This document shows positions 1 to 64,000 of a stretch of DNA of 64,000 nt, one piece after another (within the stretch, counting starts at the first letter, position 1; every line of letters begins with the position of its first letter). This DNA is from Protula sp. h YS-2021 (taxonomy: Eukaryota; Annelida; Polychaeta; Sabellida; Serpulidae). The notes below the pieces were generated by a model. It searched no databases and was not told where the DNA came from. It worked only from the letters and a program-made list of their open reading frames with translations. The DNA lies in assembly GCA_949752745.1 (NCBI GenBank), contig OX457027.1, positions 85,423,936 through 85,487,935 on the forward strand, read 5' to 3'. The position numbers and the translations under genes are program-made.

Positions 1-229
1 ATGAAATGCATTTAGGGTTTCACGGGGGATATTGCTGCTCTCTGACAGCATCTAGTTTAAATTCGAAAGTTTGCATGTTTACAGAAAATTAGAATTTTGT
101 TGTTTTCCTTATCATCTCTATATAATTTATCCAAAAAAATTTGCAGTCGAAACGACACCGTCATCGAAAAGATCCGAAAGGACGAATTGGCTTATTATAT
201 ATGTGTGTGTCTGTATCAGTCTGTTGTGA
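1..229. other. unassigned AT-rich DNA
   Basis: I see no gene, RNA or clear repeat here. The sequence is AT-rich and leads into the dispersed repeat that follows. Confidence 0.4.
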
Positions 230-1035
230 AAAAATGTTGTGTGCAAGATATCTCGAGAACAAAAAGTCGGATCGACTTCAAACTTGGTCTGTTTATTCCT
301 TGGGTAGGTTGGACGGTTCTGTCAACTTTTGTCGCATGTAATTTTATTAGGGCAGGCCCATGACGCCATTGTGTAAAAATCTCTCAGCCGCTGAACATCG
401 TCGAAAGTTCAAACTTGGTGGGATTGTCGCTTGATAGGTCAGAAAAATTATGTGAAATTTTGTCAGAAGTAGAACGAACGAGTGCGGCGTATAACGTCAT
501 CACGTAAAATATCTATATATTTTGAACAAGATGTTGTTTGTAAAATATGTGGATAACGAAAAGTCGTATTGACTTAAATTTTATACGATATTATGAGAGG
601 CATGTGACGCCATTACGTTAAAATCTTGCATTTAAGATTCCCTCGGCCGCTGAACATCGGAGAAAGTTCAAACTTGGTGGGCCTTTACTTATTAGGTCTA
701 AAGACTGTCAAATTTTTGTTGCGTGTAGAAGTAAAAGGCACATGCCGTCATCTTGTAAAATATACATGTAATTTAAATAAGATGGTTATTTCTTGGGTCA
801 GTCGGACTGCTGTTTTAATTTTTGACGCGTGTAGTGAAATTAAGAAATGCGTCATTACACATAAAATGCAAAATAGCAAGTTATCTCGAAAGCGGAAGGT
901 CGGATCGTCTTCAAACTTGGTGTAGTTATTCCTTGGATAAGTCGCACTATTTTGGTCAAACAGTAAAGTCTTATAGAAAATTAAGAAACCCCCTCTACCC
1001 CCCTCCCTCGCCGTACGGTTTTGTCCGCTGAACAT
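230..1035. repeat. dispersed repeat family A
   Basis: This stretch repeats phrases such as GTTCAAACTTGGTGGG, 'CGCTGAACATCG' and 'TGACGCCATTACGT' several times. The same phrases recur at about 21770-22085, 33940-34440 and, inverted, 48690-49640. Copies in both orientations indicate a mobile or dispersed repeat family. No coding capacity is visible and the class is unknown. Confidence 0.65.
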
Positions 1036-1239
1036 AATGTTAACTACGTTAGGAATTTCGGTATTTTCCATAAAATTCTCAAGTGTTCATGCATTCTTCA
1101 GATTGCTTGAAAACAGTTCCAACTTTGCTATCGATCCATTTACGACATTGCCTGTGACTGACCTTTTTGTGCGTTACTCCTCTACAGCTGATATGAAACA
1201 GGTCACTCAGTCAGGGGTCAGTATCACTGCTGGGGGATT

Positions 1240-2080
1240 ATGAAGTCGTTATCCCGCCTCTCTCTCTCCCACCGAAACGAGCCATCTTTTGCGCAGTTAT
1301 GAAAAATGTCCTTCTATTGTTTTTAGCCTGTGGGAATTTACGAAGACAGGGTTATATATCATGGCTATAACTACACATAGGATACAGTCCGTTATCGTAA
1401 TTTTGGCTAAAAGGGTTGAGGATGCGTTAAGAGTTGGACCTACATTGGATGGCCGGAGGGGGTCGGGGTGACGTTTAGCAAATAAAAAATGAAAATAAAT
1501 CCACACCCGGATAAAAAAGATTGCGGTAAAACCTATTTGTAACGACCACCTTCAAGACCCAGATAAAAAGATGTAAAGTAAAACCTGTTTGTCGTACCCC
1601 TTCCAGATTCAGATAACAAAAACAAACGATAAAACCTGCTTGTCTTGACCATCTTCCATACGCGCACGTAAGTTAAACTGCTGTAGTTACCAAATTCCAA
1701 ACCCAGATACAAAGGACGTACAGTAAAACCCGTTTTAGTGATCACTTTCCAGACTCGGATGAAAAAAAAACGTACAGGAAAATCTGTTTTAAGTGACCAC
1801 AGTGTAGTTTTGTTTGTGTTCGGATTTTTGACAATGAATTATAAGAAAAATAATAAGTAATAAGTGAAAAAGGAAAATAGTTATTAATGAATTATGGGTT
1901 TAATCGGGGAGGCATTTGTTTTTTTTTTTTTGTTTTTTTTTTTTTTTTTTTGTTTACAAAAACAAGAAACTAAATAAGTGTCGATTGAAAGTGTGTAATC
2001 ACAACATGTACTTTTGTGTTTTTTTTTTTTTTTGCACTGGCCGTTCTAATTTGAAATGGGTTATGGGCTCATTAAAATGC
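1240..2080. repeat. dispersed repeat family B
   Basis: It contains a module around 1270-1390 that is also present at 34617-34745. Next come several degenerate 45-60 bp units of the type 'AAAACCTGTTTGTAACGACCACCTT', broken by small gaps. Last is a 'TTTACAAAAACAAGAAACTAAATA' type segment. The same module order recurs at 22085-22995 and 34480-36100, and a fragment lies inverted near 47990-48180. Long T runs lie at 1919-1951. Confidence 0.6.
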
Positions 2081-3179
2081 AGTGCAGATGAACCAGAAAC
2101 CCCCAAAAAGTGTTGATGTTAAAGAACGAAATACCTGCGACGAAAGACGCGTTAGTAGAGATTATTATAAGTAAGCCCCTAAAGAGCAGACGAGGGCCGC
2201 TATTGTGCTCAACTCGTACACCTTCAAAACATTTTGCCATGGGTGTCAACTTAAAGGTTTTGTGTGTTGAGGCACAGCAGCCAAGAAAAGAAATATTTCT
2301 TATCTGTAAGTTCAAACTGTTTAACACTCATTCCGCATCGCAGTCCCCGCTCTTCTCGATGAGATTGTTTGTTACTTTGATAAGCAGTTATAATTGACAT
2401 TACTAATTGATATTAAACTCTGCGGTGTTCCTTGGTGAATAATTGACACGTGATGCCACAAAAAAGATTGTTCGAAGTTCTAGAGTGAAAATAGAGATGG
2501 ATTGTATTTGAAGATTGTTGACCTGGATAGCTAGAAATGCACTCAACACTCGTTTCCCGTCAGTATCCTTTAGCAGTATGTTTAATAGAATTATGTCACA
2601 CAGTTTAGTCATTACAGAAATTCCAGTAACGGTTCTATGGCTGAAGGGTGTTATTCCTAAACATTGTTTTGTAATTTGTTATTTATATAAAGTATTTGGC
2701 CTCCTCTGCACTGGTTTTCGGTTCTCCAAAAAGCCCCTTCCAAGACTGGTGCTTTAGTATTTGAACGGTGCAGACTACGCTAGCCTAGTCTTTTGTATCT
2801 AAATTACAGTCAGTTGAAAAATAAAGCAAAAAAAAACAAAAAAACAAAAAACAAAAAAAAAAAACAAAAAAAACAATCGAAACCCTGTTTGTAAGGGATT
2901 TTTAATGACGGGCCCGTGATGAGGTCATGTGTGCCTCTGCTGTCTAAAATCCATACCTTCTCTGATTCACACATGCAGATCCATGACAATGATTTAAAAG
3001 GACAGGTTACGACAACTGATCTAAATTCTCGAAAGTTTTTAACAAATACCTGTATTATTTTGGGTTTTAGCCCAGCTTACGTTATACATAAGCTGGGATT
3101 TCCTATCGGTCTGCAGACGGCCTCTGTCACTTAGTTATTTAGTTAGTTAGTTCGTTAGTTAGTTGTTTATTGAGTAAAC
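2081..3179. other. gene-free stretch with A-rich tract
   Basis: I see no supportable gene. A simple A-rich (A/C) tract lies at about 2822-2876. A short TTAG-type run lies at about 3132-3165. Confidence 0.4.
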
Positions 3180-3184
3180 TTTTG

Positions 3185-3790
3185 TTCAAAATGTATCTCC
3201 TCCTATCAATTCTGATCCGATGTCATTTATTTTTTATAGGAGGCATCCCTAGGAGGTCATGCGTAGGGCTTAAGCTTTTCTGGTCGATCGGATAATTTTT
3301 TAATTTTTTGCAAATTTTTGAAGAAAAAATTTAAAATGTATCTCCTCCTACATTTTTGATCCGATGTCGTTAATGTTTGGTATGAGGCATCCCTAAGGGG
3401 TCGTGCATACGGCTTGTGCTTTTTTGATCGATCGGACAATTTTTGTACTTTTGGTGAATTTTTGAAGAAAATTTTCAAAAAATAATTCAAAATGCATCAC
3501 CTCTTGCATTTTTGAACCGATATCATTTATTTTCGGTATGAGGTTTCCCTAAGGTATCGTGCGTACGGCTTGTGCTTTTCTAGTCGGTCGGATATTTTTT
3601 GAATTTTGGGGGAATTTTTTAAGAAAAAATTTTAAAATATATCTCCACCTGCATGTTTGATCCAATGTCGTTCATTTTTGGCATGAAGCACCCCTAAGGG
3701 GTCCTGCATACGATTCATGTTTTTAGTCGATCGGACAATTTTTGTATTTGTGGAGAATTTTTGAAGAAAAAACTTCAAAATGCATTTCAC
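3185..3790. repeat. tandem repeat, family C (about 145-bp units)
   Basis: Four to five degenerate units begin with a phrase like 'AAAATGTATCTCCTCCTAC', near 3188, 3333, 3489, 3634 and 3777. Each contains 'GATCCGATGTCGTT' and 'GGTCGATCGGACAATTTTT' variants. Divergence between units is substantial, so the array is old. Confidence 0.7.
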
Positions 3791-3799
3791 CCTACAGTT

Positions 3800-4560
3800 T
3801 TTAACCGAGCCGACTTTGTCGGACTGGGTAGTCGTATCACTATAGGGGGCTTGAGTGTATTTGCGTATGTTAAACTTTTTTTGAAAATGCTACTCCTCCT
3901 ACAGTTTTGCTCCAATCGATTTGATATTACGCGGGAATGTTCCCTGAATGGTCTGACTATTTATTTTTGACGATTGACGAAAAACTGACAAAATGGCGGC
4001 ACTTTTTGTGCCCGTTTTGATCCATTTTTAAAATACTACTGCTCCTACAGTTTTGCTCCAATCGTTTAGATGCTACGCAGGGATGTTTCCCAGGGGTCAC
4101 CTACCAGGCTATTATTTTATTTCGCGGATCGCCAAAAACTGGCGAAATGGCGGAACTTTGAAGTTTGGCAAAAACTTGAATAAATGGTAGTAAATAACTG
4201 AAATGTCAAACCATTCATTTCTCTCAGTCTTTTTCAAATAGTTATAAAAATTTTAATCGAAAGTTTCTTAGGTGCTTCTCCACCTTGACTTTGCTTTTTT
4301 CGCAAATGACAAAAAATGCCGAAATGGTGGAATTTTAAAAATTTTGTAAAATTGTGAAATTTTCGGATAGCTTCCACCTGGGAAAACTCGTTTTTGTGTG
4401 TTAAAATTATTAAAATTAAAAGTTACGTTCAGAAACAAAGTTCTTCCTTTTTTGGCCTAACAGTATTCGTTTCAGAGTTTTTCTCTCTTTCCTTGTTTGG
4501 TAACTCGGCTTGGTCATGTCCTTGGACGTGCTTTTTTTTTTTTTTTTTTCAAAAATACAT
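3800..4560. repeat. dispersed repeat, family C body
   Basis: The segment from 'CGTATCACTATAGGGGGCTT' (about 3834) onward, with 'TGCTACTCCTCCTACAGTTTTG' phrases, recurs at about 29008-29560 in the same order. It looks like a non-coding dispersed element, with no transposase or TIR seen. Confidence 0.6.
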
Positions 4561-5358
4561 TTATCTGAATGATCGTTATCTTCAGAATAGCAATTTTGCG
4601 CTCTGAAGTGTACATTTCGCTGTCTATAGCGAAATCGGTCTAGTTTTGGTAATCGTTTTAGCCAGGAAGCGGGTGAAATTTCGAATCCGCATAGATGGAA
4701 ACAGTCAGGTTAAACGTTTAAAGAAATGAATGCGAAGATATTTCGGAGAGGTGAATAGTCTATAAACATGTGAAACGCTTCTCTACTTCTGGTAGAAATT
4801 GGTACAACTGTTCATCATGTATTTCAGTTGCATACATAATTTCCCTTAATTTTCCTCTTTCATGTGTATTGCAAGTTTTTTTTCAGAAATATTGTATTTG
4901 CCATTTCATTGTGAAATTGTGCCTCTGTTTTACGTTTTGGTTTGGATTATCAGTTACTATCCCGATATTTACCGTAGAAAAAGTGTGACTAGAAAATGTT
5001 AAGTGGTTGTAGAAGAAAAATCAAATGTGCTTCATTTGAAAGTGTGCGTTAATCTCAGTAAGTGATGGTTCCTGAGCAGTGTCTCGCTCTAGTTTGTACA
5101 GGTTCATTGTGATCAAAGTTGTCGCACAAAGCGACTGATAGAACTCAAGAATCACATACAGGTGTTATCTAACAAGAATGGGACGAAAACTGAATAATTA
5201 CCTAATTATGCATACAATGCCTGTTGTATGTTTTAGGCCCGATTCTTGAAGAAGTGAATGTGGCATTGATAGGCTTTATTTTCTGCATTGCCAAGGAGAC
5301 ATTTTTGCGAAAACGTCTTAAAAATTCAAGTTAAAAAGCGAGTTATGAGCTGGCAGAA
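4561..5358. other. upstream region and presumed 5' UTR/promoter of the receptor gene
   Basis: There is no repeat family and no other gene here. The transcription start of the receptor must lie in or upstream of this stretch, but I see no convincing TATA or initiator element. An upstream ATG at 5345 opens a 44-codon frame that overlaps the receptor start codon out of frame. Confidence 0.35.
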
Positions 5359-6108
5359 ATGGGAGACATTGTGGAAGACGAACAATCTCCAGACAGACAA
5401 ATGCACAACGGCTATCTGCACGCGGACGCCGCGCGAACGTCGAGTGGCAGAGAGGAGGGCGGTGCGGCAGTGGGTATGAAGGAGACATTGGAACAGCTGC
5501 TACCCATACTGCAGCAGAAGATCACCAGCAGCACGGTGAGCGTGGCCGAAATCGAGACGCTGCTGCAGCGCTTCGACCCGGCTACGCTAGCCCCATTGAT
5601 GGAGATCCTGCAGCACTTGCAGAAACTAGGCCAAGGTGCAGGGGAACGCAGTGCCGACGCGGAAAAGAGTCTGAGCGGGCGGCATCGGGAGGAAAGTCAA
5701 AATGGCTACTTCCCTGATGGCGTGCCTCTTGGTTTTGAAAGAAATGGTGTGGGAAATCTCAGTGTGGACACCTCCCCGAGTGAGAACGCCGAAGCCAGCT
5801 ACGCCAGCCCCTGTGGCTCCTCCATGAGCAGTCCCACCATCCCACCGCGGGCAACCAACATGTCTATGAACAGTCCCACAATCCCACAGCGCTCCACCAA
5901 CATGTCGGTGAACGGTCATCATTCCAGCGACATGGCACCGTTGCGAGATCCGTATTGGCAGCCGTCGGACGGCGATACGGCGAGTATAGGGCCAAGGTCT
6001 GTGGAGAACGGGAGCGTGCAGCGAGAGTGGGGAGCAGGAAGAGAGGATATGATGGTCAGACACGAGGATATACCCGCGAATGTTTACAACCTTCACCCGA
6101 TGTCACAG
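5359..6108 (+). CDS. 2DBD-NR: 2DBD-NR exon 1 (residues 1-250, N-terminal A/B region)
   Basis: The exon encodes the N-terminal modulatory region. Residues about 40-90 form a leucine-rich helical stretch (around [15 protein letters not shown]), followed by a low-complexity Ser/Pro/Asn region with a repeated MSxNSPTIPxRxTN motif near residues 155-180. It ends in phase 0 at CACAG|GTACTG. Reading on past this donor runs into a minisatellite, so the exon end is set by the donor consensus and by phase match to exon 2. Confidence 0.85.
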
Positions 6109-9100
6109 GTACTGCATCTCTTACAGATACTGCCTGTCATAGATACTGCCTGTGACAGGCACTACCTCTGTCACAGATACTGCCTCTGTCACAGCTGCAG
6201 ATTCTGTCATGGGTGTTGCTTCTGTCACAGGTACTGTCTGTGTCAAAGGTACTGTTTCTGTCACAGATATTGATTCGGTTATAAGTACTGCCTGTCACAG
6301 ATACTGCCTGTGTGACAGGTACTGCCTCTATCATAGGTACTGCGTCTGTCGCAGGTACTGCCTCTGTCATAGCTACTGTCTCTGTCACATGTACTGCCTG
6401 TGTCACAGGCACTGCCTCTGTCACAAGTACTACCTCTGTCACAAGTACTACCTCTGTCATAGGCACTGCCTGTGTCACAGGTAGTGATGTGATCCGTCCC
6501 TGATGGGTCCGATTCGGTTCGATTTCGGTTTTTAAAGAGAAATCCACGGTTTTTCGGTTCGGTTTCAGGTTTTTCAGACTATGCAAATATATATAAATTA
6601 AAGATATCCCTTTTTTCTGTTTTTATTCTAGAACGTGATAAGTAAATACATTGCTTAACTGAAAAAGGAACTCGTGTGGAAGTGTAAAATAATGCTGCGC
6701 TAAAATAGTGAGCTGAGACATTCATAGCAGTTAAAAATGGTTTTAAGAAAAAGCAAAAATAATGTTAATTAAAAACCGAAAATGAACCGCGGTTTTCCAC
6801 AGAGCACGGTTCGGTTTAACCGAACCGCCACCTTTACGGGTTAACCGTCCCAAACGGTAAACCGTCACATCACTAGTCACAGGTACTGCCTGTCAAAGGT
6901 ACTGCTTCTATTAGGGGTGCTGCCTCCGCCACAGGTACTGTCAGGTATTGCCACTATCAGGTACTACCTCTGCGACAGGTACTGCCTGTCTTACAGGTAC
7001 TGCCTCTGTCACTGGCTATGACTCGGTCCACTTACTGTTCAGCTCCATATTCAGTTCATCACCCCCTAACCTCCTCTCGTACATTCAATACTATACCAAC
7101 AAATCATCTTTGAATTCTACGCCGTATTTAACGCTGAGCTCATACGGCTTAAACTTATTTGGTTCATATTTGACAGACCAGGACTTGAAAGCAATCATTC
7201 ATGGAACAGTTCACCGTGATTTCGGCTCTGGTGAGGAAAAGGGAACCGTATGTCCCCAAATCAAGAAGGTTATAAAGAAAACAGCCAAAATAAAAAATTC
7301 AAATAAATAAAATGTTTAATAATACGGTATTTGCTGAAAATGTCACAAGTAGACTTGTGAAGAGTTGCCATTCATCTTCATTCATCGGACGGTGTTTGTT
7401 CTTCTCCTGCCCGCCGCAGTTAGTGGTCCGAGGTTCCCCGAAGAAGTTACAGGTGTATAGAAGCCCTACGTATCGAGAACAGCCTTATTATCCCCTGTGA
7501 AACGGAGGGATGTAGTTATGAGCTGGTCCGTCCGTCTGTCCCGTTTTTCTTCTGTCCGCAAAAAGTACTAAGTTTTGTCCGGCCGACTTCTCATAGAAGT
7601 AATTGTCATAGGAACCTGAAACCTTTGCCTGGTGAAAATATATATCTTGAAGATGTGCAACGTGGCATTATTGTCAAAGTCGGCCAAAAATTGACGTCGT
7701 GGGAAATTGTTAAAATTTGTGAATTTTTGGCTTGAACTTAGCCGTGAGACGATGTTTTGTCCGGCCGACTTCTAATAGAAGTGATTGTCAGAGGAACCTG
7801 AAACCTTGCATGATTAAAATATATATATTGAATATGGACTCGAACATACGATTGCAATCGACTCGCAATTCCACTAGATGCATAGATGCAATTTTTACGA
7901 ATTTTACCATATCACATGTCGGAGCGATAGACTTGTACTTCACTGGGTAACTGCCCATTTGTCCTACGGCCCAATTCTCCTACGATTCTTTTATCCATTT
8001 CTCTTACGGCCCAGTTTTCCTACGATTTAATTTCCGTAACTTTTTTTTACCCAAATGTCCTACGGCCCAATTCTCCTACGATTTCTTCCACTCGAAGATT
8101 GAACTCAAGCTTTTCACTAACGAAATACCATTCACTTATGGCGAATAATTCAAAGCTTTTTCAACTCACCTATAATTAATTCATCAGAGCAATAACAACT
8201 TTCTTATAGCCAGTATTTCAAAACAAATACAATTCACCTGTGATTAGTGCTTCGAAGCAGTTGCAATTTACCTAATCAATTAAACAGAGCAATAATAATT
8301 TATCTATAATCAGTATTACATCTTATAAAATATATTTTTGTGATTTGGGATGTATATACATAAGTTATTCGAACGTTAGAAAGGGTGAAATGAAGATATT
8401 TAAAATCCGAGTTATTTTCTGCAATAGTATGATATGATTTTAGTATGTAAATTGTTTTTTCTTTGAACTTTCAAGATTTTAGATCGTGATTCCATAAGTT
8501 ATTACAATTTTAGAAAAGGTACTATAAAGAACTGCAAAATAGCAGTTATTCTGTGTAATTGCAAGTAGAAACGATTTTAGTTGTACATAGTTTTAAGGAT
8601 TTTAGTCTGTAAATCCATGTTATTACGATTTTAAAATAAATAGCTTCAAAATAAGGAGTTATTTCTCCCGAGTTTAATTCGAGAAGCATGCGAACTTCCA
8701 GTTGTAGGAGAACTGGACCGTAGGACATTTGGGTGAAAAAAGTTATGGAAATTAAATCGTAGGAAAACTGGGCCGTAGGAGAAATGGGTAAAAGAATCGT
8801 AGGAAAACTGGGTCGTAGGACAAATGGGCCGTCATCCTTCACTGACCACAAAGCTGTGTGGGCCTCTATGAAATGCAGGTGTTTGCGTTAGCTAAACCAA
8901 TAAGGTTTTGATTGGTGAAAAAGGAAAACATTATTATCTCAAACTTGTGAAGCAACTAACATAGGAGCATTTCGGCGTGATTAAAGAAGGAAAAACACAT
9001 GTTTGCTTCAGTAGGATCTTGATGATCAATGTATGAATTTGTTCTTCTTGCTGATAGATATAATTGCATTTTACCTTCACGCAGGTGTAACCGGTCAACT

Positions 9101-12100
9101 ACTACTTTAAGGGCAAATCAGGGAATATTAAACACTGGATTGTGAAAAATATATAAATTCAAGTTGTTACTTTGAAAATCTCCCTAAAATTCACGTGAGG
9201 AAAGCTGTCAAAAAAACTTTTTCATTCATTTTACTTTTACTTCTTCACGGGGGATCCTGCCTTACTGAGGCTCTAGTTGCGTTGCTGTCCCAATTTCTTC
9301 AAGACGCCAACATTTATGATGAAACATATCCTTTTCCATCGCTGTTTTGTATTCCTACGATATCGGGTATCTTTGATGTAATGAAAGAATACGGCCGTGT
9401 CATTTGATTTAGCGGCTACACACATAAAAATATGACAGTTGCTGGATATTCAAGGTGAATAGATGGGACGCAACACCGATCAATTTCTACCTATTAACAA
9501 TGGATGTGTATTCATCGCAAGGTCTACGTAAGCACGCGCTCGGCGCGGCTCCCAAATGAGACGAAAGCGAGAGATTCGTAGCAAGAAACACCCCGTCTTG
9601 TTATGTGCTGCTTTTAATTCTGGTGTGATTACAGCAGACGAGCCCCGTTTTCAGACTGGGCTCCGTTTTTATGTGACGCAGGGGCCACCGACGACAGCGG
9701 ACGGACGAGTGAGCGGGGACATGTCAGAGAGCAGCCCTGGCGGGATGCCTGAGCAGCTACCAGGCAGCGTCACAATCAAAGAGGAGCCGAACGCTTCGTT
9801 TGAAGGTAAACACTTGCGGAAAATCTAATTTGAGGGTATCTAGTCACGATATTAATTAGTGTTGTAATTTTTGTCAAATATTAAGTAATGAAGTTTATTT
9901 ATAGGGATATTACAGTTCTTCCACCCTTTGTGTGTCATTTCTGAAGATTGAATTTCAAAAGTCACGTTTTCATGACACCAATTACCTTAAAAGGGTAGAT
10001 TACAAAAATATAAATACACATTGAATGAAGTTGAAAAATATTTTTCAAATTTTTTTGTTAAAAATTGAAGATGTTATTTTTTGTGAACAGTGTAATCAGT
10101 GAGCGTAATTGCGTTTTGATTTACGCTTCTGTTGACAAAATATGGAGTGTGAGGAAGACTGCGTGCTTGCTTTGATTTTTATGTTTAAAAAAGCGATTGA
10201 ATTATCAGTCATACTGTGTGTGCTTAAGAGTGGGACGTTAGCGGGGACTGGGATGCTGTAGCTGTTGAAATAAAACACACCTTTGTGATAGGACTATCAA
10301 CATTCAGAAGATGGTATTAGTAAGTTCTTAAAGTTAACTTCTTGCGCATTGGCGTGTCAGTCTATGCGTGACGTCACTAAATCGGTGCCGCATTAAACGC
10401 TATCGACAGTACAAATTCCTCACAGTTCTTGCATTACATCACATAAAAAAGAAATAAATTAGGTTAATATTTCGTAGAAATACTTGACGCATCCCGTCAT
10501 TTGCTTTTTAATGATATGTGCTAAGCCACCACACCTGTGCATTTTCTATGTGTGTAAACTGGGCTTGGCAATTTCCTCAAAGCGGTCCAAAGTGAGACCT
10601 GCTCAGAGAAAAACAAACCCTGGCGGAACTCGAGTGCCGCGCAAATACTGTTTTCTCCCACCATTTATAAGCCGTAACACGTAGATGTAAAACCTATGTA
10701 TAGGCACTATTATTTTCATCACTGTTTTTGCTTCCTTATGGGTTACATTTTTCTTGTGTTATTAGTTCTTACCTTGCCTCTTTTGATGACTATTTTTCCG
10801 AAGCACTAAAACTCGTAGGTAAAGAAGTGTGACGTAAGTTGATATTATAGGGGGTGGGGAGGGGGCATCGGGTTGCTGTTTGCCATTGATGTCATGTCAG
10901 TGTAGAAGATGAAGACGCCAACGCTGGCCCAATTATAGACAGATGGCCTGATATATTTACACAACTCTAAGCTCCTTGTTTATTGTTCCATTTTGCCTTT
11001 CTTAAACGGTGTGTTGTTTTTTAAGGGGATTGCAAAGGTAGCACCAGTCCAAAGCGTGAACGCAGCTCATATTATGGTATATGGCATGTGCGTGCCACAA
11101 AGTATGAGCTGGGCTCGTATTATGCTATATGGCATTGCGTGCCCCAAAGTATGAGTGGGGCCGTATTATGATGTGTGGCATGTGCGTGCCGCAGAGCATG
11201 AACGGGGCTCGTATTGTGCTGTATGATATGTGCGTGCCAGAGTATGAATGGGGCTCGAATTGTGTTGTGTGGCATGTGCTTGCCACAAAGTATGAACTGG
11301 GCTGGTATTGTGCTCTATGGAATGTGCATGCCACAGAGTATGAACGGGGCTCGTATTGTGCTATATGTACGTGCATGCCAGAGTATGAATGGGGCTCGAA
11401 TTGTGTTGTGTGGCATGTGCTTGCCACAAAGTATGAACTGGGCTGGTATTGTGCTCTATGGAATGTGCGTGCCACAAAGTATGAACGGGGCTCGTATTGT
11501 GCTGTATGGAATGTGCGTGCCACGGAGTATGAACGGGGCTCGTGTTATGCTGTATGGTAAGTGCGTGCCAGAGAGTATGAACGGGGCTCGTATTATGCTG
11601 TGTGGTGAGGGCGTGCAGAGAGTATGAACGGGGCTCGTATTATGCTGTATGGTAAGGGCGTGCCAGAGAGTATGAACGGGGCTCGTACTGTGTTATGATA
11701 TGTATGCCACAAAGTGTGACCTGGATGCGTTTTATTTCAAATCGCATCTGCACGTCCTGTCACATAAATTTATGTCTGGGTGATTTTTGGAACTCGAATA
11801 CTGTAGATACTTAGCAGAAAATAAAGCGCATGAGTGTGAGGGACACTTCATTTTCATACTTCATACTTGAGTGCTACATAAACAGCATAAGAAGTGCGCA
11901 AGAAGTATACAGGAAATTCATATTATTTTTGGCTTTACATTTTATCCCGGAGTTCATATGATGTTTACATGTAATTCACATGAAACCAAAATGTTTACAA
12001 TTAACTGACTCGAGTCTCGCAGATAGTACATTAAGCTCCAGTGTAACAGAACACAAGCTTCTGGTGTAATTGCAATAAAAAATAATTTTTAAAAATGTTT

Positions 12101-15100
12101 TTTGCTTGAAGATATGTGTCCTTAAGTAGCTTAAATTTGATTTTGCAAGTAAATAGAACTTAAACCACTGTTCCTGTATCTACACCTGTATTATACGGAA
12201 CCTTCAACAAGACGTTGTGTACTTAAAGCATATGCCGCATATGTTTGTTTGAATGTTTCATTTAAATATTTAAGTTTCGAATATCTAAAAAAAAATATAT
12301 ATACACTTTAGTTTCATGTGAATTATATATGAACGACATGTGAACTACCTATGAAAGTTGAAACCAATAGTAAATTGAATTTCCGATGCACTCCATATGC
12401 ACTGCCCATGTATTTCTTGCTTGCTTCTTATGTACTTCTTATGTACTACATGATGTAAGAAATTGAATTGTCCCTCCTACTCGTCCGTAAAATAACGAAT
12501 GATTTTGCCTAAGCGATCATTTCGCATGAGTAGTTTATTTTCTCAAAAACGCAGTTATGTTGTATTTTGCCATCCGGAAAACGGTTGTCACATCAAGTTT
12601 AATATTTATTCCTTACCCCCTCTACCTCCAACACTGTGTGTTCTATTTTGCCGGAATTTTCTACAAAGCATCAGTACGAAACTGAAAATAGCAAAAAATA
12701 TTGCACTCAGGATATAGTGATTGAGTGTGTTTGAGGAGTAAACATACAAAACCAAACCTCAGGTATGCCCGTCTCAAGGCGTTGATAGAATATTTGATCA
12801 AAGAAACATAGTTCAAACATGTGTTTTTAGAACTAGAAGAGAATGCGGTAGCTGGTGGTGGAATGGTGACGTTATCGGGTAGAAACCGTGGCCTGGGAAA
12901 AGCGAATGAGCCGAAGTTCGTGTGCCAGATTTGCGGAGATGTGGCGGCAGGCTTTCACTGCGGGGCTTACGTCTGCGAGGCCTGCAAGGTAATAACGCCG
13001 GAGTCAGTTATCATCTTGTCACCCAATAAACACTTACGTCACAGGATTCAGATTTATCCAGATTTTTGAGATATTCAGGTTTATGAGATATTGGGGTTTA
13101 TGAGATACTCAGATTTATGAGCTATTCAGGTTTGTGAGATATTCAGATTTATTAGATATTCATATTTGTGAGATATTCAGGTTTATGAAATATTCAGATT
13201 TGTGAGATATTCAGATTATGAGATATTCAGGTTTATGAGATATTGGGGTTTATGAGATACTCAGATTTATGAGATATTCAGGTTTGTGAGATATTCAGAG
13301 TTATTAGATATTCATATTTGTTAGATATTTAGGTTTATGAAATATTCAGATTTGTGAGATATTCAGATTATGAGATATTCAGGTTTATGAGATATTCAGT
13401 TTTATAAGATATTCAGGTTTATGAAATAGTTGTGTTTTAATTGCCAGAAGACATGACACCTGATTATATGGAAATACTATGAATGAAAGGTCTTCCTATG
13501 ACCTACTCTGAGCCGGCATTTTATGCGCAGTCGCCGTAATTGATACAAGTAGGAAGTGATTGCGTCATTTGTGAAATATCTTGAGAATGTAAACTCGCCC
13601 CTCCCCCCTTTCCCCACAATCAAACAAAAGGCGCTGTATAAATAGCGAAAACTTGTGTGACGTCATTACAATGAGGCCGCAGTATAAGTAACGACAATAT
13701 GATCAAAGCGGGTTCATTGAATGACTATTTTTGGCAAAACAAGCTATGCCTTGATCCGGTTAATGCGATTGCCTGGTATATTTAAAACGAGGCAGAACCG
13801 CAATTAATACTTAAATATATTGATTATGTCATATTTTCAAGTCAGGGGTTTTTCGTTAATATATAGCTCGAACTTGAAAATCATGCAAAAAAGTGACCCT
13901 TCCATGAAGCAGACATCTGTTTGTGGGACACACGACATACATGAGTCATAACCGTTGTTTTATGGCAAAAGGAAGGGTCATGCGTAATGCAGGAAAGAGA
14001 GCTTTGTTAGAACATCACTGGCACTGGTGTAAATAACACTCTGTAGTTGAACTAAGATTATGTCATGCAAGTAAGAATTCACATATTTTTGTTATTTGCT
14101 TAACAAGGCATTGAAGTCAAAGTCTGTTCCGGAATAGACTAACGTCGCTTACGTACAATTCAAATTCTGTGTTTCGCTATATATTTGATTATCCCCCGTA
14201 AAACGGAGGGATATAGTTTTGAACTTTTCGGTCTGTCCGTCTGTCTGTCCGTCTGTCACGCTTCAGTCTCACGCGCCTACAGTCCACATTAATGCATGGA
14301 TTCGGTTCAAATTTTGTACGCGGCTTCTCTGGAACCTTCCCCAGTGCAGTGACCAAGAATTTTCCGGATCGACCAAAAATTGACAAAATGGCGGACTTTT
14401 GAAAATCGGCACTGGACTTAGCGTATATACGGCAGTCTCACGCGTCTACAGGCCACATTAATAGACGGATTTGTTTCAAATTTTGCACACGGCTTCTCTG
14501 GAACGTTCCGCAGTGCAGTGACCATGAATTTTCCGGATCGACCAAAAATTGACAAAATGGCGGACTTTTGAAAATTGGCACTTGACTATATACATACGGC
14601 AGTCTCACGCGTCTACAGGCCACATTAATAGACGGATTTGTTTCAAATTTTGCACACGGCTTCTCTAGAACGTTCCGCAGTGCAGTGACCATGAATTTTC
14701 CGGATCGACCAAAAATTGACAAAATGGCGGACTTTTGAAAATTGGCACTGGACTTTATATATACCGCAGTCTCACGCGTCTACAGGCCACATTAATAGAC
14801 AAATTCGTTTCAAATTTTGTACACGGCTTCTCTGGAACCTTCCACAGTGCAGTGACCAAGAATTTTCCGGATCGACCAAAAGTTGACAAAATGACGGACT
14901 TTTGAAAATCGGCACTGGACTTAGCGTATATACAGCAGTCTCACGCGTCTACAGGCCACATTAAGAGACGAATTCGTTTCAAATTTTGTACACTGCTTCT
15001 CTGGAACCTACCGCAGTGCAGTGACCAAGAATTTTCCGGATCGACCAAAAATTGACAAAATGGCGGACTTTTGAAAATTGGCACTTGACTATATATATAC

Positions 15101-18100
15101 GGCAGTCTCACGCGTCTACAGGCCACATTAATAGACAAATTCGTTTCAAATTTTGTACACGGCTTCTCTGGAACGTTCCGCAGTGCAGTGACCAAGAATT
15201 TTCCGGATCGACCAAAAATTGACAAAATGGCGGACTTTTGGAAATTGGCACTTGACTATATATATACGGCAGTCTCACGCGTCTACAGGCCACATTAATA
15301 GACAAATTCGTTTCAAATTTTGTACACGGCTTCTCTGGAACGTTCCGCAGTGCAGTGACCAAGAATTTTCCGGATCGACCAAAAATTGACAAAATGGCGG
15401 ACTTTGGAAAATTCGCACTGGACTTTATATATACGGCAGTCTCACGCGTCTACAGGCCACATTAATAGACAAATTCGTTACAAATTTTGTACACGGCTTC
15501 TCTGGAACCTTCCACAGTGCAGTGACCAAGAATTTTCCGGATCGACCAAAAATTGACAAAATGGCGCGACCTGGGGTTATTTTGAATTTGACCAAAAATT
15601 GACGAAACTGTGAAACTTCAAACTTGACGAAGTTTTTTGTTCATGGGGGGTACTGTGGGGGCACTTTTGAAAGCGCAATTTCTCAGTTATTCTGCACGGC
15701 AGCCTTTCGAGCTTCATTCTGAGTATGCTAATCCTGTCCCAGGGCTTTGTATCTCTGTGTGTTTAAAAGTTGTTTAATGTATCATTTACAAATTTGTGGG
15801 AAGAAATCTCGTTAGCTAGCCGAGCCAGTTTTTTGTGCCCTAAAAATTCATCCTCGCAATTGAGTCTGTGGTAGCTTAGAATGGACTTAAATAAGTGTTT
15901 AAAGGGATTTTTAGAGAAATAAAGTTGAATTGAAGTGACCGAAATTTTAAGTTAAATATTGTAGTACTTTATTAGCACATTGTACATAAAAACGAAATGT
16001 GCTATTATTTTAAAGCAGGTGGCGAGCTCGCTGTCTGTTCTTTCTGATGCGTTTTTTTCTCCTTTTTTGTGGTTTGAGCGACTTGATCTGTGTTATATCT
16101 CGCCAAGATGTTTCATTAAGCAGTCAAAAAATGACATACTGAAATGCCTTTCAGCTGTTCACAACGAAATTGAGTGACTTTATAATCTCTGGCACTTTTT
16201 GCACAGTGCGCGATGAGTTTCGTTCATTCGTACCTTTGATTTTATGTTTCAGAAATTTTACCTGCGATGCCTGAAAAGCGGGGGAGCGGTGGCCTACACG
16301 TGTCCCAAGACCAAGGAGTGCCCCATCACCAAGGAAACGCGCTCGCATTGCCAGTTCTGTCGCTATAAAAAATGCATCGATTTGGGCATGTATAAACCAG
16401 GTATTGGTCCGGCGTTGACACTGCCGGCTTATAGGTTTTGTATAAAGTTAACACGGGGACACGTGAAAAATTGGTTCGGGAACCTTGGTATTTTGGCCTA
16501 GGGTCCTGAGCATTACTTGGGATACCCGAGTTCAGAGTCTGTGGTGCCGCTGGGGATATATTTAAACGTTGATTTCATGTCCTGTTATTGAAAACAGTGA
16601 CTAACTAATACATATGTACATTAGATATTTGAGGACTCGAGTCTTGAGTACACGGAATGTGGAATGCGGAAGTACACGGAATTCTATATCCCGGGCTGGG
16701 AGGATTGTTTAAGTAAGAGCACACACATCGAACTATCCAGTGCGTGTCGTTTGAAAGCTGAAATTGTGTAGTTCCCACACAACTATTGGAGTTAAACAGT
16801 AGGGCTGTTATCTGTTTGTGTGTTGCCTAAGAGAACCATCTTTTTTGAGCCGTCATTTTTTAGTTATTCAGCTGACGAATGTTTTGTCAAATTTAATTAA
16901 CATTGTAAAATGTGATGAAGAGAAAACAATCAGACTAAAGTCAGTGTTTACAGTGTGGGAATTTTCTTTTTCTGTGTCTCTTTATTCTCGATTCATAAAA
17001 CTGTTGAGAGCAAAACGTAACGAGTGAAAGTGACCAACCAGAATCCTTTTTACAAGAGCGACGGATCACGTGATGTGTTTCGCAGGGCGGGATGACAGTA
17101 GGCATCTGCGTGTCGACTTCAAGTCGATCCCGTGTAAAGTGTGCGGCGCTCCGTCATCGGGTTTTCACTTCGGCGCCATCACCTGCGAAGGCTGCAAGGT
17201 AAAACGAATCCGCCTCCTGTTAACCTGTTTACCTTCACCTCCCTCCACCCCCTCCCCCTCTCTTCCCATCTCCTTGCCCCATTTCAAAATCTGTCCAAAC
17301 AATTATAACAAAAACAAAACAAAAATGGAAATAAATAAAACCTGTAAAATGTAAGTGACGGATAGCTGAATAAATAAATGATTTAAGTGTGTGCGGGTTT
17401 ATTTATATAACATCGAGGTTTGAGTACATTTATATGTCTCCAATGAATGACTATACCTTCATCTTTAACACATTATTCCTTTTGTGCACGACATGACTAG
17501 CAGTCTAAATGAATATCTTATTTGCGAAACAGAAAATGAAATAAATGTGGCAAAGGTGAGAGCAGGAAATGTATTCAATATTCACAGTCGATTCAGTTTC
17601 ACGCAAGTCATATTTTGTAAATTATTTGTATTGCACTTGCCTAAACAGGGAAGATAAAGAAATAATACCCCAGAAAGTTTAACCTTTCTTGACCTTTCCT
17701 GACGTCCAGGGGGGTAAGGGCACTGTAGGTAGGTATGGCGGAGCTGTGACGTCACGCTGTTTACAGGGCTTTTTCCGGCGCATGGTGAAGGAGAAGCTAC
17801 ACAAGAAGTTCGTCTGCATGTCCGGCGGCAGTTGTGACGTAGCGTCGAGCAACAGGACGTCCTGCAAAGCCTGTCGTTACTACAAGTGCATTTCTATTGG
17901 GATGGCACTCCAAGGTAACATTGTCTGGGTGTATCGTTAAACTGGCCAGGAAAAAAATACAAGTAACGGGAAGGTGGTTATTACACTTGGGGATTTTCAA
18001 TCCCCTAGTTTTATTGCTTTCGTACGATTCGGAAAAAGTGTTTCCGTATGTTTCCTTTTTTCCGCCAAAACCTTGTCACGTGAACCCCTCTGAGACGGCT

Positions 18101-21100
18101 AGGGCTAGGACGACCAAATTTGGCGGAGACATAGTATAGCATGTCTAGTTGATCCATCTCAATTTTTAAAGAAATTCATTAATATTTTATATGCAAAAAT
18201 AGACATTGAAATTTAAAATTTCAAAAAAAATCCGACGAGACTAGGATGACCAAATTTTGCAGAGACATAATGTAGGATGTGTGGTTAGTCCAGCTCAATA
18301 TTTTAGAAAGTCGTTGATATTTAATATGTAAAAATGGACATTGAAATTTTGCCACTGACGCCCATTAAAAGGCAGGCAAACGCTTTGATTTCGCAGAACT
18401 ATCATGGTATCAGATTGGGCGTGTTGATCGCCCAACTGTCTACAATGAGAGCCATCACAGCGTGCGTGTGCAAGTTGAAGTTGGCTGTAGCGTTTAGGTT
18501 TTTCCCAATTGCTAAAGAGTGATTAAATTTGGCTCACTGATAGAGGGTGATTAGACGTTGTAAAATCTGCATTTTTTTTACCATGACCTTAGAGAACGAT
18601 TAACCATTATCTCGAAAACGGTTAGAGATACCTCAGTGACCTAGACCACCTCGGTCATGGTCAATGTCAAAAACCGGAAGTGAGCCTTATCTCGAAAACG
18701 GTTAGAGATAGAGCGTTTTTGAGCTTATTTTCGACCCTTTGGGCGTAAAAGACGATATGTAAGAGGTACCTCGGTGACCTTGACCTCGGATATGGTCAAA
18801 GTAAAAAACCGGAAGGGGCCATTATCTCAAAAACGGTTAGAAATAGAGCGATTTTGAGCTTATTTTCGACCCTTTGGGCCTAAAAGTCGATATGTAAGAG
18901 GTGTCTCGGAAACTGTGACCTCCTCGGCCATGGTCAATGTCGAAAACCGGAAGTTCCAAAAACGGTTAGAGGTAGTGCGATTTTAATATTATTTTCGACC
19001 GTTTTGGCCTAAGTGAGAAGATGTAATGGAAGAGGTGCCTTGGTGACCTTCACCTCCTCGTTCTTGGTGAATTCTGAATTTTAAGAGTTCAGAATCGTAT
19101 TTTTTGTGCCCCCAAGTGTAATTTTCGCTTCTCGGTAGCGAAAACCGTCTAGTTTGGAATGCAAAGAGAATCTGTGTAAACCTGGGAATTACTGTTAAGT
19201 GAACTGTTATGGGCTCCATCAGGAACTTCGCATATTTTTCAAACAATGTTTGTCATATACGTCGATTTTTGTTGGCACTTCTAAATACAGCTACATCTGT
19301 CAAATGTTGAATCATGGAGAAAAAAAGAGTAATATCATACGAAATATTAATGCTTGTGATCGTTAAAAAAATCAAGTTAAAGAAAGAAAGTAAAAGAAAG
19401 GGTGTTTGATTGACAGGCACACGCCTGGGTCGCCAGTCTAACTCTGTCAAGCGAACGACGCTGATCGAGTACCAGAAGCGGCACGGCATGAGCGTCGCCC
19501 TCTTCCCCAAACTCGGCGAGGAGGCCGCCGACCAGGCCGTCGCCAAGGTAACCGCCACTGGCAGTAGCTGTCAGCACACACCTGCACTGGCAGTAGCTGT
19601 TAGCGCACACCTCCTCTGACGGCAGCTGTTAGAGCACACCTCCGCTGACGCAGCTGTTAGAGCACACCTCCGCTGACGCAGCTGTCATCACCAGCAAGGA
19701 TGCGCTGGTTTTTTCTTGTACTAAACCAGAGGCCTAATTTCTTTGTCGTACGCATAAAGGAAAGGATTTGTGTAGTAGTGCGATTTTTGTGACAATCCCT
19801 TTTCACCTCTTCTACTCTCCTTCTGCCTGCCGTTCTATCTGTATGCTGCTGTCTCCCCCTGCCTGAACCTGACTCAGTCCCTCCCCCCTCCTTTGAGTCA
19901 GTCTGTGTGCCAGATCTAAGTGATTAGTGATTCTGAAATACATAGAATAATTGAAGTGTGTGATGGTTTTAGTGTTATTTTTTTTTTGGTTCGATTGCTT
20001 CTTGACTCGGGTTCTAACTTTGTATGTTGACAGGTGGAACAACTGCTGCAAAGTAAAGCACCAGAAATCCAGCTGAAGTCTGAACCCGCTGACAACGAGA
20101 GTTATGGCAAAATGCCTGGAAAACCAGCTGCGTCTCCAAGGCGAGATGACAGTGCTCCCAGTAACCGGGACACCTCGCTTAGCAACGCAGCGAACAGGAC
20201 TGAGTTGCCAAGCTATTCGGATTTCGATTTGGTAGCGGAACGGGGAGCGCGGAACGGTAGCGATGACGATTCCCACCCGCGCCGGTTGTCGTCCGCGACG
20301 TCAGTGAAGGACATCACGGACGTCATTATGACGCAAGAATCGTTTTGTGACGAGGAGGGTTTGAATATGTCCACAGTATTGAGTGTAGAAGGGCAGGACG
20401 TTGAGAATACACACGAGGTCTCCGGGGCGTCACAGTCTAGTCATGTGGATAGTAACTTTGCTCAAAGTGACTTGTTCCCGATGAAAGATTCCAGCCACAC
20501 GATATCGTCCCCGGAGGAGCGGGAAGCTGCAAACGCTGCTGTAGATAGTCGCTCCTCGAACGCGTTAGGACTCACTCCGGACTCGACCATGTCTAAGCCA
20601 TTGTTGGGCTGGCTGAATCTGCTATCGGGTCCAGATATGGTGGAAGGTAGCCAGGAAAAGCTGTCGGTCGCCAAACGCGCCTTGTCTCTGCCTCACGAAC
20701 CGACTGGGACCCTTGGCGGCTGCGACATTCCGTACAAGCGAAACAAGGAGAGTGCTTTATGGTCGCAAGGAAATCAATCCCCGCCCTCCAGTGCCAAAGC
20801 ACCTCTTCTGTCTCTTGGCTCGCGGTTAGAGCAGGCCTTCGTGGGCAGTGAGCACTGGGAAAATAGTGCGGATCTTCGTGAACATGGCTCCTATTCTGTG
20901 GGAGATGACAACGGCCCGCTGTCCCCCGTGCGACGTATGTCACAGGGTGGGCAGTCGGTCGAGTCGTTACGGCAAGCGGGGCTACTGACAAGCACAGAGC
21001 CGGGCCCTGTGCGGGCCGCGCTGGGACGCCCGCCCATCCACGTTGTGGACCCGGCCATGCCGCCGCTGGTGGCGCAGCAGTTCACGACGAACCCGGACAT

Positions 21101-24100
21101 CGGCGAGCGCATGAAGGAATTCGTCAAGCATGCAGAGTCGGCCCAAGCCGTGCTGGGATTGCGGTTGGACACGAGTGACACTCTTCGCCGGTCCTCGCCA
21201 CCGCCCAGCACCAGGGTCAATGAGAACCTGAGCGTAGGAACGGGTTCTCTGAACAGCTCCAAGTTGCAATTGTGTAGCCCCAAGGCTTTCGTAGCTAAGG
21301 ACCAGCTCGAACTGCGAGAGAGAGCTTCTGTCGGTTCAACGCTCATGAAAAAGCGGCATTTGTTTTCTCATGAATTTAGAAGGACAAACTTGCCGATAGA
21401 TTACAGACTGCCGGACGTAGTCGTGTATTCACCCGAGCGTAAAGTGGTAACGGCGGAAAGACACGAGGACGAAAGTGATGCGTTCAACTCACCAGAAGTG
21501 GAAAGGAATCTGAGTGGTAAGATCACGAATTGAAAAAAGGTTTGAAGCTTTGGAGAAAACTTTCTCTCAGCATTTTTAAGAAAACGTGTAGTGCCCAAGA
21601 CTAAATCATGGCCTGGAATACGCATTGTGAATATACGCACCTTTGCATAAACTGATATTTTAAAATAAGCAATTCTGATTGATCACCGATCTCAGATTTT
21701 ATTTTAATTTTATTTAAATGTCTTCGGTATCGCTGAATTTTAGGGCATAATTTTAAACCCAACACTGGGCTTTGTTAACGGAATAACTCTAGAACGACAA
21801 CTCGGATCATCTTCAGACTTGGTCGGATCATTCTTCGGATGGGTCCGGTGGTTGCTATTGTTTTCGTATTGGACTACGCGTGACGTCATATGACTTCAAA
21901 ACCTGATATTACGTTAAAATGCGTCATCACTGTAACTGTAGAACGAAATGTCGGGTCAGCTTCAAACTTTGTAGGATGATGCCTGGACGGGTTCGACGAT
22001 TCTTATTGTTGTTGGCTCATACAACGCAACGCATGACGATGTATGAGCCATGAGACGTAGGGAGGGGATAGACGGTACCTTTGTTAACCGGAGTTCCAGT
22101 TATCGCGGTAGTTATTGATCCGCTTCTGGGGGGATGCCTTTTATTGTTAATTGACAAATAAATATTAAATTGCTACCCCCCCCCCCTCCCGCTCCACCCT
22201 CCCTCACCAAAGTTGTTTTCCCTTGGCTGGTAAGCTGTTTTGGCACCAAACTCTCCCCTCCCATCCCCCCACCCATTCTCCACGGAGGTGAGTCATTTAT
22301 TAAAGAAGCTGCCGAATGTACGAGGACAAGGGTATCATGGATGCAAGTACACTTTGGGTGCCCATGTCGTGAAAGGGGGTAAAAAGGTTTAGAGTTGCGT
22401 TCAGAGCCGTACCTGCATTAGATGGCGTTGGGGGGAGGGAGGTGGGGGTATGACGGTAAGCAGAAAAAAATATCAATAAAGTAGGGGATCGGCGATGTAG
22501 CGACAGACAAGAAGACGTAAACTAAAACCTGCCTGTCTGTGACCACTTCAAAGACCCGGACAAAACATATACAGTAAAACCTCTGTGGTGACTACCTTCC
22601 AGACCTGGATAAAAGGCTTACAGTCAAACCTGTGTGCACCGACCACATTCTAGACCCAGAACCTGGATGAAAGGTTGTGCACATAAGATATTTATTCACA
22701 TATATTTATATGAGGTAAAAGTCTTATAATTCTGAAATAGTACAAAATTGTCAGAATAAAACTGTGCAAACTGAAGGAGGTGCAATTGATGGAAAAGGAA
22801 GGGGGGTGGGGGCGTCGAGGGACAAATTTTGTTTTTGTTTACAAAAACAAAACAGCAATAGATGGCTATAAAGCCGTTTGGCATGTTCGGCACATTGATG
22901 TTGCTGTGCACCCGCCGCTCTAGTTTTACATTTCGACCGTAAAATTGTCTGAATGAATGCGCATTTGACCACACTCTTTGTGAGTTGTAGAAAACCCCAT
23001 TTAAGAATAAATCTTCCCATTGCTAAAAAGGAAATTGTCAGTGAGACGGATCTAAAATTGTCAATGTGGCGGATCTAAAATTGTCAGTGTGGCGGATCGA
23101 AAATTGTCAATGTGGCGGATCTAAAATTGTCAGTGTGGCGGATCGAAAATTGTCACTGTGGCGGATCTGAAATTGTCAGTGTGACGAATCTAAAACTGTC
23201 GGTGTGGCGGATCTGAAATTGTCAGTGTGACGAATCTAAAATTGTCGGTGTGGCCAATCTAAAATTGTCAGTGTGGCGGATCTGAAATTGTCAGTGTGGG
23301 AGATCTAAAATTGCCAGTGTGGCGAATCTAGAATTTTGTTTCCCTGTTATGTAAAGGGACTTTTTTCTTTTTGCTTGAAGCTACAAAATATTTCAATTAA
23401 TACAATGTTCTTTAGTCGCATGAACGATCCTGTATTTCTGTAGTAAGTATCGCATTATAAACCCAACATCGCACACTATTACCGACGCTCTCCGCTGTTA
23501 AAAATACTCTTTCTTGAATATGTTGTGATTCTGAAAAGCGCATTAAGAATAAGATAACTTCAGAAATGGCTCTCGTTTCGGAAAAGCACATGGCAGAAGT
23601 GAGCTGAGCACTGCTACTGATAGTTCCCTTCCTCTGCCTCTTTGGCAGTGGGCAAAATTTTAATCAGTAATATTATAGGCAGTAACAGAAGGCAATCAAT
23701 TTAGTTCATTACAAAAAAAAAAAAAACAGTGGTATAACTTCAGACGAGCTAAGAGCGTGCTGTGTTGGCAGAGGAGCACCCGGGGAGTGAATCGGCGGGG
23801 AGTCGCGGTGGGTTTGACTGGTGCCAGTTGGACGACGCGCGCTTTATGTGCTGCCGCGTGATGGAAGCGTATAAGGAGCTGGAGAACCTGAATCGTCCGC
23901 GGGCGGCGCTCAACGAGGCGCAGAGCTGCTCGACGGAGAAGGAGCGTGCCTGGTACGCCGCCTACGAGAGCTTCGTACACCATGCCAAGTATACGCTGCG
24001 CTTTGTCAAGAAGATTCCTGGTACGTTACCCCCGAGCAACACCGAACACCTCTGTTCCTCCCACCCCACACCCCCCGCCCCGAAGCCATGCCAAGTACAC

Positions 24101-27100
24101 GCTGCGCTTTGTCAAGAAGATTCCTGGTACGTTACCCCCGAGCAACGCCGAACACCTCTGTTCCTCCCACCCCACACCCCCCGCCCCGAAGCCATGCCAA
24201 GTACACGCTGCGCTTTGTCAAGAAGATTCCTGGTACGTTACCCCCGAGCAACGCCGAACACCTCTGTTCCTCCCACCCCAGACCCCCCGCCCCGAAGCCA
24301 TGCCAAGTACACGCTGCGCTTTGTCAAGAAGATTCCTGGTACGTTACCCCGACCAATGTCGAACACCTCTGTTCCTCCCACCCCACACCTCCCGCCCCGC
24401 AGCTATGCCAAGCACACGCTGCGCTTTGTCAAGAAGATTCCTGGTACGTTACCCCGACCAATGTCGAACACCTCTGTTCCTCCCACCCCACACCCCCCGC
24501 CCCGAAGCCATGCCAAGTACACGCTGCGCTTTGTCAAGAAGATTCCTGGTACGTTACCCCCGACCAACGCCGAACACCTCTGTTCCTCCCACCCCAAACC
24601 CCCCGCTCCGCTGCCATGCCAAGTACATGCTGCGCTTTGTCAAGAAGATTCCTGGTTCGTTACCCCCGAGCAACGCCGAACACCTCTGTTCCTCCCACCC
24701 CACACCCCCCGCCCCGCAGCCACGCCAAGCCCACGATGCGCTTTGTCAAGAAGATTCCTGGTACGTTACCCCCGACCACCACCGAAGACCTCTGTTGCTC
24801 CCACCCCACACCCCCCGCCCCGCAGCCATGCCAAGTACACGCTGCGCTTTGTCAAGAAGATTCCTGGTACGTTACCCCCGACCAACACCTAACACCTCTG
24901 TTCCTCCCACCCCACACCCCCCGCCCCGAAGCCATGCCAAGCACACGATGCGCTTTGTCAAAGTAGATCCCAGGTATGTTCCTATTACCAGCTCCCATGA
25001 CCTCTTCACGCCAAACACACACGTCAGATAGACGGAAGAATGCGCCATTCCCCCAAGTTCCTCCACCCACAGAAAAAATTACCCCGTTATAATGTCAAAT
25101 AAGGTAAAATGAAACTTTTTCCGTTGAGGAGGTGGTGGGGGGGGGGGGGAGGAGGCGCTGTGCACGGTAAAGGATCAGAAAACTTCTGTACTACGGTAGT
25201 TATTTCCCCATGGAAGAGCAACTATCATCGGCGTTCCGCCCGCCAAGAACCTGGTGCGGCTCGAGGTCCTGTTGAGGAATAAAAGCAAACTAGCAGACCT
25301 GCAGCGCTAATAATTATCCGCCGGGAACCGGACGGATATAGTTTTCATTCTGTCCGTCTGTCCGTCCGTCTGTCCGTCTGTGCAATTTCAGTCTCACGCG
25401 CCTACAGCCCGCATTAGTGGGTGGATTGATTTCAGATTTTACCCAGGGGTGCTCCTAAGCATCCCGCAGTGCAGTAACCAGGATTCGACTGTATCCGACT
25501 AAAATTGTCAAAATGACAAAACTTAAAAAAATGGAAGAAATGAATTAGGAATGAGCATAACACATATCGGTCTCACGCGCCTACATGCCGCATAAGTGGG
25601 TGGATTGATTTAATATTTTACCCATGGCTGCTCCTAAGCATCCCGCAGTGCAGTGACCAGGATTCGACCGGATCCGAGCACAATTGTCAAAATGAAAAAA
25701 CTTTAAAATTTGAAGAAACTGAATTAGGAATGAGCTTTACACATACCGGTCTCACGCGCCTACAGCCCGCATTAGAGGTTGGATTGATTTAAGATTTTAC
25801 CAAGGGCTGCTCCTAAGCAGAACCGGACGGATATAGTTTTCATTCTGTCCGTCCGTCTGTCCGTCTGTGCAATTTCAGTCTCACGCGCCTACAGCCCGCA
25901 TTAGTGGGTGGATTGATTTCAGATTTTACCCAGGGGTGTTCCTAAGCATCCCGCAGTGCAGTGACCAGGATTCGACGGGATCGGAGCAAAATTGCCAAAA
26001 TGGCAAAACTTTAAAAAATTGCAAAAACTGAATAAGGACTTTGCATAACACACATCAGTCTCACGTGCCTACAGCCCGCATTAGTGGGTGGATTGATTTA
26101 AGATTTTACCCATGGCTGCTCCTAAGCATCCCGCAGTGCAGTGGCCAGGATTCGACCGGATCCGAGCAAAATTGTCAAAATGACAAAACTTAAAAAAATG
26201 GAAGAAATGAATTAGGAATGAGCATAACACATATCGGTCTCGCGCGCCTACAGGCCGCATTAGTTAGTGGATTGATTTAATATTTTACCCATGGCTGTTC
26301 CTAAGCATCCCGCAGTGCAGTGACCAGGATTCGACCGGTAAACAAGTTCTGTAAATATCTTCGGGAACTTCTCGTCCAACTACCATTGAAAAGAACAATC
26401 GTGCTTGGTGAATTCAACATAAACATTTCACAGAAGCAGTCGCCATTACTAGATCTTATGAATTCATTTCATCTTCTGCCAACCTCGTTTGAAGCAACAA
26501 TGCCATCTGGTCGATGTATCGATATTATCTTCACACCAAATCAACCATGTACCACTGGCTCTACAAACCTCTACTTCACTGACCACAAGGCTGTATGGTG
26601 TTCTTTGGAACAGTTGTTCACAGGAACATCATAATCAGGTATACAATTTGCGCGAACCCGGCGGATTCATGCTTCTCGAGCATCTAGTTGTGGCAGTCGA
26701 TCTCTTGCTTATTCAGCTAGTCTGTCTAATCCAAAGTAGTCAGTCGACGAAAAAGAAAAGAGTAAACAATGTTACAGTTTTCATAGAAACGGCATAACTA
26801 TTGTGATGCGAGGAAGTCAGTTGTCTGCCTACGGCGACGGCTTGTAAATGATGAGAGGCGTGTTTCCATGGTGATAACAAGGCGGATTGTTACTGGTCGG
26901 GGTGGTGATACCTCGGTGGGTGTCACTGAGCGGTGTGTTGACATGTTACTTCGCTGATAGGCGTGTTTCCCGGGTGATAACGGGAGCCACGTAGCTGATC
27001 GGCGTGTTACCATGGTGAGAACGGGGGTACGTAGCTGATCGGCGTGTTACCATGGTGACAGCGGGGGACACGTAGCTGATCGGCGTGTTGCTGTGGTGAT

Positions 27101-30100
27101 AGCAGGCGTCAGGGTTGTTTACTGTGCAGGCTTCAAGCAGCTGCCCATGGAGGACCAGGTGACGCTGGTGCGCGAGGCGGTCTACCCAATCACGCTGCTC
27201 TTCCACTCTCAGTTCTTCGACCCCAGTGCTAAGAGACAGAGGTAAAAATTAGTTTTTGGTTCCGGTAGTTGTTTGTTTTACCTGCTGTTATTTTGTAGCA
27301 ACAGGGTAAATTTTATCCACGAATTCTGTCTTAAAACGCCGGGAGGAATAGTCCCATAATTTATTCCCCACAGGGAGAGGGATATATGCGATCGGCCGCG
27401 TGTCGGTTTGTCGGTCTCATCAACAGCTTGTTAATGCGATAACTTAAAAACTGCTGCAAGGATTTTAATGAAACTTGGTATGTAGCTTCTATGGGAACAA
27501 ACACAGATCAGTAGTGTAAATGGACCAGGTTCGTCAAAGGAAAATGGACCAGTTGGACTTTGAATTTACCAAATCCTGAAAATTATTCTGCTTCGAAATG
27601 GGTTTGTTAACACGATATCTCAAGAACAACTGCAGCGATTTTAATGAAACTTGGTATGTAGCTTCTGTGGGAACAAACACAGATCAGTATTGTAAATGGG
27701 CTAGGGTCGTCCAAGGAAAATGGACCAACTGGACTTAGAAAATTTCAGCTCTTGATTGATTATTGATGGCCGTGTTTAACTGATGGGGGACCTGTGGGGA
27801 ATATGTGGGCTATGCACACTGCTCTAGTCGTTTGTGTTACAGTAGTGTTAGCTGTTGCTTGTGTTATCAGTCTAGCTGTTTGTGTTACCTGCTGTTACTT
27901 TGTAGCGACAGGGTAAATTTTATCCACGAATTCTGTCTTAAAACGCCTGGAGGAATAATCGCATAATTTCTCATTAGTGCCCGCTATGCTCAGTGGTGAT
28001 AGAAGCTCCGGGCTGGTTACGCCACTGTTCTGAGTAAAACACAGCCGTTTTTCAGTATGCGAAGTAGCGGAATATACTTTTACAACTGATTTAACTTTAT
28101 CTCAAGCAAACGAAATGGTGCAAGAAGTTGTCGCAGATGAAGGGATGGATCCGTCTCGCGATCCGATCCGAGGTGGGGGATTGGATGGGATAAAAACATC
28201 CAAAATTACGTTATTTGTGGTGAAGAGAGAGAGAGGAGTGGGAAAACTAAAGCCAAAGTAGCGCCATTCCCCCCGGGGGGTGGGGGAGGGCATATGACTG
28301 CATTACTTGGAACGATTTGATTGGCGCAGGTGGTTTTACGATTTGATTGGTGCAGGTGGTTTTACGATTTGATTGGCGCAGGTGGTTTTACGATTTGATT
28401 GGTGCAGGTGGTTTTACGATTTGATTGGTGCAGGTGGTTTTACGATTTGATTGGCGTAGGTGGTTTTGCAACACGGACGAAGAGCGGGAGAAGATCTGGT
28501 ACTACTTCCCCAAGTTCAAGGAGCTGAACGGACACATCGTGTACAGCGGCATGTTGTTCAGCGAGCTGCGCGTCACGGCCGACGAGTACGCCTTCCTCTG
28601 TGCCCTCATGGTCTTCTCTACAGGCATGTATGCGTCACCACCTGGCACACAGCCAAGTACGCTCTTTTCTTCACTCTAAACTCATTTTCCAACATACACC
28701 CCACCCCCTCAAAACGGAGGGGGGGGGGAGTTTTAAGACCAGCTGACTTCATCGGGCCGGTCTTATCACATCGGTGGGGGGGGGGGGGGGGGGGTGGGGG
28801 AGCAGCCGTCGTCTGTATGTACGTGTGTACATATGTACGTATGTAAATTTTCCTTAAGTGCTTTTTCTCCCTAAGTTTTGATCGGATTCCTTTGAAATTT
28901 TGTACGAATGTTCTCTAGGTAGGCCTCTCTTGAAAAATTACTTTTATAAGTTTCGGCATTTATAGGTTTTGGTTGCCAATGTTTAATTTTTTTGTGAGCC
29001 ATTTAGTCGTATCACTATAGGGGGCTTGAATGTATGTGCTTATGTTTAAACTTTTTCTTTAACATATTTTTAAACTTTTTCTTTAGAATGCTACTCCTCC
29101 TGCAGTTTTGTTCCAATCGTTTTGACATTACGCAGGAATGTTCCTGGGTGGTCCCCCACCTGGCTATTTCTTTTTTGACGAATGACGAAAAACTGACAAA
29201 ATGGCGACACTTTTTGTGCGCGTTTTGGCCCATTTTTAAAATGCTACTCCTTGTACAGTTTTACTCAATCATTTAGATGTTACGGAGGGATGTTCCCCAG
29301 CGGTTTACCTACCAGGCTAGTATTTTTTCACGGTTCACTTTTTTCGCAAATGACCAAAAAGTGCCTGAAATGATGGAATTGTGACGTGAATCGTCAAAAC
29401 TCAACCTCTCCAACATCCCTTTTCGGGTAGCTTCCACCCGTGAAAATTCGTTTTTGTGTATTAGAATCATTTTTGGCTTAACAGTATTCGATTCAGAGTT
29501 TTTCTCTCTTTCCTTGTTTGATAACTCGGCTGGGTCATTCCTTGGACATGCTTGTTATTTTTTTTGGCAGTGGCAGTTTGGCAGTGTACGCAAGGATATT
29601 GATGTCGTCGTATTGTCTTGACAGTTTGATTAGAGGCAGCAGACATAGTACCTGCGTGGATAGCAGTTTTTTTTTTTTTGTTTTTTTTTTTTTTTTTTGC
29701 TAATAAGCAGTTTTTTGGCGATTCGCCGAAAATTAGCGGAAATACTGACCATAAACCATTTTTGTATTAAAATCTTTACCGACGCAAGGTACTAAAATTT
29801 ACTGTCTTGAAATTATGGTAGTCACAGATCCTGACATCACTATTCGTGAGTTGGGGCGTTATCCATGGACAATCTTTTTTTTTTTTTTTGTGCACCACCA
29901 AAAATAGTTCTCTTGCCGCCGTTTTATAGTTTTAGGGGTCAAATTTTTTTAAATAGTTCTTCCAGGTAATTTTAGTCAGATGGCTTTCATTTTTTCAGGC
30001 GTAGTCCAACGCCGAGGATTCTTTGAAATTTACTTTTTCTGAGATGCCCCTGGAGATTAACTAAATGCCGGGCTTTGAAAAATGTTCAGCTTTTATAATG

Positions 30101-32893
30101 CTGCTACCACTTCTTGGCGACCCAATAAACCTATTGGTACTTGAGTCACTAGATCTGGGCTGGTCACAATGTCCCGGGACATTCTTTTTTTTAAATGTTG
30201 CGTTTGAAGCGATAAAAACGCTTTCTCTAACAAACCTACTCGGTATTTCACCTGCGTCATTGTGTTTCTTGACTGGCAGTTAGTGTGCATTTCTTCTTCT
30301 CCCTGATTCGAAGCTTGCTATTGACAATGTGCTACGAGTTCTCAATGTGTGACACTGACCCTTCTTTCTTTCTCTCCCTCCTGTCCCCTCAATTTTTCTT
30401 GAATATAAAAAAATTCTTGTAAAATTGTTTGTATAATTTAGCTGAATCAGCTGATTTCTCTTTCGCGGTGTGCATGTAACTGTACAGTTAGCTTGTGTGA
30501 ATACAAAGGTTGGTGAGTACAAGAGTGGGTCATTTCTTGAAAAATCACTTATTTGACCTTTCGCCTAAAATGAGTCAATTGGCGGCATTTTGAATCTTTT
30601 GTGAGGCGTTTTCCAAAATGGGTTGCCTGCTGCATTTAGATTCGATTTAATCTAAGTTTTAGAGTTATAATGTTCATGTAATATTTTTTTAAAATGCTAC
30701 CACCTTTTAGGCTGTTCTTAAAATGCTACTACCACTTTTTGGCGGCCCTACAAGCCTTTGATACTTGATTCACTAGATCTCGGCTTCTCACGATGTCTCT
30801 GGACATTCTTGGTTTTCTTTCGGCATCCAGATAAATATATGATGTGTTTATAGATGCCTTTATGGTGAAAGACAACGAGAAAATAAAGAGGATACTGGAC
30901 AGCATATCGCACGCCATGATCAGCTACTTTGAAGGCAAGTGCTTGACTGCCGTGTAGATAACGTGTAGATAACGTGTAGATAACGTGTAATGCTTGTGAG
31001 AAGTTAGTGCAAGTGAGTCGACTGCAGTAGCCACTGTGAAGGGTGGGCGATAATTGCGAAGGTTTTCACGACGCCCATTGTTCAGTCGGCTGCACACACT
31101 ACAGACTGCTGTGTTAAAGATTTTCTGGGTGGATTTTTTTCTGACTTGAATAGAAAAGAATAGAATTAAGGAAGAAAAATAATCGAAAGGCGGTTACCTT
31201 AGCGGCAGTCAGCATATCTGTATAAAAACTTGAACAATGAAAAAATGAAAGGAAAAAACTAAATTAAAAGGGGAAAAAATATGAATTGTAAATCCCACGT
31301 ATTTTGCAGTACCTGTATTTGTTGTAGCAAAAACAAAAAATGCCAAAAAAAACGATGTTTTTATAATTTCGGGATGATAGTGCGATGACTGAGGATGGTT
31401 GAAAATGAAGTGGTAGTGGTTGAGGATGATGGGGCGATGATTGAGGATGATGGGGCGATGATTGAGGATGATTGGGCAGTGATTGAGGATGATGGGCGAT
31501 GATTGAGGATGATGGGGCAGTGATTGAAGATGATGGGGCGATGATTGAGGATGATGGGGCGATGATTGAGGATGATGGGGCGATGATTGAGGATGATGGG
31601 GCGATGATTGAGGATGATGGGTGATGATTTAGGATGATGGGGCGATGATTGAGGATGATGGGTGATGATTGAGGATGACGGGATAGTGGTTGAGGATGAT
31701 TGAGGATGATGGGGCGATGATTGAGGATGATGGGGCAGTGATTGAGGATGATGGGCGATGATTGAGGTTGATGGGGCAGTGATTGAAGATGATGGGGCGA
31801 TGATTGAGGATGATGGGGCGATGATTGAGGATGATGGGGCGATGATTGAGGATGATGGGGCGATGATTGAGGATGATGGGGCAGTGATTGAGGATGATGG
31901 GGCGATGATTGAGGATGATTGAAGATGATGGGGCGATGATTGAGGATGATGGGGCGATGATTGAGGATGATGGGGCGATGATTGAGGATGATGGGTGATG
32001 ATTGAAGATGATGGGATAGTGGTTGAGGATGATTGAGGATGATGGGGCGATGATTGAGGATGATGGGGCAGTGATTGAGGATGATGGGCGATGATTGAGG
32101 TTGATGGGGCAGTGATTGAGGATGATGGGGCGATGATTGAGGATGATGGGACAGTGACTGTGGATGATGAGCGTTGATTGAGGATGATTGAGGATGATGG
32201 GTGGTAATTGAGGATGATGGGGCGAGGATTGAGGATGATTGAGGATGATGGGTGGGAATTGAGGATGATGGGGCAATGATTGAGGATGATGGGACAGTGA
32301 CTGTGGATGATGGGCGTTGATTGAGGATGATTGAGGATGATGGGTGGTAATTGAGGATGATGAGGCGATGATTGAGGATGATTGAGGATGATGGGTGGTA
32401 ATTGAGGATGACGGAGCGATAGTTGAGGATGATTGAGGATGATGGGACAATGACTGTGGATGATGGGGCGATGATTGAGGATGATTGAGGATGATGGGGC
32501 AGTGGTTGAGTATGATTGAGGATGATGGGGCGACGATTGAGGATGATGGAGCGATGATTGAGGATGATTGAGGATGATGGGGCGATGATTGAGGATGATG
32601 GGGCGACGATTGAGGATGATGGGGCGATGATTGAGGATGATGGGGCGATGATTGAGGATGATTGAGGATGATGGGGCGATGATTGAGGATGATGGGGCGA
32701 TTGATCGGGATGCTTGTATTTGGCTACAGAGACGGGTCGGGATCCTAACCGCGCGGGGACGCTGATACTCCGCCTGTCAGAGCTCAAGCGTGCCAACTAC
32801 GAGCACACACAGATCGCCATGCAGGTGCAGAGGGAGAACCCCGACATTGACTTCTCGCAGCTCTGGCACGAAATGTTCCTCTACAAGACCTGA
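5359..32893 (+). CDS. 2DBD-NR: nuclear receptor with two DNA-binding domains (2DBD-NR), 13 coding exons
   Basis: This is a ligand-type transcription factor expected to bind DNA in the nucleus. Joining 5359-6108, 9682-9805, 12831-12988, 16253-16400, 17086-17198, 17767-17914, 19417-19547, 20034-21516, 23772-24020, 27130-27241, 28460-28623, 30854-30934 and 32730-32893 gives 3825 nt and 1274 residues, with every junction phase matching. DBD1 has zinc cysteines C323, C326, C340, C343 and C361, C367, C377, C380, with P-box CEACKK. DBD2 has C410, C413, C427, C430 and C448, C454, C464, C467, with P-box CEGCKG. The ligand-binding domain spans about 1033-1274, with the helix 3-5 signature at 1096-1115 and AF-2 core LWHEMF at 1265-1270. 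The tandem DBDs and this P-box pair define the known 2DBD-NR family of flatworms, molluscs and Daphnia. Introns 11 and 12 need GC donors. The start ATG has a good context (A at -3, G at +4). No polyadenylation site was identified. Confidence 0.93.
6103..7015. repeat. 18-bp minisatellite starting at the exon 1 donor, split by a hAT MITE
   Basis: Units of about 18 bp resembling TGTCACAGGTACTGCCTC run from 6103 to 6481 and continue from 6876 to about 7015. The first unit is the exon 1 end plus its donor (GTCACAG|GTACTG), so later copies carry donor-like sites. A 394-bp transposon lies between the two blocks. Confidence 0.85.
6482..6875. mobile_element. hAT-type non-autonomous element (MITE), 394 bp
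   Basis: The element starts TAGTGATGTGA and ends TCACATCACTA, an exact 11-bp terminal inverted repeat. Both flanks carry the 8-bp sequence GTCACAGG (6474-6481 and 6876-6883). An 8-bp target duplication and TAGTG-type ends fit the hAT superfamily. There is no coding capacity. The interior contains 'GGTTCGGTTT'-like inverted motifs. Confidence 0.85.
7016..7485. other. intron 1 sequence, nothing recognised
   Basis: I see no gene or clear repeat in this part of intron 1. Confidence 0.3.
7486..7840. repeat. dispersed repeat, family D head and 145-bp body units
   Basis: The start resembles 'TATCCCCTGTGAAACGGAGG' followed by a CCGTCCGTCTGTCC run. The same head precedes arrays at 14189 and 25313. 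Two body units share 'TTTTGTCCGGCCGACTTCT' at about 7573 and 7753. Confidence 0.6.
7846..8880 (+). pseudogene. non-LTR retrotransposon endonuclease (EEP) fragment, interrupted by a transposon
   Basis: Residues encoded at about 7846-7945 (RCIDAIFTN ... DLYFT) and at 8845-8880 ([10 protein letters not shown]) match the end of an endonuclease/exonuclease/phosphatase domain. A similar but uninterrupted stretch lies at 26338-26632 ([10 protein letters not shown] ... [10 protein letters not shown]). An 891-bp hairpin element splits this copy between the threonine and the aspartate of FTDHK. This is a dead fragment with no reverse transcriptase nearby. Confidence 0.7.
7946..8836. mobile_element. foldback/TIR element, 891 bp, with 8-bp target duplication
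   Basis: The ends are inverted repeats of about 135 bp, rich in CCTACG (left from GGTAACTGCCCATTTGTCC; right end reads CAAATGGGCCGTCATC). They are flanked by CTTCACTG at 7938-7945 and 8837-8844. Removing the element and one duplication restores the reading frame of the surrounding endonuclease fragment. The interior is AT-rich without a transposase. The 8-bp duplication suggests mobilisation by a hAT-like transposase. Confidence 0.85.
8881..9681. other. 3' part of intron 1, nothing recognised
   Basis: I see no repeat family or gene. The intron ends in a modest pyrimidine stretch and GACGCAG at 9675-9681. Confidence 0.4.
9682..9805 (+). CDS. 2DBD-NR: 2DBD-NR exon 2 (residues 251-291)
   Basis: This 124-nt exon starts in phase 0 and ends in phase 1 at GAAG|GTAAAC. 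It encodes Ser/Pro/Gly-rich A/B-domain sequence with VTIKEEP at residues 280-286. That contains a psi-K-x-E sumoylation-type motif (IKEE 282-285) of the kind found in many nuclear receptors. The acceptor at 9681 is chosen by phase; an AG at 9634 would break the frame. Confidence 0.75.
9806..11049. other. 5' part of intron 2, nothing recognised
   Basis: This is AT-rich intron sequence without a clear repeat, RNA or exon. Confidence 0.4.
11050..11715. repeat. about 45-50 bp minisatellite in intron 2
   Basis: About 14 units share GTATGAACGGGGCTCGTAT and 'GTGCGTGCCACAAA'. Open frames on both strands here are repeat artefacts, with short C/M/Y-rich periodic translations. Confidence 0.85.
11716..12830. 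other. 3' part of intron 2, nothing recognised
   Basis: This is AT-rich intron DNA with some repeated 'TTCATATGATG'-like words. The intron ends GTGTTTTTAG at 12821-12830. Confidence 0.4.
12831..12988 (+). CDS. 2DBD-NR: 2DBD-NR exon 3: first zinc finger of DBD1 (residues 292-344)
   Basis: The exon starts in phase 1 and ends in phase 0 at TGCAAG|GTAATA. It carries C-x2-C-x13-C-x2-C (C323, C326, C340, C343) and ends within the P-box, CEACK|K. The alanine in CEACKK is unusual among nuclear receptors and is characteristic of the first DBD of 2DBD receptors. Confidence 0.95.
13060..13435. repeat. 17-bp minisatellite in intron 3
   Basis: About 22 degenerate units of TTTATGAGATATTCAGG lie shortly downstream of exon 3. 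A roughly 150-bp higher-order duplication is apparent, because the order of unit variants repeats. Confidence 0.85.
13436..14188. other. intron 3 sequence, nothing recognised
   Basis: I see no gene or clear repeat apart from a CCGGAATAGACTAACGT phrase near 14128 that resembles phrases near 38090 and 38390. Confidence 0.35.
14189..15565. repeat. about 165-bp tandem repeat, family D
   Basis: The array starts with the head CCCCCGTAAAACGGAGGG and a GTCTGTCC run. Eight units of about 165 bp follow, each with CAGTCTCACGCGTCTACAG, GCAGTGCAGTGACCAAGAAT and 'GACAAAATGGCGGAC'. Units 2-8 are very similar, so the array expanded recently. Minus-strand open frames of 94 residues here are repeat artefacts. 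Confidence 0.9.
15566..16252. other. 3' part of intron 3, nothing recognised
   Basis: I see no gene. The intron ends TTTATGTTTCAG at 16241-16252. Confidence 0.4.
16253..16400 (+). CDS. 2DBD-NR: 2DBD-NR exon 4: second zinc finger of DBD1 (residues 345-393)
   Basis: This 148-nt exon is phase 0 at the start and phase 1 at the end (CCAG|GTATTG). It begins KFYLRCLK and carries C-x5-C-x9-C-x2-C (C361, C367, C377, C380), then [10 protein letters not shown]. Its length and phases equal those of exon 6. Confidence 0.95.
16401..17085. other. intron 4
   Basis: This is a 685-bp intron with no repeat or RNA recognised. It ends GTTTCGCAG. Confidence 0.5.
17086..17198 (+). CDS. 2DBD-NR: 2DBD-NR exon 5: first zinc finger of DBD2 (residues 394-431)
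   Basis: The exon starts in phase 1 and ends in phase 0 at TGCAAG|GTAAAA. It supplies a 16-residue linker from DBD1, then C410, C413, C427, C430. It ends inside P-box CEGCK|G, the P-box usual in receptors that bind AGGTCA half-sites. Confidence 0.95.
17199..17766. other. intron 5
   Basis: This 568-bp intron begins with a C/T-rich tract at 17205-17285. No other feature was recognised. Confidence 0.5.
17767..17914 (+). CDS. 2DBD-NR: 2DBD-NR exon 6: second zinc finger of DBD2 (residues 432-480)
   Basis: This 148-nt exon, phase 0 to phase 1, begins [15 protein letters not shown]. It carries C448, C454, C464, C467, then [10 protein letters not shown], a canonical end of a nuclear-receptor DBD. 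The donor is CAAG|GTAACA. Confidence 0.95.
18075..18340. repeat. two direct repeats of about 122 bp in intron 6
   Basis: Two units share 'CTAGGACGACCAAATTT', 'GGAGACATA' and 'AAATAGACATTGAAATTT'-type segments. Confidence 0.65.
18595..19160. repeat. about 140-bp tandem repeat in intron 6
   Basis: Four degenerate units contain TATCTCGAAAACGGTTAGAG, 'TTATTTTCGACCCTTTGGG' and 'ACCTCGGTGACC'. No coding function is visible. Confidence 0.75.
19417..19547 (+). CDS. 2DBD-NR: 2DBD-NR exon 7: C-terminal extension/hinge start (residues 481-524)
   Basis: The exon encodes the basic segment just after DBD2 ([13 protein letters not shown], residues 481-493). This resembles the C-terminal extension of receptor DBDs, including the LGRQSN/LGRMSN-like motif. 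It runs from phase 1 to phase 0, with donor CCAAG|GTAACC. Confidence 0.9.
19548..19690. repeat. about 30-33 bp short tandem repeat after exon 7
   Basis: Four units of the type CAGCTGTTAGAGCACACCTC lie directly downstream of the exon 7 donor in intron 7. Confidence 0.7.
20034..21516 (+). CDS. 2DBD-NR: 2DBD-NR exon 8: long hinge (residues 525-1018)
   Basis: This 1483-nt exon, phase 0 to phase 1, encodes nearly 500 residues rich in Ser, Asp, Glu, Pro and Gly. No folded domain is recognised, so it is probably disordered. It has a second sumoylation-like motif, LKSEP, at residues 538-542. Most nuclear-receptor hinges are tens of residues long, so this is very long. The open frame continues only 17 nt past the donor AGTG|GTAAGA before a stop, which supports the exon end. 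Confidence 0.9.
21770..22085. repeat. dispersed repeat family A copy
   Basis: Phrases such as 'AGAACGACAACTCGGATCA', 'CGTGACGTCATATG' and 'TCAGCTTCAAACTTTGT' match the copy at 33940-34440. Confidence 0.6.
22086..22995. repeat. dispersed repeat family B copy
   Basis: It contains C-rich sequence (22173-22200), 'AAAACCTGCCTGTCTGTGACCACTT'-type units (22510-22680) and a GTTTTTGTTTACAAAAACAA palindrome (22830-22850). The order matches 34480-36100. Confidence 0.6.
23030..23340. repeat. 22-bp minisatellite in intron 8
   Basis: About 14 units of AAATTGTCAGTGTGGCGGAT with single-base variants (GATCT, GATCG, GAATCT). Confidence 0.9.
23772..24020 (+). CDS. 2DBD-NR: 2DBD-NR exon 9: start of ligand-binding domain, helices 1-3 (residues 1019-1101)
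   Basis: The exon begins after TTGGCAG in phase 1 and ends in phase 1 at ATTCCTG|GTACGT. It encodes the LBD start (FDWCQLDD, 1033 on) through helix 3 ([10 protein letters not shown], ending 1101). The last 40 nt and the donor are copied nine more times downstream, so the donor used cannot be settled by eye. The first donor joins to exon 10 with a perfect LBD signature. Confidence 0.9.
23981..25005. repeat. 106-bp minisatellite: ten copies of exon 9 end plus donor plus intron start
   Basis: Copies begin at about 23981, 24087, 24193, 24299, 24404, 24509, 24615, 24721, 24827 and 24933. Each contains about 40 bp of coding sequence (AAGTACACGCTGCGCTTTGT ... ATTCCTG), the donor GTACGT, and a C-rich intronic part. 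The last copy has diverged. Because 106 is not a multiple of three, a continuous reading frame cycles through three frames, which creates three long artefact open frames. Confidence 0.95.
25313..26337. repeat. dispersed/tandem repeat, family D variant
   Basis: The head 'GGAACCGGACGGATATAGTT' plus CCGTCTGTCC runs occurs at about 25325 and again at about 25820. About six units of 170-180 bp follow with 'CAGTCTCACGCGCCTACAGC', 'GTGGGTGGATTGATTT' and 'CATCCCGCAGTGCAGTGACC'. They are related to the array at 14189-15565. Confidence 0.85.
26338..26632 (+). pseudogene. non-LTR retrotransposon endonuclease (EEP) domain fragment
   Basis: The encoded segment includes [12 protein letters not shown] (the conserved GDFN-like motif, here GEFN), [10 protein letters not shown] and FTDHKAVW. 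These match the C-terminal part of the EEP endonuclease of LINE-type elements. It starts abruptly at the end of the family D repeat and has no reverse transcriptase downstream, so it is a fragment in intron 9 of the receptor gene. It resembles the broken copy at 7846-8880. Confidence 0.75.
26855..27115. repeat. about 40-bp minisatellite before exon 10
   Basis: Five to seven units of the type GCTGATCGGCGTGTTACCATGGTGA run to within about 15 bp of the exon 10 acceptor at 27129. Confidence 0.8.
27130..27241 (+). CDS. 2DBD-NR: 2DBD-NR exon 10: LBD helices 3-5 (residues 1102-1138)
   Basis: It encodes [20 protein letters not shown], which with the end of exon 9 forms the nuclear-receptor LBD signature (F..KxxPGFxxLxxxDQxxLL type). 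It starts in phase 1 and ends in phase 2 at CAGAG|GTAAAA. Confidence 0.93.
27290..27970. repeat. direct repeats in intron 10
   Basis: A 65-bp segment at about 27297-27361 (ACAGGGTAAATTTTATCCAC ...) recurs at 27905-27968. Between them are a family D-like head (about 27362) and two units of about 145 bp sharing ATTTTAATGAAACTTGGTAT. Confidence 0.7.
28309..28469. repeat. 26-bp minisatellite carrying the exon 11 acceptor
   Basis: Six units place AG at 28329, 28355, 28381, 28407, 28433 and 28459, each followed by GTGGTTTT. The last unit is the true acceptor and first bases of exon 11 (CGTAG|GTGGTTTTGC). The unit is GTGGTTTTACGATTTGATTG plus GCGCAG or GTGCAG. Confidence 0.93.
28460..28623 (+). CDS. 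2DBD-NR: 2DBD-NR exon 11: LBD helices 5-8 (residues 1139-1193)
   Basis: It encodes [19 protein letters not shown] through [10 protein letters not shown]. It starts in phase 2. To stay in frame with exon 12 it must end at CTACAG|GCATGT, a GC donor. The nearby GT at 28628 gives a stop in exon 12. The joined product FSTD at the helix 7/8 boundary matches the conserved FS/N-x-D of nuclear receptors. Confidence 0.9.
28685..28802. repeat. C-rich and G-rich homopolymer tracts
   Basis: A G run of about 18-20 lies at 28777-28801, after a shorter G run at 28720-28728. These are potential G-quadruplex-forming tracts in intron 11, and their length may be inexact in the assembly. Confidence 0.6.
28850..29700. 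repeat. dispersed repeat, family C copy
   Basis: It matches 3800-4560, including CGTATCACTATAGGGGGCTT at about 29008 and the GCTACTCCTCCTGCAGTTTT phrase. It ends in T runs near 29669-29699. Confidence 0.65.
29701..30853. other. 3' part of intron 11
   Basis: A segment near 30095-30200 and one near 30715-30830 are diverged direct copies ('TGCTACCACTT', 'ACTAGATCT', 'GGACATTCTT'). Nothing else was recognised. The intron ends GTGTTTATAG. Confidence 0.45.
30854..30934 (+). CDS. 2DBD-NR: 2DBD-NR exon 12: LBD helix 9 region (residues 1194-1220)
   Basis: This 81-nt exon encodes [20 protein letters not shown] and on to SYFE. It is phase 1 at both ends. The donor is GAAG|GCAAGT, an exact GC-donor consensus. 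The alternative GT at 30939 would lead to a stop six codons into exon 13. It is followed by four short GTAGATAACGT repeats. Confidence 0.88.
31385..32706. repeat. 21-bp minisatellite, about 60 units, in intron 12
   Basis: Units of GATGATGGGGCGATGATTGAG with 'GATTGAGGATGATT' variants fill 1.3 kb and stop about 23 bp before the exon 13 acceptor AG. Long minus-strand frames (SSIIAP and HHPQ repeats, up to 510 residues) are artefacts of the array. Confidence 0.95.
32730..32893 (+). CDS. 2DBD-NR: 2DBD-NR exon 13: LBD helices 10-12 with AF-2, stop codon
   Basis: It encodes [20 protein letters not shown] (helix 10/11 dimerisation region) and [13 protein letters not shown], ending with TGA at 32891-32893. 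LWHEMF is a canonical AF-2 coactivator-binding helix, so ligand- or coactivator-dependent activation should be possible. The acceptor is GGCTACAG. Confidence 0.95.
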
Positions 32894-33724
32894 AGCCGTC
32901 CCCTATCCCGCCCCCCCCCCAAAGCGGGAGGGGGGAGGGGGTGCGTGGACCCTCCTACGTGTGTATGGGAACGGTCCATTACGACAGGTTGAGGTTGTGT
33001 CTTTTGATTACCAGGTCATATCGCATGCTGGTTTGTTCTTTCTTTTAAACAGTGGACTTAATTTAAGGCAGCTATGGTTGATTTTGGTTGACTAAAAGAA
33101 TGGCCCGGTGAGTGTCACGTGACATGCAGAGAGCTCCTTGGCAACAGACACATAAATGGGCCGAGCCAAGACTTCTACAAAGTGCCCGTCATTTCTTCAT
33201 TGTGGCGTGGTTGAATGAATACGTCATCTGCCCGGTGCATGGCGAGTATGACGTGCAGGGATTTCTTCCAAGCGAACACCAACAGCGTGCTGTGTACAAT
33301 TCGGAGTGTAATACACAGTACCGAGTAGAGTATAGTACTTGGTACAACATGAAGTGTACAGTACTTTGCCCAGAAGCATTATTCAGTATAAAACAACGGG
33401 CGCATGGGAGGGCTAGGGATGGGAGGGTGGGAGGGGATCTACACAATGTGAGCATGTCTTGTGTCAGTCGTCCACTGGTATCACTCAGCGCCTTGTACAG
33501 TGTATATAATATATGAATGGGTAAATCTGTCGTGACTTGAAGGGTATACATGGTCAAAGGCTGAATCAGGGGGCGTCAATCAAAGCTAAGACTTGCAAAA
33601 GGACAACTTAGTTATGTAGTTCAATTGAGTTAGTACAACGTATTTAAGCTGAATACTCGTGTAAAAAAAATTCAGTTTAATTTCAAGATTCTTTAGGGTT
33701 CTGTGGCAAACAAGAATTTCTGAG
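32894..33724 (+). other. presumed 3' UTR and flank of the receptor gene
   Basis: C and G runs occur just after the stop (32909-32942). No clear AATAAA with a downstream GT-rich element was found. A 134-codon open frame at 33112-33516 has no recognisable domain. Confidence 0.35.
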
Positions 33725-33830
33725 AAGCCACACCATTGGTTACATTAGGCGGTGACTGCTGTAGCCACACCATTGGTTACATTAGGCGGTGACTGCTTTG
33801 GCCACACCATTGGTTACATTGGTTTATGTT
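33725..33830. repeat. 34-bp repeat, three units
   Basis: GCCACACCATTGGTTACATT plus 'AGGCGGTGACTGCT' is repeated three times. Confidence 0.85.
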
Positions 33831-33939
33831 TTGAGTGTAGACCAGCTGATTTTTGGGTGTAAAGGGGAAACATTTTGTTTTTGTACTTTCTGTATGTATG
33901 TGTATGTAGTGTGTGCGTCTGCTGTAGACACTTGATTTT

Positions 33940-34440
33940 GTTCACACAATAACTATCGAACGAGACGTCGGATCAGCTGCAACCTGATCGGATAATGCCT
34001 TGGGTTGGTCCGACAGTTGGGATTGTATTTGACGTATATTGGACAGCGCGTGACGTCATAACGTGAAAAAGTTGTCATCACTGTAGCATGCAGGACGAAA
34101 CATCGGTTAGCGTGAAGACGATAACAATGTTAAGACGATAACTGTCGAACGACAAGTCGAATCAGCTTCAAACTTGGTGGAATTATGACATGGGTGGAAC
34201 TTCCCTACCGCTTTGGGTGGAATTTCCCTGCCGCTGAACATCGGAGAAAGTTCAAACTTGGTGGGGTTGTTACTTGGTAAGTCTGAAAGATTCTGTCAAA
34301 TTTTGCCGCAAGCAAAACGAACAAGTACCGCGTATGACGTCATCACGTAAACCATGTACATATTGTGAACAAGATCTTGTGTGCAAAATATCTCGATAAC
34401 GGGAGATCGTATCGGCTTCATTTTTTACAGTCGTTGTCAT
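33940..34440. repeat. dispersed repeat family A copy
   Basis: Shares 'GAACGACAAGTCGAATCAGC', 'GCTGAACATCGGAGAAAGTT' and CGTGACGTCATAACGT with the copies at 230-1035 and 21770-22085. Confidence 0.65.
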
Positions 34441-34479
34441 TTGGTTGCCAAGCTGTTCCATATACATTAATAATTATGT

Positions 34480-36100
34480 AACGGTTAGCAATGTTTGCAA
34501 TACACTTTTATTTTTCACTTTAAAGTGGGTCATCTGTTATGACAAGCAGCTCACTATTTTTGCACCGAAATGTGCTGCTCCATCCCCCCCCCCCCCCCCC
34601 CCCTCTTCTCCAGCCTCTCGCCCACCGAGATGAGTCATCTGTTGCACGGTTACGAAGAGTGCCTTTCTGGTCCTTTTCGGCCGATGGGAATGTACGAAAA
34701 CAAGGTATTTATTATGGCTATAACTACACTTAGGGTACAGACCATAGGAGGTAGGGGGGGGGGGGTGGTTGATGTTGGGGGTGAAAGTTAGCCAAAAAAA
34801 ATACTGCGGTAAAACCTATTTGTAACTTCCTCCTTCAAGATACGGATAAAAAGACGTGAAGTAAAACCTGCCTGTCTTGACCACCTCCCAGACAAAGATA
34901 CGAAAAGTACAGTAAAACTGCTGTTATGACCAGCTTGGATAACCTGGATAAAAATGTAACGTACAGTAAATCTGTTTTAGCGACCACCTTTCAGACTCGG
35001 ATAAAGAAGTACAGTAAAACCTGTTAGTGATAACCTTCTAGACTTGGATAAAAAGGTGTACCGGAAGCTGTTCTGTAGTGACCACCTTCCAGACCCAGAT
35101 AAAACACCTGTACCTGGACTTGTATAAAAAGCGGATTGAGATACCCACAAGGCAAATTACGTACCCCCCCCCTCCCACCCCCCCCCCCCTCCTTCTCTTC
35201 AAAAATTGGATTAAGGTGGTACGCAACCCGACTTCTGGTTGCATGAGATATATTTATATTAGGTAAAAGGTCTTATTATTCTGAAAATAGTGCAGACTTA
35301 TTCAAATAAAACTTTTTGAAAGGTTGTTGGGGGGAAACGTTTGTTTATGTTTACAAAAACAAGAAGGCAACGTCTGGCTGGTAAAAGTTTGTTTACTTGT
35401 TCGGGTACACTCTTGTTGCTGAGCATTGCCCGTTCCATTTTTGTTTATTTTTAAAATTTTGACAGTGAATAATGATTATTCGTACAGAAGTAAATCTCTT
35501 ATTTCAGTAAAATAAAAATGGAAAATGGTTATTGGTGAATTGTGGGTTTAGTTGGAGAGACGTTTGTTTTTGTTAACAAAAACAAGAAACTAAATAGGTG
35601 TCGATTGAAAGTGTATGATACAAGCAGGTTTTGTGTGCAGTGGCTGTTCCATTTGTTTTTCAGTATTAAAGTGGGTCATCTGGTATCTTCTGTTGGTCAC
35701 GGGGGGGGGGGGGGTTACGGTAAGCAAGACAACAAATCACCAATGAAATGGTGGCCCTGGTGAAAAAGACTTACAGTAAAACCTTCTAGACCAGGGTTAA
35801 AAAAGAGTAGAGTATAATCCCAGTTTAAAGTACCGCATTCCACATTGTTTAACTTGTGCCTAGAGGTATATAGAAATTAAGGATTAAGATACCCACAAGA
35901 GAGGTTACGTAATTAACTTTGTAAAATGAAAGCGGGGCAAGCGGTGGAAATGGATGGAGGGGAGGGGGGAATACTTGTTTTTGTTATAAAACAACAACAA
36001 AAGGGCAATGGCTGGCTAATAAAAGTGTTTGATATGTTCGAGTACACTGATGTTGGTGTGCACTGGCCGCTCTAGTTTAACTAGCGGGTATTATGTTTGT
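34480..36100. repeat. dispersed repeat family B copies
   Basis: This is a long stretch with the family B module order, apparently two or more copies in a row (heads at about 34617 and 35660). It has C runs at 34588-34603 and 35166-35188, and G runs at 34757-34766 and 35701-35714. Confidence 0.65.
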
Positions 36101-38120
36101 TAAGAGCTGGTGTGGAAGATATTGTTAAAATATTGTAGTGAAGTGTTACATCCCGGTGTACATACAAACAGCATGTGTAACAAGTAACCTTGCTGTAAAC
36201 GTGTTGATGTCAAACTAAATTATTTTAATCTTTAAGAAAAGCGTGGTGATACAGAGTTATCACTATCCGAATAAAAAAGATATGAATGTTTTCAAATAAA
36301 TACCGGTGCATATATATGAATGTAGAACCAAACTCCCTGTGAAAAATGGAGACATCATTACCAGTTAAACTTCCGGTGTACTTCTGGCGTACAAACTTGA
36401 ATACGCCGTCGACTTCCGGCGTGCAGACTTGAATACGTAATCAGTTCCGGCGTACAGACGCGGGTGCGTAATCAGCTCACGGTGGTAATCAGCTTCCGGT
36501 GTACAAAGTCGATGGCGCAATCAACTTCCGGTGTACACGTATTGGCATCTAAATAACGGACAAACAAAGAAAAACACAAATTTATTCAGATGCGTTCACT
36601 CTTTAGTATTAACGGTGATGAGGAAACAGCACTATGAAGATTATCCTTGTTGTTACCGTGGTTTTGCTGTAGTCAAGAGACCTTATTAAGGTGATGAGAT
36701 TTGAACGGGTGTTTATTCCTGTTTTTGTTTTGTATATAAAATAACATGTGGAGACTGAAATCCTAACTGCCTTAAAAAAAACGGATTATGCATGCGTGCT
36801 GTAAATAGTGTGGAAAATGTTGTAAAATATAGTTCCCACATCACTGCATTGTCCGTCTGTGTTTGTGGGTGCGCGTTCTAAAATACATCGCATGAACTAA
36901 TTCAGTTAAGTGATTATGAGAGGTTTGCGTAATCCACCCCTCCCCCGTCCCCATCCCAACCCCAGCGAAGGAGGACAAGCATATAGTTGTTGTCGTATCT
37001 GTTTGTGTGTTGTGAGCACTACTTACGACATGTTGGAAGTTTTGGGTAGTGCACAGCCGTTCATGTCGACTTTGCAGTCCCGTTAGATCAGTGATGACGT
37101 CAATGTTATATTTCCTGAACGAAAGCCCACGAGTATGAGGTCGTTTGGCGTCATCGCGTGTAGCTAGAACATCTTGCACATTAATTAACCAAAGTGTAGT
37201 TTTAGGGATGCATGTTGGACCAGTGAAGCTGACTCTACTGAACCAGCTTCAGTGTCCGGTGGAAGGGGTAAATGAGGGATACATGTGTATGTTGGCGGGA
37301 GGGAGGGGCATAGTTGTAGTATAATTTAAAAAAGGCTATATATACATGAAAATCATGTATATTACGTCATGTCGGAAGAGGATTCTTTCTGTTATAAAAT
37401 TAGGCGTATTCTTTGACCTAGTAATCAAATGTTATTTTGCTGCAGTAAAATAACATGTGATTGTTAGTTGTTACTTGTTTTCAGTAAAAGCAATAAAATA
37501 GGAAATAGATGACAGAGAACAATGGAGATGGTCGGGAAGATATATGTTTGTGTGTTAAATTAATAAATAGTTCAGGTTTCAATAGAAAGTTTGTGGTGCT
37601 GATTTGTGCACTGATAATCGTGTGCACTGGCCGCTCTTGTTGCCCCGTAGTCGATTACTGTTTTAAAATATGTGATAAAAGTGGGCGTTCGGATGTGGAG
37701 GAATTGGTCAGTTCATCACAATTTGAACGACTTTTCAAATAGTTATAAAGAGTTCCAATCCTTGCAGTTTTTTGTTTCTTTAAAAAGTCTACTATATCCC
37801 TTGTTGAAAACAAGCTTCGAAAATGTGAAATTAAAATGATGACCCAGAAGACAAAAAGTGCTTAAATCGAACTTTCTGAGTGAAAAAGTGGGAATTTTGG
37901 TGTTCTTTTCCGTAGAAATCCTGAATGGACAGTTTTAAATAAACTACAAAAAGCAATATCTATGGATAAGTCAAAATCTGCGCACATTAAACACTTTGTT
38001 GTTTAAAAGACGAATTTATCGAGCAGATCATAATTCAGATATTTTTATGATTTGCAGAAACAGGCGTTATTGTCAGAGTTTGTTCTGGGATAGACTAACG
38101 TAGATTAAGGGCAGTTCAGT
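36101..38120. other. intergenic stretch with a short tandem repeat
   Basis: A degenerate 30-40 bp repeat around CTTCCGGTGTAC and CTTCCGGCGT lies at about 36365-36545. A family B fragment lies near 37510-37650. No gene was recognised; a 112-codon minus-strand frame at 36841-37179 has no recognisable domain. Confidence 0.4.
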
Positions 38121-38125
38121 TCAGG

Positions 38126-38331
38126 CAGTGACGGTTAGTTTAGTGGGTTAGAGCGTTCATCTGATAATCCCGATGTCCCGAGTTCGAAACAGCTCGGGGT
38201 GATAAGCAGGAGATGACGTTCTCTTGACGTTTGCCTTAGCTGAGCGAATGCAGTGGGTTAGATCACTTATCAAGGAATTCAAAATTAACGCCCACTGAGG
38301 CTTTCGGCCATTCCTTAACAAAAAAAAAAAC
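38126..38331 (+). mobile_element. tRNA-derived SINE
   Basis: The 5' part resembles a tRNA promoter: an A-box-like TTAGTTTAGTGGGTTAGAGC at about 38132 and a B-box-like GAGTTCGAAAC at about 38180. The anticodon stem does not pair, so this is not a functional tRNA. An unrelated body follows, then TTCGGCCATTCCTTAAC and an A run. Pol III-type boxes plus an A tail indicate a SINE. Confidence 0.65.
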
Positions 38332-38354
38332 TTATATAATCCTCTACATATTTC

Positions 38355-38622
38355 AGTTAGATTGAGTCTGTCGTGAGCCTCACGAGTCTACCCCGGAATA
38401 GACTCGCTTTGTCGTGAGCCTCACGAGTCTGCCCCGGAATAGACTCGCTTTGTCGTGAGCCTCACGAGTCTGCCCCGGAATAGACTCGCTTTGTCGTGAG
38501 CCTCACGAGTCTGCCCCGGAATAGACTCGCTTTGTCGTGAGCCTCACGAGTCTGCCCCGGAATAGACTCGCTTTGTCGTGAGCCTCACGAGTCTACTCCA
38601 GAATAGACTCGCTTTGTCGACA
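38355..38622. repeat. 41-bp minisatellite with internal hairpins
   Basis: About six and a half units of CGTGAGCCTCACGAGTCTGC plus 'CCCGGAATAGACTCGCTTTGT'. Each unit contains AGACTCG and CGAGTCT as an inverted pair. Confidence 0.92.
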
Positions 38623-38919
38623 GTGTCTTATTTCGCCTTAAAAAAGTCCATGGCTGCTTATTTGTTTTATGTGTTCTTATTTCAAATAATAGAGTTGTAT
38701 TATTTGCTTTACATTATCTGGACGTGAAGAAAAGAAATTAATTTGCAAGTGTGCTGTATTTTCTTCGTTTAAGTTAAAAAGCTGTAAAATAAGATATGAT
38801 GTAGCAAGTTTTATGAGCGGAGCGTAGGGAGGGGGTTGTATTATATTTAACACGGAAGCATTATCATCAGAGAGAACCGTCCCGGTAACTAACAGACAGA
38901 GTATTCAAGTTATTCAGTT

Positions 38920-38966
<47 letters not shown>

Positions 38967-39139
38967 CGCATCCGCGCGTTGTACCGCTAGTTGCTTGACT
39001 GTCTTTGTGTACCTTGTTATGGGCATTGTTTTCTTGTGAGTTCGCTCTTGGAGATGTTGTGTGATATAATATAGTTAACGCAGATAAAAAAAACCCCGTG
39101 ATACTGTTGATAGTAGGTAGTGTCTCTCCCGGTTGGATA
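38623..39139. repeat. unassigned DNA with a TA microsatellite
   Basis: A (TA)n run of about 17 units lies at 38927-38962. No other feature was recognised. Confidence 0.7.
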
Positions 39140-39325
39140 TGCCACTGTTGAATAGTTTTAGAGTGGGCGTGAGGTCGCGTTTTCTGCCACTTGTACAGTT
39201 TTAGAGTGGGCGTGAGGTCGCGTTTTCTGCCACTTGTATAGTTTTAGAGTGGGCGTGAGGTTGCGTTTTCTGCCACTTGTACAGTTTTAGAGTAGGCGCG
39301 AGGTCGCGTTTTCTTCCTTGTGCCA
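39140..39325. repeat. 44-bp minisatellite, four units
   Basis: Units read TTTTAGAGTGGGCGTGAGGT then 'CGCGTTTTCTGCCACTTGTACAG'. Confidence 0.9.
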
Positions 39326-39717
39326 CTGTTATTACGAGAACGCTTTATGTTTATGTTCACGCGTGTATTCAAAAGCTGAGTGAACTACTGGTTGTAGACT
39401 TGATGTCAGCAGACAGCTACTAATCGTCTTGTTATCGCCCGTGTAACAGAGGGATATACTTATAATCTTGTTATTGTTATCAGCAAGTTATGAATAAATA
39501 ATGGTTGGTATTAAAAAATAAAGAAAATAGTTGGTATTTAAGATAAGGACTGACCAATGGAAGAAGCGCGCGTTAATTGTAACTTCCTTATTGTTTTGAG
39601 TGTCTTCGAGTTTTTTTTTTCAATCGCTGTTCTTTTATCACGTGCCACAATTGTTAATCCTGAATGAAAAAAAAGAAAAATAGAAATGCTGCTTCAGTGG
39701 AAATGCAAGAGTAGCCT

Positions 39718-40690
39718 TCCGGACAATTGGCCTGGCGACAACACGCCCTGCGACAATTGGTTTAACCGTTTGTAGGTATACGGACAATTGGCCTGGCGAC
39801 AACACGCCCTGCGACAATTGGTTTAACCGTTTGTAGGTATACGGACAATTGGCCTGGCGACAACACGCCCTGCGACAATTGGTTTAACCGTTTGTAGGTA
39901 TACGGACAATTGGCCTGGCGACAACACGCCTAGCGTCAATTGCTGTAACCGTTTGTAGGTATACGGACAATTGGCCTGGCGACAACACGCCCTGCGACAA
40001 TTGGTTTAACCGTTTGTAGGTATACGGACAATTGGCTTGGCGACAGCACGCCCTGCGACAATTGGTTTAACCGTATGTAGGTATCCGGACAATTGGCCTG
40101 GCGACAACACGCCCTGCGACAATTGGTTTAACCGTTTTTAGGTGTATGGACAATTGGCCTGGCGACAACACGCCTAGCGACCATTGGTCAGACCGTTTGT
40201 AGGTATCCGGACAATTGGCCTGGCGACCACATACCCAGCAACAATTGGTTTAACCGTTTGTAGGTATACGGACAATTGGCCTGGCGACAACACGCCCTGC
40301 GACAATTGGTTTAACCGTTTGTAGGTATACGGACAATTGGCCTGGCGACAACACGCCCTGCGACAATTGGTTTAACCGTTTGTAGGTATACGGACAATTG
40401 GCCTGGCGACCACGTACCCAGCAACAATTGGTTTAACCGTTTGTAGGTATACGGACAATTGGCCTGGCGACAACACGCCCTGCGACAATTGGTTTAACCG
40501 TTTGTAGGTATACGGACAATTGGCCTGGCGACAACACGCCCTGCGACAATTGGTTTAACCGTTTGTAGGTATCCGGACAATTGGCCTGGCGACAACACGC
40601 CCTGCAACAATTGGTTTAACCGTTTGTAGGTATTCGGACAATTGGCCTGGCGACAGCACGCTCAGGGACAATCGGTGTAACTTTTTGAAC
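39718..40690. repeat. 61-bp minisatellite, about 16 units
   Basis: Each unit contains GGACAATTGGCCTGGCGACA and, about 30 bp later, CGACAATTGGTTTAACCG, so two CAATTG palindromes occur per unit. Most units are almost identical. Two to four variants carry 'CACATACCCAGCAA' or 'CGCCTAGCGACCATT' changes. Confidence 0.95.
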
Positions 40691-42150
40691 ACTGCGACAG
40701 TGCGTCTTCTGAAAATTTGCCTGAACTGCAAAATGCAAACACTCGAACTGGGCACTCTTGGGTCCCCTGGCGCGATCCCATTTGGGGGCAGGTATGTTTG
40801 CACGACAGTGCTCCGGTGATAGACTTCGTGGAAAAGTTCGTCGTGGAAAAGTTAACCATCCCCTCTCTTGCCCTGTAAGTGCATGTGTACTAAATATAGG
40901 GTATCATAGTGCACGTATACTTAATAAAAGACACCCGTGATTTATTTGACTAACATGAAAGCAGTCATACTGGGCTTATAACTTGCATCTCATGTGTATC
41001 CCGAGCAAAAGCATCGCAGACAGAGTGTTATAATAATTATAATTATTAAATGAAATGTTTCTGAAGTATAACTTAAATAAAAAACCCATTTAAAAATAAT
41101 ACTGTATAAATATTCTAGTTTTATAAATTTTTTAGAATTTTAGCTGAAATTATGAGAAAAAGTGCTTATTTACACAGACATGTGTCTACTTTTATTTTTG
41201 GTGCTGCCAGAAAGCAGACAATAGGAATGCTTGACTTCGTGGCTGCATCGTTGTTTTGGACACTAATGTTTTGTCACAAGGAGTGCTTTTCAAGAAAGTG
41301 TGGTGGTGACAGTTCTATAATTATCTTTTTGTGGTAAGGGCGAGTGAGGAAGGGTACTTTAACAGTGAGTATCACCACCCTTTACACAGTGAATATAACC
41401 ACCCCTTGCATAGTGAATATCACTACGCCTTGCATTTAATAGATACATGTACCAAGTTCCTCAGTCACATATAGTAGAACTCTCACTAACCCGACGTCAC
41501 CGAAACCGTGCAAAAGTACGCCGAATTAACCGTGCTATTGGCTTGTCCAATATTTTGTTACCGTCTTGGTTTTCGTGTGTAATGCATAACCATGTGTAAT
41601 GTGCAACAAACTTTTTTAAACAAATCTGAAAAAAAGCATGTTTTACTCTGTACATAATGCGCAGTCCTGACTTCAAAGGATTTTGGTCGGATTTTTTCAT
41701 GGACGTTTTGTTTCACCTTTGGAACAACCTGATTTTGCAATTTGGTGTTTTTGCAACTTTTTCAGATCAACCGAAATCTGCCCAAAACTTGAGACATATC
41801 TAAAGTGGGCAAAACTGAGAAAAAGGGAATAAAACTGGAGCAGTAAATTAGTCATGTGTAATGCGCATCTAGACATCATGAAAAAGACTGCAAATGCGGT
41901 TTAATTAAACTGGCTCCCTTTCTGCGTAACGATTTTGTCGGATGTAGTGTATCAGTTTAATTACGGTAGAGCACTGGTCAATAATTTGTTGGTACCAGTT
42001 ACAGTAATTCAGGATTCTGAGCGTGTGGCAGTGATATAATGGTTATCAGCAAACTTCAGATACTCGTATTTACAAAGCAAAAAAAAAACGCGCTTCTGTT
42101 GGCGTCAAGTAACACTCAGTTCACAGCGAGATTTCTCGGTTCTCTTTCTG
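40691..42150. other. intergenic DNA, few features
   Basis: A 30-bp triplet repeat (GTGAATATCACTACCCCTTGC type) lies at 41365-41435. The segment near 41475-41530 (GTAGAACTCTCACTAACCCG) resembles the end of a pogo/Tigger-like element, but the opposite end was not found. No gene was recognised. Confidence 0.35.
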
Positions 42151-42154
42151 TGTT

Positions 42155-42492
42155 GTAAGGCATACGTCACATGGTATCGTCAGCGTAAGCCATACGTCAC
42201 ATGTTATCGTCAGCGTAAGGCATACGTCACATGGTATCTTTCAGCGTAAGGCATACGTCACATGTTATCGTCAGTGTAAGGCATACGTCACATGTTATCG
42301 TCAGTGTAAGGCATACGTCACATGGTATCGTCAGCGTAAGGCATACGTCACATGGTATCTTTCAGCGTAAGGCATACGTCACATGTTATCGTCAGTGTAA
42401 GGCATACGTCACATGGTATCTTTCAGCGTAAGGCATACGTCACATGTTATCGTCAGTGTAAGGCATACGTCACATGGTATCGTCAGCGTGCT
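42155..42492. repeat. about 29-bp minisatellite
   Basis: About 12 units of GGCATACGTCACATGGTATC plus 'GTCAGCGTAA'. The unit contains TACGTCA, a CRE-like half-site, but nothing indicates regulation. Confidence 0.9.
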
Positions 42493-43290
42493 GACCAGTG
42501 TGTAGTGGCGCCATGAATCAAATTATGATGTTATATAGCCTAGTGTTGTAATGTTTCTTTTGATTTCTTTACTGGTTTGTTCGTTTTTCCCGGTGATTTA
42601 CATTTGTTATTTCTCTATCTTTTAAAGAAAACAGCTTTTACGTTCATGTATCGTAAATATGCTCCGCGTTTACGCAATGTCGTGCTTGCGTTATTTTACA
42701 GCTTTTACTATTATCGTTTTGAATGTGTGGTACCAGCGTGCTTTGAACCTCGTCATATTTTGTGAGTGGATATATCGAACTGTCCCTTATGTTTTTATTT
42801 CGTTGTCTTTTTTTTTTTTTTTTTTTTTTTGCTTACGAAATTAAAACTGACTGAGGACATAGCAAATTTATTTAGCAGTTGTCAGATTGCTGTATGAAAT
42901 TGTAATATTTTTCTTCTTCATTTCTTGTTGAAAGTATAAAAGAATGAATGTACAGCTATTGTAGTAAAATCATGATTTTTGTGTGTTAAGATACCAAGGT
43001 AGCACAAACAATAAAATATGTTAATAGCAGGTGTTTCAATGCCTTCAGTACGAAATTTTTTATTTCTGAAGTTTCCCTCCCCAGAAAACCGTAGCAGGTG
43101 GGAATAGGGCGGCTCTTTAATTCACATTTTCCCGTCTGTGTGACAGGATAAGCATTAAATGTATACATCTTCAGACTTGGATTTCTGAAAATTGTAATGC
43201 ATTCGGTGCGAAAACGAGCCTGAAGTGATCTTAAGCACGGCAACTATTCGCCATGAACACTGTCATAAGCCGCCATTACATCCATGTTAC
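42493..43290. other. AT-rich intergenic DNA, nothing recognised
   Basis: There is a T run at 42809-42830. No gene or clear repeat was found. Confidence 0.35.
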
Positions 43291-43950
43291 TCTCACGTAC
43301 AGCGTATAATGATCAGGACTACGATGAAGCGTGTGATCAGGAGTATAATGAGGCGTACGATCAGGCCTGCGATCGGGCGTGTGATCGGGAGTATGATGAG
43401 ACGTGTGATCAGGAGTATGATCGCGAGTATGATCAGGCGTGTGATCGTGAGTCTGATGAGGCGTGCGATCGGAGTATGATCGCGAGTATGATCAGGCGTG
43501 TGATGATGAGTCTGATGAGGCCTGCGATCAGGAGTATGATCGCGAGTATGATCAGGCGTGTGATCGTGAGTCTGATGAGGCCTGCGATCAGGAGTATGAT
43601 CAGGCGTGTGATCATGAGTCTGATCAGGCGTGTGATCAGGAGTATGATCAGGAGTGTGATCATGAGCCTGATGAGGCGTGTGATCAGGAGTATGATCAGG
43701 CGTGTGATCTGGCGTGTGATTGGGAGTGCGATGAGGCGTGTGATCAGGAGTATGATGAGGCTGCGGTCAGGCGTGTGATCAGGAGTATGATGAGGCGTAC
43801 TATCATGGGTGGAGGTAGTTAGGCATATGCTCAGGCGTGCGATCAGGCAGATGATCACGAGTATGATGAGGCGTGTGATCAAGCGTGTGATTAGGCGTGT
43901 GATCATGAGTCTGATGAGGCGTGCGATCAGGAGTATGATCAGGTAGGGCA
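43291..43950. repeat. 12-bp based minisatellite
   Basis: Units of GATCAGGAGTAT, GATCAGGCGTGT and GATGAGGCGTGC alternate with higher-order periods of 24 to 84 bp. Plus-strand frames translate to acidic YDQACDRESDEACD repeats of up to 164 residues. Both strands and several frames are open, so this is treated as a non-coding array. Confidence 0.85.
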
Positions 43951-45050
43951 CATCGTTGACCACTCGGAACTAAACCTCCAATGAGAGTTGTGTTCTTATT
44001 TTTTTCTTTTTCTTTTCTTTGTATTTTAATGAAACTGAACATGTGTCCGTCGAAATACAGCTGCCCCGGCCCTATCCTCGACAACCGGATAAATCAGCTC
44101 AGATCAGCCCTAGTTGGGCCTGATGATCATGACAGCATCAACGGTAAACAATAACATAAAATTTTAAGTTCAAAGTCTAGATATTTTTTGTAGGCTATTC
44201 CGGAATATACTACCGATAATTCAAATAGAGAAATCAATAATGCCTCCTTTTTCTTAAACCAAAGGGTGAAAATAAGTTAATGTTAATTCTTATCCTTTGG
44301 CGAAAGGAAAATAAAAATATTGAAAAACTTACATTTACATTACATTTGCTTGTTTATTAAAATGTTGGTAGTTCAGTATCGAATAACCTAGTGAAATTTA
44401 AATCTTTTAAAACTTTATTTATATTTTCATTTGTTTCATATTTTCTATACATAACGCAAGAACGTAAGTAAAGTTGTTTATATAGTCTGCAACATGAAAT
44501 GATGAAATAATGAAAGTAATTTGATTCCTGCGACATTCGATTTATCGGTAGTCTATATCGGAATAGCCTACCAGAAAATATCTGGTTTCTTATTTGCTTC
44601 AAGTCTTATTTTAAATAATATGGTGTTGTTTCCAAACCGAGGTTACACATAAGAGCGCAGACTTCGATTTTCAGCACAACCTCCTCACAGGCGCTGCTTG
44701 AATCTTGTTCACATTCGCCTCTCACAGACGACAGTGTCATTGGTTAAAATTTTCGAATGGTACTAGTCTTTCTACAAAAGTACTTGAATACTCTGCAGGT
44801 ATACCCAGTATCTCGTTATTCTTGTGCTAGGAGATGAATATGGTCACGTGACTATTGTCATTGCCGAAGATTGGTTTCGGACGTGCTAATAAAGAAATGT
44901 TAAAGTTAATTTATCGTGGTCACAGGCCACAGGTCTAGCTGAAGGTGGGATTGGCAGAAAAAAGGTGAGATTAAGAAAAAGGAAGTCTTCATTTCTTTTT
45001 CATTGTTTCTTCCCCATACAGGATAATCTTACGTTTGTTTTCGAATGTTT
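43951..45050. other. intergenic DNA, nothing recognised
   Basis: I see no gene. Phrases ATTCCGGAATATACTACCG (about 44200) and 'ATATCGGAATAGCCTACCAG' (about 44556) form a diverged inverted or direct pair of unknown origin. Confidence 0.3.
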
Positions 45051-45400
45051 TCATGTTGTCTTGGACCTTCTTGGGTCGAATGTTTTCATTTTGTCTTGGT
45101 TCGATTGATTGATTGATTGATCAGATGACAACAGCAACCCGTAAGGGTCATATTGTGTCGGTTCTGGTAGAATGGGAAAAGTCTTGGATCGAATGTTTTC
45201 ATGTTGTCTTGGACCTTCCTGGGGTCGAATGTTTTCATTTTATCTCGGATTGAATGTTTTCATGTTGTCTTGGATCGAATGTTTTCAGGTTGTCTTGGAT
45301 CGAATGTTTTCATGTTGTCTTGGATCGAATGTTTTCATGTTGTCTTGGATCGAATGTTTTCATGTTATCCTGGATCTTTTTGGATCGAATATTTGCATGT
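45051..45400. repeat. 25-bp minisatellite
   Basis: About nine units of TCTTGGATCGAATGTTTTCA plus 'TGTTG', with a small unrelated insert (GATTGATTGATTGATC) near 45105-45122. Confidence 0.9.
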
Positions 45401-45459
45401 TGCTAAAATCCAATTACATTTGTATCCTGATTTTAGCCAAACTTCGAAATATAGCACCC

Positions 45460-45715
45460 CACGACACCACCACAGCAACTCAATACACAGCCCACAACAA
45501 CCCACGACACTGTCCTAAGCAACTCACGACACTGTCCATAGCAGCCCTTGGCACCAGCCACAACCCACGACACTGTCCATAGCAACCCAGGACACTGCGC
45601 TTAGCAGCCCACGACACCACCCACAGCAACTCACGACATTGTCCATAGCAACCCACGACACCACCCACAGCAACCAAGAACACAGTCCTCAGACACTACC
45701 CATAGCACCCATGAC
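45460..45715. repeat. about 20-25 bp minisatellite
   Basis: About ten degenerate units of CCCACGACACTGTCCATAGC with 'CACCACCCACAGCAA' variants. Confidence 0.85.
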
Positions 45716-46017
45716 ACCAACAATGCAGTGAAATTAAAATAAATGAAATCCTCATTTTCTTGGTTTTGTCTATCAATACAATTTTATTTGATAACTTTTA
45801 ATTTAAGATGTGTATTACAATGTAACAATTAGGTCTTTCAAAAACAATCCTCTTTTTTCAATACTTCACAGCGAAGTGACGGAAAACTGGACATTCTGAG
45901 GAGAAAATATTAATACAACAAAGACAAATGTTCCGTTTATCTTTACAATATCAAAACATGGCTGTATCTCTGATTTTCTTCAAGTAAACAGACACACATC
46001 TTTGTCGGCCGCTGCGG

Positions 46018-47673
46018 TCAGTCACAGCTTGAGGTACTGACGCACTCCCCTGTCAACACTACCACCTCTTCTGTAAGTACTCTTACTTCCCATGTCAGGG
46101 TACCTGGCTTTACAACACTTCTCCCAAGTATTTGGTGCCTCACGTTCAGTAAAAGTACCGAAATTCCATACTCGTGTTTGTTTCACAATGGTGGCACTTA
46201 AATAAGATCTAGTTCAGATAAGGGTTCGACTAGTGAAAAACCATTAACCCCGGGATACAGCAGACTGAGCCAATGAACATTTTTGCATTTTTTCTCTACT
46301 TTTCGATGAAAACTCCTTTATTCTGGCAATGATATGGGTTACTATCTCACCTAGTTCCAAATGTCCTGGGACGTTCTTTTTAAAAGCAAACTTTACATCC
46401 CCAACAAAGCATAACAAATGAACCTTCCTCGCACTGACAACTAACGTCACTACTAGCAAACTGCAAAAATTCTCCATCCTCGCACTAAGACCAAAGACAC
46501 TGCGTTCCTTGACGCACAACTTGAAAAGACAAAGTTCTAACTGAACTGACCATCAATAAATCCCACGTTCACACATCTATTGTCACAACTTGTTAACAAA
46601 CACAGCGACATCTTATTTAGCGACAAATAAACGCGTGAAAAGCCAATAACGGAGAAACGCCATTAACAGAGACCCCACCCCCCTCAGCCAACCCCCTCCC
46701 CCCCCCCGCCCCCCAGTCACCACAGGAGTAATGACAAGAACTTCAAATTCATTCATCTTTCTCTGGGGTTAAAAGAATGCAAGAAGGGCTCAATATATAT
46801 ACATATACAGTAGATATTCGATAACTCGAGCCTCGTGTGACCGACGAAAACTGGTCGAGATATCGAATATTTCGAGTTATCAAACAGAAAATAAAACATA
46901 ATGATAAGGCGTGGGACCCAGGAAAACAGTTGGGGTTATCGAGTATTTCGACTTCACGAATTTCGAGTTAATATGTATATATCATTCATTACAATAACCT
47001 CTTGTCATATCGAGCAATACCGAATATGTATTGGCGTCTCTGCGGAGACTTCCAGTATTCTCGGCCAATGAAATTCATTCCATCGGCCATGAAAAGTTGT
47101 AAAAATCCACGTGGATAATTTATTAATACCTGAGAGAAGAATACTTAAGTTCCTCAGTATTTTATCTATGAACAGAACTGAACACCTGTTATTCTCGAAA
47201 CAAATTATAAGGCAAGAAACAAGTTTCCTAGATGTGTCGTTGTTAGGAAAAGCTCTAGTTATTGCACGCATCCGTGTAATAATTTCGCACTGCCTGGAAA
47301 CTTGCTCTAAAATTTAAAGGGCTCAAAAGATATGGCGTCAAAAAGTAGGTATCACTAGGCGTATACTCAGTTTAAAAAGTAGCGGCAGCACACCAAAGAA
47401 ATGCTTAAGTCCTATGAAATGCTGGAACAAGCATTTAAATGAATGTGTTTGAAGTAAATATAAAAATATGACGTCAAAAAAAATACAAGTTTACTGCATG
47501 TGTTTCACAAATCCAATGTGAAAGCACCTTAAATTATTTCCAAACATGAAGATTTTACACGGTTAAAGCCGTCCACACTTACTAGTCCTGAGTATTGCCA
47601 TGGTTACACTTGTGGGTAAACAATGCACAGGCTGAAAGAGTTCTCAGACTGGAATACTTACGGTGCTGTCCAT
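46018..47673 (-). CDS. candidate small three-exon gene, 77 residues, function unknown
   Basis: I do not recognise the product. The model joins 47673-47662 (ATG plus three codons, then GTAAGT), 46519-46351 (acceptor TCTTTTCAAG, donor CTAG|GTGAGA) and 46070-46018 (acceptor TACTTACAG, stop TGA). Phases 0 and 1 match at both junctions, giving 234 nt. The middle exon encodes a hydrophobic stretch (CSLLVVTLVVSARKVHLLCF) and then FVGDVKFAFKKNVPGHLEL. Upstream on the minus strand are a GC box, an inverted CCAAT and a CRE-like site. An AATAAA lies at 45788-45783, about 230 nt past the stop. The region is free of minisatellites, unlike its surroundings. The first exon is tiny, so the start is uncertain. 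The middle exon also stays open past its donor to 46244. Confidence 0.3.
46660..46720. repeat. C-rich low-complexity tract
   Basis: This is a run of C with occasional A, G or T, at about 46675-46714. Confidence 0.6.
46806..46980. mobile_element. possible pogo/Tigger-like MITE fragment
   Basis: CAGTAGATATTCGATAACTCG next to a TA dinucleotide, followed by inverted copies of 'CGAATATTTCGAGTTATC', resembles the ends of Tigger/pogo-type elements. The right terminus is degenerate. Confidence 0.35.
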
Positions 47674-47760
47674 GTACCACGCGTTTGCTTACGTCAGCCA
47701 ATGACAAACTACGCTAATTCAGATCATCAATCGGAAGGGGGCGGGGCGGAGGGGTTTGTG
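47662..47760 (-). promoter_or_regulatory. candidate minus-strand promoter
   Basis: Reading the minus strand, a GC box (CCGCCCCGCCCCC, about 47752-47738) is followed by an inverted CCAAT (CATTGGCTG, about 47704-47696), a CRE-like TGACGTAAG and a first exon ending in a strong GTAAGT donor. The layout is typical of TATA-less promoters. No expression evidence is available. Confidence 0.35.
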
Positions 47761-47989
47761 TGCAAATGTTATGAAAAAAAAAATGGATGATAACATTTTT
47801 GCTTGTTCGTTCAAATCAAGCAATTGACTCAGAAAATTCATGTGATCGGTCTCATATGCGCTGAAATCTACAGTTTCTACATCTGTAGTTTTGTTAACTA
47901 CAACACCAACACATTTCCATAACAACCTTTGCAAAACCAGAAACAAGTGTACCATATTCACAAATATTTTAAATGAAACATGTGCCTAT

Positions 47990-49640
47990 GTACAAGATGA
48001 AGGCAGTGATATTGCACATAAAGAAACTAGAACGGCCAGTGCACACAAAACACCAATGTTCAGGGACATATCGTATACTTTCACCTGAGATTTATTTAAT
48101 TTCGTGTTTTTGTAAAGAAATTCACCTGTCTCCCTGACCAAATACATGGTTCTGTAGTACCCAGTTCCCATTTTTCAATTCACAGAAATAAAAGAATCAT
48201 TTTCCTTTTCTCCAAATATAATGAAAAGGCACAGTGAAAAATTCAAAGAAAACACAAAATTATTCAGGTGGAAAGACCGTCAAAATGTTAAAAAAAATTT
48301 TTTTTTAATCGCCCCCCCCCCCCCCCGCCGCAAAAAAAAAGAAACTATTCAACTGATAAATGGTTTACGTGACGAAACGGGTGCACTATACTTTTAGTGA
48401 AATTTTGAGATTATCTTTCTCTTTACCGTTTACTAACACACCTCCCTGAATCAGTTGAATCCTATCTCTTGGTAGGAGACTGCAAACTTACCCTGTTTTT
48501 CACAACACATCAAACGCATGCAGTCGCAGCAGGCTATGACCTGCATAACGCATTACAACTGGAATTGACCCCTGACCGAGTAATTCATTACGTAACACCT
48601 CCAATACCTCAAAAATGGAGGCATGATCGATACGTCATTACCTAAGGAGCCTACCGGGGGGGGAGGGGTGCAGCGAATGAAAAATATATCACGCAAGATT
48701 TTTATGTCATAAGTATTTCTTAATTTCACCACACGAGTCAAAGGTAGAAAAAGCCGTCCCACTCACCCAAAAAGAATATGAAAACAAGGTTTGAAGTCGA
48801 TACGAATTTTCGCACCTACCAAGAATCTTTCGGGCATACCAAGCAACAATTCCACCAAGTTTGAACTTTCTCTTATGTTCAGCGGCTGAAATATTGGACA
48901 CACCAGATTTTTACGTCATGACGTCATACGGCGGCTTTCTTCATTTCGCCACATGCGTCCGAATTTGACAGAGCCGTCTTGTTAAAATCTTGTTAAAATA
49001 TATTCATATTTACCTAATGACGTCATATACATAGACAAAATTTGATCGACTCTTTCGAACTCACCAGGCAACAACCCATCAAGTTTTAACTTTCTCTGAC
49101 GTTCAGCGACTAAGAAATTGAGCATGCAAGATTTTTACGCCATACGCCTTCCTTAATTTCGCCAAATGCTTCAAAAGTTCGCACAGACATCCGATTGACG
49201 CAAGTAATACCCGTATAAAGTCGAAACAACTTTCCGTTTTCAAGATATTTTACACAAAACAGCTTGTTCAAAATAGATATATATCTCACGTGATGACGTC
49301 ATATGTCGTATTGGTTCGTTTCACTCAAGACAAAATTTCAAAGAATCTTTCGAGCCTATCAAGCAATAAGCCCACCAAGTTTGAACTTTCTCCGATGTTC
49401 AGTGTCTAAGAGATTCTGCACAAAAGATTTTTGTGAAATGACGTCATACGCTTTCCCTAATAATGCAACCAACGCACAAAGTTGACAGAACCATCCGACC
49501 TACCCAGGGAATAAACAGACCAAGTTTGAAGTCGATCCAACCTTTCGTTCTCGAGATATTCTGCTTACATTTTGTTCACAAAGACTGACACACATACAGA
49601 ACGTACAAACACTACACGTATCTTAGTCGCGAGACATAGT
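47990..49640 (-). repeat. dispersed repeats of families B and A, minus orientation
   Basis: From 47990 to 48180 the reverse complement matches the family B tail (GTTTCTTTACAAAAACACG type). From 48690 to 49640 at least four blocks contain ACCAAGTTTGAACTTTCTC and 'GACGTCATACG', the reverse complement of family A. A C run lies at 48312-48329. Confidence 0.65.
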
Positions 49641-50472
49641 TAAATCACCTTATGCCAATCTGATAATGACTTATTTACAAAGGCAATGCCAAGTGATGTC
49701 ACACTCCATTCACTCCATCTCTCGATTTTCACACCAAGGACGTTCCAACATTTTGTGCTAGCAACGGCAGGAGAGACTGGGAGTGACGACGGGGGGAGGG
49801 GGGGTGGGGGTAGGGCTGGATTCTTCGCTCCTGGACCACTTAAATACACGCACATGGGTTGGGTGGGTGTAAGTCATTGACACCACTGTACAGCTACTGT
49901 TCCCCTGAGATATTTTGCCAATGTCATTTATTTCCATAAACATCAATAACATGAGCACTCTATGGGTGTCATATGAGCACACTATGAGCACTCTATGGGC
50001 GTCATATGAGCACGCTACGAGCACTCAATGGGGCACTTTATGAACACCGTTTGAGGAAATTTCACACTGAATCCAAAGTCAGTCTAATCGGCTTTTTGTT
50101 TGTTTGTTTTTCTGTTCATGACGAAAGTTGTGACATTTCTAACGGCAATTCTGAGTGCAGTTAAGTGCTCTGTTTGTTATTATAACACGGACCATAGTGA
50201 CAATGCACTTTCTTATATAAAGAAACGGTAAGTACATTTTGTGTTATCTGAACGCGTACGAAACTTCGCTAGTCACAATCACCCGAACATGACAGGTATA
50301 AGCCACCGTGCCGCAGACAAAGGCTTTGTGACGAAACCCTTTTTTGCTTTGCGCAACGAAATGTTGCCATTTAACACAGAGACGGCGTCACAGTACAGGG
50401 CAGTCTCTGAGAGGTAAAACAAGTGTATTTATGCTCCGTTTGGCTATCAAAGCCATGACTATGTGTGCCGTG
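49641..50472. other. intergenic DNA with a short repeat
   Basis: A 22-bp repeat (GAGCACTCTATGGGTGTCAT type) lies at about 49950-50040. A 37-codon frame at 50118-50231 starts with a signal-peptide-like stretch and ends next to a GGTAAGTA donor, but no convincing gene could be built. Confidence 0.3.
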
Positions 50473-50482
50473 TTATAATAGC

Positions 50483-50597
50483 GATAGATCATGGGACTGG
50501 TGTGCTTTGTATTGGAGTCGGACACTGCGCGATTCGTTCACGGGTCTTCCACGCGTGTCCGAATCCATTAAAAAGCACCCAGCCGCATGATCTATCC
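50483..50597. mobile_element. 115-bp hairpin MITE with 10-bp direct flanks
   Basis: The ends GATAGATCATG and CATGATCTATC are inverted repeats. The complementarity continues through TGTGCTTT/AAAGCAC and TCGGACACGCG-type arms, so almost the whole element folds into a hairpin. TTATAATAGC occurs at 50473-50482 and again at 50598-50607, consistent with a target-site duplication. Confidence 0.75.
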
Positions 50598-50607
50598 TTA
50601 TAATAGC

Positions 50608-51076
50608 CCATCTGAACCGACCACAGCCCCCCTCCCCCATCCCAACCCCTAAATAGTTATATATATACTGACTATAACAAAACAGCATGATATTCTACAA
50701 AATGTAAGGCAGGCAGCATTACTGATCAGACTAGGAGTCTTCCTTAATGACGTCATCATCGCCATACATTGACAAGTACAGTGACAAATGCCCGATATAT
50801 ACATCCCACCTTTCCAAAACCCAATCCCATTAACCATAACCTACTTAACTATTCACAAAGTTTTTACACCTCCGCATAATGACGTATAAATAAATAACCA
50901 GTCGTCTTTGTACAAAATCAACCGAGGACGTCATATTAACAAAATATGATACATTTTCATACTGCCGAAGCAATATTTATTTGAGTTTATACCTTGAGTA
51001 ACACATTCATCAACTCGTAGCAAATAAAAAGATTTATGTACAGGGACATGGTTATTACGTTTTCATGTGGGGACTG
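50608..51076. other. intergenic DNA, nothing recognised
   Basis: No gene or repeat was identified. Confidence 0.35.
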
Positions 51077-51079
51077 GAC

Positions 51080-52315
51080 ATCTCGGCACCTGTCAAACTC
51101 GGCACTTTTTGGACAACTCGGCACCTAAAATTTTGGATAACTCGGCACCTCATTTTCAAACTCGGCACTTTTTGGACAGCTCGGCACCTAATTTTTTTTT
51201 AAAGTTCAAATTTTTATAGTCTTAATGCTTCAACAACAGTTTATTTTTTATTAAAGTGGCTCATTTTTATACTTTTTCTTATTAGATTTATCCCTAATGG
51301 CGTGAACAAAGTGTTTCAGTTTACAACTCCAGAGCACTCTGGACACCACTATTCATTGCAATCGCCATGAAAAAGAGCCTTTAGTGTCAGTGTACTCTGA
51401 AACCTTTTGTGTATTTATTATTGTTTTGTTCCCTGTGATTTTGCTCTCAGAGCCTTTCATTTGACATCACTCGATGTATGTACTCAACTGTACAATTGCA
51501 TTTAACGTGTCATGATACCAAAATGTAAAAGTTACCTCTGTTTTTATGATTGAATTCCTACTACTTATTTCCTGCTCTTTGTTTATGATCCGTTTCCTTT
51601 TTGATTTAATTTGTTGGGTGATTTGATTTCAATTTTATATTCAATCTTCTTCGAGAGATCAGAACGAAGAAACTTTTGAGTTAGGCGCCTCCTGGGGCAA
51701 ATACAATTAAAGCAACAACGCAATTCGCCCAAGCATAGTTTCAGAACTGCTATTAAAGTAATACAGTGCCCGTGCTTTCGCACTGTGGGGCTAATTGCAA
51801 TTTATGATACTCTGAAACATTGATCACAACAATTGCAATTGGCATGTGCAATCCAACCTATGATCGCAGAATCACAGGGAACAAAACAATAATAAATACA
51901 TAAAAGGTTTCAGAGTACCCTGACATGAAAGGCTCTTTGCTCTAGCGATTGAAGTTAATTGTGGTGTCCAGAGTTCTCAGCAATAGTGAGTGATGTCAAA
52001 TAAAAGACTCTCTGAGCACAAAATCACAGGGAACAAAACAATAATAAATACACAAAAGGTTTCAGAGTACACCGACACAAAAGGCTCCTTTTTATAGTGA
52101 TTGCAATGAATTGTGATGTCCAGAGTGCTCTGGAATTGTGAGATAAATCACTTTGTTCAAACCACAAGGGATAAATCTAAAAAGAAAAGGTATAAAAATG
52201 AGCCACTTTAACAAAAATAAACTGTTGTTGAAGCATTAAGACCATGAAAATAAAAAAAATTAAATTAAAAATTAAAAAAAAAAAATTAATAAAAAAACAA
52301 AAAGTGCCGAGTTTG
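51080..52315. mobile_element. foldback element with CTCGGCAC-rich inverted ends
   Basis: The left arm (51080-51440) and right arm (about 52020-52315) are inverted copies. They share AATGCTTCAACAACAGTTTA, 'AAGTGGCTCATTTTTATAC' and 'TTATTATTGTTTTGTTCCCTGTGATTTTG'. The left end carries six CTCGGCAC motifs and the right end only one. Inside, the AATCACAGGGAACAAAACAA segment occurs twice in direct orientation (51868 and 52021). No transposase is encoded. Confidence 0.75.
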
Positions 52316-52364
52316 AAAGTGAGTACAATGCTTGAGTACAATGCCAGAGGTAAAGTAAGTTCTG

Positions 52365-52435
52365 CAATGCAGCAGTGTCTGGGTAAGGCTGACAGTGTCT
52401 GGGTAAGGCTGACAGTGTCTGGGTAAGGCCAACAC
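52365..52435. repeat. 20-bp repeat, about three units
   Basis: Units are GCTGACAGTGTCTGGGTAAG. Confidence 0.8.
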
Positions 52436-53237
52436 TTATATTCTGTATTTCCTTGAGTTTATACGAGCATGGAACTATTTTATTTTCCGGTAAAAGATCA
52501 CCATAAATTGATCGTGAGATTCGAGGAATAAGAATAAAAAACCAAGTTCATAACCAAAAACACAACCTCACAATAACACTAACAATGACCCTTATAGCTA
52601 CACTAACAACGACCTTTACATTAGCACTAAAATTGTCCTTACAACAGCACTAACAATGGTTCATACAATACATCTACTTCACCGGTTTTTTCCCCATAAT
52701 GAGAACTGAAGGAGAACTCAAGGATTGAGACAAGCGCACGAGCGCTGCAGTCCTCGACCATGGCACAGAGAAAATCCGGCGCCGGTCACGACCTATCAGG
52801 GGGCAGGCGCGAAACTGGGTCACTGACCGCGCACAGTGGATGCTGGTCAACACGAGACTGTTCTCAAACGTGCTTATAATTCCAGTTGACAGAGGAGACT
52901 ATCGACACTTTCGGTATTGATACGTGAAAAGACCACGGTCTTTTTGTTTATACAGTCACAAAGGGAATAATCCTTGGTGTGAAATATGACTGTGCCATCG
53001 AGCCACAAAGAAGTGACAGGCCGTGGTGTTAGATATGAATGGTCCGTGTACCTAAGAAACATTGCTGACTGTTCCTGACGTCAAATATGACGCAGGGGAC
53101 AACTGGGGGGGGGGGATAACAGAGAAAACAGGCAGTGCTATGCAACAGAACACGAGCCGCCCCTTCACCTTCACCCGTAGCAGCGATCGAACGTGTCCGG
53201 TACACACCAAGCGTCACGTGTCCGGCGCGATACACGC
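52436..53237. other. gene-free flank, presumably PCIF1 3' UTR or intergenic
   Basis: Short repeats of CACTAACAATGACC type lie at 52575-52665. A palindromic CGAGCGCTGC region lies near 52740. No exon was recognised. Confidence 0.3.
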
Positions 53238-53531
53238 CAACCTGGAGGATACGGTGACCGGACGTCCTGAGGCAGACGTCAACCTTCACGTCACGCATGG
53301 GAGGACACGCTGACCGGACGTCCTGAGGCAGACGTCAACCTTCACGTCACGCATGGGAGGACACGGTAACCGGACGTCCTGAGGCAGACGTCAACCTTCA
53401 CGTCACGCAAGGGAGGACACGCTGACCGGACGTCCTGAGGCAGACGTCAACCTTCACGTCACGCATGGGAGGACACGGTAACCGGACGTCCTGAGGGAGA
53501 CGTCAACCTTCAGGTCACGCATGGGAGGACA
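53238..53531. repeat. 56-bp minisatellite including the PCIF1 stop codon
   Basis: Five to six units of ACCGGACGTCCTGAGGCAGA plus 'CGTCAACCTTCACGTCACGCATGGGAGGACACG'. The right-most unit, read on the minus strand, is the last codons of PCIF1 (VSSHA) and its TGA. The terminal coding bases and stop are therefore copied downstream in the 3' region. Confidence 0.9.
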
Positions 53532-53677
53532 CGGGCGATGAGTGGCTTTCCCGCACCAAGAAGGCGAGCTTGAGTTCTCGTATCCTCTCGGGCGTTGGCG
53601 CCCAGCGCGAGAATCCCGCGTCGTTCTGCAGAAACACGACCAATGTGCCATGCCCTGCCCGTATGTTCACGTCCTTA
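53515..53677 (-). CDS. PCIF1: PCIF1 terminal coding exon
   Basis: The acceptor TTGTGTGTTGTAG precedes T-AAG-GAC. The exon encodes [38 protein letters not shown] and a short tail [13 protein letters not shown], with TGA at 53517-53515. The acceptor is fixed by phase, and an AG 4 nt later would break the frame. The tail is shorter than the Ser-rich human C-terminus. Confidence 0.92.
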
Positions 53678-56600
53678 CTACAACACACAACAACGGCAAA
53701 ATGTTACAGCACACTTTCTTTTACTCATCTTTTATCTGCTTCTTTTCAGCACAAGAAACAGCACTGCGTCACTTTATTATTTACATGTGCATGATCTTTA
53801 ACATTAATGTGTATTAAACTTAGAGGAATTTCAGAAACAATCTACTTACTTTGTTTATTATCAGTCATTCTATATTCAACAATACAAAATTCTGACATGT
53901 ATTTTTATCAACACAGCATGATACGTAAACAGTGCATGAAGAAGACTAGCGTGTCCCCAGTATGGTCCCGGCCTTGCAGCCTGGCTCGGCTGACTCGGGT
54001 TCTTTACATTTGTTCTCTCACTGTCTTAACTAAATGATGCTGTGAAGGATATATCCATGGGGACAACTCATTGTATGTAAACACGCAGTACTAATATGAA
54101 ATTAAAAATTTATTATTTATTATCGGGACAGGGGGAGGAAGAGCATACGTTTGTATTCACATAGGGATGGGCCGAAGGCGTGAGGAGGTGGGTGAGGTCA
54201 GACTCGAGCCTGACGTGCTGGTAGCCTCTGCAGTACCTGTGCTCACGCGGGGCCACTGAGATCTCGTGAGGAGAGGGTGGTGAGGCAGAGGGGGCGGAGT
54301 ACGGAACAACCATGGCCTGTCTCGGGTTCGCGGATGGGGTTAGCGGGAGGAGGTTGTGGAGAGGGGAGGGGGGGGGGGCACCGACGTGCTTGAAGCCGTG
54401 ACGGTACTCATGCTCGTGCGCAGCCACCACGGTCCGGGCGTGGGGGAGGGGAGCGGTGGGGTTGTGGGGACAGGAGGGGGCACTGACCCCGGCATGACGT
54501 GCTGGAAGCCGTGACGGTACTCATGCTCGTGCGCAGCCACCACGGTCTGTCGTGGGGAGGGGAGGGGTGGGGTTGTGAGGACAGGAGGGGGACACTGACC
54601 CCGGTATGACGTGCTGGAAGCCGTGACGGTACTCATGCTCGTGCGCAGCCACCACGGTCTGGCGTGGGTAGGGGAGGGGTGGGGTTGTGGGGACAGGAGG
54701 GGGGGCACTGACCCCGGCATGACGTGCTGGAAGCCGTGACGGTACTCATGCTCGTGCGCAGCCACCACGGTCCGGGCGTGGGGGAGGGGAGCGGTGGGGT
54801 TGTGGGGACAGGAGGGGGCACTGACCCCGGCATGACGTGCTGGAAGCCGTGACGGTACTCATGCTCGTGCGCAGCCACCACGGTCTGGCGTGGGTAGGGG
54901 AGGGGTGGGGTTGTGGGGACAGGAGGGGGCACTGGCCCCGGCATGACGTGCTGGAAGCCATGCCGGTACTCATGCTCGCGCGCAGCCATCACGGTCTGTC
55001 GTGGGGAGGGGAGGGGTGGGGTTGTGGGGACAGTAGGGGGGGCACTGACCCCGGCATGACGTGCTGGAAGCCGTGACGGTACTCATGCTCGTGCGCAGCC
55101 ACCACGGTCTGGCGTGGGTAGGGGAGGGGTGGGGTTGTGGGGACAGGAGGGGGGGCACTGACCCCGGCATGACGTGCTGGAAGCCGTGACGGTACTCATG
55201 CTCGTGCGCAGCCACCACGGTCCGGGCGTTGGGGAGGGGAGCGGTGGGGTTGTGGGGACAGGAGGGGGCACTGACCCCGGCATGACGTGCTGGAAGCCGT
55301 GCCGGTACTCATGCTCGTGCGCAGCCACCACGGTCTGGCGTGGGTAGGGGAGGGGTGGGGTTGTGGGGACAGGAGGGGACACTGACCCCGGCATGACGTG
55401 CTGGAAGCCGTGCCGGTACTCATGCTCGTGCGCAGCCACCACGGTCTGTCGTGGGGAGGGGGGTGGGGTTATGGGGACAGGAGGGGGACACTGACCCCGG
55501 CATGACGTGCTGGAAGCCGTGACGGTACTCATGCTCGTGCGCAGCCACCACGGTCCGGGCGTGGGGGAGGGGAGCGGTGGGGTTGTGGGGACAGGAGGGG
55601 GCACTGACCCCGGCATGACGTGCTGGAAGCCGTGCCGGTACTCATGCTCGTGCGCAGCCACCACGGTCTGTCGTGGGGAGGGGAGGGGTGGGGTTGTGGG
55701 TACAGGAGGGGACACTGACCCCGGCATGACGTGCTGGAAGCCGTGCCGGTACTCATGCTCGTGCGCAGCCACCACGGTCCGGGCGTGGGGGAGGGGAGCG
55801 GTGGGGTTGTGGGGACAGGAGGGGGCACTGACCCCGGCATGACGTGCTGGAAGCCGTGACGGTACTCATGCTCGTGCGCAGCCACCAGGGTCTGTCGTGG
55901 GGAGGGGAGCGGTGGGGTTGTGGGGACAGGAGGGGGCACTGACCCCGGCATGACGTGCTGGAAGCCGTGACGGTACTCATGCTCGTGCGCAGCCACCACG
56001 GTCTGGCGTGGGTAGGGGAGGGGTGGGGTTGTGGGGACAGGAGGGGGGGCACTGACCCCGGCATGACGTGCTGGAAGCCGTGACGGTACTCATGCTCGTG
56101 CGCAGCCACCACGGTCCGGGCGTTGGGGAGGGGAGCGGTGGGGTTGTGGGGACAGGAGGGGGCACTGACCCCGGCATGACGTGCTGGAAGCCGTGCCGGT
56201 ACTCATGCTCGTGCGCAGCCACCACGGTCTGGCGTGGGTAGGGGAGGGGTGGGGTTGTGGGGACAGGAGGGGACACTGACCCCGGCATGACGTGCTGGAA
56301 GCCGTGCCGGTACTCATGCTCGTGCGCAGCCACCACGGTCTGTCGTGGGGAGGGGGGTGGGGTTATGGGGACAGGAGGGGGACACTGACCCCGGCATGAC
56401 GTGCTGGAAGCCGTGCCGGTACTCATGCTCGTGCGCAGCCACCACGGTCTGGCGACGGTTGAACTGACTGGACTCGAGCCTGATGAGCGCCTCCGTGGGC
56501 GGGTCGCGCCAGTCCGGGATGAAAACGGTAAACGACAGCGGCTCCTGACTCTCCCGTAGCAAACTCTGCAGAAACAAAATAACAGAACTCGTCGTCTTCG

Positions 56601-57410
56601 CCGAGTCCGAAGCGTACCTGCCGTGTGGACCCTTACCTTGTCATTTTGGCCCTTCGATTACCAAAGCTCCTTCCAAATTCATTAAATACACTAACTTAAC
56701 AAATCAGCCAACACAAAACATTTCACAGCCAGTGCGTTTATTTTTCTAACAACATATATTTTAAGATGCTCGCCACTGTTGCTATCATACCTCAAAGTGG
56801 TCCACCATGGCTTCCATAAGCTCTTCACAGAACGGAGGGTTGGCCTCAAATGACCCGCTGACTGGATGAAACGTTAAAACGGACCTGCAGTCACAACAAT
56901 ACCAATCTTCCGACAATCATACCAATTTTCAGATAATTATAGTTACACAGTTGTTGACAACTCAGTGTAGTGTACGACGAAAATATTACATCAACGCATG
57001 CGCCCAGGAATTATGTCTCATATCTACACTGCTTCAAATCATTATCTTTTTATAAACTTAACATCACGTTGGTTACAAATAAGCTACAATCTTAAAATAT
57101 ATTGTAATTTTTTTCTGCGCTGAACATACCCTCTAGAACCAAAACAAGCATCGGTATCCGAGAACGCGGAACAATACTGTTTAAAATAGCAGTTAAGCGG
57201 CGAGGCGAAGCACTCGAACGTCACGCTGAAGACGCGGTGTAAACACTCCAAGACGGAGACCGGAAGTGCCCCATGCAGGCCCGCCCCTGCCGAGCCGTTG
57301 CCCTCGTTCTGGCCGAAGAGTGTCTGGTAGCGGCGCAGCATGCACCAGGCGCGCGCCAGGAAGAGGTCGAAGCGCGGGTCGTCGTGTGCATTGGCGCGGT
57401 AAAGCTGCTC
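53515..57410 (-). CDS. PCIF1: PCIF1/CAPAM, cap-adenosine N6-methyltransferase, C-terminal four exons
   Basis: PCIF1 binds the phosphorylated RNA polymerase II C-terminal domain. It uses SAM to methylate N6 of 2'-O-methyladenosine next to the mRNA cap, in the nucleus. Exons 57410-57130, 56884-56791, 56565-56390 and 53677-53515 join in consistent phase (714 nt, 237 residues). Recognisable family segments are [51 protein letters not shown] (with the catalytic NPPF), [32 protein letters not shown] and [20 protein letters not shown]. The WW domain and N-terminal half are not in the window or not recognised; a transposon lies upstream. NPPF is intact, so an active enzyme is expected. The gene converges on the receptor gene. 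Confidence 0.93.
53678..54180. other. PCIF1 intron, repeat-free end
   Basis: This is AT-rich intron sequence between the terminal exon and the array. No feature was recognised. Confidence 0.5.
54190..56460. repeat. about 112-bp minisatellite derived from a PCIF1 exon end and donor, 19-20 units
   Basis: The phrase GACGTGCTGGAAGCCGTG (minus strand CACGGCTTCCAGCACGTC) starts at 54496, 54608, 54721, 54834, 54945, 55058, 55171, 55284, 55395, 55504, 55617, 55728, 55841, 55952, 56065, 56178, 56289 and 56398. Diverged copies lie near 54388 and 54215. Each unit carries coding sequence for [17 protein letters not shown], the donor GGGTCAGTG and a C-rich (minus strand) intronic part. Open frames throughout are artefacts. 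Confidence 0.95.
56390..56565 (-). CDS. PCIF1: PCIF1 exon: FIPDW region, ending in a repeat array
   Basis: This 176-nt exon starts after TTTCTGCAG ([19 protein letters not shown]) and ends, by length match to the human protein, at CCGGG|GTCAGT in phase 2. Its last roughly 65 bp and donor are the founder unit of the array that fills the next intron, so the donor used is uncertain. Confidence 0.85.
56791..56884 (-). CDS. PCIF1: PCIF1 exon with the NPPF catalytic motif
   Basis: This 94-nt exon lies between ACTGCAG and GAG|GTATGA. It encodes [20 protein letters not shown] and [16 protein letters not shown] (positions 56841-56830) is the motif that positions the target adenine N6 in this enzyme family. 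Confidence 0.94.
57130..57410 (-). CDS. PCIF1: PCIF1 exon: helical region and core start
   Basis: This 281-nt exon begins after CATTTTACAG in phase 0 ([20 protein letters not shown]) and ends at TAGAGG|GTATGT in phase 2. It carries [20 protein letters not shown] and FGSRG, highly conserved in PCIF1. Confidence 0.93.
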
Positions 57411-58262
57411 CTGTAAAATGGCGCGGCAAAAACGCTTATTATTTCTGTGCACATATCCTGAGAAACAAGAATGTCCGTGAACATTGTGCCCAGCCGTAAA
57501 AGCGAAGACATTACAAAGGTGAAAGCACAAACCTGCTATTTGTTTACAAAATTTAAATCTGGTATGGACCTCATTCCCAACATTGCTATCAAGAGCAATT
57601 AACTTACGCACCTTTCTGTACTGACACTGACCAAGTTTAACCTAAGCTAAAGCCTCAGAGAGATACGATCCCCCATGTAACGCAGATGACCCATAAAATA
57701 TAAAGTCGGTGCCAAAGTCGGTTTGCAAAGTGCCATACTACTGCCACTTTCATCACGTTTTTCACAATTCTAACAGTTTTACATTTTTATATTTAAAAAA
57801 AAAAGCCCAGTTAGAATTGAATAATGAGGACAAAAATTACATTTTCGTAAACATAGGCATCGGAGATGCAGAGCTCTTAGCCAATAGCAGTGACATCACT
57901 ATGGGCGAGTTACCTTTTTGAGATATCGCCCGCAAAACAAAAAGTTAAAAAAAAAATCCCAAAAATTTTGTCATTCTTTCATTATTTCACGATAAAATCA
58001 CAAGGTAACACACCTTCCATTTGTGTTCCATCAAGTGCCAAATTTCAAAGCAATCTGACATACACTTTCGGAGATATAACCCGCGGACAGACGGACGGGC
58101 AAGCCTATAACTATGTCTCTCAGTTATAAGACAAATAATAAATAAAATTAACAAGAGCACCGGAACGCTGCAAATCCCCTCGCCCTCACGTTTTTACATG
58201 AGGAGTAAATTTGTATAGGATTTGCAATGTGTGTGCTTACCTGTTCCGAGGAGTTGTGCATA
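57411..58262. repeat. PCIF1 upstream intron, with a family D-like repeat
   Basis: From about 57690 to 58135 the reverse complement ends in the family D head (GTCCGTCTGTCCGCGGGTTATATCTCC type). No upstream PCIF1 exon was found here. Confidence 0.5.
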
Positions 58263-61200
58263 TGTTACAGTCAATGTTGGAAACCCGCCATTTCACGAAA
58301 TGGCAAACCGTGTTGGGTAAATTCGCGTAATGCCTAAAATCTTTTGCCGTTTCACGAAATAACCTAAAAATCAGGTTATTTCGTGAAATTGCCTAAAAAT
58401 CTTACATTTTATTTCACAAATTGGCAAACCAAGATCAGGCAAATTGTGAAATAAGCTTTTTGCTCGAAATTACTTACAATCGTGACAAATATTGTGTCTT
58501 TTATCTTTTATAATTGCAATAAGATTACTTCAGTTTTCAAATACAATTAATACATCATAGTTGGTTTGTTCCTTTAATTAATACATCACAGGTTTCCTGT
58601 GATCCATAGTTGATTGAAACTGATCACAAGCTTTTAAACGCGATCATATTAATTGTAATTCATGCCAATGCACACAAGTGTCCGTGTTCCTTTTTGATTG
58701 ATTTAATTGCTATTAGGATAAATTTCAGAATAACACACTGATCTGGGTTAAGATGATGTACTCAGGAACTAGTCACCGATTTGCCGTTAACCTACTCTGA
58801 AAAAGAACATCCTATAGCGTCTGCGTTTCCCTACTCTGGAATTAAGCCATTTTCTTGGATTGGTCATAATAAGGAAACTTTCTCCATATTGGCCCTCCGG
58901 AGAAGATATATTTTGATATAAATTTACCTGAAATCGGGACGTTTTTATCAAATTCCTAAAAATGGGAGAATCAAATGAAGATAAATACAAACAGGAGCTG
59001 TACAAAGTATTTGAACAGCACAAATCGGTCTTTATACCAAAAGACCAATATTACTCGACTGTGGAGGAATTAAAAGCATGCGCCTTGAACACCGGTACAA
59101 AAAGCAGGCGTGAATACTATATTCTCAACAAGTATGAAATTATTATTATTAATATAAATTTTGGTCATTATAACTTGGATAATATTTGAAAATTTCAATG
59201 TTTATTAAAATAGAATTGGAGAATGACGTTATTGGGATACAACAGTTTTAATATTACTCTTAACTCGAGTTTAAAGATAAAAAATACTAGTTGTTCTTAA
59301 AATTCTGCATTTTTGTTCATGTTTTTTTCTCAAATGTAGGTTTAAGATTTTCCCTTTTTTTGAATTTTCAGATACGATATTCTGCAATGCGGTGATGTCG
59401 AAAAACTTATCAAAAAACGGCAAAATCCGGAGGATACTCCACTGTACTACGTGTCAATCGAAGACACATACGATGCCATTAAACGTGTACACCAGGCAAC
59501 AGGGCATGGTGGGCGCGATCGAATGTTAAAGGAAATCAACAAAAAATACGCAAACATTAACCGCCAGGCTGTTGAACTTTTCAAATCTTACTGCGAAGAG
59601 TGCCAGAAAAAACGTAAACGTCCGAGAACACAAGGTGTTGTTGTACGCCCAATCTTAACCAACGAGTTTTCGTCTCGAGCCCAAATTGATTTGATTGACA
59701 TGCAGTCAATGGCACAAAAGTCTTTCAAATGGATACTTGTGTACCAAGATCACCTGACAAAATTCGTAGTCTTGCGTGCCCTTACGTCGAAGTAGCGCAT
59801 CATTTGCTCGAAATTTTTCTCCTTTTTGGCGCTCCATCTATTCTACAGAGTGACAATGGGAGTGAGTTTACCGCAGCGGTTATTTCGGAACTCAAAACTG
59901 TGTGGCCTCGATTAGTCCTAGTGCATGGTAAACCAAGGCATCCTCAAAGTCAAGGCTCTGTCGAGAGAGCAAACGGTGACATCAAGGACATGCTAGTCGC
60001 ATGGATGGGTGACAACAACACGAATGACTGGTCGGTTGGCATTAAATTTGTCCAATTTCAGAAAAATTCAAGTTTTCATTCTGGCATCAAAAGGTCACCG
60101 TACACCGCAATGTTTGGTTGTGACGCAAAAGTTGGATTAACCACATCCTCCCTACCAACCGAAATAGTCGAGCGCATGCAGAGCGAAGACGACCTTTTGT
60201 CTGTACTCTCAGAGGCCGTAGAAGAAGTTCCAGATATCACTTCAATCACACCTGATACCAGTCAACCTAGCACTAGTAGCGTTGAAAATGAAGGAGTCAG
60301 TGAACAGGCTGCTTTTCCTGCAATCACTGATACCAGAAGTGACCGTGAATCAGAATTTGCTGACCCACCACCCATGAGCCCCGCACCCCCTGCACCAGCA
60401 AGTCCTATTAACGAGCGAATGGATAACATATCAAGCGAAAGAAATGGTGCGAGATCAGCCCAAATCGCTCAAGCAGAGCGAATGGTAAAACGAAGTCGAT
60501 TGGAACTAGCGTCTGGCCACCCTGGAGATAATGTTGCGGTTTCAATTCCTTTGGTGGACAGAGGGCGGGGTGACCCTCGAAACATTCTTGGTGTAATCCT
60601 GGACAGGGACGAAAATGACATGTATACCATTGGTGTTAAATCTGGAATTCTCAGTACTAAGTATTCCAGAAATCAGTTTGACATTTGTCCTCAACGTCTG
60701 TTTCAGGAATGTGATATTAATACTGAGGAGAAAATTAGCCTCAGACAAGCAGTTACAAAGGAATCCACTTGTGGAGGTCAGGGTTATGTCCGGTGTAACT
60801 GTAAAGGTTCAAAACGTTGCGAAACCAATAAGTGCAAATGCTTTAAGAACAAGGTAAAATGCTCAAGTCGCTGCCATGGTAGTTTAGTTTGTAAGAACAA
60901 GTGATTTCCTAATATAAAGGGAAACCGACGAAAGTAAAATTTGTACATTGTGCGATTAATTAAAAAAAGACTGGTGGTTTTGCATTGTATTTCTTGTAAA
61001 TAGATTCTTTTTCAGATATTATCCTAGCTTATCTATTCAAATCGTTCATCGTGTGGTGTGAAACATTCTCGTAGAATTGATTGTATTACCCGTATTTTAT
61101 CAATAAACAGTTCAAACTACTGTTTTTTTTTTATTCCTGTGATTTTCTCTTGTTATAGATAACAGTTTGAAAACTACTGTTTTTTTTTTTATTCCTGTGA

Positions 61201-61389
61201 TATTCTCTTGTTATAGATAACAGTTTGCCATTTCACGTAATGGCAAACCGAACATTTAGGTAATTTCGTGAAATAACCTAACTTTTAGGTTATTTCGTGA
61301 AACGGCAAAAGATTTTAGGCATTACGCGAATTTACCTAACATGGTTTGCCATTTCGTGAAATGGCGGGTTTCCAACATTGACTGTAACA
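58263..61389 (+). mobile_element. Ginger-like DNA transposon, 3127 bp
   Basis: The left end TGTTACAGTCAATGTTGG (58263) and right end CCAACATTGACTGTAACA (to 61389) are inverted. The inverted repeats extend about 160-190 bp and contain smaller palindromes such as GCCATTTCACGAAATGGC. The TGTTA...TAACA termini fit the TGTNR...YNACA ends described for Ginger elements. The interior encodes an integrase-type transposase. The outer 4 bp are CATA and CATG, so a 4-bp target duplication is not confirmed, because the right flank is a tandem junction. Confidence 0.85.
58962..60904 (+). pseudogene. Ginger/KRBA2-like integrase-type transposase, frameshifted, one intron
   Basis: This is a DDE transposase related to retroviral-type integrases, expected to cut and rejoin transposon ends. 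Exon a is 58962-59131. A 240-bp intron (59132-59371) restores NKYDILQCGDVEKLIKKR at the junction. Exon b runs to 60904. Seen in order: an HHCC zinc finger (H-x4-H in VHQATGHGG, then CEEC), first Asp in AQIDLIDMQS, second Asp in LQSDNGSEF, Glu in QGSVERANGD about 36 residues later, an acidic linker, and a Cys-rich tail (CNCKGSKRCETNKCKCFKNK). Between ALTSK and EVAHHLLEIF the frame shifts at about 59790 and a TAG follows, splitting the catalytic core between the first and second Asp. The copy is therefore probably inactive. Confidence 0.85.
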
Positions 61390-61391
61390 CA
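60361..61391 (+). repeat. first unit of the 1030-bp tandem duplication (transposon 3' end)
   Basis: This unit runs from TGACCCACCACCCATGAGCC inside the transposase gene through its stop, the 3' region with CTGTTTTTTTTTTATTCC tracts, and the right inverted repeat. It is followed directly by the next copy. Confidence 0.93.
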
Positions 61392-62421
61392 TGACCCACC
61401 ACCCATGAGCCCCGCACCCCCTGCACCAGCAAGTCCTATTAACGAGCGAATGGATAACATATCAAGCGAAAGAAATGGTGCGAGATCAGCCCAAATCGCT
61501 CAAGCAGAGCGAATGGTAAAACGAAGTCGATTGGAACTAGCGTCTGGCCACCCTGGAGATAATGTTGCGGTTTCAATTCCTTTGGTGGACAGAGGGCGGG
61601 GTGACCCTCGAAACATTCTTGGTGTAATCCTGGACAGGGACGAAAATGACATGTATACCATTGGTGTTAAATCTGGAATTCTCAGTACTAAGTATTCCAG
61701 AAATCAGTTTGACATTTGTCCTCAACGTCTGTTTCAGGAATGTGATATTAATACTGAGGAGAAAATTAGCCTCAGACAAGCAGTTACAAAGGAATCCACT
61801 TGTGGAGGTCAGGGTTATGTCCGGTGTAACTGTAAAGGTTCAAAACGTTGCGAAACCAATAAGTGCAAATGCTTTAAGAACAAGGTAAAATGCTCAAGTC
61901 GCTGCCATGGTAGTTTAGTTTGTAAGAACAAGTGATTTCCTAATATAAAGGGAAACCGACGAAAGTAAAATTTGTACATTGTGCGATTAATTAAAAAAAG
62001 ACTGGTGGTTTTGCATTGTATTTCTTGTAAATAGATTCTTTTTCAGATATTATCCTAGCTTATCTATTCAAATCGTTCATCGTGTGGTGTGAAACATTCT
62101 CGTAGAATTGATTGTATTACCCGTATTTTATCAATAAACAGTTCAAACTACTGTTTTTTTTTATTCCTGTGATTTTCTCTTGTTATAGATAACAGTTTGA
62201 AAACTACTGTTTTTTTTTTTATTCCTGTGATATTCTCTTGTTATAGATAACAGTTTGCCATTTCACGTAATGGCAAACCGAACATTTAGGTAATTTCGTG
62301 AAATAACCTAACTTTTAGGTTATTTCGTGAAACGGCAAAAGATTTTAGGCATTACGCGAATTTACCTAACATGGTTTGCCATTTCGTGAAATGGCGGGTT
62401 TCCAACATTGACTGTAACACA
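61392..62421 (+). repeat. second unit of the 1030-bp tandem duplication
   Basis: It is nearly identical to 60361-61391, apart from T-run length. It contains an open frame for the C-terminal 180 or so residues of the transposase with the Cys-rich tail (stop at 61933-61935), 3' region and right inverted repeat. Confidence 0.93.
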
Positions 62422-63452
62422 TGACCCACCACCCATGAGCCCCGCACCCCCTGCACCAGCAAGTCCTATTAACGAGCGAATGGATAACATATCAAGCGAA
62501 AGAAATGGTGCGAGATCAGCCCAAATCGCTCAAGCAGAGCGAATGGTAAAACGAAGTCGATTGGAACTAGCGTCTGGCCACCCTGGAGATAATGTTGCGG
62601 TTTCAATTCCTTTGGTGGACAGAGGGCGGGGTGACCCTCGAAACATTCTTGGTGTAATCCTGGACAGGGACGAAAATGACATGTATACCATTGGTGTTAA
62701 ATCTGGAATTCTCAGTACTAAGTATTCCAGAAATCAGTTTGACATTTGTCCTCAACGTCTGTTTCAGGAATGTGATATTAATACTGAGGAGAAAATTAGC
62801 CTCAGACAAGCAGTTACAAAGGAATCCACTTGTGGAGGTCAGGGTTATGTCCGGTGTAACTGTAAAGGTTCAAAACGTTGCGAAACCAATAAGTGCAAAT
62901 GCTTTAAGAACAAGGTAAAATGCTCAAGTCGCTGCCATGGTAGTTTAGTTTGTAAGAACAAGTGATTTCCTAATATAAAGGGAAACCGACGAAAGTAAAA
63001 TTTGTACATTGTGCGATTAATTAAAAAAAGACTGGTGGTTTTGCATTGTATTTCTTGTAAATAGATTCTTTTTCAGATATTATCCTAGCTTATCTATTCA
63101 AATCGTTCATCGTGTGGTGTGAAACATTCTCGTAGAATTGATTGTATTACCCGTATTTTATCAATAAACAGTTCAAACTACTGTTTTTTTTTTATTCCTG
63201 TGATTTTCTCTTGTTATAGATAACAGTTTGAAAACTACTGTTTTTTTTTTTATTCCTGTGATATTCTCTTGTTATAGATAACAGTTTGCCATTTCACGTA
63301 ATGGCAAACCGAACATTTAGGTAATTTCGTGAAATAACCTAACTTTTAGGTTATTTCGTGAAACGGCAAAAGATTTTAGGCATTACGCGAATTTACCTAA
63401 CATGGTTTGCCATTTCGTGAAATGGCGGGTTTCCAACATTGACTGTAACACA
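62422..63452 (+). repeat. third unit of the 1030-bp tandem duplication
   Basis: As the previous unit; the C-terminal transposase frame ends at 62963-62965 and the right inverted repeat precedes 63453. Confidence 0.93.
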
Positions 63453-64000
63453 TGACCCACCACCCATTAGCCCCGCACCCCCTGCACCAGCAAGTCCTAT
63501 TAACGAGCGAATGGATAACATATCAAGCGAAAGAAATGGTGCGAGATCAGCCCAAATCGCTCAAGCAGAGCGAATGGTAAAACGAAGTCGATTGGAACTA
63601 GCGTCTGGCCACCCTGGAGATAATGTTGCGGTTTCAATTCCTTTGGTGGACAGAGGGCGGGGTGACCCTCGAAACATTCTTGGTGTAATCCTGGACAGGG
63701 ACGAAAATGACATGTATACCATTGGTGTTAAATCTGGAATTCTCAGTACTAAGTATTCCAGAAATCAGTTTGACATTTGTCCTCAACGTCTGTTTCAGGA
63801 ATGTGATATTAATACTGAGGAGAAAATTAGCCTCAGACAAGCAGTTACAAAGGAATCCACTTGTGGAGGTCAGGGTTATGTCCGGTGTAACTGTAAAGGT
63901 TCAAAACGTTGCGAAACCAATAAGTGCAAATGCTTTAAGAACAAGGTAAAATGCTCAAGTCGCTGCCATGGTAGTTTAGTTTGTAAGAACAAGTGATTTC
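63453..64000 (+). repeat. fourth unit of the tandem duplication, cut by the window end
   Basis: It differs from the others by CCCATTAGCC instead of CCCATGAGCC near its start. The C-terminal frame is complete (stop at 63994-63996). The window ends before its inverted repeat, so the total copy number is unknown. Confidence 0.9.

Follow-up and report, generated by a model that had tools for sequence, protein, structure and literature searches.

A predicted annelid nuclear receptor of the two-DNA-binding-domain group A, encoded by a gene with a tandem repeat across one of its splice junctions

Nuclear receptors as a rule carry one DNA-binding domain (DBD), a rule that the receptors with two tandem domains (2DBD-NRs) break. 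According to the survey of Wu and LoVerde (2023, PMC10497141), 2DBD-NRs occur in several spiralian phyla, nematodes, echinoderms and amphioxus. Group A (2DBD-NRA) is marked there by the P-P module EACKK-EGCKG and the G-box RXGRQ(P/S), with a histidine at the fifth position after the G-box in most, not all, members, an ancestral mark that some subgroups do not have. Group B (2DBD-NRB), which also has annelid members, carries the P-boxes LPCKS-EGCKK or EACKS-EGCKG and the G-box KXGR, and the two DBDs lie 17–22 residues apart in most members of groups A and B (PMC10497141). As reported in the available portion of the Schistosoma mansoni study (PMC1810520), Sm2DBD-alpha homodimerises and binds neither RXR1 nor RXR2. 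The comparison of 2DBD-NRs with Daphnia traces to the abstract of the 2007 paper, and the survey from 2023 never uses the name Daphnia in its main text.

The window, that is, the whole 64-kb stretch of annelid DNA analyzed here, contains a gene with this architecture. We rebuilt it independently from splice sites, reading frames and codon score as 13 exons on the + strand, in a single frame from 5359 to 32893 (Table 1), and the resulting coding sequence of 3825 nt specifies 1274 residues and one stop codon, with all exon phases consistent. The thirteen exons and 1274 codons of the initial annotation were thereby recovered, with the same codon count and coordinates. Exons 2 and 9 were located by scoring phase-compatible candidates within their introns. 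For exon 2, the scores fell to 17.0 and 8.5 for two variants with the same donor as the top candidate, and an unrelated candidate reached 6.9 at most. For exon 9, position 23772 is the start of each of the three highest-scoring candidates, and they are distinguished solely by the copy of a repeated donor at which they end; we adopted the first donor because the resulting length aligns with relatives. Ten introns are of the GT-AG type, while introns 11 and 12 are GC-AG, with the donors CAG/GCATGT (28623/28624) and AAG/GCAAGT (30934/30935), respectively; two GC donors within one gene are unusual. There may be an additional 5' exon, although an in-frame stop lies just 5' of the open reading frame that holds the start codon. 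Within exon 1, positions 5824–5917 form a 42-bp coding repeat.

Table 1. Exons of the predicted receptor gene and junction-associated repeats in the window
Feature	Position	Strand	Description
Exon 1	5359..6108	+	A/B domain, first ATG of its ORF; donor CAG/GTACTG; ORF of 312 codons, in phase
18-bp array, degenerate	6101..6483	+	contains exon 1 donor
Exon 2	9682..9805	+	A/B domain, 41 aa; candidate score 20.1
Exon 3	12831..12988	+	zinc finger 1 of DBD1 (ends ...CEACK)
Exon 4	16253..16400	+	zinc finger 2 of DBD1 (starts KFYLRC...)
Exon 5	17086..17198	+	inter-DBD linker and zinc finger 1 of DBD2 (ends ...CEGCK)
Exon 6	17767..17914	+	zinc finger 2 of DBD2 (starts GFFRR...)
Exon 7	19417..19547	+	C-terminal extension with G-box RLGRQS
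Exon 8	20034..21516	+	long hinge, 494 aa; open frame of 500 codons, in phase
Exon 9	23772..24020	+	start of ligand-binding domain (LBD) to end of helix 3
106-bp minisatellite	23980..24980	+	exon 9/intron 9 junction; 9.5 copies by TRF
Exon 10	27130..27241	+	LBD signature region
26-bp array, six copies	28312..28467	+	contains exon 11 acceptor
Exon 11	28460..28623	+	LBD; GC donor
Exon 12	30854..30934	+	LBD; GC donor AAG/GCAAGT
Exon 13	32730..32893	+	LBD end, AF-2 core LWHEMF, stop codon
PCIF1 junction array	54383-56454	-	19 copies of one exon end and donor, about 113 bp per unit

Homologues back exons 3–7 and 9–13. Exons 3–7, with the DBDs, the linker and the G-box, align without a gap to one relative (P0002) and with a single one-residue gap to another (P0001). 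Among the 208 proteins fetched for comparison, exons 10–13 together match 135, exon 9 matches nine (best P0007, 6e-6) and the start of exon 3 matches three. Exons 1, 2 and 8, taken singly, gave zero matches among these 208 proteins, and exon 2 together with the start of exon 3 gave one weak joint alignment (P0002, E 0.001). These three exons rest on frames and splice sites; open frames as long as those of exons 1 and 8 arose in 0 of 1000 dinucleotide shuffles of the surrounding sequence, made for each of these two exons. The N-terminus is the least certain part of the model because neither exon 1 nor exon 2 has a homologue match of its own.

Pfam identified zf-C4 over two stretches of the predicted protein (2.9e-43) and Hormone_recep once (4.3e-14), and none of the 16 zinc cysteines is missing, each DBD reading C-X2-C-X13-C-X2-C and then C-X5-C-X9-C-X2-C, which bears out the earlier description of two full C4-C4 DBDs followed by an LBD. 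The P-boxes are CEACKK in DBD1 and CEGCKG in DBD2. The spacing between the DBDs, first given as 16 residues, had to be corrected: from M390, which closes DBD1, to C410, the first cysteine of DBD2, the linker counts 19 residues (cysteine to cysteine, 29), a length inside the published range of 17–22. The G-box reads RLGRQS, with an arginine as fifth residue after it, and the AF-2 core near the C-terminus is LWHEMF. Seven of the nine specified positions of the LBD signature Ti agree with the consensus in PMC10497141, and by sequence the predicted LBD is nearest to FXR (3.2e-13).

The fold was examined on P0002, which is 70% identical over the DBDs. The AlphaFold run, with 37 relatives, describes this relative and not the window protein; its pLDDT blocks range over 80–96 in DBD1, 60–74 in the linker, 91–96 in DBD2 and 81–97 in the LBD, and lie below 50 in the A/B domain and hinge. 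The modeled LBD is helical with its last helix present, and Foldseek placed it nearest to LXR-beta, with a TM score to target of 0.73–0.81 in rows 2–8. By way of this model, confident over both DBD1 and DBD2, the earlier proposal that both domains could fold gains support.

The predicted protein has the P-P module of 2DBD-NRA, the 19-residue linker, the G-box and the AF-2 core in helix 12; in place of the histidine fifth after the G-box, it has an arginine, as do P0001 and P0002. These two proteins are also the closest among the matches listed (best 120 of 601), with the Paralvinella palmiformis protein P0001 at 74% and P0002 at 70% identity over the DBDs. No row named Capitella or Helobdella, the annelids whose proteins (Capitella A2, Helobdella A2 and A3) would serve to place the receptor in the annelid subgroup A2 or A3, stands in the best 120 of 601 or the best 120 of 169 matches, some rows of which are nameless. 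A G-box was readable in 92 of the 208 fetched proteins, and RLGRQS followed by arginine at the fifth position was found only in P0001 and P0002 (0 of the 90 others).

The initial annotation had proposed a phylogeny as a check. A tree of both DBDs, computed for the window protein and 43 chosen from the 208 fetched proteins (44 two-DBD proteins, including four echinoderm group B rows and no annelid B or nematode C), places the predicted protein in the 2DBD-NRA group. It forms a clade with P0001 and P0002 (100/100, stem 0.73) inside a group of 29 rows (100/99) of annelid, mollusc, nemertean, flatworm and bryozoan proteins; 19 of the 41 inner forks of the tree are open. P0007 of Owenia stands apart from this clade; it is probably 2DBD-NRA1, the one Owenia protein that the survey lists in group A (PMC10497141). 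Compared with the two domains of the 43 relatives, DBD2 of the window protein scores better against DBD2 than against DBD1 in all 43, and DBD1 better against DBD1 in 39 (not better in four); the tandem was therefore inherited, with no recent duplication inside the gene.

P-P module, linker length, G-box, LBD and the 44-protein tree thus all agree with 2DBD-NRA, so that the 2DBD-NR membership proposed at the outset stands. We conclude with high confidence that the window holds an intact gene for a receptor with two tandem DBDs, belonging to 2DBD-NRA and, within it, sharing with Paralvinella and P0002 a subgroup separate from Owenia P0007. The family was already known, and the receptor is a new member of ordinary design. 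That it could instead belong to group B or be of the nematode type (2DBD-NRC) deserves mention, as annelids have group B members and the tree contains neither annelid B nor nematode C rows; yet the gene reads EACKK-EGCKG and RLGRQS rather than the P-boxes and G-box of group B, and in the tree it falls into the group that holds the A proteins of molluscs, nemerteans and flatworms, at a large distance from the four rows of echinoderm B proteins, so that such an assignment is almost certainly wrong.

Two other readings concern the integrity of the gene. The introns between its exons reach 3.6 kb, and an exon predictor might have fused two adjacent receptor genes, or a DBD-only gene and its DBD-LBD neighbor. 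Against this, a gap of only 685 bases separates exons 4 and 5, whose phases match, a linker motif is common to the window protein, P0001 and P0002, and the order DBD1-linker-DBD2-G-box-LBD occurs within one protein in P0001, P0002, P0003 and Owenia P0007, which makes a fusion of this kind highly improbable. P0002, a single protein of 1080 aa that has DBD1, DBD2 and the LBD, comes from a 4231-base contig for which a spliced transcript is the simplest reading. The idea that the gene is a 2DBD receptor copy in decay or without function would fit the two non-canonical donors, the three splice junctions inside arrays and the long stem of the clade, but 1274 codons run without a stop or frameshift, the 16 zinc cysteines and the AF-2 core are intact, and the window protein has an end branch of 0.14, compared with longer ones in P0001 (0.21) and P0002 (0.35). 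We regard decay as very unlikely, and retain the intact 2DBD-NRA gene as the reading of this locus.

The fetched relatives also extend the distribution of this architecture. Called from Pfam domains and the P-box pattern, two DBDs with an LBD were found among them in the hemichordate Ptychodera (CEACKK/CEGCKG in P0057 and P0059, CEACKR/CEGCKG in P0083), the bryozoan Bugula (P0143), two acanthocephalans (P0070 and P0131) and a chiton (P0006). P0143 and P0083 sit on long branches, and we are unsure of their position in the tree. A protein from a second bryozoan, Watersipora (P0139), showed one DBD only by pattern and was therefore left uncounted. The strings Hemichordat, Bryozoa and Acanthocephal have 0 occurrences in the main text of PMC10497141, and among the literature matches listed we noticed no paper dealing with hemichordate, bryozoan or acanthocephalan 2DBD receptors. 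The earlier characterization as a small invertebrate family is a little narrow, given the phyla of the survey together with a hemichordate, a bryozoan and acanthocephalans.

Several splice junctions in the window lie within tandem repeats. In amphioxus, tandem copies that extend across an exon–intron boundary, in units comprising a coding part and a splice site, have been termed mirages, and RT-PCR suggested that splicing was undisturbed, according to the part of that report available (PMC3087553). Two donors in the window have this organization, that of exon 9 (nine copies) and one in a PCIF1 gene (19 copies); among the literature matches listed, we noticed no paper on mirages in annelids. 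The 106-bp unit at exon 9 consists of the 3' end of the exon, the donor and the start of intron 9, and eight of the nine junction copies keep the donor GTACGT. Five of these eight donors are in frame with exon 10 and stop-free, giving exon lengths of 249, 567, 672, 777 and 1095 bases; the predicted products of the other three stop inside exon 10. The second gene was identified by its match to the solved PCIF1 structure 6irv (6.7e-32). The donor GTCAGT is kept in 17 of its 19 copies, donor and acceptor (near 53.67 kb) are both in phase 2, and the four residues arising from their join would fill a four-residue gap in the alignment to 6irv. A 56-bp array also covers the likely C-terminal end of PCIF1 (53244–53534, - strand).

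We asked how often junctions and arrays coincide by placing the 20 intronic arrays randomly within their own introns (5000 draws per setting). An array is found 20 bp or less from seven of 24 junctions, compared with a random mean of 0.53 when arrays were kept outside exons (no draw as high) and of 1.53 when they were allowed 41 bp into exons (P 0.0004); three of 24 lie inside arrays, compared with a mean of 0.97 when overlap was allowed (P 0.064). A count of near copies speaks against enrichment, so that the two tests disagree: at least two near copies within 3 kb were found for two of 24 junction 20-mers and one of 24 junction 30-mers, compared with 22% and 21%, respectively, at random positions of the gene and 0.5% and 0.1% at exon-internal positions. 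As the enrichment tests were chosen after the pattern had been seen, we limit our claim to the existence of the mirages and make none about enrichment.

Elsewhere in the window, a retroelement-like integrase piece (Integrase_H2C2, 3.7e-7) precedes ORFs of 191 codons that recur every ∼1030 bases (59364–64000). Among the other ORFs compared with Pfam (10 scanned of 350), only PCIF1_WW and Integrase_H2C2 exceeded curated cut-offs, and tRNA and Rfam scans of the 64-kb window found nothing.

A bolder and unlikely reading takes up both the receptor clade and the exon 9 array: the window gene, its Paralvinella relative and P0002 would represent an undescribed annelid paralogue of 2DBD-NRA with a changed DNA-reading extension, in which the exon 9 mirage acts as a splicing switch. 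The outcome would depend on which of the eight donors is used. One donor would give the normal receptor of 1274 aa, and four would lengthen it where LBD helix 3 ends, by 106, 141, 176 or 282 residues; the remaining three would shift the frame, so that the product retains DBD1 and DBD2 but terminates within exon 10 and is missing most of the LBD. If this were true, individuals with arrays of different length would differ in how much ligand-responsive receptor they make relative to the LBD-less kind.

For the normal receptor, we consider most likely a mode of action in which the LBD would homodimerise, giving a dimer with four DBDs that might all take part in DNA binding. DBD2 with its G-box extension could be the main reader, recognizing an extended half-site, while DBD1, with its own P-box, could act as a second reader of an adjacent element, kept near by the 19-residue linker. 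The intact AF-2 helix would then recruit co-activators, probably under the control of a ligand. The half-site step is unproven, because gel shifts showed no binding of AGGTCA repeats by the schistosome DBDs, whether singly or in combination, as stated in the accessible part of PMC1810520.

An annelid member with a distinct G-box enlarges by one the set of sequences that can be compared, and work on a free-living annelid may prove easier than on parasitic flatworms. The wider distribution of the family and the mirage arrays are by-products more unexpected than the receptor itself, and mirages in two genes of one 64-kb annelid window may matter more than the receptor, as they allow models in which tandem repeats underlie intron gain and the choice of splice site to be tested beyond the chordates.

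Among named systems, 2DBD-NRA as described in PMC10497141 is the nearest, sharing with the window protein the tandem C4 DBDs with CEACKK/CEGCKG, a 19-aa linker, the motif RXGRQ(P/S), one LBD with AF-2 and a long A/B domain. The window protein differs in the arginine fifth after the G-box, where most members have histidine, in a 494-aa hinge exon that matches none of the 208 fetched proteins, and in a DBD1 that reads FY instead of FF after CEACKK, a variant also seen in P0001, P0002, some bivalves and Bugula. The Paralvinella palmiformis protein LSH36_323g02024 (P0001; Annelida, Terebellida) resembles it over the DBDs (74%), in the G-box region RLGRQS-NS(M/V)KR and in the linker motif, whereas identity over the whole length is 32% and the A/B domain and hinge have no significant match. 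The Schistosoma mansoni receptors 2DBD-alpha, -beta and -gamma, as far as described in the portion of PMC1810520 at hand, are alike in domain order and in their very large hinge, but belong to other subgroups of group A and are 1523–1816 aa long.
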